64,000 nt of DNA, taken from Scenedesmus sp. ARA3 (taxonomy: Eukaryota > Chlorophyta > Chlorophyceae > Sphaeropleales > Scenedesmaceae). The notes beneath the pieces are model-generated. The model did not search any database, was not told the DNA's origin, and was given only the letters and a program-made list of their open reading frames with translations. Both the position numbers and the translations under genes were made by a program. Numbering within the stretch: the stretch's first letter is position 1; the number at the start of each line of letters is the position of its first letter. Below, in pieces: positions 1 to 64,000 of the stretch. The stretch covers positions 1 to 64,000 of the forward strand of contig RWJK01001422.1 in assembly GCA_004335835.1 (NCBI GenBank). Reading direction: 5' to 3'.

Positions 1-282
1 TTGGTTGCAGGCGGTGTGCAGCTGACTGAGCATCACCATGTCACGTTGCCTGTGACAGGTCCTGTCACATAGCACATTGTGGGATCGTTTGCCTATCTTT
101 CATTGAGTTGTTGCCAGCAGCTTATGACACAGCGTTTTCAGCAGTTGTTTCAGCGAGCTTGTCAGCTGCTGCTGCTGCACGCTGTGCTCGCGTACGAGCA
201 CAAGCTCGACCAAAAAGTGTTTACAACTGATATATTGTATCTTTAAACGTGTTCAAGCAGTGATTCGAGGCTCTTCTGCACA

Positions 283-429
283 GTCCACAACATGATCCAC
301 ACGCGATCGAGGCTTATCCACAACGGATGTGGACCGTTCCGGTTGTGGACGGCCTTGTGGACGGCCCTCGCCCGTTGTGGATGGCTTGTGGATGGTCTGC
401 TGCGGACGACTTGTGGACGACTTGTGGAT
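283..429. repeat. Cluster of about ten TTGTGGA(C/T) motifs
   Basis: About ten near-copies of an 8-9 nt motif (GTTGTGGAC, CTTGTGGAT and variants) lie within 147 bp. The first three, at about 283, 295 and 314, are in reverse orientation. The remaining seven, at about 326, 342, 354, 374, 385, 410 and 421, are forward. This gives an inverted two-block arrangement. Spacing of the forward copies is 11-25 bp. The function is unknown; it could be a protein-binding cluster upstream of the first gene or a decayed minisatellite. Confidence 0.6.
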
Positions 430-744
430 GCTTTGACCATAGTGTCCCGTACAATCAAACAGCTGGCATTCAAGCCAAGCTGCATCTGCTTTAATAGAGC
501 GATATCACACTACCATGCACTTGAACCCTGATGACAACAGCCTAGTGAAACTAACACCTGTCAGTCCTCATGATCCCTGCAGCACAAAACGTGCTTACCA
601 CTGGTGCCAGTTACCACTGTGCTGTGGCACGCTTCTGTCCTCTCAAAACCCTGATGTGAAATTGACTCGGTTTTCATGTATTCAACATGCTCGCGTTCAA
701 TGCTGTGCAACCACGACTTCGGACCTTCTCGCACCCCGGTGACT

Positions 745-3700
745 GTTACGCCTCATGGTATGGTCCGTTCTTGAGCTGCCGTACATAGGCCCCTGCAGAT
801 CGCGCCTGTTGAACACGCTCTTTCCAGGTCTCTGAACTTTGAGGAACGGTTTCAAGGTACAACCCATGGTTGCCTCGGTGCTGCGCCTGGCCTGCCATTG
901 ACACCTTCGCAGCAGAGGACAAGCAGTGCCTTTTGGTCAGCTTGCAGTAGCAGGCACGCCGTGCGAGTGCCAGCCAATCGTGGGATCTATTAGGAGCAGG
1001 AGGTATCGTCCATGTCAGCTGCCGGTCGGGCACCGGTGCTGCTGCTGGTGCTGCTGCTGCTGGCATGGACTGAGAGTCACAGGGTGTCAGGTGAGTGATC
1101 TGGTACCTTCACACTATACAGCGCTGCCAACTTGACACAAAATTGATGAACATTGACCATGATTGTTTGCTTTGTCAGCTACACAGTGGCAGCTGTACCC
1201 AGCCACTGCTGCATGCAGATCAGCGTGGTTGCCTTGTAGGAGGTCATGTGTTTGCAGCGCACATGTGTACAGCTGCTGCAGCAGAGCTTCTGATACGACG
1301 ATCCTATCCATGCGCATACTTGCACACAGCGATCCCAACCGCCTGGCTCGGCAGCCGGAGTGTTCCTGATCGGTATTTCTCATCGTTCAAGTGTTCTATC
1401 TTGAAGTGGAGATCTTCAAACAGCTTAAGCCAGCACTTGTGCCAACACCTGGCTGGCAGCTCTCAGCCGCCAATTGAGCAATCAGGTCCAGTTCTGCTCA
1501 GTGCAGCAAGTTCACAGCTCCGTTGCCAGTTTCTTCATGGGTAGCCGTCCCGTGGCGCCTGACACCAGTGTACTGCCTGACAACCAGCACTGTGCGCAAT
1601 CTGCAGGGCAAGGACTTCGCATTGAGGGTCGCTCTGGATCGTCATCAGTGTTCCAGCAGGACCCAAAGCTGAGATCAAAATACCAATCACAACTACCACC
1701 ATCTCAGAAACTTGCCAGCAATTGGAGGTCTCAAAGCAAGAAAGGAAAGCTTGACTGCACCAGCAGCGGCGTTCTATGCGGCAGAGACGCAGAATCCACC
1801 GAAGCAGCCACTACACTGCGCATTGCTACCTCCCCAGCTGTGTATGACACCAGAAACGCGTCCCACACCGGGGGTTGGGTGCTGGCCCCTACGTCAAGTG
1901 ATCAAGGCGATTGCAACTCCTGTGTGGGGTGGGCGCTGGCTGCTGCGGCGCAGTCGGCTGCTGCAGCAGCACTGCGCGTCAACAGTAACAAGGTGCCGCT
2001 GATCAGCGTGTTACAGGTGGGCACTGTGTGCAACACAGCACCTGAAATACAGGCAGACATTTGTGTGTTGTCTCAAGTGTAGACACATCTTTGCTACCGC
2101 GCAATCAGCAAGCACGCAGAATGCAAAGAGGCACATAGTGATGCATCATGCTCTGCCTGCTGCTGTTCGCTCTGCTGGCTTATGGCTGGTGTGTAGGCAC
2201 GTTGCTGGCTCTTTGCGGTGTGTCGTCGCCAAATAATTGGTTGCTTTTGCTTCAGACAGAGCATCCAGTCATAGACACATAAGGCTTACAGCTGTGCTGC
2301 GGTTGCTGCTGCTGCTGCTACCCTCAGCTACTGGTCTGCCATGGTCAAGGGACTGGCAGCTGCAGAGATGGCTGGTTCTTGGAGAAAGCAGTAATGCTGC
2401 TCACCGGCAGCTTGCAGCAGCGTTCAGCATGCGTGCAGGGGTTTGCAGCAGACAATTGCACCGGCAAGCTGTCGCGGGAGCGTTTGAAGACCTTTGCTGG
2501 TGAGACTGCAGCATGCTGCGCAACGCCAGCATAACAGCATACAGGGAAGTGTTTGGAAATGTGTCAGTATCATGCTGCTTATCGGTTTTCTCGAGCTCTT
2601 GCATGATTCTGTTGCTGCTCTAGGCAACAAGCACAGTGCGCACAGAATGCACAGTACGCCCTGTAGCTGCCACAACAAACGGCACAGTGCCACTTGCGCA
2701 TGGTATTACCTCTGCACTGCGCATTCCTGCAAGCTTTCACTGCCAACTTTCAACCAAGTAATGTGGCACTGCTCTGCTGCTTGCAGCGGCACGTGACTGC
2801 CAGGTGCAGCAGTGCAAAGTCCAACTGCCACTCGGCAGTTACTCCTACAAAAAGGAGATCCCGCTGGAGAACATGTGGCAGGTGGGCCGCTGCAGTTGAC
2901 CGGTCAATGTAACACCGGTTACACCTGGTCAAACATGCACACTGCAGTGTTTTGGCGGCTGAGCTAGATCTGACCACCCTGACGACAGTCACATGCCTCG
3001 TGCTTTCTAGGTCACCCAGCACCTGCACAGGCCGGCTGCAGCAGCCTCAGGTATTACTCGAGCAACGCGCGTGCTTTGTGTCCTTAACGAAACCTAATGC
3101 TCCATGTGTGTCTGCAGATACAGCAGCATATTCGAGACTATGGGGCCTCTGTCATCACAAGGATGGTGCTGCCGCCAGGCTTCAAAAAGTGGTTTGACTC
3201 CCCGCAGCGCAGGCGCGCTGTGTATGCTGGGCCTGGGGCTGGTACTGTGCAGGCAGAGAAAGCAGGCTTGCAAGGTGGGGCATTTGGATCGGCCTTACAC
3301 GTCAACAGCCGGCTACGGACAGAAGCAATTGGTCATGGCGGAGCGGGGTGAAGATGAGCTACCAGAATTGGGGGGTTTGTGGCGGTATGCCATGGGTTGA
3401 CGACTTTGGCAAGCAGGGCGAGTGCGCCATCCTTGCTGACGCAGAGTTCTGCAAAATACCTGGCTTCAAAGTTGCTGGCAGCTGGGACGATCACGCCTGC
3501 GACTGGGAAACTCAATATCCATTTGTGTGTGAGTTTGCGCCGACTGTCACAAGCAGGACCAATCAAGCACAGATCACAGGTGGGCTGGCTGTTTCCAACT
3601 TGTCCTGGAATGTTTTGCTGCACATGTTGAAAGCAAGCGGTGCACAAGGGATACATTACACTGTTTTATCGGCATGCCATGTGGTACACACAGCCAGCAT

Positions 3701-3780
3701 TGACACGGGCTGCGTGCGCGGTACAAATCAGAGTGTGTGCATGCAGGCTGCAGCACCTGACCTGCATGCAACTCGAGAAC

Positions 3781-3814
<34 letters not shown>

Positions 3815-5010
3815 CTGCTGCTCAAGCTTACAAAGCCAGTCGGCGCTCCATTGCCACATGCCCGCCACACAATGGCCACACAATAACAAGCGTCGTCACA
3901 TACCACGCAGGATACTGCTGCTGCTTCCTGCTTGTGCTTGCAGTCCGGATATCAAAGAGCGCCACAGCGCCTGATGGCAAGCTGTGGGCTTTCTTCAGTA
4001 TGGAAGTGACGCAGCCAGCAGCGCAGGGCTACTGCAGGCAGTCTGGCGGCAACCTCATCACTGTCGACAGCGCGAGTAAGACACAGTTCCTGATCAAGGA
4101 GTTTTTGGAACATCAATCTAGATGCATTAGTCCTGAAAATGTGGAGATTTGTTTGGGTATAGGCACAGGCATACCAAATGGGGTGTGGATTGGCCTGCAC
4201 ATGCCAGGTTTAGCTGGGACGGCTCCCACAGACAAGAGCCAATACATCTGGTACAGCGGCGCATCAGCGGACAGTTACAGCAATTGGGGCCGTGCCCGGC
4301 AAGAATCAAGTGACCGACCTGCATTGGTTGATCAGCCTGATGGCAGTGTCGGGCCGGAGGGTGATGCCTCCTCGTGCGTGCATGCCATTTCTTTGTACGA
4401 CATCTGGCAACGCGATGCGGCTACCTGGAATGACCACCGCTGTGACAGCCCCAAGCCGTTCATATGTGAATTCAACTGAAAGCGGCCGGATGTCTTGGCA
4501 GGTAACTATTGGATAAGGTTGCAGTGCGCCCAGTGCATGTCAGCGCCGCGCGGCGTTGCATTGCATGATGGAATGCATGACACCTGTTGTGCAGCAGAGC
4601 GTGGGAGGTGGGGTGCATCTGCATGTGCGTTGTGTGCTGTTGCACATGTTCCCTTTAATGTCCGCCCTGTGATGTGCGTGACAGGCCGCAATCCATGCGT
4701 TAAGTTGGCACTGATTAATTGCAGTTTGCATGTGTGTCACGCCAAGGGCCAGATGATGTTGGCTTACCAAGTGCACAATGCAATGACACTGCATTGTCAG
4801 CATGACCAGGGTGATGCACTACTGCTCAATCATTGTCAGCGAGATGCAATTGGAGGCAAATGTACATTGTTTGTGCATGGCATGTGTGTAGTCTCATTTG
4901 CATGGGCGCAGTCAGCAGGAAGCAGCAGGAAGCTTGCCGCTGCTGGTAGCAACTGTGCTAGCGATGGTTGGCTGCCAGCCTCACTTGGCAAGCCATGGTG
5001 GTGGCAGCAA
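745..5010 (+). repeat. Segmental duplication, copy A
   Basis: This stretch is homologous in direct orientation to about 6660-12730. Similarity starts roughly 270 bp before the start codon (shared ATGGTATGGTC and a GCCGTACA block). It continues through exons of identical length (79, 410, 172 and 95 bp in both copies) and past the stop codon into the 3' flank. The two start codons are 5924 bp apart. Copy A lacks about 1.9 kb that copy B has. Confidence 0.8.
1012..4479 (+). pseudogene. Papain-like/C-type lectin secreted protein, internally deleted copy
   Basis: The exons I can place are 1012-1090 (signal peptide MSAAGRAPVLLLVLLLLAW), 1607-2016, 2328-2499, 2787-2881 and 3118 onward, then 3944-4479 with stop TGA. 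Exon 2 carries the papain-type active-site motif DQGDCNSCVGWA, with oxyanion Gln and nucleophile Cys. The exon from 3118 matches the intact paralogue until about 3264-3268. It then jumps straight into the first C-type lectin domain (IWIGLT, followed by YQNWG and PFVCEF). This removes the catalytic His segment, the LysM domain and the lectin N-terminus, a loss of about 1.9 kb. The lectin part after the junction is in another frame, and the protease frame stops at TGA 3349-3351, giving 329 aa. The last exon still encodes a complete second lectin domain with WND and FICEF motifs. Either this is a pseudogene, or splicing around 3270-3350 restores the frame, or the assembly collapsed here. Confidence 0.75.
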
Positions 5011-5572
5011 TAGCAGCAGTAGCAAAGCGGGGGCATGGGCCTGGCGCAACCCCGTGTTGCAACCGCCCGGGGCAGCCCCTCGATGCTGTGCAGCAGCTGG
5101 GCTTTCTGTGAGCGGCAGCAGCAGTGACAGCAGCACTGACAGCAGCACAGCTGCTGAGCAGCAGTGACAGCAGCAGTGACAGCAGCAGCAGCGGCAGCAG
5201 CGGCTGGCAGAGACAACAGCTGGCTCTGCGATCAGCTGCTGGTTGTACAAGCCGAAGTATGTCGACAGTGAAATTAATATGACAGAATGGTTGGCTGCGA
5301 TGCACTCCGAGCGCACCCTGCGCTGAGTTCAAGAGACAGATTGTACTTGCAGCGCTGCAGCCACCCCCACACTTGCCTGTGATGCCTGCAATGCACAAGT
5401 CCACGCACACAGTCGGTGGTGGTGCATGCCATGTGGAGCTTTGTTTTGCAGGATGAGTGTTTAAATGAGTGGTCATGCCTGTTCTGGCGCTTTCTGCATG
5501 GCAGCGGTGAACGGGGAGAGGATAGTTGCTTGTGGGTCCTGGCACCATTATGGTACAGGCCTGTATGAGAAG
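4480..5572. other. Intergenic, no gene seen
   Basis: The first part matches the 3' flank of the downstream paralogue (12241-12730), so it belongs to the duplicated block. From about 5090 it becomes a CAG/CAGTGA minisatellite. No open reading frame has recognisable similarity or splice structure. Confidence 0.5.
5105..5210. repeat. CAGCAGTGA minisatellite
   Basis: Irregular tandem repetition of CAGCAGTGA, CAGCAGCACTGA and plain CAG units over about 100 bp. It lies in the 3' flank of the first duplicated gene. Confidence 0.75.
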
Positions 5573-6160
5573 GGGGTGGTGATCATGACTACGCTTAAGT
5601 ACTGTCACCAGTGTGGTAGCAGGCATGTACCTCTGTGTACTTAAGGGATCTGGCTCGGCAGAAACAATTGACATAGGCCACCCACACCAGAACCACCTTT
5701 GGTACACCAAAAATCGGTACCCCTGCAAATTTGGCCTTTTCGGTCTGTATACAGGCCAAAGTACGTACTTTGTACCTCCTCCAGTGCTGTACAACGCAAA
5801 ATGGCTGTACTTTGTACCTTTTTGCACTCAAGGCTCTGGCTTAGGTACACCGAGTGTATCCCAAACACGTACTTTGGCGCTCAAGGGCTTAGGGTTTCTG
5901 AGGGTTTTGTCACACTGAAGTACACTTAGGTACACCAAAGTACACAGCAGGTGCACTTTGTACCTCAAGTTGACCTGCACTGGCCGCCAGGCCTGTACTT
6001 TGTACCTCTGCGTACCTTAGGGTACACGTGTGTAACTGCTCATTGGAATTAGAATGGGCATATTAAATATAGTATATTGGTGCCAGCAGACCCCTTAAGT
6101 ACACAGAGGTACATGCCCGCTACCACACTGGTGACAGTACTTAAGCGTAGTCACCACCCC
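5573..6160. mobile_element. MITE-like element with ~70-bp terminal inverted repeats
   Basis: The left arm 5573-5648 and right arm 6091-6160 are reverse complements. Shared blocks include GACTACGCTTAAGTACTGTC and GTACCTCTGTGTACTTAAGG. They differ by a 6-nt insertion in the left arm and one substitution. The interior is unusually rich in GTAC, with several copies of GTACTTTGTACCT in both orientations, and it encodes nothing recognisable. The total length of about 590 bp and absence of a transposase fit a non-autonomous DNA transposon. No clear target-site duplication was seen, so the outer limits are approximate. Confidence 0.7.
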
Positions 6161-6659
6161 TTTTAAAAGGGGTAAACAAATTTGTATGAGCCACAACAGG
6201 ATGAACACAAGGTCTGAGACCAGATTAGAGAGTGAATACCAAATGAATTTGGTTTCGTGTTTTCTGCAGTTTATTATTCTTAAAGTTGACCAGGAATTCC
6301 TGGTGAACTTCGAAGTTCATGCACACCCGGGCAGGCACCACTGGGCTGAGCCGCTGTTGAACAGGTTCAGCTAAATCCGATGCTGCAGCATCAAAGCCGC
6401 ACCAGGCTGGTATCATCAACAAGCCACGTAGGCATTCACCACCAATCGTAAGCTCGTTTGCACGCTGCAGATGTCAAGGACACCAGTGCTGAGCCGGCAA
6501 TGGCACCCCAGTAACTGACTGATCAGGCTGGTGACTGAAGGCCACACCACAGGCTGTAGCACGTGTACACCCGAGATAGATGAAGCACAAAGAAACCTGC
6601 AATCTTGCTAACTGGTAATGGTCCGTAGGCACTCGCGCTGACCTTCTCTCCTCTTTAGC
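6161..6659. other. Intergenic, no gene seen
   Basis: About 500 bp between the inverted-repeat element and the duplicated upstream region of the next gene. It is more A/T-rich than its surroundings just after the element. No coding or structured feature was recognised. Confidence 0.4.
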
Positions 6660-6935
6660 GGACTGTTATCCAGCATGGTATGGTCGGTTCGTTTTGTGCC
6701 GTACACAGCCTCCTGCGGAGCACGCCCGCCTTGAACGCGCAAATCAAATGCTCATAAAGTTCAACCGTATGATCACGAAACCATGGTCGCATCGGTGCCA
6801 CCCCTGCAATGCCACTGACAGTTTCGTGATGGGGGACCAGCCCAGTCCCTTTTGGTCAACTTGCTGCAGCAGGCACGCCATGCCAGCGCAGCGCTGACGC
6901 TGTTCGAGTGGTAGTAGAAGCAGTAGGTGCCGTCC

Positions 6936-9764
6936 ATGTCTGCTGCTGGTCAGTCACCCGTGGTGCTGCTGCTGGTGCTGCTTCTGGCATGGGCAGCGAC
7001 TCACGCGGTGACAGGTGAGAGATCTGGTATCTATATCACATACAGAGCTGCGATATGCAACAGCTTTTTAACATTACTCTTCCAGTTAGCTACGGTGCTG
7101 CAGCTGTAGATCTCAACGCAACGTGCACATATGCAAGGTTGCATGCAGCACTGCTGAGCATGTGTGTGCGCTGCGCAGCTACAGCAGCAGCGCCCTCTGT
7201 GTGCATCAATCAGCACCTGCAAATGGCAAGCCTCACGCACCAGGCACAGAACACAAGCATTGAAACGTCCGTGTTTACAGCGCTCAACCTTACAAAGGAG
7301 GCGGAGCCCATGTCGAAACACAGATCTTGACACAGCTGCAGGCATCTGAGTCATCTGAGCCAACGACTGCTGCACAGCACACGCAGTAAGCAGCTTAGTG
7401 TATAGCGTCTTCAGGATACACCAGATTGTAGCCCTATAACGCCCAAAGGATTGCTAGGGCCTGGCCATTACCACTGTGCGCAATGGATGCAGGGCAAGGG
7501 TACTGCATCAACAGCCGCACTGGAGCATCATCGATGGGCCAGCAGAAGATGACCGTAGCATATCAGGCACAAATCGCAGCAGCCCGGAACCTTGGCAGCA
7601 CCTGGAGGCCCGATAAGAACAAGCCACCTGGCACGCTTGGCTGCAACAGCAACGGCGTACTGTGCGGCCAGGATTTGGAATCCACTGAAGCAGCCACTAC
7701 GCTGCGCATTGCTACCTCCCCCGCGGTGTATGACACTCGAAACACCTCTCACACAGGAGGCTGGGTGTTTGCACCAACGCCCAGTGACCAAGGCGATTGC
7801 AACTCTTGTGTGGGGTTTGCGCTGGCTGCAGCAGCGCAGTCTGCTGCTGCAGCAGCGCTGCGCGTCAACAGCAACACGGTACCTTTGATCAGCGTGCTGC
7901 AGGTGAGCACTGTGCAACACAGCACCAAAGTAGGGCAGAAGCTGTGAGTCGGCTCAAGTTTGGTCAGCTCTTTGTTGACGCACCACAAACATGCACGCAG
8001 AATGCGCAGCGGCAGAGCACCATGCACTTTGCTCAGTTGTTGGTCTGTTACTGGTCAGTTACTCTGTTGACGATAAGGCATTACCTGCTATTTGCTGTCA
8101 TCTGCCAGATGGCCTGTGTTCATACCGTGTAAGACGGTGTCTGCATAGAGCGCACCACTGCTGATCCTTTTTGCATGCTGGTCCTTTTTGTAGACCTGCC
8201 TGTTTGCACAGACACTGTGCCTTGCTGTGTGGATGAGCTGCTGCTGCTGCTGCTGCTGCTGCCTTAGCTACTGTCGTGTCATGATCAAGTGGCTGGCAAC
8301 TGCAGAGATGGTTGGCGCATGGAGCAAGCAGTGGAGCTGCTCACTGGAAGCGCCCAGCAGCGCTCAGCATGCGTGCAGGGGTTCGCAGTAGAACCATGCA
8401 CTGGCGTATTTTCACGAGAGCGATTGAAGACATTTGTTGGTGAGGAGACTGCGGCCAACCCAGCATTGCAGCGCTCGAAAAGCAGCCTGCAGCACCTTGT
8501 CATGTGTTTCAGCTGTTATGCTTTTCCCTCGTGCGTCAGCTGCTGCAATCACGCGGCTCAAACTGCAAGCGCTGCCAGCACAACATGTGGACTACAGGTC
8601 TTTGATGGTGGTCTGCAGTGCATGCCTGCAGCAGCCGTCACTGCTGCCACTGACCATGGGTGGGTGGCGCTGCTGTGCTGTTTGCAGCGGCACGTGACTG
8701 CCGTGTTGGGGAGTGCAAAGTGCAGCTGCAACGTGGCAGCTACTCATACAAAAAGGAGATTCCACTGGAGAACATGTGGCAGGTGGGCCGCTGCAGTTGA
8801 CTGGTCAATGCAACCAGTCAAACCCGGTTAAACACTGGTGAAACCCGATCAAACATGCATGCTGCTGGTGTTGTATGCAGGTGTTGCGCTGAAACACGCG
8901 GTCGTCAAGTGAACCATCCATGCGCCAGTAGCAACTTGTTGCATCAGCCAACAGGGCATGATCTTTGCTTACACATGGTTCATGCTTACATCCATCTTGG
9001 TGTGGGTCTGCAGATTCAGCAGCACATTCGGGATTATGGCGCCTCTGTCATTACAAGGATGGTGCTGCCGCCAGGCTTCAAGAAGTGGTTTGACTCCCCG
9101 CAGCGCAGGCGGGCTGTGTATTCTGGTCCAGGGGCTGGGACGGTGCTGGCAGAGAAGGCAGGCGATGCAGGAATCAACCATGCTGTTGTGCTGGCGGGTG
9201 AGCTGCGGCACCTGCTCGGCAGACACACAAACAGCAGCATATAATGCTGAAGCATCGGCTGTAGCTGCTGTACTTAGCTGAAGTTGCTGTGTTTGGCTGG
9301 TTACACAACACCTGCATTTGCAGACCGGTGTCCTGGCCTGTGCACAGGCACGTGCAGATCCTGTCCTGCTAGAGGTTTACATACACAATGGCGCTGCAGC
9401 TGGTGCCAAGGTTGTGATCACAGTGCTCTGTATGCTTCAGGTTACAACAACATCAAAGAATACTGGATCATCTGGAGCTCTTGGGGAAACTGGGCAGACG
9501 GAGGCTTTGCACGGGTGAGTGCTGCCTGGTGCATGTGCGAAGACAGCTCAGACCAGATGGGTCCCTGTGGTTTGCAATTGTGGGTCTTTCTGGCGGATCT
9601 GATGTAGTATGGGGTTGCCATATGCATTGAAGACATCCCAAGCGGTTTTCAGTCGATGCCAACAACGTTCAAAAGACGCGCATGTACCTGTGCAGCTCGT
9701 GTGTGTGCCAGCAAGGCCAGAGCCAGGTGCCCCAAGACCTGAATCGTGGTGTGTCACCATGTCT

Positions 9765-9825
<61 letters not shown>

Positions 9826-12240
9826 TATTGTTTTGGCCTCAGGTCCGCTTTGGCCAGCTGGCGATAGGAGATCCCGACAACACTTATGGCATTGTGTTCA
9901 ACCCCAGCAGCCCTCCTGAGCCACGAATAAAGCTCACCGCTGATCCCAAGTCGCCCTACTGCCAGTGGTACCAGGTGCGCTGGTAAAGCACACATGCTTG
10001 TTGTTGTTAAATTTGCGTGGCGGTTTCAGCATACGCACTTTGAATAATAGCAATAAGCAATATTATCATAGGATCCAGCGCTCACGTTCTCTTTTCCCGC
10101 ACACTCAAAAAGGCATGCAAAACATATGCCCTGTTCACTTGCGAGTGTGCAGGTGCAGCCGGGGGACTACGCGTCCAAGGTTGCGGATGCGCTGCGGCTG
10201 CCCATTGAGCGTCTGCTGCAGCAGAATGTGGAGCGCATCCCTGACCTGGGGGCGTGGCTGAAGCCGGGGCAGCGGCTACAGGCCTGCGGCGCTAGTGAGT
10301 TGCGCGCCTGCTTGTATGCGCGGGCAAGCAAGAAGGCGGGTGTGTGCGAGCGTGTGTGCGTGCATGCGTGCGTGCGTGCATCGAGACACCAGACCAAGGC
10401 AATGCATACTGCCAGGTTCAAGGCTATTGCTTTGCGCATAAGCAAGCTTGGTGTGCTGCCATGCAGGTGCGCCCGGCAAGGCATCTGATCCTTTGTCGGT
10501 CGCCCCAGCACAGGGTGTCAGCTCTGAGACATCTTGCGTCACAAAGCACACCAACGAAGTGAGGTGGACGCGTAAGTGCGGCAGCAGCGTCAAGCAGTGA
10601 GCCACGGGCCAGCTATGAACCTGCACCCTGCTGATGAAGGACATACCAACAGCGATGTTCGTCGCAAAATGCTGTTTCAATCCTGCACTGAGTGGCTTGA
10701 CGGCTGCACGGCCTGCAAGCATTGCTTTGGAGTAACTACAACAATGCCAAGCTCCTAGCTTGGGCAATGCAGCATGTGTGCATAGCCTTTGGTGCGGCTG
10801 GCCCTGACCCTGTACTGCGTGTTACATGCAGCCATGCCTAAATTCTCATGTACAGCGCTCCTGCTGCTGCTGCTGCCGCTACCGGCTGCTGCTGCTGCTG
10901 CTGCTGCAGTGACGTCGTCAATGGCTGTGCCGGCTGCTCAAACACCGAGCGGCAAGAAGTGGGAGTATTTCTACACCTATGGCTTCTCTCAGTCTCAGGG
11001 GGAGGCTGTGTGCGTCCAGCTAGGTGGCCACCTGGTGACAGTTGATTCCAACCGCACAAACCAGATGCTGTATGACAAGTTTGTGGCACAGTGGCCGCTT
11101 GCAAGGGACGGCATCTGGATCGGACTGACAGCACAGCAGCCGACTACCGACAGGAGCAAGTGGTCTTGGCTGAGTGGGGCAAAGATGAGCTACCAAAACT
11201 GGGGCGTTTGTGGTGGCTACCCTCCGCAGCCTGACAACCATGCTGGCATTCAGGGCCAGTGCGCCATTCTAAGCGGCTTGCAGTGGTGCAACGTAGGCAA
11301 GGCATCTGGCACTTGGGACGACTACCACTGCAGCTACGGCAATCCGTTTGTGTGCGAGTTTGCGCCTTCGGTGACAAAGAAGACCAGTCAAGCTCAGATA
11401 ACAGGTGGGCCGGCTGAAGAGTGCTGGCATGGATGGCTGCCTCATGAAAAGCCAAGTGTTTTGCTTGCGCTGCGCTTGACAACACCATCATGCCCACGTG
11501 CTGTCTGTGCTCCGCACACACCTGCTGACTTTCTGGGCAGGCTGCCGCACCTTACATACGCTTCTGCGCTGATGTAACTTTAGCAAGGCTGCAGCCCACC
11601 ATGTATGGTGCCACACCATGCCAGCAGTACGCAATGCACATGGTGCTGTTCAAAACAACATATCCCGCGCCCCCTGCCATCGCCTCTGGCCCAGCAACAG
11701 GCAGGTTTGCTACTGTGCCATGCCCCAATAAATGCACACTGCTGTTGCATTTTGCTGCTGCTGCTGCTCGCAGTGCAAGTAACAAAGAGCGCCACAGCCC
11801 CTGACGGCAAGCTCTGGGTCTTTTTTGGCTTGCACGTGGTGCAGCCAGCAGCGCAGGCCTACTGCCAGCAGTCTGGCGGCAATCTCGTCACTGTTGACAG
11901 TGCCAACAAAACACAGTTCCTGGTAAAGAAGTTCCTGGAGCCGTTCTCCGGCATAGTGTATGGTGTGTGGATTGGCCTGTATATGCCAGCCACTGGGGCA
12001 GATCCCACAGATAAGAGCCAATACAAATGGTACAGTGATGCACCGATGGACACTTACAGCAACTGGGGCGCTGATGAGCCCAGCGGCGATGCGAAGGCGC
12101 AGCTTGGATCCGCGTCCTGTGGGCATGCTGCGCCGCCAAACAACGGCGGCGGCGGCTTGCCCGGTGGTAGCTGGAATGACGTGTCGTGTGACAGGGACGT
12201 GAACCCGCGGCCGTTCATATGTGAGTTTTTGCAGAGCTGA
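6936..12240 (+). CDS. Secreted papain-like protein with LysM and two C-type lectin domains
   Basis: Eleven exons close in frame to 784 aa: 6936-7014, 7493-7902, 8268-8439, 8688-8782, 9014-9197, 9441-9514, 9843-9974, 10153-10294, 10467-10571, 10910-11404 and 11774-12240. Residues 1-26 are a signal peptide. Residues 115-380 form a peptidase C1A-like domain. Q126 and C132 lie in DQGDCNSCVGFA, H308 in NHAVVLAGY, and a WSSWG motif replaces the usual NSWG, so the position of the catalytic Asn is S326. Residues 383-428 resemble a LysM module (QPGDYASKVADAL to KPGQRL), which in this family binds chitin-like glycans. Two C-type lectin domains follow, at about 475-620 (WDD, PFVCEF) and 640-784 (WND, PFICEF). 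The likely location is the cell wall or exterior. Whether it is an active protease is open because of the Ser substitution. The domain order is read from the sequence; glycan-targeted proteolysis is inference. Confidence 0.82.
9767..9823 (+). repeat. (CTG)n microsatellite at a 3' splice site
   Basis: About 19 uninterrupted TGC/CTG units in the intron just before the acceptor AG at 9841-9842. Only a short T-rich stretch separates the run from the AG. It is the longest of many sense-oriented CTG tracts found before acceptors in this window. Confidence 0.9.
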
Positions 12241-12730
12241 CGTCGCAGAGACAGCTTATGGGTGTTGTGATATCTTCCTCGCAACGGATGATCACACCAT
12301 GCACGGAACAGCAGCCTAACAGTGCATTGCATTGCATGAACAAATGCAAAGCACTGCAGCACATCTGCGTGTTTGGTGCACTGTAGGTGCATCTGCGCGT
12401 GTGTGTGTTGTCACTGTATGTCCGCTCTGCATAGGTCACAGGCGCTGCAGAACAACAAACAGCGCGTGTGCCATGCTTTTCCTGAGCTCATTTGCATAAA
12501 CCACGCATGACAGCAGGGTTGCATGTCTGGCTGCTCTTGATGATCAAGGTGCAGTCCATCATGCATAACACAAGTGCATAGTGTATTGTGTCCATGGATG
12601 TTTGAGGCAGTTTGAGGCATATGCGCACAGTCAGCCGAAGGCTTGCTGCCAGTGGCAATGGTTTTAATGCTCACCGCATCCATCGTTCACATGCCTTGGC
12701 TGGCATCGTGGCTTGGCAAGCCGCACCAAG

Positions 12731-15700
12731 CTGGCAGCAGCACGCATAAGCTGCACATTTAGGCAGAATGCTGCATATCAGGTGTGCCACAGTAATGCTG
12801 ACTGGACCGGCAGCTGGCATCCAGCCTCTATGCAGCAAATTGCAGTACAAACCTGCTGCAGATCTGCTCTGCAAGCTGCAGCCAGCCGCGTTGCTTAGGG
12901 TGCATTGATCTGGTGGTGGTATACTAACAAGTACGTACATGTTTTGTGGACTGCTGGGGGAGACTCAGTTACCTGGTAGAGCTGCTGTGGCGAAGTTTGC
13001 CCCGCGAGCGCAGGTCATGGCCTTGGTGCTATTCATTAGCTTACCAAGCCTCGTAACAGACGTACAGCCTTCAGCGGACTGTTTGGGCAACCGGGCTTGG
13101 ATTGGAAGGGCGCACTGGGTGTGAATCAGCATGAGCAGCGCGATCTGGTGCCGGTAGAAGGGCGCACTGACTGTGCGTTTGTGCGCAAGCGTTCAGCAGC
13201 ATGTTCTGTGGGTGTTGACAGTACCGCCTGCATTGTGTGCTGGGCTGTCAGAACCGCAGCTCTTGCGGGGAATGCAATGGTGCCAGCATGGTGCATTTGC
13301 AAATGCATGTGTGTAGCTTGCAGCAGGACGAAGACCTGTTGCTGTTGGGCCTAAGAGCGTGCCAGCAACTGCAAATGTTTGCTCAGATGACGTCAGCAGC
13401 ACTGCCGCCGTTGTCATGTGCAACAGCAGGCTGGCGCCGTGCATATGGGTGTGTGCCATGCTGCAGTGGAAGGTCACGACATCATCAACAGCAGCAAACT
13501 GATTGCATAGTGCTAGGTTGCAGGCCTGTGGCGGCACACTACTGTGCATCAACCGGCATACACATAACTTGACGTTACCAATTTTCTCGACAAAACTTTT
13601 CAAAGTGCAGACACAACCTTTGAGGAGGCAGCAGCAGCTGTGGCTTATGCCAAGGCTGATTGAAGTGACTGCCTCTGAGAGCTTTAGTACTATGCCCCAC
13701 CCGCTGGCTCAAGGTGAGACATGCCAGCAAGGTGGCCAGAATAACAGCCTCTAGCCCAACTGCATGCATGCACTGCGCAGTGCCACACCAGACTTGGCTG
13801 TAAAGCCACTCCAGCCAGAGATGCAGCATGATGTAAGTGCCACGGCACCCTCCCAGTTCAAGTATTAGATCTGATTTAGCTTGACACCATTCAAGAGCGG
13901 CGTACTCCTGGCATGCAGATTGTCTCTGGGTATGTTGCCCTGGCAGCAGCGACAAAACGTCAGTCCAATGTTATGAAATCGGATGACCACCCAAAAACCA
14001 GGAGGCGCCGCGCTGTTGCAACAATAATAAATGGCAAACCCCAGCCCCACTTTTACAATAGCATGTGGAGAGAGGAAATGCCTGTGTCAGCACAGCTAAC
14101 TCGAATGCAGTGCACTTAGTACTTCACAGCAATCAACCCACTACTAGTAGCTGTGATCTCGCTTGCCAGCTGAACAATGTGAGGTGCTTGAAAAAGCGTG
14201 TGAGGGCAGCCATGGTACAAAACAACAAACCCCAACATCAACGAAGCGGAGGAGACAGCGCAACATTTGTCTCTGTAGTTTCCTGATCGCAATGGCGGCA
14301 TGCCAGACATTGCACTGCATGCATTTTGCTGCAGCATGAACAGGCACGACAACGCTCAAGCTGAAACACAGGTGCGGTGCTCCTTGATTTAGACAGTAGC
14401 AGAACACCACACACGGCCCGGCAGGCAGCTTCAACAAATCAAAACAGTCTATGCTTGACCAAAACATGCACACGCGTGCATATGTTGCACTTCAAGCGCC
14501 TCCAGCACACACAAGCTCCACCCCTGACAACCACGCCCCAGGCACTACTGCTGACTACTGCATTGTGCAGCAGCACAGTACATGCCACCTCGCAACCACG
14601 AACTCTTCAATGCACAAGCACAACCCATACACTGGCGTCATATTACAGACACAACTGCAACCATGCACTGCCACTGCGGCTTCATACGTCAATTCTACAA
14701 TTTATGCCATTGGCGTCACCACACGCACGCACTGCTGCATGTGGTTGCCCGCAGACTGACAGCAGCAGCAAGCGCAGATTGGCCTGTGACGCTTTGCTGC
14801 AAATCCACTATACCTGCCACACGCACAGCAAACACCCAACAAGCAGCATTTGCTCGATGCATTTGCTCATTTGCTCAGTACTGTGCTGCTGTTGTGTGGC
14901 ATCAGCCATGCTGCAATCCATACCACGCAGAAGCTGCCACGGCATGGAGCAGCACAGCACCGCGCGGCTGCAAGCAGCACGCATGGGGCAGCAAGTGGAA
15001 CAACAGCAACAGCACGCATGAGCAACAGTTCTCTATAAAGACAAGCCATGTTGTCAAGCCTTGGCGCGATCCACGGCGCCTCACAACCATCTGCTGTGTC
15101 CCCAGCCCCAACACAACGCTGCTAGAGAGGACAAACCCAAGCCAAACACGCAATGAGTCAGAAAGCCACAGTCCGTGTGTGGCCTTTGCACAACTGCCAG
15201 CCACACACACAGCATATGCCACACACCTGTGCATGCCATCGTTGCAACGCCATCAGTCAACCCTGTAACCCCACACAGGAGCGCACGCTGCCAAGCCATC
15301 CAGTCACTTCAACAGGAAACTGACAGCTCTTTGTCAACAGCACGCTGGCGTCTGTGCACGCGAACAGCTTTGGTCACTCGACCCTGGCTGCTGCAAACAG
15401 CATATGCTACGCACCTGTGCATGCCATCGTTGCAACACCAGCAGTCAAACCTGCAGCCACCCAAGCACACGCTGCCAAGGCATCCATACATTTCAACAGG
15501 TGAACTGTCAATATGCCGCCGCCTGTGCAGGTGAACAGCTTTGCTCGCCCCATCCTGGCTGCTTTTGGCAGACTGCAGCACTCCTTAAGCCTGCATGCAC
15601 AACACGACCGGTTGCCGCTGTACATACTTGCTCGGTTCAGAAAGCCTGCACGTGTGGCTGGTTTGTTGCTTCACAAATGAAGTTCAAACATGTGTCTGTG

Positions 15701-17112
15701 CAGCACACGCCTCCGCTTCAAAGCAGCTGCAGCAAGCATGCATGACACCACCAGCCCAACTAGAGCTACCCAACTGAACACGCACACACACGCATACTTA
15801 CAGCTGCAGCACATACCTGCAGGTAACCAACCGCACATTGCCTCTGAGCAAACACTGCATAGTCAAGCATGAGGCCATAGACATGCACCCTGCCTGCAAA
15901 CCCCACAGCTGCTGCAAGCTTCTGTTGTGAGCACATGGCTGCTACACAGGGTCATACTCAAACACAGATGAAATGCATGCAGCCAGATCAGCTGCAGTGG
16001 CAGCAGCAGTTGTCACCCGATGTGCTGGGTTACAGCCGCACAGCAGCCAACACGTAGGTGTGTATGCACCTGCGGCACTGTGTGGGCAACTCTGCATTTG
16101 TGTCACGGACCGCTGCAAAGGGTGCTGCCCATGTTGGCCCCTGATCAGACTGGTTGCAGCAATAAGGCATGCCATAGCAGCCTCATGCAACTGCACATGT
16201 TACTGGTGTAACCAGAGGATCCAAGACCACGGCCAGGGCTACGGCAGCCACCACTGACGCAAAACCCTAGCCCCTACTGCCTACACAAACCAACACAGCT
16301 TCATTCACATTCAAGGCTCGCTTGTCTCTCTCAAGGAATCCACAGACCTGGCAATGAAATGAAGCAGCAAACCAGAACACACACCAGCATGGCGTGCTGC
16401 TGCAGCACCTGTTTGGTGACAGTCACGCGCCGGCTTCTGACGGGACCTCAACTGCAATGCCAGCAAGCGACCGCACGGACACTGGCTGTGCATGTGCACG
16501 AGAGCAGCGATGCATTTCAGCAGTACTGGCGCCACGCAGATGGATGCACAGCGCCCAGACCACAACACTGGATGGTACACACCATGTTTATTGCTGCAGC
16601 AGCCAAAAGCGATCTTCGGCCCTCAAGCGGGCGCGTGCGCAAACTAGCAGTCACAGCAGCCAAAACGCATTGGCATGTGATGCTGTGTGCGCAGCAAGTC
16701 ACTGAGATGCTCGTGAGGACCAACAACAGTATACTGCAGCTGCTGCCACTGCCTGCTCAGCAGCAGTATAATTGACAGCAGCCACCACCTGCTCTGCTGC
16801 CACTGGTTGCTCAGGCTCAGCAGCAGCGGCTGTCGCCTGCTCAGGCTCAGCAGCAGTTGCTGCCGGCTGCTTAGGCTTAGCAGCACCTGCTGTCAACTGC
16901 TGTGCTGCCACTGCCTGCTCAGCAGCAGCTCAGTTGACTGCAGCCACCACCTGCTCTGCTGCCACTGGCTGCTCAGCAGCAGCAGCAGCAGCTGCTGCTG
17001 TCAACTGCTCTGCTGCCACTGCTTGCGCAGCTGCAGCAGCAGCGGCTGTCGCCTGCTCTGCTGCCACTGCCTGCGCAGCTGCAGCTGCTGCCACTGCCTG
17101 CTCAGCAGCAGC
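12731..17112. other. Long intergenic region, no gene recognised
   Basis: About 4.4 kb between the lectin gene and the kinase stop codon. Several open frames exist in the CA-rich part (14.4-16.3 kb) and the CTG-rich part (16.74-17.11 kb). They have simple-sequence composition and no domain or splice logic. The last 370 bp are the CAG/CTG-rich 3' flank of the kinase gene, repeating the alanine/glutamine-coding pattern of its C-terminus. Confidence 0.5.
15205..15580. repeat. ~188-bp tandem duplication
   Basis: Two diverged copies sit side by side. The block AGCATATGC...CACCTGTGCATGCCATCG occurs at about 15211 and again at 15399. CACGCTGCCAAG and TTTCAACAGG-like blocks follow in the same order. 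No coding role was seen. Confidence 0.7.
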
Positions 17113-20100
17113 TCAATTGACTGCAGCCACCACCTGCTCTGCTGCCACTGGCTGCTCAGGCTCATCAGCAGCAGCAGCTGCTGCCACTTGCTCCTCTTCT
17201 GCTTCTGCGCTGCTGTTGCTGGCTGCTGCTGGCTGCGAGGGTGGTGCTGCAGGGAGCTCGCTCCTGTCGTCCATGGTAGTCTCGGACATGGCCTTGCCGC
17301 TGCGGATGCTCTCAAAGCTGAAGCGCCTGGGCGTCTCCTTGGGGTGGTAGTGGCTGTTGGTGTCGTCGTTCATCATCTGGCAGAACTGCAGGCACAAAAA
17401 CGAGGCCACAGATGCAGCGCAAAGCAGAATGCAGATGTCAGACAACGGTCAACAGGTCAGCCACGCACAAGATGCCCCTTGGATCCTTGGGGTGGTAGTG
17501 GCTGTTGGTGTCGTCGTTCATCATCTGGCAGAACTGCGGGCACAAGATGTGCAGGGGCGGAAGTTGCAGCAGAGCACATGTGGTCAAACGGTGGTTAAAC
17601 GATGGTCAAACAAGTCAACAGTGCACAAATTTGCGGGCTGTGCACGCTGTCGGAATGCTCTGCTCCTACAGTCCCTGTGACACATGCGAGCAACACACAC
17701 GCACGCGCAGGAAAGAAAAACCAGGCAATGCAACGCCACGCCAAGTGCGCTTGCTCCCCAGGTTCCGTCCCGTCACCCTTGCGCACACACTCAAAAGCAA
17801 GACGTGTCCTTGAAAACATGTAACATCATCGCATCACCACACATATGCGCACCTCCTGGTAGGTCATCTTGCCGTCGTGCGCCTCGTCAATGCAGGAAGA
17901 CACCTCGCTCATCATCTCATCTGCCAGCTCCTTGGTGATGTGGTGCTCGCCCAGCAGCTGCTGCTGCAGGTTGAGCAGGTCGGCGCTGGTGATGAAGCCG
18001 TCGTGATCGTGGTCCAGCGCATCAAAGGAGCGGCGCAGCTGCAGAAAGAAAATTATACAACAGGCAAAGCAGTTCAGTAGGTGAGTATGGTGTTGGTGAG
18101 CGGGGTGGCTGGTGATGAAGCCGTCGTGGTCGTGGTCTAGCGCATCAAAGGAGCGGCGCAGCTGCAAAGAAAATAAGGCAAGCATCAGAACAACCCTTTT
18201 AGTTGAACAGGTTGGTGCAGGTGGGTGGGGTGGCTGGTGATGAAGCCGTCGTGGTCGTGGTCCAGCGCATCAAAAGAGCGGCGCAGCTGCAATGAAGAAA
18301 GGAACAAGCAGCAGCAGGTTAGATGCTTTGTATAGCTTTGAATGCATGCTGGTGATGAAGCCGTCATGGTCGTGGTCCAGCGCGTCAAAGGAGCGGCGCA
18401 GCTGAAAAAAGAAAGAAGCAAATGTGCAAACAATTCAGCTGGTGGGTATGGTTTTGGGTGGTGGGATGGATGGTGATGAAACCGTCGTGATCATGGTCCA
18501 GCGCATCAAAGGAGCGGCACAGCTGCAATGATTGAAATAAACAACAGCAGCAGCTTGAATGTTTTGTATGGCACTGAATTCAAGCTGGTGGTGAAGCAAT
18601 CATGATCGTGGTCCAGCGCATCAAAGGAACGGCGCAGCTGCAAGACGTTAGCAAAACAGTGAACAGCAGTTTGGTGATGTTGAAGATTGATGGTTTCAAG
18701 CTGGTGATGAAGCCGTCGTGACCGTGGTCCAGCGCATGGAAGGAGCGGCGCAGGTGCGGGCAGATCAGCACAATAAACAGTGAAAATAAGCAGGTTAGTT
18801 GGTTGCATTTTTGGTGATTGGAAGGTGGCTGGTGATGAAGCCGTCGTGATCGTGGTCCAGCGCATCAAAAAAGCGGCGCAGCTGCAGTGGCGAGAGATAG
18901 GAGAAAGCAAACAAGGTAAGAGAGGATCATTTGTGGTATGCTGGTGGTTGGTAAGGTGGTGAACAACCGTTGTATGTTGTTGCAGGAGCGCAGAAGGCCG
19001 GTGCAGCAGCCGCAGGGAACCACAGCGCTTCCAGCAGTGCAAAGCACAGCAGACAACACGCCTAGCCCGGCACTCACCGCGTCCTTGGTCTTGGTGTAGT
19101 TGCTGTTGGCCAGCATGGCAGCCAGGAACTCGTCCACGTCCACATAGCCCTCCCCGTACAGGTCACTCGCTGCAATCAGCTCCTCCAGGGCCTCGGGAGG
19201 GATCTCAGCAGCAAAGCCAGACTTGGCGAGCGCGTCCGTTGAGCGCAGCGCGTGTGTCAATTCGGCGGGCGTCAGGTGGCCGTCGCCGTCCTCGTCCATT
19301 GCGTAGAACGCTTCCTGCAAAGAGGCAAAAGAAGCGATCAAACGTTTGGTGGAACGACAGCAGGATGATGAGTTGAAAATGGCGAGCGCTGAAGACGTAA
19401 GTAAGACGTATGTAACACACCACAAATGACCACACAGCGCCGGCTGGCAAGCCAACCCCCGCACCTTGAGGCGCGTGATGTGCCTGTCTGTCACGATGTG
19501 GCACAGCAGCGACAGCGCCAGGCGCTTCATGCGGCTCATGCCAGCAAAGGCCTCCAGGCGCGCCACCACACGGCTCATGTTGCCCTCCAATAACAGCTGC
19601 TTAGTAACACAAAAGTTGTAGAAAAGCCAATGGAACACAGCACGCCCCATCGCGAGCAGACGCAACAAAGCAAAGCCCCGCAATTCCTCACAACCACGCA
19701 ACGCACACGTTGCACCTTGAGGCGCGTGATGTGCCTGTCGGTCACGATGTGGCACAGCAGCGACAGCGCCAGGCGCTTCATGCGGCTCATGCCTGCAAAG
19801 GCCTCCAGGCGCGCCACCATGTGGCTCATGTTGCCCTCCGGCAGCAGCTGCTTAGTGACACAAAAGTTGTAGAAAGCAAACAGAACACAGCACGCCCCGC
19901 CACGAGCAGACACAACAAAGCACAACCCGCAATTCCTCACAACCACGCAACCCACACGCCGCACCTTGAGGCGCGTGATGTGCCTGTCCGTCACCGTGTG
20001 GCACAGCAGCGACAGCGCCAGGCGCTTCATGCGGCTCATGCCTGCAAAGGCCTCCAGGCGTGCCACCACATGGCTCATGTTGCCCTCCGGCAGCAGAGAG

Positions 20101-20994
20101 GCCTGGCCATCCTCGCCAGCCTGGCTGAACCAGGGGTGCTCCAGCAGCTGCTGGCAGGTGGGGCGCACTGTGAAGTTTGACCAAAGTTTGACCGGAGTTT
20201 GACCGGAGTTTGACCGGCAGCAGAAGGCAGTAAGGATGGCAGTGGGGTGAGATACAGGTGTTGCAGGGTCTGCTGCTTGACCAGTCGCACTGCTGGGCGG
20301 AGTCAGTACAGTAACCAGAGCTGCTGCAGGGTAGCTGGGGAAGTCAAATGTTCGGTGCGGTGGCAGGCCTGAGTAGCCAGCTGCCTTCGGCTGTTGCCGT
20401 TGGCGAGCTGCCGCACTGCTGCTGTGAACCGGAGCTGCTGCACAAACCGCTGATTCACGATCCGGTGCTTGTCAGGAAGCTGCCAGCATGTAAAACTAGC
20501 AGCTCGAGCTCGAGATTAAGACCAACGGTAAATTGCTGCGCCCACTCACTTGTGACGTCCAGCTTGAGCATCTCCCTCACCAGCGCCTTGCCTGAGCAGC
20601 TGACGTGGCTCCATTCATCAGGAAACATCTTCACATGGCCTGTGCAGCAGCAGCAGCAGCAGCACGCAGAGAGCATCAGGCGCACAGCACTGGGATGTAC
20701 ATGAAAGCCATCCCAGGTGCAGTGCTGGGCCTGCATGGATGCTCCTGTAAGCAAGAGCTGTTGCACCTGCATGCAGAGGCTTCCTGCAAGGGGCCAAATG
20801 CTTGCGGTGTTGCAGTCGTTGCAGCATCCAGACAACATGCTGCACAACCACTAGCGCCGGCCCATGCATACATTGCACAGCACGCCCCTGTTCGATGCGG
20901 CCACATTGTGTGCAGCTGCTGCCGCTTTCCTGGACTAGGTCAGCCTCCTTGACATCCAACCCTCCACACAAACCTGTTTCAGCAGCGTGTAGTA

Positions 20995-21025
<31 letters not shown>

Positions 21026-22246
21026 GGCTGTTGCTGCAGCAGCGGCATCTCACCTGTATGCACTTTGGCCACGATGCCCTTGTCATTGTTTCTGATCAAA
21101 TCCTCCACCCACTCATCCTCAAACAAACCTGCTTTTCAGCAACCGCCGCTGCTGCTGTGGCGGCGGCGGCATCTCACCTGTGCGCACTTTGGCCACGATG
21201 TCCTCGTCATTCTTGCCGTTGAAGGGCGGCCGGCCAGACAGCAGGATGAAGAGCACCACACCTGCTGACCACACGTCAGCCTGCAGGTCGTAGTCCCGCC
21301 ACAGCACCTCCGGAGCCACGTAGTACGGCTGCAGACAGCAGTGAACCACACAGACATCACACGCAGAAATAACTCAGCAGCAAGGGACGGCAGGGACACC
21401 CGCAAGGCGTAGTGATTAGATGCAGCTCAAACCCAAAACTGGAATGCAACCACAGCTTCATCACCAAACCCAACGTCCAATACAGCGAGGACGCACAAGC
21501 GCTTTGCATAGATATAAGCTGGCGGTGTGACGTGAGCTGCGTTGCAATACGCACACGCATTGTGAAGGCTGCTGCTGTGCTGCTTCACTGCCTAGCACTG
21601 CTGCTACCGCCACAGCTGCTGTTCATTCTGCTGCCGCTACTTCTGCCGCTGCACTCACCGTGCCAAACTTCTTGCACAGGCGCTTGCCTGGCACGCAGAA
21701 GGTGCTGCAGCCGTAGTCAATGACCTTCAGCACAGGCTCCCTGTCGGTCTTCAGCAGCAGCAGGTTCTCGGGCTTGATGTCCCTGCAACGGCAGGTGCGG
21801 CGTCGGTAGCGCAGTGCGCAGACCACAGCAGCAAAGACATTAGCAGCCGCGCACCAACCGCGTGCTAAGCAGTAATTGATGCGAGATGCATAATTGGCTT
21901 GTGTGACGATGCAAGCATCCAGGGACAGGGCAGGATGAGGCAGTCGCAGCTGCAGTTGTGCATTGCGCCTGCAACCGGCACCCCCTTTCACACCCAAGAC
22001 CCACCTGTGGATCACGTGCTTGCTGTGCGCATGTGCCAGGAAGCTGATCAGCTGCTTGGCCTTGTTTGCTGCCATGGCCTCGGTCATGTGGCCACTTCGG
22101 ATAATCTGGTCAAACAGCTCTCCCCCGTTGCAGTGCTCCATGACCAGGTAGAAGTTGGTGCTGTCCTGCAGCACCTGCTGCAGCTGCACCATGTTGGGGT
22201 GGTCTGCCAGCAGCCGCATAATGGCCACCTCCTTCACAATGTCTGC

Positions 22247-22296
<50 letters not shown>

Positions 22297-23308
22297 GTGA
22301 GCAGGCACGTGTTTCGTTAACTGTCAGGCACTGGAATTGTTGCAGAGGTCGTGTATGTCTGCAAAGGCACCGCCGTGATTGAGGTGAAGCTGCGCAAGAT
22401 GCCTGTGGTACAAAAGAGAGTACGCATTCGGCCTATGGATCGAAACATGGAGACCATGCATAGCAGGTGGACAAGGGCTGTTTGTCTGAGCACAGCTGCT
22501 TGTGCACGGCATGTCCGACTGTGCGGCAGTCAGGCACAGCAAGCCTGGGCACGCTAGCCACGCACACTGTGCGTGATAGCTGCTGGTTAGGGCGGAACAG
22601 CCAGTTCATGCTGGCTTCTGTGCATTTGTGCACTGGTGGTGGCGCTGCGCAGAGTATGCTTGCGCTGCGACATGCCAGGCATTCTACAGCAAGCCTTCAG
22701 CAAAGTGCACAGAGCAAGCACTTGCTCTTGATGGGCACGTCTCCTGAGGCTGCTGCTGCTGCTGCTGGATGGGGCATGTTCAGCTCTATGGAGGCAACAA
22801 CTGCCAGCAAGCAACGTCTATCAGCTGCCGCTGCTACTGCTGCTGCGCCGCACTCACTCTGCAGCTGCTGCACCAGCGCCTCCTTGCCATCTGACTTAGG
22901 CAGGATCTTCACCGCGTATTTCTTGCCATCCTTCAGTGACATGGCCAGCTGCACACGTGCATAGTGCCCAGTGCCCACCACCTGACCCAGCCTGTACAGG
23001 TCAGCAAACTTGAGCTTAGCTCCGGCTTTGACCTCTTTCTGCGCTGCCTGCACTGCCGCCTTAATTTCCGGGTATTCGTCGCCAGATGGCGGCGGTGCGG
23101 GCGCCACTTTGATGCTGATGGTGCCAGTAGTGTCGCTCTTTGTCTGCACAGAGCGGATGGGCTCCATGGTTCCAACTGCACTTAATCCTCTGTTGCTGCC
23201 ATTACGCGCGTTGCCCAGCATGTCAGTTGACGCGCGGCTGTCCCTGGCCCCCTTGCCAGCGGCGCCATCCTGGTCTGCCAGGGACTGACCTCCACAAACG
23301 TTTCCCAT
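17113..23308 (-). CDS. Calcium-dependent protein kinase (CDPK)
   Basis: Nine exons on the minus strand, in coding order: 23308-22858, 22242-22005, 21782-21659, 21328-21178, 20639-20550, 20167-19965, 19314-19078, 18038-17853 and 17385-17113. They give 650 aa. The start MGNVCGG carries Gly2 for myristoylation and Cys5 for palmitoylation, predicting membrane attachment. The kinase domain has a glycine loop GTGHYARV (112-119), K134 in YAVK, HRDIKPEN with D231, the metal-binding motif as DYG (252-254, usually DFG) and APE (276-278). Four EF-hands follow. EF1 (loop 426-437, [12 protein letters not shown]) is canonical. EF2 and EF4 lack a typical residue at loop position 3. EF3 (507-518) ends in Asp instead of Glu. 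The C-terminal tail is rich in Ala, Glu and Gln. The role is calcium-triggered Ser/Thr phosphorylation, probably at a membrane. Its introns hold several exon-edge copies, listed separately. Confidence 0.9.
17487..17533 (-). repeat. Extra copy of CDPK exon 9 acceptor edge
   Basis: A near-identical copy of the first 47 nt of exon 9 ([15 protein letters not shown]), with its CAG acceptor, sits 148 bp upstream in the preceding intron. It continues as intron-like sequence and has no donor. Confidence 0.85.
18110..18890 (-). repeat. Seven extra copies of CDPK exon 8 acceptor edge (EF-hand 3)
   Basis: The first ~57 nt of exon 8, encoding [18 protein letters not shown] with an AG before it, is repeated seven more times through the preceding intron. 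The GATGAAGCCGTCGTG-equivalent block falls at about 17991 (the exon itself), 18114, 18239, 18354, 18475, 18590, 18706 and 18834. Spacing is therefore 115-128 bp. Copies carry independent substitutions, so they are old rather than an assembly stutter. The exon and its nearest copy lie in one uninterrupted reading frame. Confidence 0.92.
19465..19596 (-). repeat. 132-bp cassette copy of CDPK exon 6 (distal)
   Basis: An in-frame copy encoding [19 protein letters not shown] through HITRLK. It is preceded by AAGCAG and followed by GTGCGG. Both ends are phase 0 and the length is 132 nt, so inclusion would add 44 residues without a frameshift. It may be an unused relic or an optional exon. Confidence 0.85.
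19716..19847 (-). repeat. 132-bp cassette copy of CDPK exon 6 (proximal)
   Basis: A second complete copy of the 3' part of exon 6, encoding [19 protein letters not shown] through HITRLK. It too has an acceptor-like CAG and a GT donor. It is 249 bp from the genuine exon end and 251 bp from the distal cassette. Phase 0 at both ends makes it a candidate cassette exon. Confidence 0.85.
20172..20219. repeat. AGTTTGACCGG tandem repeat
   Basis: Four copies of an AGTTTGACC unit at about 12-bp spacing, in the CDPK intron just beyond the exon 6 acceptor. The same unit recurs after the KCS stop codon and, more loosely, elsewhere in the window. Confidence 0.85.
21046..21110 (-). repeat. Extra copy of CDPK exon 4 donor edge
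   Basis: A diverged copy of the last part of exon 4 ([12 protein letters not shown] versus [12 protein letters not shown]) with its GTGAGA donor, placed 124 bp further along the transcript within the intron. Confidence 0.8.
22243..22291 (-). repeat. (CTG)n tract before CDPK exon 2
   Basis: On the coding strand this is a run of about 15 CTG units ending directly in the CCGCAG acceptor of exon 2. No conventional pyrimidine tract lies between the run and the splice site. Confidence 0.85.
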
Positions 23309-24615
23309 GGTCTGCCTGCTGCAATGAGCTGGCTGCTGAAAGAAGCTAGGTTGGTGGACAGGCTACTGCAGCTGTAGCTGCCACTGGCACAGAGTGGTTG
23401 CCGCGCAAGGAACAGGCTCCGCAGCCTGCAGGACGCACGGCTAGCTCCAACTAGCGGACGCCTAGTTGTTCCAGCGCTCTTAGACAGGGACACCAGCTGT
23501 GGATGCCGAATTTATGCAGAAGCAGGTGCGATGCCAGCACGCAAGTTCAGAGCGTCAGCAGCTTCACAAGGGGTGTAACTGCTTGTACATAGTACGGATG
23601 TAAGTGGAAGTATGGTACATGCGTGGCATCTTGAAGTGCAGCGTGTCCGTGTCCAACCAGTGAGAGGCTTTGCAACGGGAGTTTTGAAGTTTCAATTGCA
23701 ATTCCAGCTGCATCGATCAAACGCGACATGCAGCGAGCGCTGCCGAATTGCATCGTTTGGTGCGCAGCAAAGACTCTCCTACCCCCGGGAGCTGCATTGT
23801 AGAGTGTTGCTGACAGTCTCACCCTAGTTGTGCCGTTGCTAAGCGAGGGTGCGCGCGAGGGCGTAGTCAGATGCTTTGATTGATATTCATTGAAGTGCTG
23901 TAAGTTGCAGCAAGCCCTACTGAATGATGGGCAGAGTGACTGGTGCCATAGCATTGGCCCCCAGCCTGCTGTTCTACAGTGGTCACGATGCCATCCTGAC
24001 GACGTTCATAGACATTCAAATTGTTACGACGTGACGCCAGTGCTGATCACTTGTGCGGGTTTTGAAGTACGCCTTGACTGAGCAGTGAAGACCGGCTTGG
24101 CAGGGTCAGTACACAGAGTTCACACGTCACAACCACATTTTGTTGTTTTAACAGTTGTTTTCATGTTCCTGGTCGCGCTAAGTACTGCGACCGGCCAGCA
24201 TCTGCGATAGACAGCAGCATGCAGTCATGAGGCAGAGCAAGCGCACTACCGAGGACCCTTTGTGGCAACTCAAGCCATCTGCTGCCAGTGAAATAGTCAA
24301 AGCCGCCAGGTTGGCACCTGCAACATGCGCATGCAAGCCAGGGACGGGCAATTGACAGTTGGGTCAGGGCACCGCTGAGAATGCTGATGGTGGCACCAAT
24401 GCTGTTTGCACAGGGCATCTCTCAAGGAGCCAACACGGCCTGTAACACCATCAGATACTGGTAGGAGGCTGCTTCAGTCCGCTGGCTATGCCAGCAGGCC
24501 CCAGACATCTGGAGGGCAAGTAACCAGGTAGGCAGCTGCAATGCTCTCTCACTGCAGTGCAGCAGCCGCTCTGCCTCTGCAACTTGTAAGCCGAGACCTG
24601 TGACTATTGCCGGTG
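23309..24615. promoter_or_regulatory. Divergent intergenic region, CDPK/ARMC2
   Basis: About 1.3 kb between two genes transcribed away from each other, so it should hold both promoters. I see no convincing gene, TATA element or repeat array. The true 5' end of the ARMC2-like gene may lie inside it. Confidence 0.4.
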
Positions 24616-27600
24616 ATGACAGCCCCATTCTGCCTTACCCTGCCTTGTAGTCGAGAGTTCTTGCAAGGCAGCAGCAGTGTGCCAAGCAGCAGGGCTGGCA
24701 GCGCTCTTGGCCCTTCTCCAGATGCAGCAGCAGCTGGAGCAGCAGCAGCACCTTGGCGCATCAGCACCAGCAGTGAAGCAGCATCAACAGCAGGTGCGTC
24801 TTGCAGGATGCCATGGCTGCAGGCCTGCTGTGAGAGCAGCAGTGCAGCCGATGCTCCTGCCAGCTTATGTGCACCACTCAGCCTGTCCCAACACGCTGTT
24901 CAAACATGCAGTGTGCCAATTTCCCATACTCGCTGCATGGACTGCCACAAACACACACTCTGCTGCTTCCTGCAGATGTCTGGAAGGCAGATGAGGGACC
25001 CAGCCCACAACCAGGCAGTACAGGCAGCCCTAGCAGTGGCACCCGCAGCAATGGCAGCTATGCACCCAGAGACCCCCCGGGGCCTGCTGAGCTGCGGGCA
25101 TCTGCTTGCAGGAACTTTGGCGCTGCGCAGTTGCCTGCTATGCCACCTGCCGTATCAAATGGCAGGCGTGTCAGCAGCGCAGCACCTCCTGGCGCACCGC
25201 TGAGGCCAAGCAGCGCTGTAGCAGCTGCAGGAGGCACAGGAAGCAGGGTAGCAGCTGTCCTCAGCCAGAGCAACACAGCCACAATGCCACTTGGTCTGCT
25301 GAATGCTAGTACAGCCGCACACTCAACACTGCCCGCTCCCAACTGGAGCAGGCTTAGCACGACCCCTGACTCAGCTCCAGTCAGTGAGGGTGAAACCTTG
25401 CTTGTTGACAGCGTGAACGCAGAAGCCTTAGCAGTGCACAGACCAGGCAGCAGAGGCAGCTGCAGAAGTAGTAGCAGGTGTCACAGCAGCCATGGCAGCA
25501 GGGAAAGCAGCAGAGGCAGCAGCAGGGGAAGTGGCGGTGTTTGCGATGAGCTGTTTGCCACTGCTGGTGCAGCAGCCGAGTCTGCTTCAGCAGAGGCAGC
25601 AGCCATGCTGGCATGGCAGCAGCAGGCTGTGCTTGCTGTGGAGCAGCTCAGCAGCCTGCCAGTCAGTCCTGCAGCTGCAGATGCTGCGGCTCTGCTGAGA
25701 GCTTGTGCTACACTGCAAACCCTGCTCGACACAGCAGAGGACCAGCAGTGCTTGCAGAAGTGGCTTGCAACACCAGCGCAGGCAGCCGCATTAGCAGCTG
25801 CTGCTGGTCCAGGGCAAGCTGGGCTAGCGCAGGGTGGCAGTGCAGATGTGCGTGGCGTAGTTGTAGCGGCTCTCGTGCGGCTCGTGGACTGCCCCAACGC
25901 TGATGTGGTGATGAAGGTGAGGGAGCGCGGCCCTGGTTGATGCTTTGTATAGACCAGCTGCTGTGTCAACAGATCTGCCCATTGCGAGTGACATGCTGCA
26001 TGTCAGTGGCCCGCTATGCACACTGGGCCACCAGTGTTGGAAATGCTAACACATTAACAGGTTGTCACGCTTACGTGTGCAATTGCTGTGCTCTCTGACA
26101 CTGATGCTCTGTGCCTGCTGCACAGGTCGGGTCTATGCTGCTCAGGGTGCTGCCAGCAGCGGGCAGTATGATGCTGACATTGTCCAAAATGCTGTACAGG
26201 CTGTCAAAAGACAGCAGTAACGACACACGGTTTAGGCACCATGGGGTCCTTAGGCCACTGCTGTCAGTAGTGACACAGCTGAGCAAAGCCTCGTATAGCC
26301 AGGTGCAGCAGCAGTCAGGAGCTACAGATCAGGAGCAGCAGAAGGCTCACACGGCCCTGCTGTACGTCACTGGGGCACTCAAGAACGTTAGCGCAGATGC
26401 AGCAAACCAGAAGGCACTAGGCAGGCTAGGGGCAGTGGTAGTCATGGCTCAGGTGAGACTGCTTGTTGGATGTGACGTCTCATAGTGTTGAATGGAACCC
26501 TCAGCCTGCACGAGGCTGCACGAAAGCTACACCACAGGGTGCATGGTAGACCAGGCAGCATACAGTAGCACATTCCTTTTTCCAGGTGCGCAGCACCGCC
26601 AGACAGCAGATGCATGACTGTTGTGGCTATGCGGCACCTTGCAAGTACACCGCCTTGCCTAAAACATCAACTCCCCAAGCTCCATTGCAGGTGTTGCTTG
26701 ACCACTTGGGCATGATGCAGCAGAGTAGCAGCTGTGAAGCAGTGGAGTTGCAGCGGCAGCAAGAGGCAGCGGCGCAGGTGTGCGTGCAGGCCACGGCAGT
26801 ACTGCGCAACCTGGCAGTGTATCCGGGCCATGCACACCTGTTCGTGCAGCAGGAAGGGCTGCCACTGAGGGCGCTGCTGCAGCTGCTGCAGGCCTGTGGA
26901 GCTGCGGGAGAGGTTGCACTGAATGTAAGCAGATGCTTGAGCAAGCTATCCTTGCAGGAAGCCTGCAGGCAGTGCATGCTGCAGCTGCAGCTGCCGCCCC
27001 AGCAACGCCTGCTGCAGCATAATCAGTACAGCCAGGATAGCTACAGCAGTGCCGAGCCTGGTGGCAGAGCGGCAGCAGTTCCTTGCTTGCTGCAAGTGCT
27101 CTTGAAAGCAGATGCAGCCCAGAGCAGTCAGCAGCCTCTGGTTTTGCGAGTAGCATTCGTGCTTGGCAACCTGACCACGTATCATCCAGAGGCAAGGGCC
27201 GCAGTTGCAGGCACGCCACAAGCACTAGAAGGATTGGTGCGGTTGGCGTTGGCCGTGCTGCGGTTTGCCCAGCAACAGCAGGAGCAGCAAACAGCCGTTG
27301 TCCAGCAACTATCAGGCCATGCACCAGCAGTGGCTGCAGCAGCAGGCGGCAGCTCAGCAGCACTTGAGGACCTGTTGGTCAAGCTGCTTCGGGTACTTGG
27401 TAACACAGCAATGGATGAGGCAGCTGGCAGCGGGCTTGCTTGCAGTGATGCAGCAGTGCAGGTGGTGGCTGGCGTGCTGCAGGCGTATGAGTTTGAGCAG
27501 CATGAGGAGCTGGTGCTGAATGCAGCAGCTGCACTCACCAACCTGGTGTTCTACCAGATGCCTGACAACAAGGTGAGGAGGCAGCACCATACACACAGCC

Positions 27601-28946
27601 ACTGCTGTCTGCTGATATGGTCAAGTTTGCAGAATATAGACATAATGGCAGCTGCACACCATATTTGCAGGCGTAGTTTTGCCTCTGCTGAGAAGAGGAC
27701 AACACTGCAAGAGCACAGATGATCTGAAGTGCGAAGTGCACAACCATTCAACTGGGATCGTTCACATGCGGGCTGTGTGCAGCCAGAGCTTGTCCTGTGA
27801 CGTGTTGCATGTGTTGTCTGTCGGTTTTGATGCAGTTCCTCTGCTTGGAGCCTGGTGTGCTGCTGCGGCCGCTGCTGCCGCTGCTCACCAGCGGCAATGA
27901 GGAGGCAGTGGTAGAGGCAGCAAGAGCAGTCAGCAATCTGGCACGCGGTTCAGCAGATGTGCAGGACGCGCTGCTGCACGGTGCTGCTGCGTCTGCGGGC
28001 GACACTGATAGCCAGGCGGCGGCCAGTGTGTATGAAGAGATAGCGCCTGACAGTGCGTACAATGTGGCGGATGGCTACAGCCAGCAGAGTACAGTCAGCA
28101 GCAGCTCAAGCAGTTCCAATCTGCCGGTGGGCCAGTATGTGCTGCAGGCGCTGGTGCTGCTGCTGGCACACAGCAGCTGGGAGGTGGTGTACAATGTGGC
28201 TGGTGCTTTGCTCAACCTGACTGCTGCAACTGGCAGTGCAGCAGCACTGCATGAGGTGAGTGCAGATACAACAACTGGAGTATGTTGTGTCCCTGCGGCT
28301 GGTTCTGGGCATGAACGCCAGGGGGGGTCACGTTACCTTAACTTGGTGTTACCTGCTTGTTCAACCGCCCTGCCACCTTACTATCAGACAATATGTATTG
28401 CTGCATGTTGTATTTTGTCAGCGTATGGCACCTGTGGACTACGAGAACTCGGAGGTCCACGAATCATTTGTTGATGTTGATCGGGGAGCTCTTACACCCG
28501 GTATCAACCTCTTGTGGCCGCAGGTGCAGCTTGTGCAGGAGCTCTGTGACGTCCTGCAGCGTGTATCGAGGGCGTTACCTTGCAGCAGTGATGGCGACCA
28601 GCAGCAGCAGCAGCAGCAGCCAGCAGCAACAGGCTCTGCTGCAGCGGCAGCTATTGCAGGCGCAGATGCGGCTACATGGATGCTGCCAACCTCAGAGCTG
28701 GTGCTGCAGTGCATAGCCAACATGGCTGCCATGGACGCTTTGCACCAAAAGCAGAGCTCAGCAGCAACAGCAGCAGGAAGCAGCAATGCGAGGGATATCA
28801 GCGCGGCAGCTGCAGTGTGCTGGGTGGCTGCTGCTAAGGAGCTGATATCAGCACTGGAGGCACAGCTGGATGGTGACAGCAGCGCCTACAGCAGCATATC
28901 TGGCCTCATCCAGCTAGTGAAGTCACGTCTGGACAGCACAGCTTGA
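24616..28946 (+). CDS. ARMC2-like armadillo-repeat protein
   Basis: Exons: about 24616-24793, 24976-25916, 26126-26452, 26691-27572, 27836-28255 and 28524-28946 (stop TGA). All internal junctions are GT-AG and in phase. The first exon is uncertain and more 5' sequence is possible. The N-terminal third is a Ser/Ala/Gly-rich linker. The rest is helical repeats, including ATAVLRNLAVYPGHA, LRVAFVLGNLTTY, LLVKLLRVLGN, LVLNAAAALTNLVFY, VVEAARAVSNLARG and NVAGALLNLTA. The order of these segments recalls ARMC2, in particular a VLNAxAAxxNL block followed by a VEAAR..NL block. ARMC2 (PF27 in Chlamydomonas) helps deliver radial spokes into the flagellum with intraflagellar transport. The assignment rests on remembered family pattern, so a more distant armadillo protein is possible. 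No exon-edge copies were seen in its introns. Confidence 0.68.
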
Positions 28947-29010
28947 TGCAGCAGTGCATAGTCAGGAGTGCTGGCAGTAGCAGCAAAATTTCCATCTGGG
29001 ACCCTTAGGA

Positions 29011-29015
29011 TGTAA
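29011..29015 (+). terminator. Possible polyadenylation signal TGTAA
   Basis: A TGTAA pentamer 65 bp after the ARMC2-like stop codon. TGTAA is the usual green-algal poly(A) signal. The distance is plausible but a five-base match is weak. Confidence 0.35.
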
Positions 29016-29280
29016 TGTCCTGCGCACTAGCGACTGATGCCCATGGAGTTCTGCACATGTAATAGTGGTCTGGACTCGAGCCTGCGCGAAGTCTGCAGCG
29101 CTGAGGTTCAAACAAGTTGAAGCTTGTGTGGCCTGCCACCGTACTGGAGCAGGTGTCAGTGGCGGGTACGTGGCCGGGCAAGGCCGGAACCGTGTGTTAA
29201 GGGAGGTACGCCCATAATGCAACTAGTTGAACGCAGTAATCATGCTTTGATTGTCGCCCTCGCCGTGGACCGAAGGTCAA

Positions 29281-29302
29281 CGTCGCCGGAGCACCGGCGA
29301 CG
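29281..29302. other. Perfect 9-bp hairpin
   Basis: CGTCGCCGG and CCGGCGACG flank a four-base AGCA loop, about 330 bp before the KCS start codon. It could be a palindromic binding site or a chance structure. Confidence 0.5.
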
Positions 29303-29631
29303 CAGGTTGGTGTAATTTTAAGGATGGCAGGGTTAAGAACACAATTCAACACATTCAAGGATACTGTTTGCTACCACGGACCGCACGCCAGCAGCACAAA
29401 ACTCTATCAGTCACCCCAGCGGTAGTCGCGTCTTTGGTAAAGTTCCTCACGGGTTTGATAACCCGCCAGGAGCGCCAGTCCAGCTTACATCAATACACAA
29501 GCGCGTGTGCTTGTGTGGTTTCTGATTGTTTTTGCGCCGAGTCACCCCTTCCTTACGCACCTTTGCTACTTGTTGATCTTGGCCTGGGGGGCCCATGCTG
29601 CTCGTTTGAGTTGCGCTGAAAATAATCAATC

Positions 29632-32463
29632 ATGCAGCCTACACGAGTAGCAAAGCCACGGCCGAACTACTTCTATGGTGTGCTTGTAGTGGGCACTCCC
29701 ACACTAGCAGCCAGGCCACCTCCCGTAGCTGGAACTGACCAGGCTTGCTCTTGCAGATTACCGTGCATCGGTGTCTGAGAAGTTCATCAGGCGGGGGCTC
29801 TATGTGTGCTGTCGCAGTCTGCCAGCAGCAATCCTGCTGGCCATTGCAGCGTCTCTGGCGGTAAGCTGATACTACAACAGCTTTAATTGATTGATCAACA
29901 AGTACTGAAGTATTGTGCACGTCTAACGCGGTCTTGTTGTTGCCTTACAGCTGGAGCTGGGCAACATGCTGCGCACCGGTGAACTCATCAGGCTGTGGTC
30001 GGTGGCCAGCCAGACCGACCTCACGTTCAACCTGGTGAGGCCAAGTTTACAGCGGAACTCTAACAGCGAGGCACGCACCTTCTGCGTGCGTGCGTGCGGG
30101 ACGTAACGCCCTCTTATTGCACTCTTGGATGCTGCAGGTGACCGTGGTGCTCTCCAGCAGCGTGCTGCTGGCAGCTCTGCTGTCCTTCTTCCTCCTGCAG
30201 ACACGCCCAGTGTACCTGGTGGACTTTTCCTGCTATAAGCCACCTGACAGGTGTGCGCACAGCTGCAGCAGAGAACAGCAGCAGAGGCAGCAGCATTCTT
30301 GGATTGCAGCGCCATGCAGCTGTGGCATGCACATGATTGCGCAACAACAGCATTGCTCACATCTGCTTTCACATCTGCTTACAGCAATCAGTGCCATATG
30401 CAAGCAGAAAGGCTGCAAGCAGCGTGCATCGGCAGTAAACACATGTTTGTACTGCCTGGCAGCGGGTCAATGCACAGCCATGCAGCAGTGTGGCCAATTG
30501 TGCACTCTTGCCATGCCTACAGCATGAACTGCACTCGCCTTGCAGTGTTCTGTATGCAATTGAGCATCATGTGCTTGCACCTGTGCTGCATGTGCCTGTG
30601 CTGACTGCATCACTGCTTATGGTGTGCCCTGCGCCCGTGCTCGATACCACCATCTCTCATATCTCAACAAATAACACAGTTGGAAGACGCCAAGGCAGAT
30701 GTTTCATGAGTGCTCTGTGGCGTCTAAGGCAAGCCTGCTGCCACGTCGCGGTTTTTGAATTTCAAACACATGCTGTGTTGGCGCGTTGCATCTTGATGTC
30801 GCACTCAGGAGGGTCATCTAACGTTGCGCACGCCTGCTGCATGTGCTGTGTAAACTGCGCAGCTGGAAGTGGCCAAGGCAATGGCATGCGCACTGCACTG
30901 CTGCGTGCAAGGTGTGTAGTGCCTTGTGCTTGCCGCACACCAGCATTATCCCAGCAAGCATGTGCAGCAGCTGCTCATGCTGTATGGCCCTGGCAATTAG
31001 ATCTAAGAAGCAGCGGCACTAACGCACCCCAGCACAGCTGCGGGGTAGCAGCGTGCACGCCCGCTGTTCCCACAGACTGCTTGCAGGCAGACGCTTTCAA
31101 CAGCAGCAGCCATCATCATCAGCAGCAATTCCTGCAGCAGCAGCAGCTTCAGCAGCAGCAGCACGCCTGCAGGAGCAGCAGCAGCCAACATCTGGCACAC
31201 CTTTCACAGCAACAGCGGCAGCAGCAGCAGACACCGTAGTCTTTATCATGATGACTCTTCAGCTTCCAGCCACCATCGCATCGTCTTCTCCCTCGTGCCT
31301 TCCTCTCGCTAATTTTCAACTTCTGCATGCTCCTCCTCCCGCAGAAGTTCACACCGGAGAGCATTGACTTTCAGAGCAAGATCCTCGCGCGCAGCGGCCT
31401 GGGCGATGACACCTACCTGCCCCCGGGCCTGGCGCAGCAGCCGCCAGCAATTAGCATGAGCGATGCGCGCTGGGAGTTTGAGCAGGTGGGGCAGCAGTCG
31501 CCGTTATTGCTACGGCTTGATTGGTGATATGTTGATGGGCAGGAGTATGAGCAGGTGGGGCAGCAGGCTGCTAGGCAGTACAGGAGGCAGTACATATGCA
31601 ATAGATAGGCAGTACATGAGGCAGTACATGGGGGGGACAGCCGCCAGCAATCAGCATGAGCGATGCACGCTGGGAGTTTGAGCAGGTGGGTCGGGAAATT
31701 GGGAAACATAAGCAGGCTGCTAGGCAGCAGGCTGCTGATCAGTACACGAGGCAGTACATGGTGCAGTGCAGAGGTAGTTCATCAGGCTTGATATCATGCA
31801 GTACATGATGCAGTACATATTGGCAGCAGCAGCCGGCAATCAGCTTGAGCGATGCACGCTCGGAGTTTGAGCAGGTGGGGCAGCAGTGGCTGTCTTCATA
31901 TACACAATCAACGTAATGGCAGCAGACTAGAATGCAGCGGTGTGCGAGGCAGTAGGCTGGAAAGCAGCAGGCTGCTCAGCTGTTGGTGAGGCAGCCGTGT
32001 ACAAGGCAGCAGCACATGAAGCAGCAGCAAATGAGGCAGTGGTGATGCTAGACAAGGTTGTTGCTGCACGTGTCGAGTGCGAGGCCTGAGTGCAATGTTT
32101 TGGTTGCCCTGCAGCCACATAGATTGCTTGTGTGCACTCCTGCTGCGTGTAGCACCAAACCTGCATTTTACACTGCTGCTTTTGCTGCTGCTGCTGTGGC
32201 CGCTGCTGCTGCTGTCCTTGTTCACCCCAGGTGTGCTTCACTGCTGTGCGGGACGTACTGGCGAAGACGGGCGTGCACCCTCGCCAGATCGGCTGCGCGT
32301 GCTGTGCTCTGACCCTGCAATGACACATGCTGCTGCTGCTGCTGCTGCTGTCCTGAATCAACCCCAGGTGTGCTTCACTGCTGTGCGGGACGTGCTGGCG
32401 AAGACGGGCGTGCACCCTCGCCAGATCGGCTGCGCGTGCTGTGCTCTGACCCTGCAATGACAC

Positions 32464-32501
<38 letters not shown>

Positions 32502-35349
32502 CCTAATCAACCCCAGGTGTGCTTCACTGCTGTGCGGGACGTGCTGGCGAAGACGGGCGTGCACCCGCGCCAGATTGGCTGCGTGATTGTCAACTGCAGC
32601 CTGTTCAACCCCACGCCCAGCCTCAGCGCGATGATCATGAACCACTTCAAGATGAGCAGCAACGTCATCAACTACAACCTAGGAGGCATGGGCTGCTCAG
32701 GTGGGCTGGGTTTCTAGGTCACTACCACAGGATGGCATACCTGCTTAGACCAATATAATCATATTAGAGCAGCGCCACTTCAACATGAGCAGTTGTGTCA
32801 ACATGGGCTGCTGCTGTGCGGAGAAAGATCAAGCACCCGGCAGCTGGGCAGGTGTAGGAGTGCAATTGCAGCTCTGTCAATGGCGGTGTGTTTGGCGGTG
32901 TCAGCTTGCCAACTCACACACCGTGCTCTTGCACGGGCACCTTTGTTTGCATGCAGCCCCACCACACTCACCTACATTGTGTATGTCTGTGGTTTGCTGC
33001 TGCTGCTGCTGCTGCTGCCTCACTACTGTAACTGCAGCTGGCATCATCGCCATTGACCTGGCCCGCCAGATGCTGCAGATGCTGCCCAACACCTACGTGC
33101 TGGTGGTATCCACTGAGAACATCACCCAGAACTGGTACTTTGGCAACACCAAGTCCATGCTCATCCCCAACTGCCTGTTCAGGGTGGGAGGAGCAGCCAT
33201 GCTGCTGTCAAACAAGCGCGTGGAGTCATGGTGGGTTCACAACAAGCCAGGCACAGCTATCAATGCGCTGGATGGTTTGGCGTGTGTAGTGATGCACTTG
33301 CATCTGCAGCAAAGTGACCTCCCTCTTCTCACTGCTGTGTGCACGGCTCTGCACGTGGCTGCTGCGGTGTGTGCTGTTGCTGCCCCAGGCGTGCCAGCGT
33401 ACAGCCACCACGTGGTGCGCATACACCTGCTATGCCTCACCATTTTGCTTAGACAGCTCTGCACCGCTTGCATGCTGTCAACGTGCTTATTGCAGGCGTG
33501 CCAAGTACGAGCTGAAGCACGTGGTGCGCACGCACCTGGCCAACAATGACGCGGCCTTCAACTGCGTGGTGGAGCAGGAGGATGCAGAGGGTGTGAGGGG
33601 CGTGAAGCTGTCCAAGGAGCTCATGGCCATTGCAGGTGCGGCGTCACCGCTGTTATGCTGTTACTTTGGATTTGTGTTATATTGTCATGTCGGAAGTGAT
33701 GACGGGTGGTGGAGCAGGAGGATGCAGAGGGCGTGATGGGCGTGAAGCTGAGCAAGGAGCTCATGGCCATTGCAGGTGCGGCAACTTATGAGAGATAAAT
33801 TGGCTTCAACAGTTGGCGCAGTAGTGCGAAACAGCTTGGCCATGGCGGCTGGGTTTCCGAACTTCGCCTTCTCATGGTTTGTTGGTGCAACAGGGGAAAG
33901 AAACCCGCCCATGCTAAGCCCGCTCGCTTGCCCATCAGCGAGCAGATGCTTTCCACATGTCACTTGAATACTGTCGCATCTGTCATTTCTGTTGTTACTT
34001 TCAGGCGAGGCGCTCAAGGCCAACATCACCACACTGGGCCCGCTGGTGCTGCCCATCAGCGAGCAGCCCCCCCCCTAAGTTATGTCAACTCTGTCATAAC
34101 TGTCATTTTTGTTGTTACTTGTGCTGTCACTGGCAGGCGAGGCGTCAAGGCCAACATCACCACGCTGGGCCCGCTGGTGCTGCCCATAATAGAGTATACC
34201 CCACCATCACCACCACACGTTATATCAATTATGCCATAGTTGTTTTGTGTTGTTATATTTGTTGTCACTTTCAGGCGAGGCGCTCAAGGCCAACACCACC
34301 ACACTGGGCCCGCTGGTGCTGCCCATCAGCGAGCAGATGCTGTTTGCGCCCATGTTATATAAACTATGTCCTGACTGTTATGTTTGTTGTTACTTTCAGG
34401 CGAGGCGCTGAAGGCCAACATCACCACGCTGGGCCCGCTGGTGCTGCCCATCAGCGAGCAGATGCTGTTTGCGGCCAACCTGCTGGGCCGCAAGCTGCTG
34501 GGCAAGAAGAAGCTGCGGCCGTACATCCCAGACTTCAAGCTCGCTTTTGAGCACGTGTGCATCCACACAGGTGCGTGGACCGCGTGGCGTTGCATGGTTG
34601 ATGTCAGAGAGTGCAGCTGAAAGTGCTGTTGCTGTACTTTCATTGCATAACACACCTGGTTGCCAAACTAACAAGTATAAGATATGGTGAATCTTTGATT
34701 CAGCCTGCAAGAGCAACTTGCCGTCCTGACGCATGTCCATCTGCTTCTGTCTATGGCTGCGCACACTACTTTTGTGCACAGGCGGTCGCGGCGTGATCGA
34801 CGAGATCGAGAAGCAGCTGTGCCTAACGCCCGAGTTTGTGGACGCCAGCCGCGCCACGCTGTACCGCTACGGCAACATCAGCAGCAGCAGCATCTGGTGA
34901 GCAGCGGCGGCTCCTCCTGCATGATATGCATGATGTTAATTTCACAGTAACTTGTTATGAATGTCATCACTGGTACTGTCATAAGCAGGGGTGATGTGTG
35001 TGGTGTATCGTTCCTGCTGCTAGCTTGCCTCCAGACACTCGCATGCACGTCAGGGGCGGCAGCTCTCTGACAAGCTGCCCTCGCTTTGCTCTTCTGCTGC
35101 TGAGCCACACTCCAAAAGAAACACAAACCCCCTGCTCCTGCTGCTGCTGCTGCCAGGTATGTGCTGGCGTACATCGAGTCGATGAAGGGGGTGCGCAAGG
35201 GTGACAGGGTGTGGCAGCTGGGCTTTGGCAGCGGCTTCAAGTGCAACAGCGCTGTGTGGGCCGCCAACCGCCGCATCAGTGACCAGCACGCAGCCTGGGA
35301 CAGCTTTGACCACGACCAGATGGAAGATGACCTGGCGCAGAGCCTGTAG
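29632..35349 (+). CDS. 3-ketoacyl-CoA synthase (FAE1/KCS-type elongase)
   Basis: Twelve exons close in frame to 510 aa: 29632-29677, 29757-29860, 29951-30034, 30138-30250, 30680-30728, 31345-31485, 32517-32700, 33038-33230, 33496-33635, 34400-34570, 34782-34896 and 35157-35349. The protein condenses malonyl-CoA with an acyl-CoA in very-long-chain fatty acid elongation, normally in the ER membrane. Two hydrophobic segments sit near residues 30-50 and 80-100, followed by the KCS signature [10 protein letters not shown]. The catalytic set is C239 in GGMGCSAG, H407 in HVCIHTGG and N440 in [11 protein letters not shown]. The C-to-H and H-to-N spacings (168 and 33) match what I recall for plant FAE1. 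Exon 5 is only 49 nt and its intron begins with GC (AAG|GCAAGC). Several introns contain copies of exon edges. Confidence 0.92.
31543..31875 (+). repeat. Extra copies of KCS exon 6 donor edge
   Basis: The end of exon 6 ([20 protein letters not shown]) is repeated at about 31640-31686 and 31830-31875. A shorter remnant (GAGTATGAGCAGGTGGGG) is at about 31543. All retain the CAG|GTGGG donor context. Spacing is 190-200 bp, larger than in the other arrays. Confidence 0.82.
32231..32460 (+). repeat. Two extra copies of KCS exon 7 acceptor edge
   Basis: The start of exon 7 ([22 protein letters not shown]), with its CCCCAG acceptor and upstream CTG tract, appears at 32231 and 32367 before the genuine exon at 32517. 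Each copy stays open to a TGCTCTGACCCTGCAATGAC tail in place of the genuine exon continuation. Confidence 0.9.
33700..33776 (+). repeat. Extra copy of KCS exon 9 donor edge
   Basis: The last ~70 nt of exon 9 ([23 protein letters not shown]) with its CAG|GTGCGG donor is repeated 141 bp downstream inside the intron. Confidence 0.88.
34004..34338 (+). repeat. Three extra copies of KCS exon 10 acceptor edge
   Basis: Copies of [21 protein letters not shown] with a TTTCAG or GGCAG acceptor begin at about 34004, 34137 and 34275, before the full exon at 34400. Each copy ends within ~60 nt. Spacing is 125-138 bp. One copy has lost a base and is out of frame. Confidence 0.9.
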
Positions 35350-35350
35350 G

Positions 35351-35417
35351 GCTTTGACCAGAGTTTGACCAGAGTTTGACCAAAGTTTGACCAGGGGTTG
35401 ACTGGGGTTTGACCAGC
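35351..35417. repeat. GAGTTTGACCA tandem repeat after the KCS stop
   Basis: Six units of AGTTTGACC type at 11-13 bp spacing start two bases after the KCS stop codon. The unit matches the array at 20172-20219 in a kinase intron. Confidence 0.88.
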
Positions 35418-38151
35418 AGCAAGTGCATGGCGGTGTCCGTGGGGCTGGCGGCTTGAGGTCTGCCTGCAGTTGCATGTGGTTTGGTGCCTGGGTGCTGATA
35501 CACGTGGTTGGGCCGCTGCTGCTGTTGCAGCTGCTGTTGCACGTGTCATCTCTGCCGCCGGACTCTTCAGGTTATGCTAGTAGTTGTTGCCGCGGGGCTG
35601 GGGGTTGCATGGTTTGGCTGGGACGGCCTGTCAGCGCAGCTAATTGCAGTAGCTGTGTACTGCTTGTGACGGCTGCAGGAGTCCTGTTTGGGGGTTGCTG
35701 CTGTTGCATTGCTTCGCCGTGTTTGGTCGAGCTAGCTGCAGCAGCGGGTGGTGCCACTGATGCTGCTGCTGCTGCTGCTGCTGCTGTGGCATCATTCACA
35801 GCCCTGTTCAGCTTGTTTTGGGGTGGCATGGCCACAGTGCATTCTTCTTGTTGTTAGCAGATGCCAGCGTGTTGCTCAGGTGCAACAGCTGCTGCTGCTG
35901 CTGCTGAACACCATACTTGCAGACTGAGCTTGTGGGTGGCTGGCAGCGCGCTTTTTCCCTGCTGAATGCAAAACTCGGCAGCACGCGCGGTACCTGCACA
36001 GCCTCACCACTTGCAACGCATGCGCAGCCAGCTCTGTGCATAAGAGCTGGCATATTCTCAGGCAGCTTAGCAAGCGTGCTGGTGCTTGCGCCGCATCCTG
36101 CGGCGCTGCTGCAGCCAGCACAGGCAGAGCAGATACATCCTGCGAAGAGTTTGTTGTGTCAGTTCGGCCTGTTTGTTTGCAAAGTGTTACTCTTGCTTAC
36201 GCATGGCGGCACCTTTTGGTGGTTTGGTGGTGGGATGGCCTGTGCATTGCAGGAAACTGCACTGCCTAGGCTGTGCTTGCCGCTGCAATGTGTGTGGATG
36301 GCTGCGTGCCTGTGCTGCTTGCAATGGCATGCTGCTGTGCTGTCATGCTGGCACAGCCGCCAGTGTCAGCAGCAGCATCTCTGCAGTGTGGCCTTGCTGC
36401 AGTTGGTATCTTTGTGTGTGTTGTTGTGGTTGCGTCCAGCTGCTGTTGCTGCTGCGGTTGCGGTGTGCAGCCTGTTGCAGCAGCATCATTGGAAACGGCC
36501 GAACCGACGTGTCTATTGTGGGCGCCAAAGGTCGCTTTTGGTTCTAGCAGCATGCTGGCAGTTGCATGCTGCTATCAAAACCAAACGCGACCCGCATTCA
36601 GTTTTAGGGGTTTTGTTTCATTTAGGTGTGTGTGCTGTGCCTGTGCTCTCTCGGCCAGCTGTCGCAGTGTGCAAGAGGCACCTGAACTTGCCCTAGGTGC
36701 TGGCTGGTAGCATTTAAGAGGGTGTGGCAGCCTGGCTTAACCGGGTGCATGTGGGTTTTGCTATTGCTGCGTCTATGCATATGTTTGGTTGCGGGGCTGG
36801 ACGCCGCAGCCTGCATGAAGCGGGTCAGCCGCGAAATTTATTTTACAATATTTGACCGGCCCACGTTACTTTGACTTTGACCCCCCGCCTTGTTTGAGCG
36901 TGACGTAGCCAACCAGGGTTGTGGCGAGTTGGCGTTGACTGAAGGCTGCCGTTGATATGAGAAACCGGAGCTGATGGTGTGCATATACGTAGGCTGCGCG
37001 TTACACCTTGTCTATGATTACTTTGAGCATACCACATCCCGTTGTGTACAATCAACTCGACGCGTGTGTGCATATACCTAGGAAGGGTATGTGCATGTAT
37101 GCAGGCAGCAGCGAGGGTTCAGCACCCGCACTGCTGGCAGCAGGAGGTATTGCAGCCATCCACTGATGGTGTTTTTGGCAGCGCTGTGTCGGGCCAGGGG
37201 CTGTGTTTCTAGCAGCCTCTGTGAGGACTCTTCACAGAATTCGAATGTCGGACATACGAATTACAGGCTCACATCATTCAGGTGCCAGGCTGCATGTAGA
37301 TTAGCACGTACGCCAGCAAGAAGCAGGCATTTTGTGGTTTTGCCGCCGACGCTGCAGGTAGCCAGCCAGTCACACTGAAATGCACATATGCTTCGAACAG
37401 CAACCTCAGTGGCTGCAGTTGGGCTGGTGCAGGCATTGATGCAGTTGTTTCATTGGGCTGCTCAGCAGCTGTGCCCTGCGCCCTTGTGGCACAACGTGGC
37501 AAGAGTGTAGGGGTGTAACCACACGTCCTGTACGGCGATTGCAGATCAGCCTGAGCAGCACGACTTCGACTTGTCCCGATTTACAAGTTGCGTACATGTT
37601 GCGTACGCCTCAGATCAAACCGTAAAGACAGCCAAGTATTCCAGCCATGCACGCTGAGCCATATGCAGAAATCAGCCTAAAACTCCTGGAACTTCCTTGA
37701 CTCGAAGTTATTTCTGTAGCAGGAGCGCCAGCCGCCGCTGCTGCAGCGCAGGCAGGTAGCCCCCACCCCACCCCACACGCACACGTTGTGCACGCCACAG
37801 TAGCAAGCCTCGCAGCGACGAACGGCGGACGCAAGCCCGCAAAAACTTTGTGGGGCATGGTCCGTAGGGAAGAGTACTACTCGTGCATGATGCATCTGCA
37901 CGACTGCTGCTGCAGCTGCAGCCGGCCCCGTACATGTATTGCAATATCGCATCGCAAAGCGGCGGTTCAGATGACCCTGCTCAGCTGTAACGGCTGCCAC
38001 ACCAGGGCAAACTTTCATACAGAGGCACTGCCACTGAGTGGTGCCAGCACCGCTGTAGCTGCAGCTGCACTGTACACACATGTGCCACACAAGCATCTGC
38101 AGTGTGGCTGCGCGTCCTGCTCAGCAACAGCAGCAGCAGCTGCTGCTGCGA
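35418..38151. other. Convergent intergenic region, KCS/ELMO
   Basis: About 2.7 kb between two genes that face each other. It contains (CTG)n runs near 35760 and 35890 and a short TTTGACC cluster near 36851-36886. Open frames here are cysteine/leucine-rich artefacts of CTG/TGC runs. No gene was recognised. Confidence 0.45.
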
Positions 38152-41100
38152 TCACGCCGGCGGCCGCGCGTGCCGCTCCGCTGCCGCCATGGCCTGCTCC
38201 GGCGCTGCGGCCAGGCGCAGCAGGCGCGCTGGGTGCTGCCCCGCGTACTCTTCCAGCTGCTTCAGCACAAAGCCCGCCTCACGCATCGTCTTGCCCTGCA
38301 CCCACCTGCGGACACATGCAGCGGATGCATCAATGTGAGCCTCTGAAGTATGACAGTGTAACGCGTTCCAACGGTCTTGCCCTGCACCTCCGCAAGCCTA
38401 CACCATAAACGTTTGAGACCCAGCGAACAAGCCCAAGCGGCAGCCAGACTATCAGAACTAGCAGCTCCGAGCTGGCGGCCGCCAACTTCTTCTGCTGTGT
38501 GGTGACAATCACAGATTCTGCCTGTCTAGATTGCAATGTCAGCAACTGCCAGCCGTTCAGCGACTGTGTTGGCATCAACACTCGAGCAATATGTCGTGAC
38601 TTGATCTGAGTGGCCAGCAGCGGCAGCTGCGGCGGCCTGTTTCTACGCTTTGACCAGCAATTCAATTGCAAGGCTTGCGCAAGCCAACAACTGCCGGTAC
38701 TACCAACTAGTAGCTGCTGTTCTTGCAAACCAGCTAGCTTGTTGTTTGCTCTGGCTGGTCGTGCAGCCCACCTAGTAGAACTCGTCCAAGGCGCCGCAGT
38801 AGCAGGAGTTGGCTGTCCTGGCCCTGAACTGCATCGCCCTACACACCCATCATCAACTCGACTGGTCAACAGCAGCACACGCACCCTTGCATATAACTTA
38901 TAGAACGCGCCGCAGTAAAAGCAGTTGGCGGCAGCAAGGTGACTGCCCAAACACCCAACATCAGCTTGCTCGGCCAACAGCAGCACACCCACCTCGCGTA
39001 AAACTCATAGAACGCGCCGCAGTAAAAGCAGTTGGCAGCTGCCAGGTGGCTGCCGGCCCGCCGCGCGTGGCGGGCCAGCGCGCCGCCCCGCAGTGCCACC
39101 AGCGCCCAGCGGCTGATGTTGAGCGACACCACTGCCAGCGGGAACTCCTGGCGTGCACTGCAGGGGTGAAACAACGTGGCAAAACATGGCATGTGGCCAA
39201 TGGTAAGGCCAGCAGGGAATGACAGATTGAACTCAGCCGCAAGCACCAACAGTGCATTCAATGATTGTGCAGACACCACAGCCAGAGGGAACTCCTGGCG
39301 GGCGCTGCAAGGGGTGAGCATGACAAGTAGTAAGTGGCAATGTCTAGGGTTAGGCAGAATGGGCGTACTTGCAAGCACTAGGGCTGCAAGTGGTGCTTGC
39401 GCAGACACAACATCCAGAGGAAACTCCTGGCGGGCGCTGCAAGGGGGTGACAAGCGGCAAGCAGCAAGTGGCGAGACCTGCAGGGAATGACAGAATGGAC
39501 TGAGCCGCAAGCACCAGCAGCATAACTCATGCGTGTGCAGACACCATAGCCAGCGGTAACTCTTGGCGGGCGCTGCAGACAGCAAAAGGCAGCAGGGGTG
39601 TGGCGCAAGCAACAAGTGCGGATGTGCAAGCACTGTGATCATACTTACTGCAGCAGTGCTGCTCTGCTACAGTACTCCAGGCTGATTACCTTAGGGGAAA
39701 CTGTGGTGCATCTACACTCCCGCCGCCATCATCGGCGCTGATGCTGCACCAATAAACCAATCAACCTTGTCCGAGCCTCACCTGATGGAAAGCTGTTACA
39801 GCTTCTGCGCCGCCGCAGGGCTGTGGTGCGTCAGGTACAGCAGCTGCAGCAGCCCCAGCATGCCTCAGCAGCACTCATGTTGTCCCAACCTTGCGCGTGT
39901 GTGATCCTCACCTGATTGACAGCTGGTACAGCTTCTGCGCTGCCACAGGGCTGTGGTGCGTCAGGTACAGCAGCTGCAGCAGCCCCAGCATGCCTCAGCA
40001 GCACTCATGTTGTCCCAACCTTGCGCGTGTGTGATCCTCACCTGATTGACAGCTGGTACAGCTTCTGCGCCGCCACAGGGCTGTGATGATGCAAGTACAG
40101 CAGCTGCAGCAGCCCCAGCATGCCCACGCCCCTCAGGTCTGTGGCGGGGTCATCACCCTGGAAGCCGATGGCGCCCCAGTGCTGCCCGAAGCGCGGCACG
40201 GGCCCGGGCTGGCCTGCAGCAGCAGCAGCAGCAGCAGCAGATGTAGAGTCAGTGCTTCGACACAACTACACATGGGTGCCATCACTAGCAGTTCTACTGG
40301 TGTGCGAGTACTCTCCGCCTGGTTGTTGGCAGCATGAAGTCTCGACAAGCCACTGTGCAACGCCCGGCATGGTCCCACCTGCCCCCTGGCACCACCACAG
40401 CTGCACTCACCTGTGAACGCGCAGTACACCGCTTGCAGGATGCGCGTGTGCACCTCGCTCGCATCATTCAGCCCTGTCTTAGCCAGGCTCAGCAGCAGCA
40501 CCACCTCCTCATGTGCAGCACTGCCATCAGCAGCAGCCAGCTCAGCCCCTCCTCCCCCACATGCCACATCAGCAGCAGCAGCAGCACCACATGCTCCACA
40601 AGCCAGCAGCTGCGCCAGCCGCCGCGACAGCCAGCTGCGTTGTTTGGGGAGGCTTTGCAGGACAGTTGCGCGGTGGCTGCGCAGGTCGGTGGCCAGTAAG
40701 GACGCCTCGGCTGCTGGGTAGGCAACGATGCATCCTGCTGCTGCTGCTGCTGCTGCGCTGGTTGAATCCTGCAAGCAGGCATGCCAGTCAGTATAGCAGT
40801 ACAGCAAAGCGTGCTTGCCAGATCCTGTCCTTTGCTATCTCAAAGCAGGCAGTTGCCAGCAGCTGCTGTGACATGCACATGCACAGCACACACGTCATGG
40901 CATCACATCTGCTCACAGTGCAACCGTGCCTGAGCAAGAAAACTCAGCTGACTTCGCACTCCTGCTGCAACAGCCATCCTGCAAGGCTCACCTGCTGCTG
41001 CAACTCTGCCAGCCGCTGCCTGTTTGCTGCCTCCCACTCATCCTCCTCAACAGCAGGCACTGCTGCTGCTGCTGCTTCACCAGCAGCAGCACCAGCAGCA

Positions 41101-41577
41101 ACAACACTCGCAGCAGCAGCTTCACCAGCAGCTGCAAGCTTGTCTCCGCCAGCTTTGTCTGCTGCAGAGCCCTTTGGGCAGACTCGCAACTGTACAGCTG
41201 CCTCAATGCTGCCAGAGCTGGCTACACTGCCTTGCTCTGTTAGCAATGCTTCTGCTTCCGCTGTGGCTGCTGCCTCTGACAACACCGCTACCTGCTGCTG
41301 CTGCTGCTCCTGGCTGTGTTTCAAATGACAGGCATTGTTTTGCTGCTGCTGCGAGCAGATCGTAGCTTCCTGCCATCCCTGTGCGCTGCTGCTGCTGCTG
41401 CAACTACAGCCGGCACTCTGCATAGCACTGCTGTGCAGCTGCAGCTCTACCTCACTTGCATCAACAGCTGCTGCAGAGCTATCTACACTGCCAACGTTGC
41501 CGACACCACCACAATCAGCAGCCTGTAAGCTGCAGGCATGCTCCTGCAGGCTCTGCGGTAATACCACTGTCGCATCT

Positions 41578-41617
<40 letters not shown>

Positions 41618-43141
41618 CCGCTGACTCCTCATCCAGGCCTTCATTGTCTGCCTCCATCACTGCACTGAGCGTGCGCCTGTTCAGCAGAGAGGGGAACTGC
41701 GCTGCTGCCCAGGACTCCTCCTGTACTCCGAACAACACAGCACAGCACAGCACGACATCAGCACAGCACAGCGCAGCACGGCGCAGCGAAGTCAGATGAC
41801 AAGAGGCATATGACAACACCTTCCAGCTGTGCATTACTTTGACACTGCTCTGTCAAGGGAAACATGGGCGTTCAGAGGCAAGCTGACGGCAGCTGGGCAG
41901 TACACGCAGTATGCAAACCAGGGCCAAGGCGGCTAACAAACATGCTGGTTGCTTGGAACGACATCTGATGACCTGTTGCATGCGGTACTAATACATAAGG
42001 CTGTCAAGCAGGTGCACATGGCAGCAATCACCTGGTACTCAGGATGATGCACACCATGCTGCTGGTACGTGCTGCTGCTGCTGCTGCTGCTGCCTGCAGG
42101 AGGCATAACGTCCAGGAAGTCAAACTCGTCAGCAGCAAAGCCGCTGTGGTGAGGGGCCAAGCTGCTGCTGCTGTTGCTGGGTGCGCTGCTCGAGCAGCGA
42201 GCTGAAGCTGCCTGTATGCAGTTGAAGCAGCAGCAGTAGCAGTAAAAGCAGGCGTGTTCCTTCCACTCTGGAACAGCCAAGCAGCATGGTTTATGCTGTC
42301 GTTGAAATAGCGACTTATAGCCGCATGTTCAGCCACACTGCTGCTCAACTGGAGCAACAGCGATGCGATGGCTACATTGACTGCACTGCACATCAGCCGT
42401 CTTGCATTTTCACTATTAAGTTCAAGCCAGCAGCTTCACCCATGCTGCCGCTCACCTTGAGGCCCTCGCTTTCAAACATGGAAGCCACCTGCTGCTGCTC
42501 CTGCTCAGCCGCATCAGCTGCACTGTGGCCCTACTTCAAATGCCTAATTCCTATGCCGCAGCTCCAGCCATGCTGCTGCTCACCTTGAGACCCTCTCCCT
42601 CAAACATGGAGGCCAACTGTGGCGTGTGTGGCGTGGGCGCTGCAGCAGCCTCGTCCACGCTGCTCTCCGAGAAGCAGCACTCGGACGGCAGCATGCAGGC
42701 AAAGTCTGGCAGCTCAAGCGACATCAGGCCTAGGTGCCCTCCTGCAGGCTGCCGCAAGCCGCTTGTTCCGCTACTGCTACTGCTACTGCTGTTTCCTGGC
42801 AAGCTGCTACTGCTGCCGTTTGCTGAGCCGTATGATATGCTGCTGGCTCCGCCGTCGCTGCTGCAACATTTAAAGCTGCCCCATGCTGCTGCAATGTCTC
42901 CTGCAGCAGCTTCCTGGCCAGGTAGTGAGGCATTCAAGCTGCAGGATCCGCCGCTGCTGCTGCTGCTGCTGCTGTTGCCGCAGATACTGCTTGCTGCACC
43001 CTCAAGCAAGCTTGGCGTTCTGTGGTGCCTTGGTGGGGTTGAGGGCTGGCTTCCACTGCCGGTAGGGGACAGCTCAAGGTCAAACGATGCTCCATCCAGG
43101 GGGAATGACCCCAAGTTTATGCTGGTCAAACTGTTTGTCAT
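38152..43141 (-). CDS. ELMO-domain protein (ELMOD-like)
   Basis: Seven exons in coding order: 43141-42584, 42211-42032, 41720-40992, 40768-40411, 40213-40042, 39157-38993 and 38305-38152. They give 771 aa. The first ~490 residues are low-complexity Ser, Gln, Ala and Glu with no recognised domain. The ELMO domain occupies about residues 530-750. It includes SLAKTGLNDASEVHTRILQ, the signature WGAIGFQGDDPATDLRGVG, LLQLLYLHHHSPVAAQKLYQ, FPLAVVSLNIS, and NCFYCGAFYEFYARW near the end. The Arg in TDLRGVG aligns with the Arg proposed to stimulate GTP hydrolysis by Arf/Arl GTPases in ELMOD proteins. A role as an Arf/Arl-family GAP is therefore inferred from family knowledge. The long N-terminus is unusual, since small ELMODs are about 300 aa. 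Three introns contain exon-edge copies. Confidence 0.88.
38770..38945 (-). repeat. Two extra copies of ELMO exon 6 donor edge
   Basis: Copies of the exon 6 end (AANCFYCGAFYEFYAR) lie at about 38895-38945 and, more diverged, 38770-38820. The shared GCGCCGCAGT block is spaced 107 and 116 bp from the genuine exon and between copies. Confidence 0.85.
39285..39590 (-). repeat. Three extra copies of ELMO exon 6 acceptor edge
   Basis: The exon 6 start (ARQEFPLAVVS) with its TGCAG acceptor is repeated at about 39288, 39419 and 39556. Spacing is 131-147 bp from the genuine exon edge at 39157. Confidence 0.88.
39780..40041 (-). repeat. Two extra copies of ELMO exon 5 donor edge, exact 130-bp period
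   Basis: The exon 5 end (GLLQLLYLTHHSPVAAQKLYQLSIR-like) and its GTGAGG donor are repeated twice downstream in the intron at exactly 130-bp spacing, with few differences. These are the youngest-looking copies in the window. Confidence 0.92.
42453..42520 (-). repeat. Extra copy of ELMO exon 1 donor edge
   Basis: A copy of the exon 1 end (ASMFESEGLK|GTGAGC, genuine ASMFEGEGLK) lies 128 bp into the intron. Confidence 0.85.
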
Positions 43142-43761
43142 GCTGGCACTGCTGACAATGCTGCGGCAGGATCAGTGGTCGCTGCAGTACAGCATGTTTG
43201 TGCCAGCTGACAGGCAAGCTGGCTGAGGAGTCTTCTGCAGCAGCAAGTGCTGCAGCTCCATTAAGCTGCCGGGTGTAGCATTGCGGGGATGTACTGCATG
43301 TGTGCCTGTTCCTGCTCAGCTGTAAGTCTGCATGGCATGTGCCACAGCTCTTGCTACATCTATGCTGGCTCCTGCTGCTCTTGCTGGGGGTGACGGTCTT
43401 TGATAGCTGTTACTAGTTTAGAGGCAATCCTTCGAATGAAAATTGGACGTAAGGTGCTCAGCGCGTGTACAGCAGTGCCAAACACAGCAGCAGGAGAGTC
43501 TGACTCGAGTTATGCAGTGTAGCTACTGCTGTTCAATCAAACACTTCGTGCAAAACAGCATCTTGAACGTTTTGCATTGAACCTTTGGCATACCGCGCCA
43601 TCAGCTGCTACAATGTCACTCTCGGAAAGTCGTGGCGGTACACCATGCTTTTCCGCTGTCTCTGACTGTTGCATTGTGTTCAATTCATTTGTTTCGTTTG
43701 GAATTCGCTTCAAGCACCTATTATAAGCAGTTACAGCGATCTTGTTGAGCAGCAGTGCACA
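43142..43761. promoter_or_regulatory. Divergent promoter region, ELMO/methyltransferase
   Basis: About 620 bp between two start codons pointing apart. It must carry both promoters. No recognisable core element was seen. Confidence 0.45.
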
Positions 43762-46700
43762 ATGAACACCATGCTGCTGCGCCACCACACCTTGCGTAGA
43801 GCTATCATATGCGGGTACAGCAATCAACAAAGGACCTACGGCACGAACAGGACAGGCGGCAGGGGAGGGTCTGAACCTCGCCAGTATCAGCAGCAACAGC
43901 GCCGGCGGCAGCAGCAGCAATGGGATGATGATGGCTACTCTTCATACAACAGCTCTAGACCGCCGCGTCGCCGCGTTGAAAAAGCTCCAAAGCAGCTGCT
44001 CAGGCGCCCTGGCCAGCAACACACGTACTTGGTGTCTTGCCACCCTGGCCTAGAACAGGTCAGCACCAGCTCTACAGTCCTGAGCTGCTCGATTACTGCG
44101 TCATGTGCCGCGCTGCAGCACCCCAGACATTTTGCGAGCACACTAGCAAGCGTATAGAGGATCGCATACACATGCTTGCTACTGTTTCCATCCATGCCAT
44201 GTCTGCACACCAACAGCCTTCAAAAAATCATCCGCTCCTGATGTTTCCTGCAGGTGACAGCGGATGAGCTGCAGCAGCCTGGCCTGGAGGCAGCGCAGGG
44301 CGTTGAGGTCATAGCACCAGGCAGGGTGGCCTTCTCGTGAGTTTCCTGCAAGCAGCAGCTGCTGCGTCTTGATTGCTGTTGATTGTTTCCCTTGGTGTTG
44401 GCATGCTGCCACTGAAGTCATAGCACCAGGCAGGGTGGTCTTCCCGTGAGTGTCCTGCAAGCAGCAGCTGCTGCCTCCCCATTGCTGTTGATGAACATTC
44501 CTTTTGGTGTGGAATGCCAGCACGGGTGTCCCCGCAGCATGTGCTGCATCACAACAAACAACTCATTTGTCTCTGACCTGCAATGTAACCAGCAATGTTC
44601 AGATCAACACTTTTGCATCAACACGAGTTTGACATTCATGCCATGTTGCTGCCACTACTGCTGCTGATGATGCCGCTGCGGTTGCAGGTCTGACTCTTTG
44701 GCAGGCGGCTATGCAGCGGCGCTGTGCCTGCGATCAGCCACGCGTGTGCTGCAGATCATACACGAGGAAGACCTGAACCCAGACAGGGCAGCAGGAGACA
44801 CGGTAAATGATACGCCAGTCATCTTCATGCTGTCCGCAGTTGCCTCTCAGCGTTGGGTTGTGCTGAGAGCTCATGTCTTTGAATACCAACAGTGCGAGCA
44901 GCTGCCAGTGCTTGGCAAGCTCAGCAGTGCTGAAAAGCACAGCGTGAGCGTGTGTGTGTTGCCACCCTGCTTGCCATCCAAGCACAACCAGCAATGCTGC
45001 GCAGCCAGCACACTGCTACACATCGACATAAACACCATGCACCTGCACTTGACGGTACCCACTGAAAGCATTCAAGCCTAAGCTCTGGTGCTGGTGCTTG
45101 CCTGGCTGCAGGTGTATGAAGCCACTCGTGCAGGCGCACCCTGGCAGCAGCTGCTGCAGCCTGGGCAGACGCTAGGGGTGCACTGCATGCACTTCTATGG
45201 CAACAGCAACATAACAAACAGCCAGCTGGTTGCGCGGCGCGTGCGGGACGCCGTCTGCGACGCAGTGAGGGATGCACGGTGGGTGGCAGCAGCGGCAGCA
45301 GGAACAGCAGCAGCAGCAGCAGGTACAGCAGCGGTTTGGTTGTGCTGACACAGTCAAGGATGACACACACTGCAACCTTCTGTACTGTCACAATACGCTG
45401 GATTGGTATGCAGCCCAGCAGGATCACCTGCATATGCAATCATTGCACCCGCCTAGTGCCCCTAGGGACTGTCAATCTACTGTTGCTCCGTGCTTTTGGG
45501 TGATTTATTTGCTTTGGTATGGCTGCAGGGGCGTGCGGCCCGCTCCTCCTGATGGCGCGCCAGACCTGCCGCTGGTGTTCCAGATGCTCGATGACCGGCT
45601 GCAGCTGTTCAGGGACCTGGGGGGCGGCAGCCTGCACAGGTGTGCCATGTTGCAGATGGTTTCAGGACAGATATGAGCCTGCATGAGCACATCGTGGTGC
45701 ATGACTGGATGCAGCTGTTCAGGGACCTTGGAGGTGGCAGCCTACACAGGTGCGCTGCTGCACGCTGCTGCATGTGCAGATGTGTCTAGCGCAGTACTCA
45801 GTGCTGTGCAGCTCATTGAGAAGTGACTCTGGCTCTGCTGTGGCTACATGGCCTCAAGATCAGGCAGAGAAGGGCACATTCCATTTCATTTTTTCATGAA
45901 ACTACACATAAAACTAGATGTTGCAGTCGTTGACTTTGTGCTGCCTTTGCTGGTGGTTGTGTACTGCCTGCAGGCGCGGATACAGGTCCGGTGCTGCAAT
46001 GCACAAAGCTGCGCTCAACGAGGCAGCTGCGGCGGGGCTGCTGCTGCTGGCGGGATGGCAGCAGCACAGTCAGCAGCAGGGTGAGCAGTCTTCTGCAGCT
46101 GCCGCTGTGTTGCCAAAGGCGCTGCTCGGCAGCATGAAGCGCGCTGCATTGCTCATGGTCAGCAGTGGTGCTTGCAAGAATCATGACTGCATGTTGAACT
46201 CAAGTATGTGCTTCTACATGGCTGCAGCTGTAGTGGCACTTGACAGCAGCAACCTTGAACACCGTCTTCAACAGTAACCGCATCCATCACATCCATCGTG
46301 CTGATGTTTCCCTACCTTCTTATTGCTTGCAGGCGTTGTGTTGGCCGACCCAATGTGCGGTTCAGGCACGCTGCTGATTGAAGCGGCGCTCATCGCCACA
46401 GGCGCCGCGCCCGGCCTGCTGCGCAGCAGGTGGCCCTTTGAGGACTGGCACGACCACGACTCGCAGGTGGGTGCGTTGCAGTATTTTTGAACTGAAAATG
46501 GACCGTGTGTCAGTTTGATGCGCCGTAGCCGATGCATCAAGCAAGGCATGGCACGTGGCACGACCACGGCTCGCAGGCGGGTGCGCCATAATCAATTGTA
46601 AGCTTGACAGATCAAGCGTGGGCATTGATGCGTGGTAGGCAAATAGGCTCAAGTGGGGATATGCTTAAATAGTAAGCGTGGCCCTGAACGCCACCATGTT

Positions 46701-48511
46701 TTAGAGGTGGGTGGCGTTGGCCAGACAAGATCGCCAGAAGTGACAATCTGCATGCACACATCAGACTACTTATCTAACCCAGGTCGAGCCTACTCCAGTG
46801 GTTGACCACAGCACATCATGCTAAACGACACACTGAGCAACACTGCTTGCAGGTGCGCGCGGAGTGGCGTGCAGTGCGGCAGGCAGCGCAGCAGCGAGCT
46901 GAGCAGGGCTGGGCTGACTGGGAGGCCAGGGGCGGGCAGCTGCTGGGCAATGACCTGCATGAGGTGAGCCTTGCAGGGATCAGTCATATGAACTGCTTGT
47001 GTTTTTAAGATCCACAAGTGTGTTTCGTGTGTATTGATTGGTGGCTGGATGGCGGGCCAGGGGCGGGCAGCTGCTGGGCAGCGACTTGCATGAGGTGAGC
47101 GGTTGCTACAACGCCATTCAATAAATAAGACGAACAAATCTAGGACACGCTGCATATGAAGTGTGTTGCATAGCGGCAGGTGCAGTGTGTCAGAAAGTGC
47201 ATTGTTGGTGGCTGATTGAGTGGCCAGGGGTGGGCAGCTGCTGGGCAATGACCTGCATGAGGTGAGGGCTTGGGGCAAGGGGCTGCTGGGATATGCCCAT
47301 TACTTATTGCTGTAGTAGATTTGTGACATGTTTCTCATCATCAGATGGCTGGGTGTCAGGTAGGCGCTATGCTGGCCTGCGTTGCACACTTGGGTTTACT
47401 TGGTGTTGCCACGAGTACGCATGGGGCAAACGGCATCGTGCACAAATGACCGCCGCTGTTCTTGCTGTGTGTTGCTGTCTGCTGCCACCTGACTGTTCCG
47501 TGTTTTTGGCAGGGTGCGCTGCGGCTAGCACATCAGTCTGCAGAGGCAGCAGGGGTGTCTGACCTCATCAGGTTGAGCAACCGCCCCTGCGGTAACTGGC
47601 AGCCTGCGGCAACCCCCAAACTTGTTGTCTGCAACCCCCCCTGGGGCAGACGATTGATGGGTGAAGAGCAGAACAGCGACAGCAGCAGAAGCAGCAGCAG
47701 CAGCAGCAGCAGGGGTAGAGACGGGTGGGGCAGGGATGCTGGGAGCGGACGCGACAGCAGCAGGGGCAGCCAGCAGCAGTGGGAAGATGAGGGTGCATAT
47801 GACAATGATGATGATGAAGAGCTGGCAGAGACGTGGCAGCAGCTGGCAAGCTTCCTCAAGCAGCAGTGCCCAGGTGAGCTGGCCTGCTGCTGGAGTGGGC
47901 TTGAAAGGCCTTGACTTCATGCTTGTTTTGTGTCTAAAGATAGCATCAGCTGGCAAGCTTCCTCAAGCAGCAGTGCGCAGGTGGGCTGGCATGCTGGCTG
48001 CTGCTGCAGCGTTTTAGGTGTAGGCTTACGCTTGCGTACTAGAGGCGTAATGGCAGCAACACTTGAACATGATTGTGCATGTACTGCTCTGTCGTACAGT
48101 AAAGGCGCGCCAGAGCAGGCTTGCATATACCTCTTGCTGCTGCTGAGAGCGGTAGTCGCTCGATGCCAGCATGCTGCGGCTGGGCTGCTTCTATATTCAC
48201 CTGCAGGCGCTGAGGCCTGGGTGTTATTGGGCAGCCGGGACATCACGCAGCACCCTCCACTGAGATTCAGTCACATCTTATGTCGACGCAATGCTGCTGC
48301 ATGCTGTGCTCCTGCAGGAGCTGAGGCGTGGGTGTTATCGGGCAGCCGGGACGTCACGCAGCATCTAGGTATGCGCTCCAGCAAGAAGCGCTCTCTGAGC
48401 ATCGGAGGCGTGAAGACTGCTTGGCTCAAGTACGAAGTGCGCGGGCAGCAGCAGCAGCAGGAGTGGCAGCAGGAGCGGGTAGCAGCGCGGAGGCAGGGCC
48501 AGGAGGGCTGA
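43762..48511 (+). CDS. THUMP-domain RNA methyltransferase (RlmL-like)
   Basis: Ten exons close in frame to 559 aa: 43762-44058, 44254-44336, 44688-44802, 45112-45278, 45529-45639, 45974-46080, 46333-46466, 46853-46963, 47513-47873 and 48318-48511. The N-terminus is basic and hydroxylated ([20 protein letters not shown]), suggesting organelle import. A THUMP-type region follows: [36 protein letters not shown], and [13 protein letters not shown]. The catalytic half has RRGYRSGA, the SAM-binding motif [18 protein letters not shown], and the target-base motif [11 protein letters not shown]. This matches the RlmL/UPF0020 family, which makes N2-methylguanosine in large-subunit rRNA. An organellar rRNA target is inference. 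A Ser/Gly/Gln-rich insert follows NPPWG. Five or more introns carry exon-edge copies, mostly at about 110-bp spacing. Confidence 0.88.
44416..44500 (+). repeat. Extra copy of methyltransferase exon 2 donor edge
   Basis: The exon 2 end ([11 protein letters not shown]) with GTGAGT donor and the following CAAGCAGCAGCTGCTGC intron start is duplicated at 109-bp spacing. Confidence 0.88.
45711..45750 (+). repeat. Extra copy of methyltransferase exon 5 donor edge
   Basis: The exon 5 end ([14 protein letters not shown]) and donor recur 110 bp downstream in the intron. Confidence 0.87.
46557..46585 (+). repeat. Extra copy of methyltransferase exon 7 donor edge
   Basis: GGCACGACCACG(A/G)CTCGCAG recurs 111 bp downstream. 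In the copy the donor GTGGGT has become GCGGGT. Confidence 0.85.
47058..47270 (+). repeat. Two extra copies of methyltransferase exon 8 donor edge
   Basis: The exon 8 end ([18 protein letters not shown]) is repeated at about 47060 and 47227, spacing 131 and 167 bp. Both copies keep the GAG|GTGAG donor. Confidence 0.88.
47948..48250 (+). repeat. Copies of methyltransferase exon 9 donor and exon 10 acceptor edges
   Basis: The exon 9 end ([10 protein letters not shown]) recurs at 47948, spacing 107 bp, with GTGGGC as donor. The exon 10 start ([16 protein letters not shown] with CCTGCAG acceptor) occurs at about 48202, 110 bp before the genuine exon. One intron thus has an echo at each end. Confidence 0.88.
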
Positions 48512-50607
48512 TGAGAGCTTGCAGGAGGGAGGCTGCGCTGAGGTCCATTGCTGGAGAGAGGCGGCTGGGCCAGCAGCAGGTGAGGTTGCGTTCAATATTC
48601 AAGTTGGCTGAAACGTGTGGTGTACGTCTGTGCTGCATTATGGCTGTTTGTGCTGGCAGTCGGGCGGGTCAGGAAGCGTGGTGACAGCTGGGAAGGAGGC
48701 GCCTGTGGGGTGCACTGCTTGAGAGATGCGGACGGCCAGCAGCAGGCGAGGGCGCTGGCTTGTTACGTACACAGCTTAGTGTAGTTATGTGCTGCTTGGT
48801 GGCTGTGAGTGGTGGCAGCAGAAAAGCTGAAGCTGTGCGGCACCGAAGTAAGGTGATGATTAAGAACAAATCTATACACCCACCGAGTCCTGAGGACTAT
48901 GTTGGATGCAGAACTGCGCATGTCGAGCAAAGCTGGGCCGCCTGAAGACTTCTCTGATGAGCAGATACAAAGATTGTGCTGTGCTGCACTGCCTGCTGCA
49001 CTTGCTGTCTCTTGCAGGCGCTCAGGAAGCTGTGGGGGCGTGGTGCATTCGACAGCGCAAACCAGACAGCCCTTGAGGGGCCCATTACCGTGCCATCAAG
49101 CAGGATTGATGCAACTTTGCTGGCCAGGAGGCAGATAGGCCATTGACATGGAGAGATAGATATGATGTTGCATGTTTGCACTTCGTGGTGCAGCCTTCTG
49201 AGTGGTATGCAGCTGCCTGCAGGCAGCTGACTTGGTAAAAGACAAGATGTATGTGAGCAGAGTGCTTTTGCCATCTGCAGTTTACATGGCTTTCATCTGT
49301 TGCTGAGGTGCCACTGGCAGTCTGATTGCGAGCGCGGCATGGTGCAGAGGTTTGGTGGAACTCAAACTGGACGAGTCAAAGGGCACTGCAGGCTGCATTG
49401 CAGCAGATGAGGATTCGATGTGAGGGCCCGTCGACGTCTAGCTAGACGTCTAGCACAATCCAGTGTTTAGCAATTTGTTTGGCCTGCAGCAGTACATGTA
49501 CTGCCATATATAGGGCATGGTGCACTGACCATGCCTGTGTTTACCAGCAATCGATCGCTTTGTTTTCAGTTGTTGGTGCAGCAAGCAGAGCAAAGCACAT
49601 GCATGTGAAGCTCCTGGCGCCTGTTGTGCTGGCAGCCTGGCAGTAGCACCGTTCTGGGTGTCATCAGCAACCAGCTATTTTCATTGCCAGGCGGAGAAGT
49701 GACCACAGCTGCACGGTTACAGACGCAGCTGCTTTTGCTTCGCATCGACGCCTGCACCGGCAAGGTTCAGTGACTGCGTCTGTCACCAGGGTAGTGGCGT
49801 TGCCCCTTCGCCTACCTAATGATGGTCCTTGTCTGTGGATCGGCACTTTTCAATCAAAGCGATCTTTTGATACATTGGCGTCGTCAAAGCGATCCCACGG
49901 ACGCCACACCAGTCACGCAAGAACGGCACACTACGCAACTACAGCTTGACAAGCTTCCCAAGCATAGCTACAAACATTCCACTATTGAGTGCATACTGTT
50001 GCGATTGGTTTGTGCAGCGGATACCTCTCTCAGAACACAACATACTATATACACGTCTGCCAGGGGAGTAGAGTGTGCCGGCAGGGAGGAGGCTTGGACC
50101 AGAGGATCCTGTTGGTGAGTTGTCTGTTACATATGCAACTATAATACATCGCGCTGGAGCTGCAGCATGTGCAGCTGAGGCAGCAGCTGCCTGCACAGGA
50201 GAGCAGCAGCAGCAGCAGCAGCAACCGTGCCATTGTCAGGCCAGCATACTTGAGTGTGCATTGCTGCTCATGTATTAGCAGCAAGACCAACACCAACGTA
50301 TCAGGTCGTCAACAGCCGCACCTGTGCCATGCTTTACACGTACACATTGCAGCAGCACTGTTCACTAGGCGATCGCGCCTTGCTGCAAGTTGCAGAAACT
50401 GCAGCACAGGTGTTGATCACATTCACCAGCAGCAGCAGCACCAGCACCAGCACCACAGAATTTGCGCAGAAGCAGCAGCAGGAGCAGCAGCAGCGTCTGC
50501 AGCCAGCTCTGGCTGACTCCACACCGCTCTGACCACCGCCAGCTGTGCCGCACCAACCAGCAGCACCAACTAGCAGCAGCAGCAGCGGCAGCAGCAGCAG
50601 CGGCGGC
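48512..50607. other. Intergenic, no gene recognised
   Basis: About 2.1 kb between the methyltransferase stop and the uL11m start. It contains a perfect 18-bp palindrome (49433-49450) and a CAG run near 50203. The first bases repeat GGCCAGCAGCAGGTGAGG-like sequence. No supported ORF was found. Confidence 0.4.
49433..49450. other. 18-bp perfect palindrome
   Basis: GACGTCTAGCTAGACGTC equals its own reverse complement. It is followed at once by TAGC, giving a partial second GACGTCTAGC. No gene context explains it. Confidence 0.6.
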
Positions 50608-52304
50608 ATGTCGCAGGCAGCCAAGCGCAAGGCAGTGGCCAGCATCCGGCTGCTGATCAATGCCGGGGCAGCAAAGCCGGCGCCCCCTGTGGGCCCTGCG
50701 CTGGGTCAGGCTGGGCTGAACATCATGGCCTTCTGCAAGGAGTTCAACGCAAAGACAGCAGACTTTAAGGACGTGCCGCTGCGTGTACTGATCAAGGTGA
50801 GGGTTGAGGGTAGTGGTGACTTTTTGTGTTGTGTTGGTATGCTGAACATCATGGCCTTCTGCAAGGAGTTCAACGCAAAGACAGCAGACTTTAAAGACGT
50901 GCCGCTGCGTGTACTGATCAAGGTGAGGGTAGCCGGGAATTTCTGTGTTGTGTTGGTGGGCTGAACATCTTGGCCTTCTGCAAGGAGTTCAATGCAANNN
51001 NNNNNNNNNNNNNNNNNNNNNNNNNNNNNNNNNNNNNNNNNNNNNNNNNNNNNNNNNNNNNNNNNNNNNNNNNNNNNNNNNNNNNNNNNNNNNNNNNNNN
51101 NNNNNNNNNNNNNNNNNNNNNNNNNNNNNNNNNNNNNNNNNNNNNNNNGTGTTGTGTTGGTGGGCTGAACATCTTGGCCTTCTGCAAGGAGTTCAATGCA
51201 AAGACAGCAGATTTCAAAGACGTGCCACTGCGTGTACTGATCAAGGTGAGGTTTGTGTCGATTGTTCGTGTTGTGTTGGTGGGCTGAACATCATGGCTTT
51301 CTGCAAGGATTCAATGCAAAGACAGCAGACGTCAAGGGCGTGCCGCTGCGCGTACTCATCAAGGTGAGGGTAGTGGGGAATCTCCGCGTGGTGTTGATGT
51401 TTTGAACATCATGGCGTTCTGCAAGGAGTTCAATGCAAAGACAGCAGAGTTCAAGGACGTGCCGCTGCGCGTACTCATCAAGGTGGGCCGCATCACGCAG
51501 ATACTTGTTTAACAAAGTTAACATTGGGTATGTTGGTTGTGGACAGATCTTTGTAGGCCCTCACGCTCAGTTGTTGCGCTCGGTCTGCAGCGTGCCTGCA
51601 TTGAGGCAGGTATGGGTTGCAGCGAGTGGCAGGCAAATGCTTCGAGCTTACCAAACAAAACAGACATTCACCACTGTGCAGCAGGCAGCTTCTGTGATCC
51701 TTGTACAGATGACAGCAGCGGGCGTTGACCCGCACATAATCAAAACATTGTCATCCAACATGTTATGATGTGTTATGTAACAGGTGTACGAGGACAAGAG
51801 CTACGATTGGACACTCAAGGGCCCCCCAAGCAGCTGGTACATCAAGCAGGCGACAGGCCTGGCGCGCGGCGCTGACCGGACAGGGCACGAGACAGTCGGC
51901 ACCATCAGCCTGAAACACTTGTACGAAATCGCCAAGGTATGTGGTCTGTGTATGTGTTCTCCCAATGGAAATGGTTCCCTTCGTGCCTTTAGATGCAATG
52001 GTATGGATAAATGGTGCAGATAGGAACTATGTCAAAGCACAGCTGAACACCAGTTGCCAACGGTGCTGCTGCTGCTGCTGCCATCATGCACTGCCTGCAC
52101 GTCAAGGTGCCGGATATGCGAGGCATGCCGCTGCGGGGCGTGGTCAAGTGCCTGACGTCACTCCTGCTGCTGCTGCTGCTGTTACACCTGCAGGTGAAAG
52201 CTCCAGACATGCCAGGCATGTCGCTGCGAGGCGTCGTCAAGTGCCTCATGTCGCAATGCCAGTCCATGGGTGTGAGAGTAGTGGAGCGGCCGGAGGATGC
52301 ATGA
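50608..52304 (+). CDS. Mitochondrial large-subunit ribosomal protein uL11
   Basis: The exons used here are 50608-50796, 51784-51936 and 52194-52304, giving 150 aa. The N-terminal domain has the uL11 signature [42 protein letters not shown] and LKHLYEIAK in exon 2 resemble mitochondrial rather than plastid L11, which usually has a KTPP segment. ATG 50608 is the first in-frame ATG after a stop at 50530. No long presequence is visible. The protein sits at the GTPase-associated centre of the ribosome. At least five diverged copies of the exon 1 end fill the first intron, so the exact exon 1 used by the mRNA cannot be decided from DNA alone. An assembly gap interrupts this array. Confidence 0.9.
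50835..51485 (+). repeat. Array of uL11m exon 1 donor edge copies (5 or more extra)
   Basis: A unit of about 119 bp holds [27 protein letters not shown], the AAG|GTGAGG donor and a GTGTTGTGTTGGTGGG spacer. Copies begin near 50715 (exon 1), 50842, 50961, 51165, 51284 and 51402. Copies carry small changes and one (near 51300) has lost a base. Copy number is a minimum because of the gap. Confidence 0.93.
50998..51148. other. Assembly gap (151 N)
   Basis: A run of N inside the tandem array. The flanking copies are near-identical, so the gap most likely reflects unresolved repeat units. Confidence 0.97.
52100..52160 (+). repeat. Extra copy of uL11m exon 3 acceptor edge
   Basis: The exon 3 start ([18 protein letters not shown]) is preceded about 90-95 bp upstream by a copy reading [18 protein letters not shown]. 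The preceding bases in the copy read TCAAG. Confidence 0.85.
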
Positions 52305-52349
52305 TCAGCAGCAGCAGCAGCAGCAGCAGGCAGTCAGGCAGTCAGGCAG

Positions 52350-52477
52350 GGCCATTCCATGGGCGTGACTGGTGGAGCGGCCGGAGGATGCATGAGCAGC
52401 AGCAACAGCAGCAGCAGGCAGTCAGGCAGCGCCAGGCTATGGCCGTGAGAGTGGTGGGAAGCCCTGAGGACGCATGA
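52350..52477 (+). repeat. Two copies of the uL11m coding end in its 3' flank
   Basis: The last ~45 nt of the gene, including the stop (ERPEDA then TGA), recur at about 52350-52394 and 52431-52477, separated by CAG-rich spacers. Each repeats the C-terminal codons with changes. Confidence 0.85.
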
Positions 52478-54598
52478 GCAGCAGCAGCAGCAACAGCAGT
52501 AACAGCCTGCTCTGTCAGTGTGCAAGTGTCGGATGGTATGCAAGTACAGTGGCAAGCACCAGGAGCTGCAGGTGCCGCTGCACTGCACTGCAAGCAATGG
52601 GCGACAGCGGCGCTTGGTGTTGACGCCGCACCTCACTCTGCAACGCCAGATCACCAGTGTGATTGGTGCAGTTGAGCAGCCAAAGAATGTCCAGCACACA
52701 GGCAGAGGCAGTAGCAGCAGGCATGTGGCCCGCACCTGTTGCTGCTGCTAGCGTACGTATGATGCAGCTGCAGCAGGCATACAGCGATCGAGGCTGCTGC
52801 TGCTACTGCCAGGTACCTCTATGCGGGCTTGGCCGCGTGTTGCGATCTGCCGTTGCAGTGAAGGAGCCCAGCGGCAGTGTATGCGGTTTGGCCGGTCATT
52901 GCTCTGTGCTGCTCGCTGTCACCTGGTGTGATACATGCTCCACCCCAGCAGCAGCTGCTGCCTGTCAACACAAGCATGTATTTAGCTTGGCATATTGCTG
53001 CGTTGGCTGTGCTGCAGCCGAGCTCCTGCAAGCCAGCGTTGCTGCAGCAGAGTTCCTGCAAGCCAGTGCTGCTGCAGCAGAGTGCCTTGCTTGCTAGCTG
53101 TGGATAGCTTCCCACGACTATGGCACTTGCACTACATGCCTTCCAATGTGTTGTGGAGCTTCTGCTTTTCTGTGCCTTTTTTTCTGTAGTGGGGCCACTG
53201 CTCGTGCTCTGCACACCTTGCGCTGTCACAATACGTGCGGAGGTGTTGCATGAAACATGCACCTGCTTCCAAGCAGCAGCAGTTCAGCAGTAGTTGTTCA
53301 GGTGTAGCTTTTGGAGCAGCCATGTTCATGCTTTTTCGAGCAGATACATGGCTGCTGTACATATAGCTGTGGGGCATGGTTAGACATGATGCCCGAATGG
53401 TAGATGGTTGGTAGATGTGTAGGTGATTGGTGATGGCATGCTACGGTGCACTGTCTGTGGTTGGTGTCGAGACATTTGTTTCGTCCTCCAGCAAGCAAGC
53501 ACTCAATTGGCTTAGTGACTCTGTGCTGTACGCTTGATAGTTATGCATGGTGTGGTGTGGTGTCTATGTCACAAGCCAGGTGGCAGGCATGCTGCAGCGT
53601 ACCTGGAGTGAGATGCAATGGTTTCGAGGGATGGTTTGCAGTGCAGTTGTGCATTGCAGCACAGCAGCAGCAGCCGCAGCAGCAGGCGAGCGCACTAGTG
53701 GCAAGTGCTAGTGTGTAGCTGTACCTGATTGTACTGAGTGTGCAGCAGTGCCTTCAGCTTTACTGCGGCCTGCAGCAGTGGCTACTCATTTGGAGTGTCC
53801 CGCGTCCTTAGGTTGTTTCCAAGTGAGGCAGTTGTGCCGCTGGCTGCGTGTGAAAGCAGGGATACCTATTCCCATTGCGTTTCATTGTAATTAATGGCCG
53901 TGTTATGTATGCATCCTGCAAGCCACGCATGTATCTCACAGAATGCATGCTGCAGCTGGGGCTGCCTTCAGTCACTGGCAGTAGGTTTGCATACTTGCAA
54001 GGTGTGTGAGAGTGACCAGACTGAAGTGGTTGCACGGCTGGGATTCGGAAGTGCCAGCACGTGTGCATGCAGCAGGTGCATCTCGCTGCCTGTGACTGAC
54101 CTTGCCAAGGAGGGAGGGTGTGCTTGCAGCTGCGTGCCGTGCTTTGCTTGCAAGCACCAATTGATGCCTAAACCAAGTGCCGCAGATGTGAAGATTTGGT
54201 ATTTGGGTGCATGGTTTGGCATTCAGTTGCCACTGTCAATGCAGTTCCTGTTTGCTGTTTTCAACACGGCACAATGCCCAGGGACGATTCCACTTCAGTT
54301 GCACGGTGCCAAATTGGCTGGTGGTCCAGATGGGTAACACTGCCTGGTTTCGGTTCTCTGGCAATGCCTGCATGTGTTGCTGACCGTTGCCAACACCCCA
54401 CAGGGCATGGTTGGGATCCGATTCCAAAACACGGTGTTTTGGTCCTGCATCCGACCTAGCCTAGGTATGAGACAGCCTCAGGCTGCAAGCTTGCATAAGC
54501 TAAGCATGCATGACCGTCTGCGCCTGTAGCCGCCACGGATTGTCAAGATCAATGCCAGCCCCACAGACCACAAACACCAGGCGTTGCTAAGTGAAGCA

Positions 54599-54603
54599 GT
54601 TAC
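54599..54603 (-). terminator. Possible eS6 polyadenylation signal TGTAA
   Basis: TGTAA on the minus strand about 275 bp beyond the eS6 stop. It is plausible for a green alga but a weak match on its own. Confidence 0.3.
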
Positions 54604-54878
54604 AGTCGCAACCTACCACCTCACTCCTCCGCCAGCAGCAGCCGCCCTGCACCCCACCAGCAGCAGGCTGGGCAGGCCTGCTGCACAACAGCAGCACAGG
54701 GACAGCACCCTGCTGCCGCCCTGCTGACTCACGACTGTTTGTAACTGCAGCCGCACACCCCTCCACGCCTGCTGCCCGCTGCACCACAGCTGTGATGCCT
54801 GCGCGCAGCGAGCGCCCCAGCCGAGCTGAGCCGAGCTTACTCAGCTCAGCCGAGCTGAGCTGAGTTGAGTGAGCGAGC

Positions 54879-57800
54879 TTACTCCTTGGAGGCCTGGCTG
54901 GCCATGCGCATGGCGCGCTTCTTGGCCAGGGACTCAGAACGGCGCTCACGCTGCTCCTTGAGCCTCTGCGGTTGAAAAAAGAGCAGCAGCAGCAGGTTGT
55001 GTTGGTGATAAGACAGCATTTGAATTGAGAAGAGCATGATGAACATGATGAGCAATGTGGCGCTCACGCTGCTCCTTCAGCCTCTGCGGTTACCAATTGA
55101 CATGCGACACAGAGCAGCAGCAGCAGCAGGGTTTGTCAGCAAAGGTCATCAGCCAAAATCACTATGCTATGCGGCGCTCACGCTGCTCTTTGAGCCTCTC
55201 CGAATGTACTATCGCACCAAAATTGCCACCCAGCATCATGGTTTATCACACCAGATTCCGGCACTCCTAATTGCTTTATCATTGCTTTATCTGATTCTTT
55301 CTTTTAACCCATTTGCAATCCATATCGAAGCCGCACCTGCACCAGCAGCTTGTGGTACTCGGCGGCCTCTGTGCGGCTCTTCTCGTGCTTGGCCTTCTTG
55401 ACGGCGGCCTTCCTGCGCTTGCGCTGCAGCGTCTCTGGGGTCACCAGGCGCTGGATCTTGGGCGCCTTGGAGTGCTTCTTGCCGTTGGACTCAAAGGTGC
55501 GGCGGTAGGTGTTCACGTACTTGCGCACGTCGTCGTCCTTGGTCAGGTTGAACAGCTTGCGGATCTGCGATGGGTGACATAAGGCACCAGCAGCAACAGC
55601 ATGGAAGGTGAGCAGGCCGGCGATACAAAACAATGTCCGTCTCGCGGAGGGCAGTCTGCATACAACACACTGTTGGCAGCCGGACACGCAGAGTCACAAT
55701 CCAGTAAGAAAATTCAAAGGCAAAAAGGAACAACAGACTCCCGCGCACCTTGCTGGCGCGCTTGGGGCCGCGCATGCGGGGCTTCTCCTCATCAGTGAGG
55801 CCTGGCAGCTCCTTCTCGCCCTTCTTCACGATGACCAGGTTGAGCACCGACAGGTCGGGGCTCACAATGCAGCCGCGCACGCTCTTCCTGCGGCGCTCGC
55901 CGTTGCGGCGGCCGTGGCCGCGGAAGCACTGGTCTCCGGGGGCCATCAGCAGCTGCACGCGGCCGTTGGTGAGCACACCCTGCTTCATGGGGAAACCCTG
56001 GGAAAGCATGAAAACAAGGCGGTGGGGGCAGAAGCAGCAGCAGCAGCAGCACATGGTCAGAATTAAGGTCGCGGCGAGCGCGCCCAGGGAAACCCGATTG
56101 GGACCCTAGGGGAGCGTAAACAGACATAGTGGGGAGACAGTGACAGCAATTGCAACAGAGTTGATGCCATGCTATTGTGGTGGCTGCTGATTCCTGCTTG
56201 ATTGGAAACCCTAACCCTACCCTAAACATGCCCTAAACATGCTTGATTGGAAACCCTAACCCTACCCTAAACATGCCCTACTTGAACATGCTCACTGATG
56301 CAAGCCTACAATCAAGTGGCCCGTGCACAAAGTAACAGGGACGTGCATCACTTTGGCAGCACCGTCTGCTGCGCTGCTACCATGCCGCTGCTCGCGGTAT
56401 GTTTCGCTGGCGCTCCTGGTATGTGCAGTTCATCCATACATGTAAAGCCAAAAAATGTGCTTATTATCAGCAAAGCAGCAGCATGGCGGCCATGCCACAA
56501 GCGGCAGCAAAACACCACGCATTGCACATGCTGCTGCTGCTGCTGCTGCGGTGGAGGGGACTGAAGCTAAGTCGAGGCTCTGCGATTGACAGGACAGCTC
56601 TGCAGCAGAGGCGTCTGTTTTGCCATGCAGCACAAACTGTGCTACCCGCGCAAACAGGTGCAGTGCAGCGGAGCCATCAAAGCAACTGCTGCCCCTAAAC
56701 AGCTGCCTAGCTATCCTTCGCATGCCATGCCATTATGCATTCTGAAGCTACTACAGTCTGCACAACATTTGAATGCCACCAAGGCACATCGCATCAGCAC
56801 ATTGCTGCAAAGATTGCCTGTCCTGCTTGCACGCAGACGCTTGTTGTGTTGTAAGGCTGTTGCTATCAGAGTCCACCAGTCAGCAGTTCAGGCATTTTCA
56901 GCTGCTGCGTTGCTTGCCCGTTGCTTGCTGGCTGCATAGCTGCATCTGCTGAGCTAGCTCTAGTTGGCTCAGCAGGTGCAGCTATGCAGCCAGCACAACG
57001 CTCATCTCTCCAGACTACACACATCGCCATTTCTTTCTCGGGCCTGAATCCACTTGCCCCTGTCCGCTGAATTTATCAATCTGCAACTCCTCGACAGCCG
57101 TCCCACAGGCACAGCACAGGTTGCTTCCTAGCATGCTCGCCACACCATGTTAGCTGACCTGTCTGCTCCAGCAAGTGCGACACAACCTTAATTCCTTGGT
57201 TCACCAAAAGATCCGTTGGTGCCCTTGATCATTCCTTGATGGTGTGATACAAAATAACAAGTAACACTGTGTTACTTCTCACGCCCGCACCTGCTTGTCC
57301 TGGCCTCCCATGATCTTGAACACGTAGCCCTTGAACTCCTCACCCAGCACATCTCCCTCCACCTCGGCAGCCAGGCGCCTACGTTATAACACATTTCAAA
57401 CAGCGGCAGAACGCACGACAGATGGCAGCGGAGGGTCAAACTCGGCTCTAGCGATGCTAGGCGTCAAACTACGCATGCCGTGTGTTGCCATGCTGCTGGT
57501 TGCACTGCCAAAACCTAAGCAAGGTGCAGGCCAAAGCAGCAGCACCACCTGCATGGTGGCACTGCCCCAGGCCAGCCCCGGCTGCTGCTGCTGCTGCTGC
57601 AAGCTGATTGTCGTGTCTGCTGCTTCTGTCGTGACATGCCTGGCACTGCCATGCCCCACAACTACTGCTGCAGCGCCCGCAAGGCACACTGCACTGCGGT
57701 GTGTCCCCAACTGCGGCACCGCTGTAGGCATGGTGTTGCCTCTGCGCATCTGCCAGCACATTGACGCTGAAAACGCCACTGCTGCAGCTCCAGCATAGGC

Positions 57801-58312
57801 TGCAAGCGCCCAGCATGTGTTGCAATAGTAGTGCCAATGCTGCCTTTGCTTGCACAGCTGCAGCAGCCTTTTTTGCTGTAGCCTGCGCCCACTGCTGAGA
57901 GCTGATGCCGCCTGCTGCCCCTGCAGCCTGCTGCATAGCATTGCAACGCAGCCCCAACTGCACAGACCGACTGACTCGCAAATGCCCGCTGCACTGCTGC
58001 GCACTGCGTGTCCATCAACATTGCTGCTCTGCAACGCTGCCCGGCGCTGCTGCTCCAAACACATCTGCGCGCGCATGGACGATAAACCCAGCACTGCCAC
58101 CACACTGCTTGTCGCCATGTCGCAATCACTGCCTTGCTCTGGGCCCTGCTCGGGGCGCTGCGGGGCAGGCCCACCACCATTGCTGCCACTTGCATATACC
58201 AAAATGCACTGCCTCGTACGCACCTGTCGTAGAAGGAGCGCAGCTTCTGGTCGTCATCAATCTCCAGCTTCTTCTGGCACCCCGTGGTGGGGTAGGCGAT
58301 GTTGAGCTTCAT
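54879..58312 (-). CDS. 40S ribosomal protein S6 (eS6)
   Basis: Five exons in coding order: 58312-58224, 57378-57291, 55997-55749, 55564-55337 and 54965-54879. They give 246 aa, close to the family's usual ~249. The sequence follows eS6 throughout: [92 protein letters not shown] and [18 protein letters not shown], then a basic tail. It is a structural protein of the small cytosolic ribosomal subunit. The C-terminal tail RMASQASKE is shorter in serines than the phosphorylated tail of animal S6. Introns 2 and 4 contain exon-edge copies, and intron 2 also holds a long hairpin. Confidence 0.96.
55055..55205 (-). repeat. Two extra copies of eS6 exon 5 acceptor edge
   Basis: The exon 5 start (RLKEQRERR) with its CCGCAG acceptor recurs with GCGCTCA blocks at 55062 and 55174. 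These are 120 and 112 bp apart from the genuine exon and from each other. Confidence 0.9.
56080..56288 (-). repeat. Decayed copies of eS6 exon 3 acceptor edge with telomere-like motifs
   Basis: On the coding strand, AGGGTTTCCAATCAAGCAGG (read GFPIKQ) resembles the exon 3 start GFPMKQ. It occurs in two 45-bp units at about 56196-56240 and 56241-56288, and a weaker copy lies near 56090. The same units contain CCCTAAACATG and AACCCTAACCCTACCC, which look like plant-type telomere repeats. Confidence 0.65.
56927..56994. other. Long hairpin: 28-bp arms, 12-nt loop
   Basis: Arms 56927-56954 and 56967-56994 are reverse complements with a single mismatch; the arm reads GCTGGCTGCATAGCTGCA then CTGCTGAGC. 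Weak pairing may extend further. It lies in intron 2 of eS6. It could be a small inverted-repeat element or a transcribed foldback. Confidence 0.75.
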
Positions 58313-61056
58313 GGCTGCTCAGTGCGCTGCTGCGCTGCGCGAGATATGTGGCCAGCAGGACGAGATACACGCAGACACGAGTACACACAGGGGTTGGGGG
58401 CAAGAGATATATGCATGGTGGGTGGGTGAGGTGCTTGCAAAAGGGTGGGAAAGCCGGCATGGTGGTGCATGTGCTGTTGCTGGTTCTTGCGTGTGAACGT
58501 GCATACGTGCAGCTAGTATACATATGATGTTGCGGCAGCTGCGAATGCAATGCTGTTGCTTGTATTAAGCACAGGCTTGAAACAGGCCTCAAGCAAGCTC
58601 TTATGCTTGTGCTGCTGGTGCTGCAAATGCTTCGGCAGCTAGCAGCGCCTTCAGACGACAGGGCTCTTGGTGCTCTAGAGTTACTGCTGCTGCCGTTGCT
58701 ACTGCAGCTGCTGATGCTGTCAGGCTGCTGCCTGACGCTGCTGCTGCGCTGGCTGCCCTGGTTACTGACGGACTGGGCGATTCACTGCAGCTGCTGCCGC
58801 TAACGCACTCTGCGCTGCTGCTGCTGCCGCTGCCACTGTCCCTGCTACTACCACCAGCATGCTCCGGCCTCCAGCACAGAACCACTGCAGAGCTTTGAGG
58901 TTGCTGCAGCCGCAACTGCCTCTGCGGTTGATGCCAGCAGGCCCACAGGCGATGCTGCAGTGGGGCCATCACTCACAGCAGCCACCTGACTGCATGCTGC
59001 CTGGCCCGCCTGCCTGGACTGAAGTCAACTGTAACAATCCATGCTTTTGCATGAACATCATGCGCAAGCCGATCGGCCGCTGAGCAACTGGCTGTCTCGC
59101 TGGGGCGCAAGGAATCGTGACTGTCACTGCCTTGTCTGCTGCTGGCGCTGAACGAAGCCACCGTAAGCTCTTCGTTGAGACCATTGAACTGAAACATCTG
59201 CCACTAAGCACCAAGAGCCAGTCGCCATCCAGCACTGCTGCTGCTTTTGTCGGCTGCTGGCTCTACAGGGACGAAACCACGACGCACCTGGGCTATGCCT
59301 CTTGCAGCAACTTGCAGAAAAGGGCTGAAACAGGGGCTCGCAACGGAGTATGGACACAGTGAAAGTGCTGCTGGGGCGTGGTTTAGGTTTGCTTTTGCCC
59401 GGGCTGCAAAATTGGTGGAGCGTCTGAACGTGTAACTCCAAGGATTTTGCGTGAAATTGTTGCACTGAGTTGTGTTTCAACCTTTTCCTGCTTGCAGCAT
59501 TAGCAAGCTTAGAACACTGCTGGCGATCATCAAGAACACCCAGCGTTTGCCACTTGTCTCCGCTTTCACGCTCGTTTTGCAGCATAATCCTCCATTATTA
59601 AACCAAATGTTGCTTGTTGCGTCTACCCTTGCACTAGACTTGCTCTGCAAGCCAGCCTGGTCACTGGGTTTCTACTGAGAAGGCCAGCTGCTGCTAGGAC
59701 TTGGAACTGGCCAGGCAGCTGCTGGAGTATTTGGAGAAGGGGTCGAGGCATACGGCTGATACAATTACTGTTGTTTTCTGTGATATGATGCACATGGGGG
59801 GTATGAGAATGCATACTCAGAAGACAATCATTCCCAGCAGCTGCAGGTGGTGGCGGCCCTTGCCATGTAGACTGCTGCACCTTGCATGTCAACGAGGCCA
59901 CCTGCTCTGTAAATGTCATGTAAAACTTCCACAAGAGCATGGTGATCCCTGGCAAGGCGAGACTTTTGGGGTTGGTGCTGCCTGCGGCAACTGCTGCCAG
60001 CAATTGCAGTCACTGCACGGTGCAAGTGTGAAAGGGCAACAGCAGTTGCCGTATGCAGGCGGCCTTAGGTCGCAGGGCACGAAACCCGGCGCGCTAGTGA
60101 AGTTCAGCACTGCCAGTGGTCAGCCCAGTGAGCCGACATGTGCTGTACAGCACTGAGTGACGCAATGGCAGGCTGGCAGGCTCGTCAAGATTGAGCAGGG
60201 TGCAGTCCCTGCAGCACAGTTGCGGGTAGGATATCTGCCGCTTCCCAGTTCAGCTGCGTTGTTGGTCTGACATTCCTGCTCACGGATATCGGTCATGCAG
60301 AAGTGCGACCTGCTGATGTACTCGGCGCTGGCACGGTACGTCGAGCTGGATGGCCGCCATCTTTTCCTTGCGATTCCATCAGTCGTCTGAACCGACCGTT
60401 GTGCATCATACAGCAGCATTATGACCGGCTGCAAACAAGCCGTTGCTGGAGAAGGACACCGCGTTAGTAACAGCTGTCAGCAGCTGTCCTGCAGAAGGCG
60501 AGAGGCGCGCAATTCATAGAAAAGATTCGGCTTTTTGTTTTGGAACGCACGGACGAAGCTGTACGTAGGTGGAGTGTGAGAAGCCCAGTACAGGTTCCTA
60601 TACAGTAACCTCCCAGTCAAACGGCAAGACAGCCAACAGCTGCTGAGGACTGTCCTCTATCTACAGCGTCTCGCAGAATAAGATCGCCTCGCGTGAAGTG
60701 GACCGCCAGGAAAGGCCCACCACCCGCCCAGCAAGCAGGTGCGTCATAGCCAGCAACTCACTCCACGGCGAGTCGCTGATTGGGCGACACTTATACGTTT
60801 AAACCGGTGCAAACTGCCATGTTGAGCTGTTTGCATCAACGTAGCAGCTATCGCATGAATGCATGACCTTCGTCTGCTGCTTCAGAGCAGGCAGTTACGT
60901 CAGAGTGCTTGCAAGACACTTAAAACGACGCACAATTGCTTCACTGAGCCTGAAAAATGCACGATCGTTGCCTGTTCCGTGTTCGGTGTGTAACCCCCAT
61001 GCATCAACCAACCCAACTGATGTACCCCAATCTGCCTGCAGGCCTACAGCAGCACA
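58313..61056. other. Divergent intergenic region, no gene recognised
   Basis: About 2.7 kb upstream of both eS6 (minus) and the GAYS-repeat gene (plus). It contains CTG-rich stretches near 58680-58830. Several short open frames lack any recognisable similarity. It must hold at least the two promoters. Confidence 0.4.
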
Positions 61057-62139
61057 ATGTGGGTGCTTGCGCTGCTGGCAATCAGCAGTAGCTGGCTGGC
61101 ATCCCCAGCAGCAGCGCAGCTGGGAGCATACAGCTTCAGTGAGCAGCCAGGTGCATACAGCTTGGGTGAACCAGGCGCATATACTTTGACTGAGCGGGCT
61201 ATGCCAGGGGCTTACAGCCTCGCTGAACGTGCACAGCCAGGAGCATACAGCTTTTCAGATCCAGGAGCATACAGCCTGGCCGAGCCAGGCGGCTACAGCT
61301 TCGGAGCTGACATCCCAATGATCACCCTCGATGACCTGGCCAACCTGCTGCCAGAGCCGCAGCTGCGCGCGCAGCAGCGCAACCTGCTGTCAGTCAGCGA
61401 GATCACCGTTCCTGCAAGCATTCCTGCAAGCAGCGGCGACGTTCCTGCAAGCAGCAATGACAACCTGGAGCTGGACATCGTTCCTGCAGAGCTTCCTGCA
61501 AGCAGGTCCTGGGACTCGCAGAACTGGCAGAGCTGGGAGGAGTGGTACTCACAGCATGTCAACAGCCACCCTGATGTGGGCGGTGCTGGAGCATATGGCA
61601 TGAGTGTAGCAGGAGACTACGGTCAGGGAAGCTACGGCTATGGCAGCTATGGCAGCAGCTACGGCTCCGAGGGCGCTTACTTTGACTTCCGGTCAAACCG
61701 TGCATTTGTACCAGAGCAGGCGGTCAACACAGTAAACACAGCAGCGCCAGACAGCAGCCTGCTGCCTGCAGGAACGCTGGTGCATATGCCCAGTTCAGCG
61801 AGCGGTGCTGGCGCGCGCTTGGCTGAGCAGCAACTGCAGATGGACCCAGCAACACCAACACTGTCTGTCAGCCGTGGCCGTGGCCTCTCCCTTGGTGTGT
61901 CAGGAGGCCAGGAATCTGCAGCAGCAACAGCAGCAGCAGGCAACACTGGCTTCACTGGCCAGGCCAATCTAGCAGCGCTCAACTTGCAGGCGCCAGAGCA
62001 GCAGACAGGCCCTGCACGCAGGCTTCTTGCAAAGGCAGCAGATGCGCTGTCAGCACTTGCAGGTCCCCTCAGGCTGTCAGAGGCTGCTGCAGCACCTGGC
62101 AACTTTTCCAGGCGCCTGCTCATGGCCCGCAGCAGCTAA
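61057..62139 (+). CDS. Secreted GAYS-repeat protein, function unknown
   Basis: A single exon of 360 aa. A signal peptide (MWVLALLAISSSWLASPAAA) is followed by seven or eight copies of PGAYS(L/F)(A/S)E-like units at residues ~21-85. A short acidic/hydrophobic stretch follows, then VPAS-type repeats (IPASS, VPASS, LPAS), then SQNWQSWEEWYSQHVNSH. Next comes a Gly/Tyr/Ser-rich segment (GSYGYGSYGSSYGSEGAYF). The last third is Ala/Gln/Gly-rich with two RRLL motifs. I do not recognise the family. Tyr-rich short repeats behind a signal peptide suggest a cell-wall or extracellular-matrix structural protein, as inference only. A CTGCAG acceptor at 61037-61042 leaves room for a 5' untranslated exon. Confidence 0.72.
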   Translation: MWVLALLAISSSWLASPAAAQLGAYSFSEQPGAYSLGEPGAYTLTERAMPGAYSLAERAQPGAYSFSDPGAYSLAEPGGYSFGADIPMITLDDLANLLPEPQLRAQQRNLLSVSEITVPASIPASSGDVPASSNDNLELDIVPAELPASRSWDSQNWQSWEEWYSQHVNSHPDVGGAGAYGMSVAGDYGQGSYGYGSYGSSYGSEGAYFDFRSNRAFVPEQAVNTVNTAAPDSSLLPAGTLVHMPSSASGAGARLAEQQLQMDPATPTLSVSRGRGLSLGVSGGQESAAATAAAGNTGFTGQANLAALNLQAPEQQTGPARRLLAKAADALSALAGPLRLSEAAAAPGNFSRRLLMARSS

Positions 62140-64000
62140 AAAACAGGCGCTGAAATGAGGTGTGATGTGCGAGTGTTGTGTGAACCACAAACTATACTAT
62201 TGATGTTGTGACAGACAGGTAGCTTGCTTGTGTGTTGGGGTTGAGGGAGTGTTCCTTGGTTGGGGTCAGCTGTTATGTCATAGCTGTGATCCACAAGTTG
62301 TTGTGCTGTGGTTGACACTGTGCTGAAAGGAGCCACTGCTCTGGATGGCAGCCATGTGTCATACAAATGCAGTGCGCTGTCCTGCAAGCTGGCATGGCAG
62401 GTGGCTGTTGTGGCTGGTGGACAAAGGTGGAGTGAAGTTGAGTTGCCAATTCAGCTCGTCTAAAACCTAAGTGATGCCAGCACAGCACTGCTGCTGTGCA
62501 CGCCTGTGCATGCATCTGCTGCGGCTGCAATGCATGGAACACAGCTTTCAGTTCGACATGGCTTGGCACTCCTCAGTGTGCCTGTTGAGAAGCGAGCCAT
62601 CCGATGTGGCAGCCTGGTATGATGACAGTCAAAGTCAAACATAGTAGCAACACAGTGTTAGAAGGACACAGCACGGAAATCTTTGTAGCCTCTGTGGGCA
62701 ACTTCAGTGTCTGTGGTGCGGCTTGCATACCAAGCCCTGCATATGATGTTTTAGTAGTGCTGGGTTTAGGGGCTGCACAGCGATGCGCCTGACCCTGGGT
62801 GATCAGGGTTCTGGCAGCTGGAAACATGTCAACTGCTGTATTGCTTGCCAGCAGAATGTGGCAGAACCATAGCGAACCAATCCTTTCTAATGCGTGTCTA
62901 ACTATTATAGTGTTATCGTAGGCGCCTGCACTCCCAGGCGGCAGTTGAGGGAATGGCAGCAGTCTGTTCAGCTAGATGAGTGTGTGATCATCACGATGCC
63001 TGCAGCAAGATAGGGACCACGCCATAGCATGTGTTTCAAAGGCGCTGACGGTTGTGCCTGGACGGATATACATGCGCCAGCATAGAAGGTGGCTGCAAGA
63101 AGCCATGGTAGGCGACTCGGTGCGTTGTTACGGGCTGTTGACAGATGGTTGTATGAAACAACTAGCTTTGCTTGCATGCAGTGGATGCAGCAGCAGTGGC
63201 TGATAAGTGACAGTGCTGAAAGGATGCACACGGATACGTGGGTTGTGTGTGCGATGCTGGTAATTCAAACTTTCCATCTACATCTACACACGTCCAGGTA
63301 GATGCTGATATTGGACGGCAGACTTCTACTATCGTTCAGGTGGTTTCAATGCAAACTCTGTCAATGGGAGCTACTAGCGTGAGCGATAGAGCGGCGCTGT
63401 TCAGCAGTGATGGGTCACAAGAACCGACACTGTTCCAAACAGCACAGAGCCTGGTAATGACGTACTCAACACAGAGACAAGCTGCCACACTTGAATTTCA
63501 TCAGCAATGCCAGACTGTTCCGCAGCTTGAATTAACCACTGCTGTCGTTAACGTGTTTTGGCAGATGAAGCGTTGATGAGGGCGTGTCCTGTCACGTTCC
63601 ACTCAAAGTGCTTGCAATTTCAAGATAACTAGTAGTCGCAAGCGTGCCCCGGCGGAGCACAGCCCTGCTGTCTTCCTGCCGGTTGGCCAGCTGCTATTCT
63701 GAGCCAAGACCCAAACCTCGATGACAGTGGAAGATGACACGAGGACGAGGAATATCATGCTGCTTACATTTTCTAAAGATCCATAATGTGACAATTCTCT
63801 GTTTTGGTATTGCTCACAGCGATGTGCAAGTGAACGCATGGGCCTTGCCTGAACAGACATCCAGTCTACGACATGGCGGGCCTCAGCCCGATCCAGAGGC
63901 TAGAACGCCGCTTGAATGACACAAAGAAGGAAGGAAACACCCAACAGGTACTAAAGTTCGGTTGTTGTGTGATTGCGCAGATGACGGCATCGCTGGTGCC
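62140..64000. other. Terminal region, no gene recognised
   Basis: About 1.9 kb after the last gene. Short open frames exist on both strands but none shows domains, splice sites in phase or codon bias like the neighbouring genes. Confidence 0.4.

Follow-up and report, generated by a model that had tools for sequence, protein, structure and literature searches.

In the account of Zhuo 2007, human introns reportedly came from tandem arrays. A tandem duplication across an intron-exon boundary is described for the potato RdRp gene (PMC4974935), internal gene duplication in eukaryotes is the subject of Gao and Lynch 2009 (as cited in PMC4974935), and a model of intron gain invokes short intragenic tandem duplication (Hellsten 2011; review PMC3443670). 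The algal arrays described here, like the cases of Gao and Lynch 2009 and Zhuo 2007, are duplicated within-gene segments that include splice sites, and like the Hellsten 2011 model they multiply splice sites by short intragenic tandem duplication. The potato case was one event that made a new intron, whereas the alga shows many events and no added sequence in the annotated proteins checked; in the Hellsten model an exonic AGGT segment supplies both sites of a new intron, whereas in the alga existing intron ends are repeated. Introner elements resemble the algal arrays in adding intron sequence genome-wide, but they are dispersed copies of one element (PMC9860276). The 16 algal spacers tested have just short words in common between loci, with only 15-30-base matches across 305 kb rather than similar copies in the introns of many genes, and an introner or other mobile spacer was rejected for these 16. 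Rfam gave no match at gathering thresholds, and among the literature matches listed (titles and abstract openings, with subscription papers mostly outside scope) there was no report of tandem exon-edge arrays in Scenedesmaceae. The algal arrays extend known boundary-spanning duplication to many events, a ~120-bp period and slowly changing exon parts. To our knowledge, neither such a period nor slow unused exon copies appear in Gao and Lynch 2009 or Zhuo 2007.

The window, the whole stretch of 64,000 nucleotides analysed, belongs to the green alga Tetradesmus obliquus or one of its close relatives. It had been described in a first-pass annotation as carrying, in six genes, at least eighteen intron ends with extra copies ("echoes") of the neighbouring exon edge and its splice site. 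Self-comparison and TRF found arrays at the same positions, and the count in these genes came to 19-20 echo-bearing edges, confirming the observation; the interpretation attached to it was partly supported. The gene names (CDPK, KCS, ELMO, RlmL-like, uL11m, eS6) agree with Pfam or homologues. CDPK (minus strand) has four echo-bearing edges if its three-copy exon is counted as one, KCS (plus) three or four, the ELMO gene (minus) four, the RlmL-like methyltransferase (plus) six, and uL11m (plus) and eS6 (minus) one each. The features are as follows, with periods, spacings and offsets in bp.

17336..17545, minus strand: CDPK last-exon acceptor at ~17385, one echo, period 148
17985..18889, minus strand: CDPK acceptor array, edge 18038, seven echoes of the initial 54 bases of the exon, with spacing of 115-128
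19461..20096, minus strand: CDPK 132-bp exon (44 codons), three copies including introns, period ~250
21021..21214, minus strand: CDPK kinase-exon donor 21178, one echo, period 124
31434..31893, plus strand: KCS donor 31485, two echoes, at offsets of 200 and 389 relative to the functional copy
32183..32583, plus strand: KCS three-copy array, period 136-149
33566..33782, plus strand: KCS donor 33635, one echo, period 140
33929..34477, plus strand: KCS acceptor array, edge 34400, three echoes
38767..39054, minus strand: ELMO-gene donor echoes, edge 38993, period 107-116
39125..39577, minus strand: ELMO-gene acceptor echoes, edge 39157, period 132-147
39773..40124, minus strand: ELMO-domain exon donor 40099, two echoes in a young 2.7-copy array, period 130
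42430..42619, minus strand: ELMO-gene donor echo, period 128, exon outside the confident set
44304..44492, plus strand: methyltransferase donor 44336, echo, period 109
45591..45755, plus strand: methyltransferase donor 45639, echo, period 110
46446..46585, plus strand: methyltransferase donor 46466, echo, period 110, echo donor changed from GT to GC
46912..47272, plus strand: methyltransferase donor 46963, two echoes
47836..47996, plus strand: methyltransferase donor 47873, echo, period 107
48200..48363, plus strand: methyltransferase acceptor 48318, echo, period 111
50712..51485, plus strand: uL11m donor array, edge 50796, five echoes at 118-126 spacing, one of them interrupted by N
54940..55202, minus strand: eS6 last-exon acceptor 54968, two echoes, periods 118 and 114

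The spacing of 107-111 bp claimed for five methyltransferase junctions was measured as 109, 110, 110, 107 and 111 bp. Individual arrays range from nearly intact to visibly decayed. The whole unit of the ELMO-domain donor array is 95% identical, while the echo at the CDPK last exon is unchanged in its exon part (0 of 50) and matches at 68 of 98 positions in its intron part. Four of the six exon-part changes in the methyltransferase echo at 45591..45755 are synonymous, and the second echo at 46912..47272 has an in-frame stop close to the edge of the match. The copies are unlikely to be assembly duplicates, as had been argued from their divergence: used as a query against the 87.3-Mb assembly, the CDPK array matched its own place alone, so its contig is not duplicated. 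Within this array, as read from one assembly, alternate copies are 80% identical at 236 bp and neighbouring offsets of 125 bp give 72%, the pattern that unequal exchange would leave.

The arrays are present beyond the window as well. A sample of the window plus 25 stretches of the same genome (305,478 bases, of which 20,803 are N) held 101 local tandem arrays with a median period of 123 bp (10-90% range 93-188). The period lay within 80-160 bp in 81 of them, below 80 in three and above 160 in 17, a pattern that bears out the proposed high rate of ~120-bp tandem duplication and shows a genuine peak in period. Young two-copy arrays are few. Arrays were absent from 6 of 26 loci, a heterogeneity greater than chance (chi2 45.6, 25 df) that an even duplication rate does not predict. 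Confidently predicted exons contributed 32 edges with 61 echo copies between them, and the splice dinucleotide, GT or AG, is intact in 56, as had been noted. Echoes stand on both sides of exons, also as noted; the echo table has 33 rows for donors and 29 for acceptors, one of the latter being a stretch-end artefact that was dropped.

Exons were defined by a codon-usage gene model, not from RNA; it replaced a self-trained order-4 model that had drifted into CAG repeats. A confident exon was touched by 42 of the 101 arrays, compared with 17.7 +/- 3.6 on rotation within loci (0 of 300 rotations reached 42), in agreement with the claimed abundance of boundary-spanning copies. Density per 10 kb fell from 10.0 arrays within 100 bp of a confident exon to 6.2 at 100-300 bp, to 2.5-4.1 at 300-2500 bp, where the middle bins include some exons missed by the model such as those of the methyltransferase, and to 1.5 and then 0.5 beyond. 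The first-pass annotation had named equal intergenic frequency without a period peak as the pattern that would count against it; what is seen is a density that falls away from exons. For arrays that touch no exon, density is much the same in introns (1.28 per 10 kb) and far from exons (0.94; p=0.58). In bounded introns, counted after dropping exons at least 70% array-covered and introns with N, 22 of 30 arrays touch an edge compared with 40% in simulation; a simulation with slow-evolving echoes gives an expected share of 60%, from which 22 of 30 does not differ significantly (p=0.09). Five further arrays hold an exon that is confident but was dropped as array-covered; when they are reclassified, 27 of 30 are edge-touching, above 60% (p=3e-4). 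Because longer-lasting echo exon parts would yield most of the edge excess, a special hotspot at exon edges is not clearly required, and a pure edge hotspot was set aside as unneeded once the slow-echo simulation gave its 60%. An early reading of flat array coverage across introns was replaced by these array-level counts.

Exons are short, with a median of 124 bp. That only boundary-spanning or intronic events survive selection, as first proposed, is plausible but unproved, with no array wholly within one exon against 0.18 expected. The middle of exons of at least 150 bp is array-covered in 1 of 43, and mid-exon coverage overall (8 of 124, after dropping ten exons at least 90% array-covered) is not clearly lower than the rotation value of 11.4 +/- 3.2. 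A splice motif at the block edge in either copy (32 of 46 versus 27.4 +/- 3.2 at random) is not informative, and the excess in both copies (22 versus 2.9) has an unfair control, since the copies are alike.

The exon part of echoes stays closer to the real exon than the co-duplicated intron part does, and simple decay is not enough to explain this contrast, which the first-pass annotation had not anticipated. At intron differences of 0.25-0.42, exon change is 6.9% (18 pairs), whereas a neutral simulation under the same filter gives 13.0% (90 simulated; p=2.5e-5). A rate of 0.5 of neutral is rejected (p=1.5e-4) and one of 0.25 is not (p=0.18); at matched intron divergence, the rate that fits echo exon parts is roughly one quarter of neutral. 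Exon difference is flat at 6-10% while intron difference spans 0.1-0.6 (31 of 34 rows), and the conserved blocks combine this plateau with sharp borders. The rate table holds 34 of the 45 rows of the pair table, leaving out wider offsets and one repeated event and keeping two rows of ~250 offset; pairs entered that table by the similarity of their exon parts, and an edge with several echoes is represented by its closest match. Compared echo with echo in seven arrays, exon parts differ by 4-13% and adjoining intron parts by 29-48%, indels pushing up the intron values in at least two of these arrays, uL11m and L019, where the intron parts can be seen to be related. After exons more than 85% array-covered were dropped, 92 of 166 exon-part changes are synonymous (55%), against 25% under neutrality and a lenient bound of 40% (p=4e-5); multi-echo arrays alone give 34 of 68, a weak excess over that bound (p=0.06). 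Stop-making changes number 0 of 166 where 3-5 are expected (about 3% of neutral changes), which is mildly telling. Decay is nevertheless evident in ten gaps among 61 copies, in a uL11m copy with a frameshift and in splice sites that have been lost.

Echo units span existing exon-intron boundaries and are contiguous head-to-tail copies of exon plus intron, as in a boundary-spanning internal tandem duplication. An origin by duplication is well supported. It is improbable that a repair or template-switch step inserts just the exon edge and its splice site together with filler from elsewhere, leaving intron parts that were never homologous. Such copying would fit conserved blocks that often stop a few bases beyond the splice site, and several spacers that resemble no flank, for example at 33566-33782. 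Young arrays, however, duplicate the full unit, with mismatches of 0/42 in exon and 2/54 in intron in one case and 1/47 and 4/83 in another. Older spacers retain weak intron-side homology, with z >=2.2 in 10 of 16 chosen cases; of 44 pairs scored, 37 exceed shuffles (z>2), some acceptor scores perhaps being inflated by polypyrimidine tracts.

Once duplicated, the copies could simply drift. On this account, which we find doubtful, even tandem duplication is combined with purging of exon events, and the contrast comes from one drifting exon copy, fast and indel-rich introns and detection bias. Whole-unit alignments speak for it in giving a ratio near 2, with exon change of 87/1287 (6.8%) and intron change of 7.2%, or about 15% after hand removal of self-aligned rows, and the 60% edge share expected from even placement with slow echoes is near the observed one. 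Against it stand the excess exon change that the same-filter simulation yields, the synonymous excess, and the echo-echo contrast, which persists in pairs that contain no functional exon. Direct selection on echoes as used or decoy splice sites, partly as coding sequence, would account for that synonymous excess, the absence of stop-making changes and the retained GT or AG, yet it too seems quite unlikely. Retention of splice dinucleotides (56 kept versus 54 expected) is no higher than that of the exon part itself, many spacings are indivisible by three, and one echo has a stop while others are frameshifted or without a splice site. In the arrays inspected a splice site stands on a single side of the echo; with the inner-side site absent, cassette mini-exons were rejected. 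The annotated T. obliquus proteins checked lack echoes: those of CDPK, eS6 and the methyltransferase have one copy per echoed segment, the exon-joined one, so the echoes are intron there, and the 132-bp CDPK exon is present as a single copy. For the CDPK acceptor array this comparison covered six of the seven echoes.

The reading we favour, with confidence slightly short of even, is genome-wide ~120-bp tandem duplication whose boundary-spanning products persist through short-tract conversion with the functional exon. Tetradesmus nuclear DNA would undergo frequent short tandem duplication, mostly of 90-150 bp, at rates that differ little between introns and intergenic DNA. The duplications may originate in break repair. 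In one study, staggered breaks give small tandem duplications via CST, Pol alpha-primase and NHEJ; these are repeat-independent, short and tandem like the algal ones, making the process a possible source, although the overhangs studied were of 43-50 bases versus algal units of ~120 bp (PMC8355091). Duplications within exons would presumably be lost to selection, and intron-only ones, being neutral, would decay past recognition. Boundary-spanning duplications would be tolerated because the spliceosome uses the copy adjoining the exon, which is the first donor or the last acceptor, while the others leave with the intron. The exon part would be kept like the functional exon, most likely because gene conversion in short tracts, or template switching, is frequent between the two, and echoes with harmful changes may be purged because they could be copied back into it. 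The intron part, without an anchor, would diverge. The expected outcome is conserved exon-edge and splice-site blocks separated by spacers, mostly of 50-90 bp, in which little or no relatedness is apparent. It is possible, at about one chance in three, that conversion in tracts of <80 bp is so common that unused intronic edge copies keep pace with the working exon and come under coding-like selection.

The usual arguments on intron growth and the origin of alternative splice sites rest on single events. Here a small genome offers many datable events of steady size (101 in 305 kb), with an internal control in exon versus intron part. This makes testable the basis of the ~120-bp size, the coupling of unused intron copies to coding selection by conversion, and the way in which the spliceosome, faced with as many as eight near-identical sites, settles on the copy joined to the exon. 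Gene predictors and assemblers call for caution, since echoes resemble exons and the uL11m array contains a run of N at 50998-51148. If conversion is as common as that less likely reading has it, the intron ends would form a genome-wide stock of exon edges able to replace one another, which would also explain intron length in T. obliquus. The mean intron there is given as 462 bp versus 230-302 in four other green algae (PMC5966456). In our sample, introns with an array have a median of 694 bp (n=27) and those without 329 (n=61), the array itself being part of the gap.

Local tandem arrays of the kind that the first-pass annotation described at exon edges, where an intron end carries extra copies (echoes) of the neighbouring exon boundary with its splice site, exist beyond the window. 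BLASTN self-comparison of the window and 25 further stretches of the same genome, each compared with itself (offsets up to 450 bp, alignments of 30 bases or more, masking of low complexity), yields 101 separate arrays in 305,478 sampled bases, 20,803 of them N, so that they occur genome-wide. Their median period is 123 bp; 81 of the 101 lie within 80–160 bp, with 3 below 80 and 17 above 160. The narrow spacing reported for the RlmL-like methyltransferase also holds, with five echo spacings of 107–111 bp. Array density varies between loci beyond chance (χ2 45.6, 25 df). Three stretches of about 10 kb (L009, L013 and L023) contain 4, 8 and 7 confident exons, respectively, and zero arrays.

Every exon-based count rests on a gene model from a small HMM, in which codon usage from general starting values was combined with splice models and refined on strong exons, and whose seeds revealed a GC-rich third codon position. 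It returned 134 exons scoring at least 8 for coding, here called confident; the strongest have a GC3 of 0.86, donors of the form CAG|GTG(A/C)G and acceptors of the form (T/C)GCAG|G. Protein mapping puts most edges of CDPK and eS6 within a few bases of where the model has them, but the model split the first CDPK exon and missed several methyltransferase exons.

Arrays touch a confident exon in 42 of 101 cases, compared with 17.7 ± 3.6 after within-locus rotation. Their density per 10 kb is 10.0 at up to 100 bp from exons, 2.5–4.1 at 300–2500 bp and 0.54 beyond 4 kb. Coverage is 13–18% on the donor side from the edge to 400 bp and 7–16% on the acceptor side; it is zero more than 100–120 bp inside exons, where positions are few and ten array-covered exons had been left out beforehand. 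Among exons of at least 150 bp, an array covers the middle of 1 in 43. The 88 introns bounded by confident exons hold 35 arrays. Of these, 29 touch an exon edge (14.5 expected under uniform placement), and two of the six others (51149 and 55052) are part of edge arrays. A stricter count in 68 introns places 22 of 30 arrays at the edge, compared with 39.8% in simulation (p=2e-4). Arrays without exon contact have similar densities in introns and far from exons (1.28 vs 0.94 per 10 kb, p=0.58). When the simulation slows the exon parts of echoes to one quarter of the neutral rate, uniform placement by itself gives 59.8% edge contact, against which the excess of 22/30 is not significant (p=0.09); longer persistence of these exon parts can therefore explain much of the edge excess.

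The slow change of echoes is seen by dividing each unit into its exon and intron parts. In 45 edge pairs, selected on exon similarity, the mean difference is 6.8% in the exon part and 28.7% in the intron part. At intron differences of 0.25–0.42 the exon difference is 6.9% (18 pairs), compared with 13.0% in a neutral simulation under the same filter (p=2.5e-5); the observed pairs reject simulated echo rates of 1.0 and 0.5 but not one of 0.25. Comparing echoes with each other is a cleaner test because it leaves the functional exon out. Across seven arrays with several copies, the exon parts of echoes differ by 4.0–13.1% and their intron parts by 29–48% (shuffled introns, 36–50%), the latter figure being inflated by indels in at least two of the seven (uL11m and L019, one of the further stretches), where relatedness is visible by eye. 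The uL11m array contains an N run (50998–51148), maybe an unclosed or collapsed repeat or else withheld sequence, and copy number there is therefore uncertain.

Echo changes also carry a coding signal. The 61 echo copies found at 32 edges (3,027 aligned bases) carry 166 distinct changes, 44, 29 and 93 of them at codon positions 1, 2 and 3, respectively. Ninety-two are synonymous, where the spectrum of non-exon duplications predicts 25%, and this exceeds even a bound of about 40%, our own estimate allowing for the functional copy's synonymous changes (p=4e-5); in multi-echo arrays alone (34/68) the excess over that bound is not significant (p=0.06). None of the 166 changes makes a stop, with 3–5 expected from a neutral share of about 3%. 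Counting against full constraint are a frameshift in one uL11m copy, ten gaps across the 61 copies, an echo with an in-frame stop near the match edge and five echoes of 61 with a splice dinucleotide not intact, one perhaps by misalignment.

Most arrays likely originate as whole-unit tandem duplications, because the youngest are near-identical throughout the unit, exon and intron parts included, and intron homology is retained in 37 of 44 scored pairs; exon-only copying is a possible alternative. The exon parts of echoes would then be refreshed by short-tract conversion with the exon, and selection would come into play whenever the exon takes up a harmful change from an echo. Such conversion would leave what is observed: slow synonymous and nonsynonymous echo change, sharp block borders, as in the CDPK array, where identity drops from about 0.9 to 0.5 within 10 bp at both block ends, and a plateau in exon difference, which holds at 6–10% as intron difference increases. 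Neutral decay with unusual introns and a direct function of the echoes are also possible alternatives to conversion. For the ~120-bp size, fill-in of staggered breaks by CST and Pol alpha-primase, which yields short tandem duplications in other systems (PMC8355091), is only a candidate source. Single boundary-spanning duplications and intron gain by tandem duplication are already known (PMC4974935, PMC3443670, PMC2891723). Among the matches listed, no report describes a genome whose intron ends often consist of tandem copies of exon edges with echoes that evolve slowly.

The window derives from Tetradesmus obliquus or a close relative, as the protein identities indicate. The joined peptide of two eS6 exons is 99% identical to T. 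obliquus OEZ86_014122 along 95% of its length, and that protein maps onto the window in five segments of 98.7–100% identity. For the CDPK protein OEZ86_014127, identity is 98.8–100% across cleanly matched exons and lower where matches extend into introns or repeat copies, and the methyltransferase matches OEZ85_013866 at 87% over 76% of the query (main exon segments, 73–100%). The assembly comprises 87.3 Mb in 1567 contigs. A published table of intron statistics (PMC5966456) gives a mean of 462 bp for T. obliquus; the means for four further green algae are 230, 302, 284 and 270 bp. The T. obliquus eS6 and methyltransferase proteins have a single copy of each echoed segment, and an 18-residue CDPK segment is present once in the protein vs eight times in window DNA (one functional copy, seven echoes). 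The copy present in the checked proteins is the one contiguous with the remaining exon. A 132-bp CDPK exon (44 codons, in frame) occurs in three copies with their own introns at 19465–20096, with a period of about 250 bp; the annotated protein has one copy of this segment, and the three copies may therefore be mutually exclusive or silent exons.

Other repeats in the window, from TRF and self-comparison, are as follows.

17580–17611, 20174–20217 and 35353–35416: three separate 11-bp tandem arrays with a common GGTCAAA/TTTGACC core (TRF)
56195–56280: two perfect 45-bp copies (1.9 copies) in an eS6 intron, with telomere-like CCCTAAA words (TRF)
741–12069: repeated blocks at offsets of 5.9 kb and 7.8 kb, 70–90% identical (self-comparison)
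5586–5652 and 6087–6153: 67-bp inverted repeat, 97% identity, about 0.5 kb apart (self-comparison)

The blocks at 741–12069 are apparently three tandem paralogues, and this region is without ~120-bp arrays. Two of the three 11-bp arrays align at 88% in the window self-comparison, and the three are a possible dispersed minisatellite. The inverted repeat perhaps marks the ends of a small transposon.
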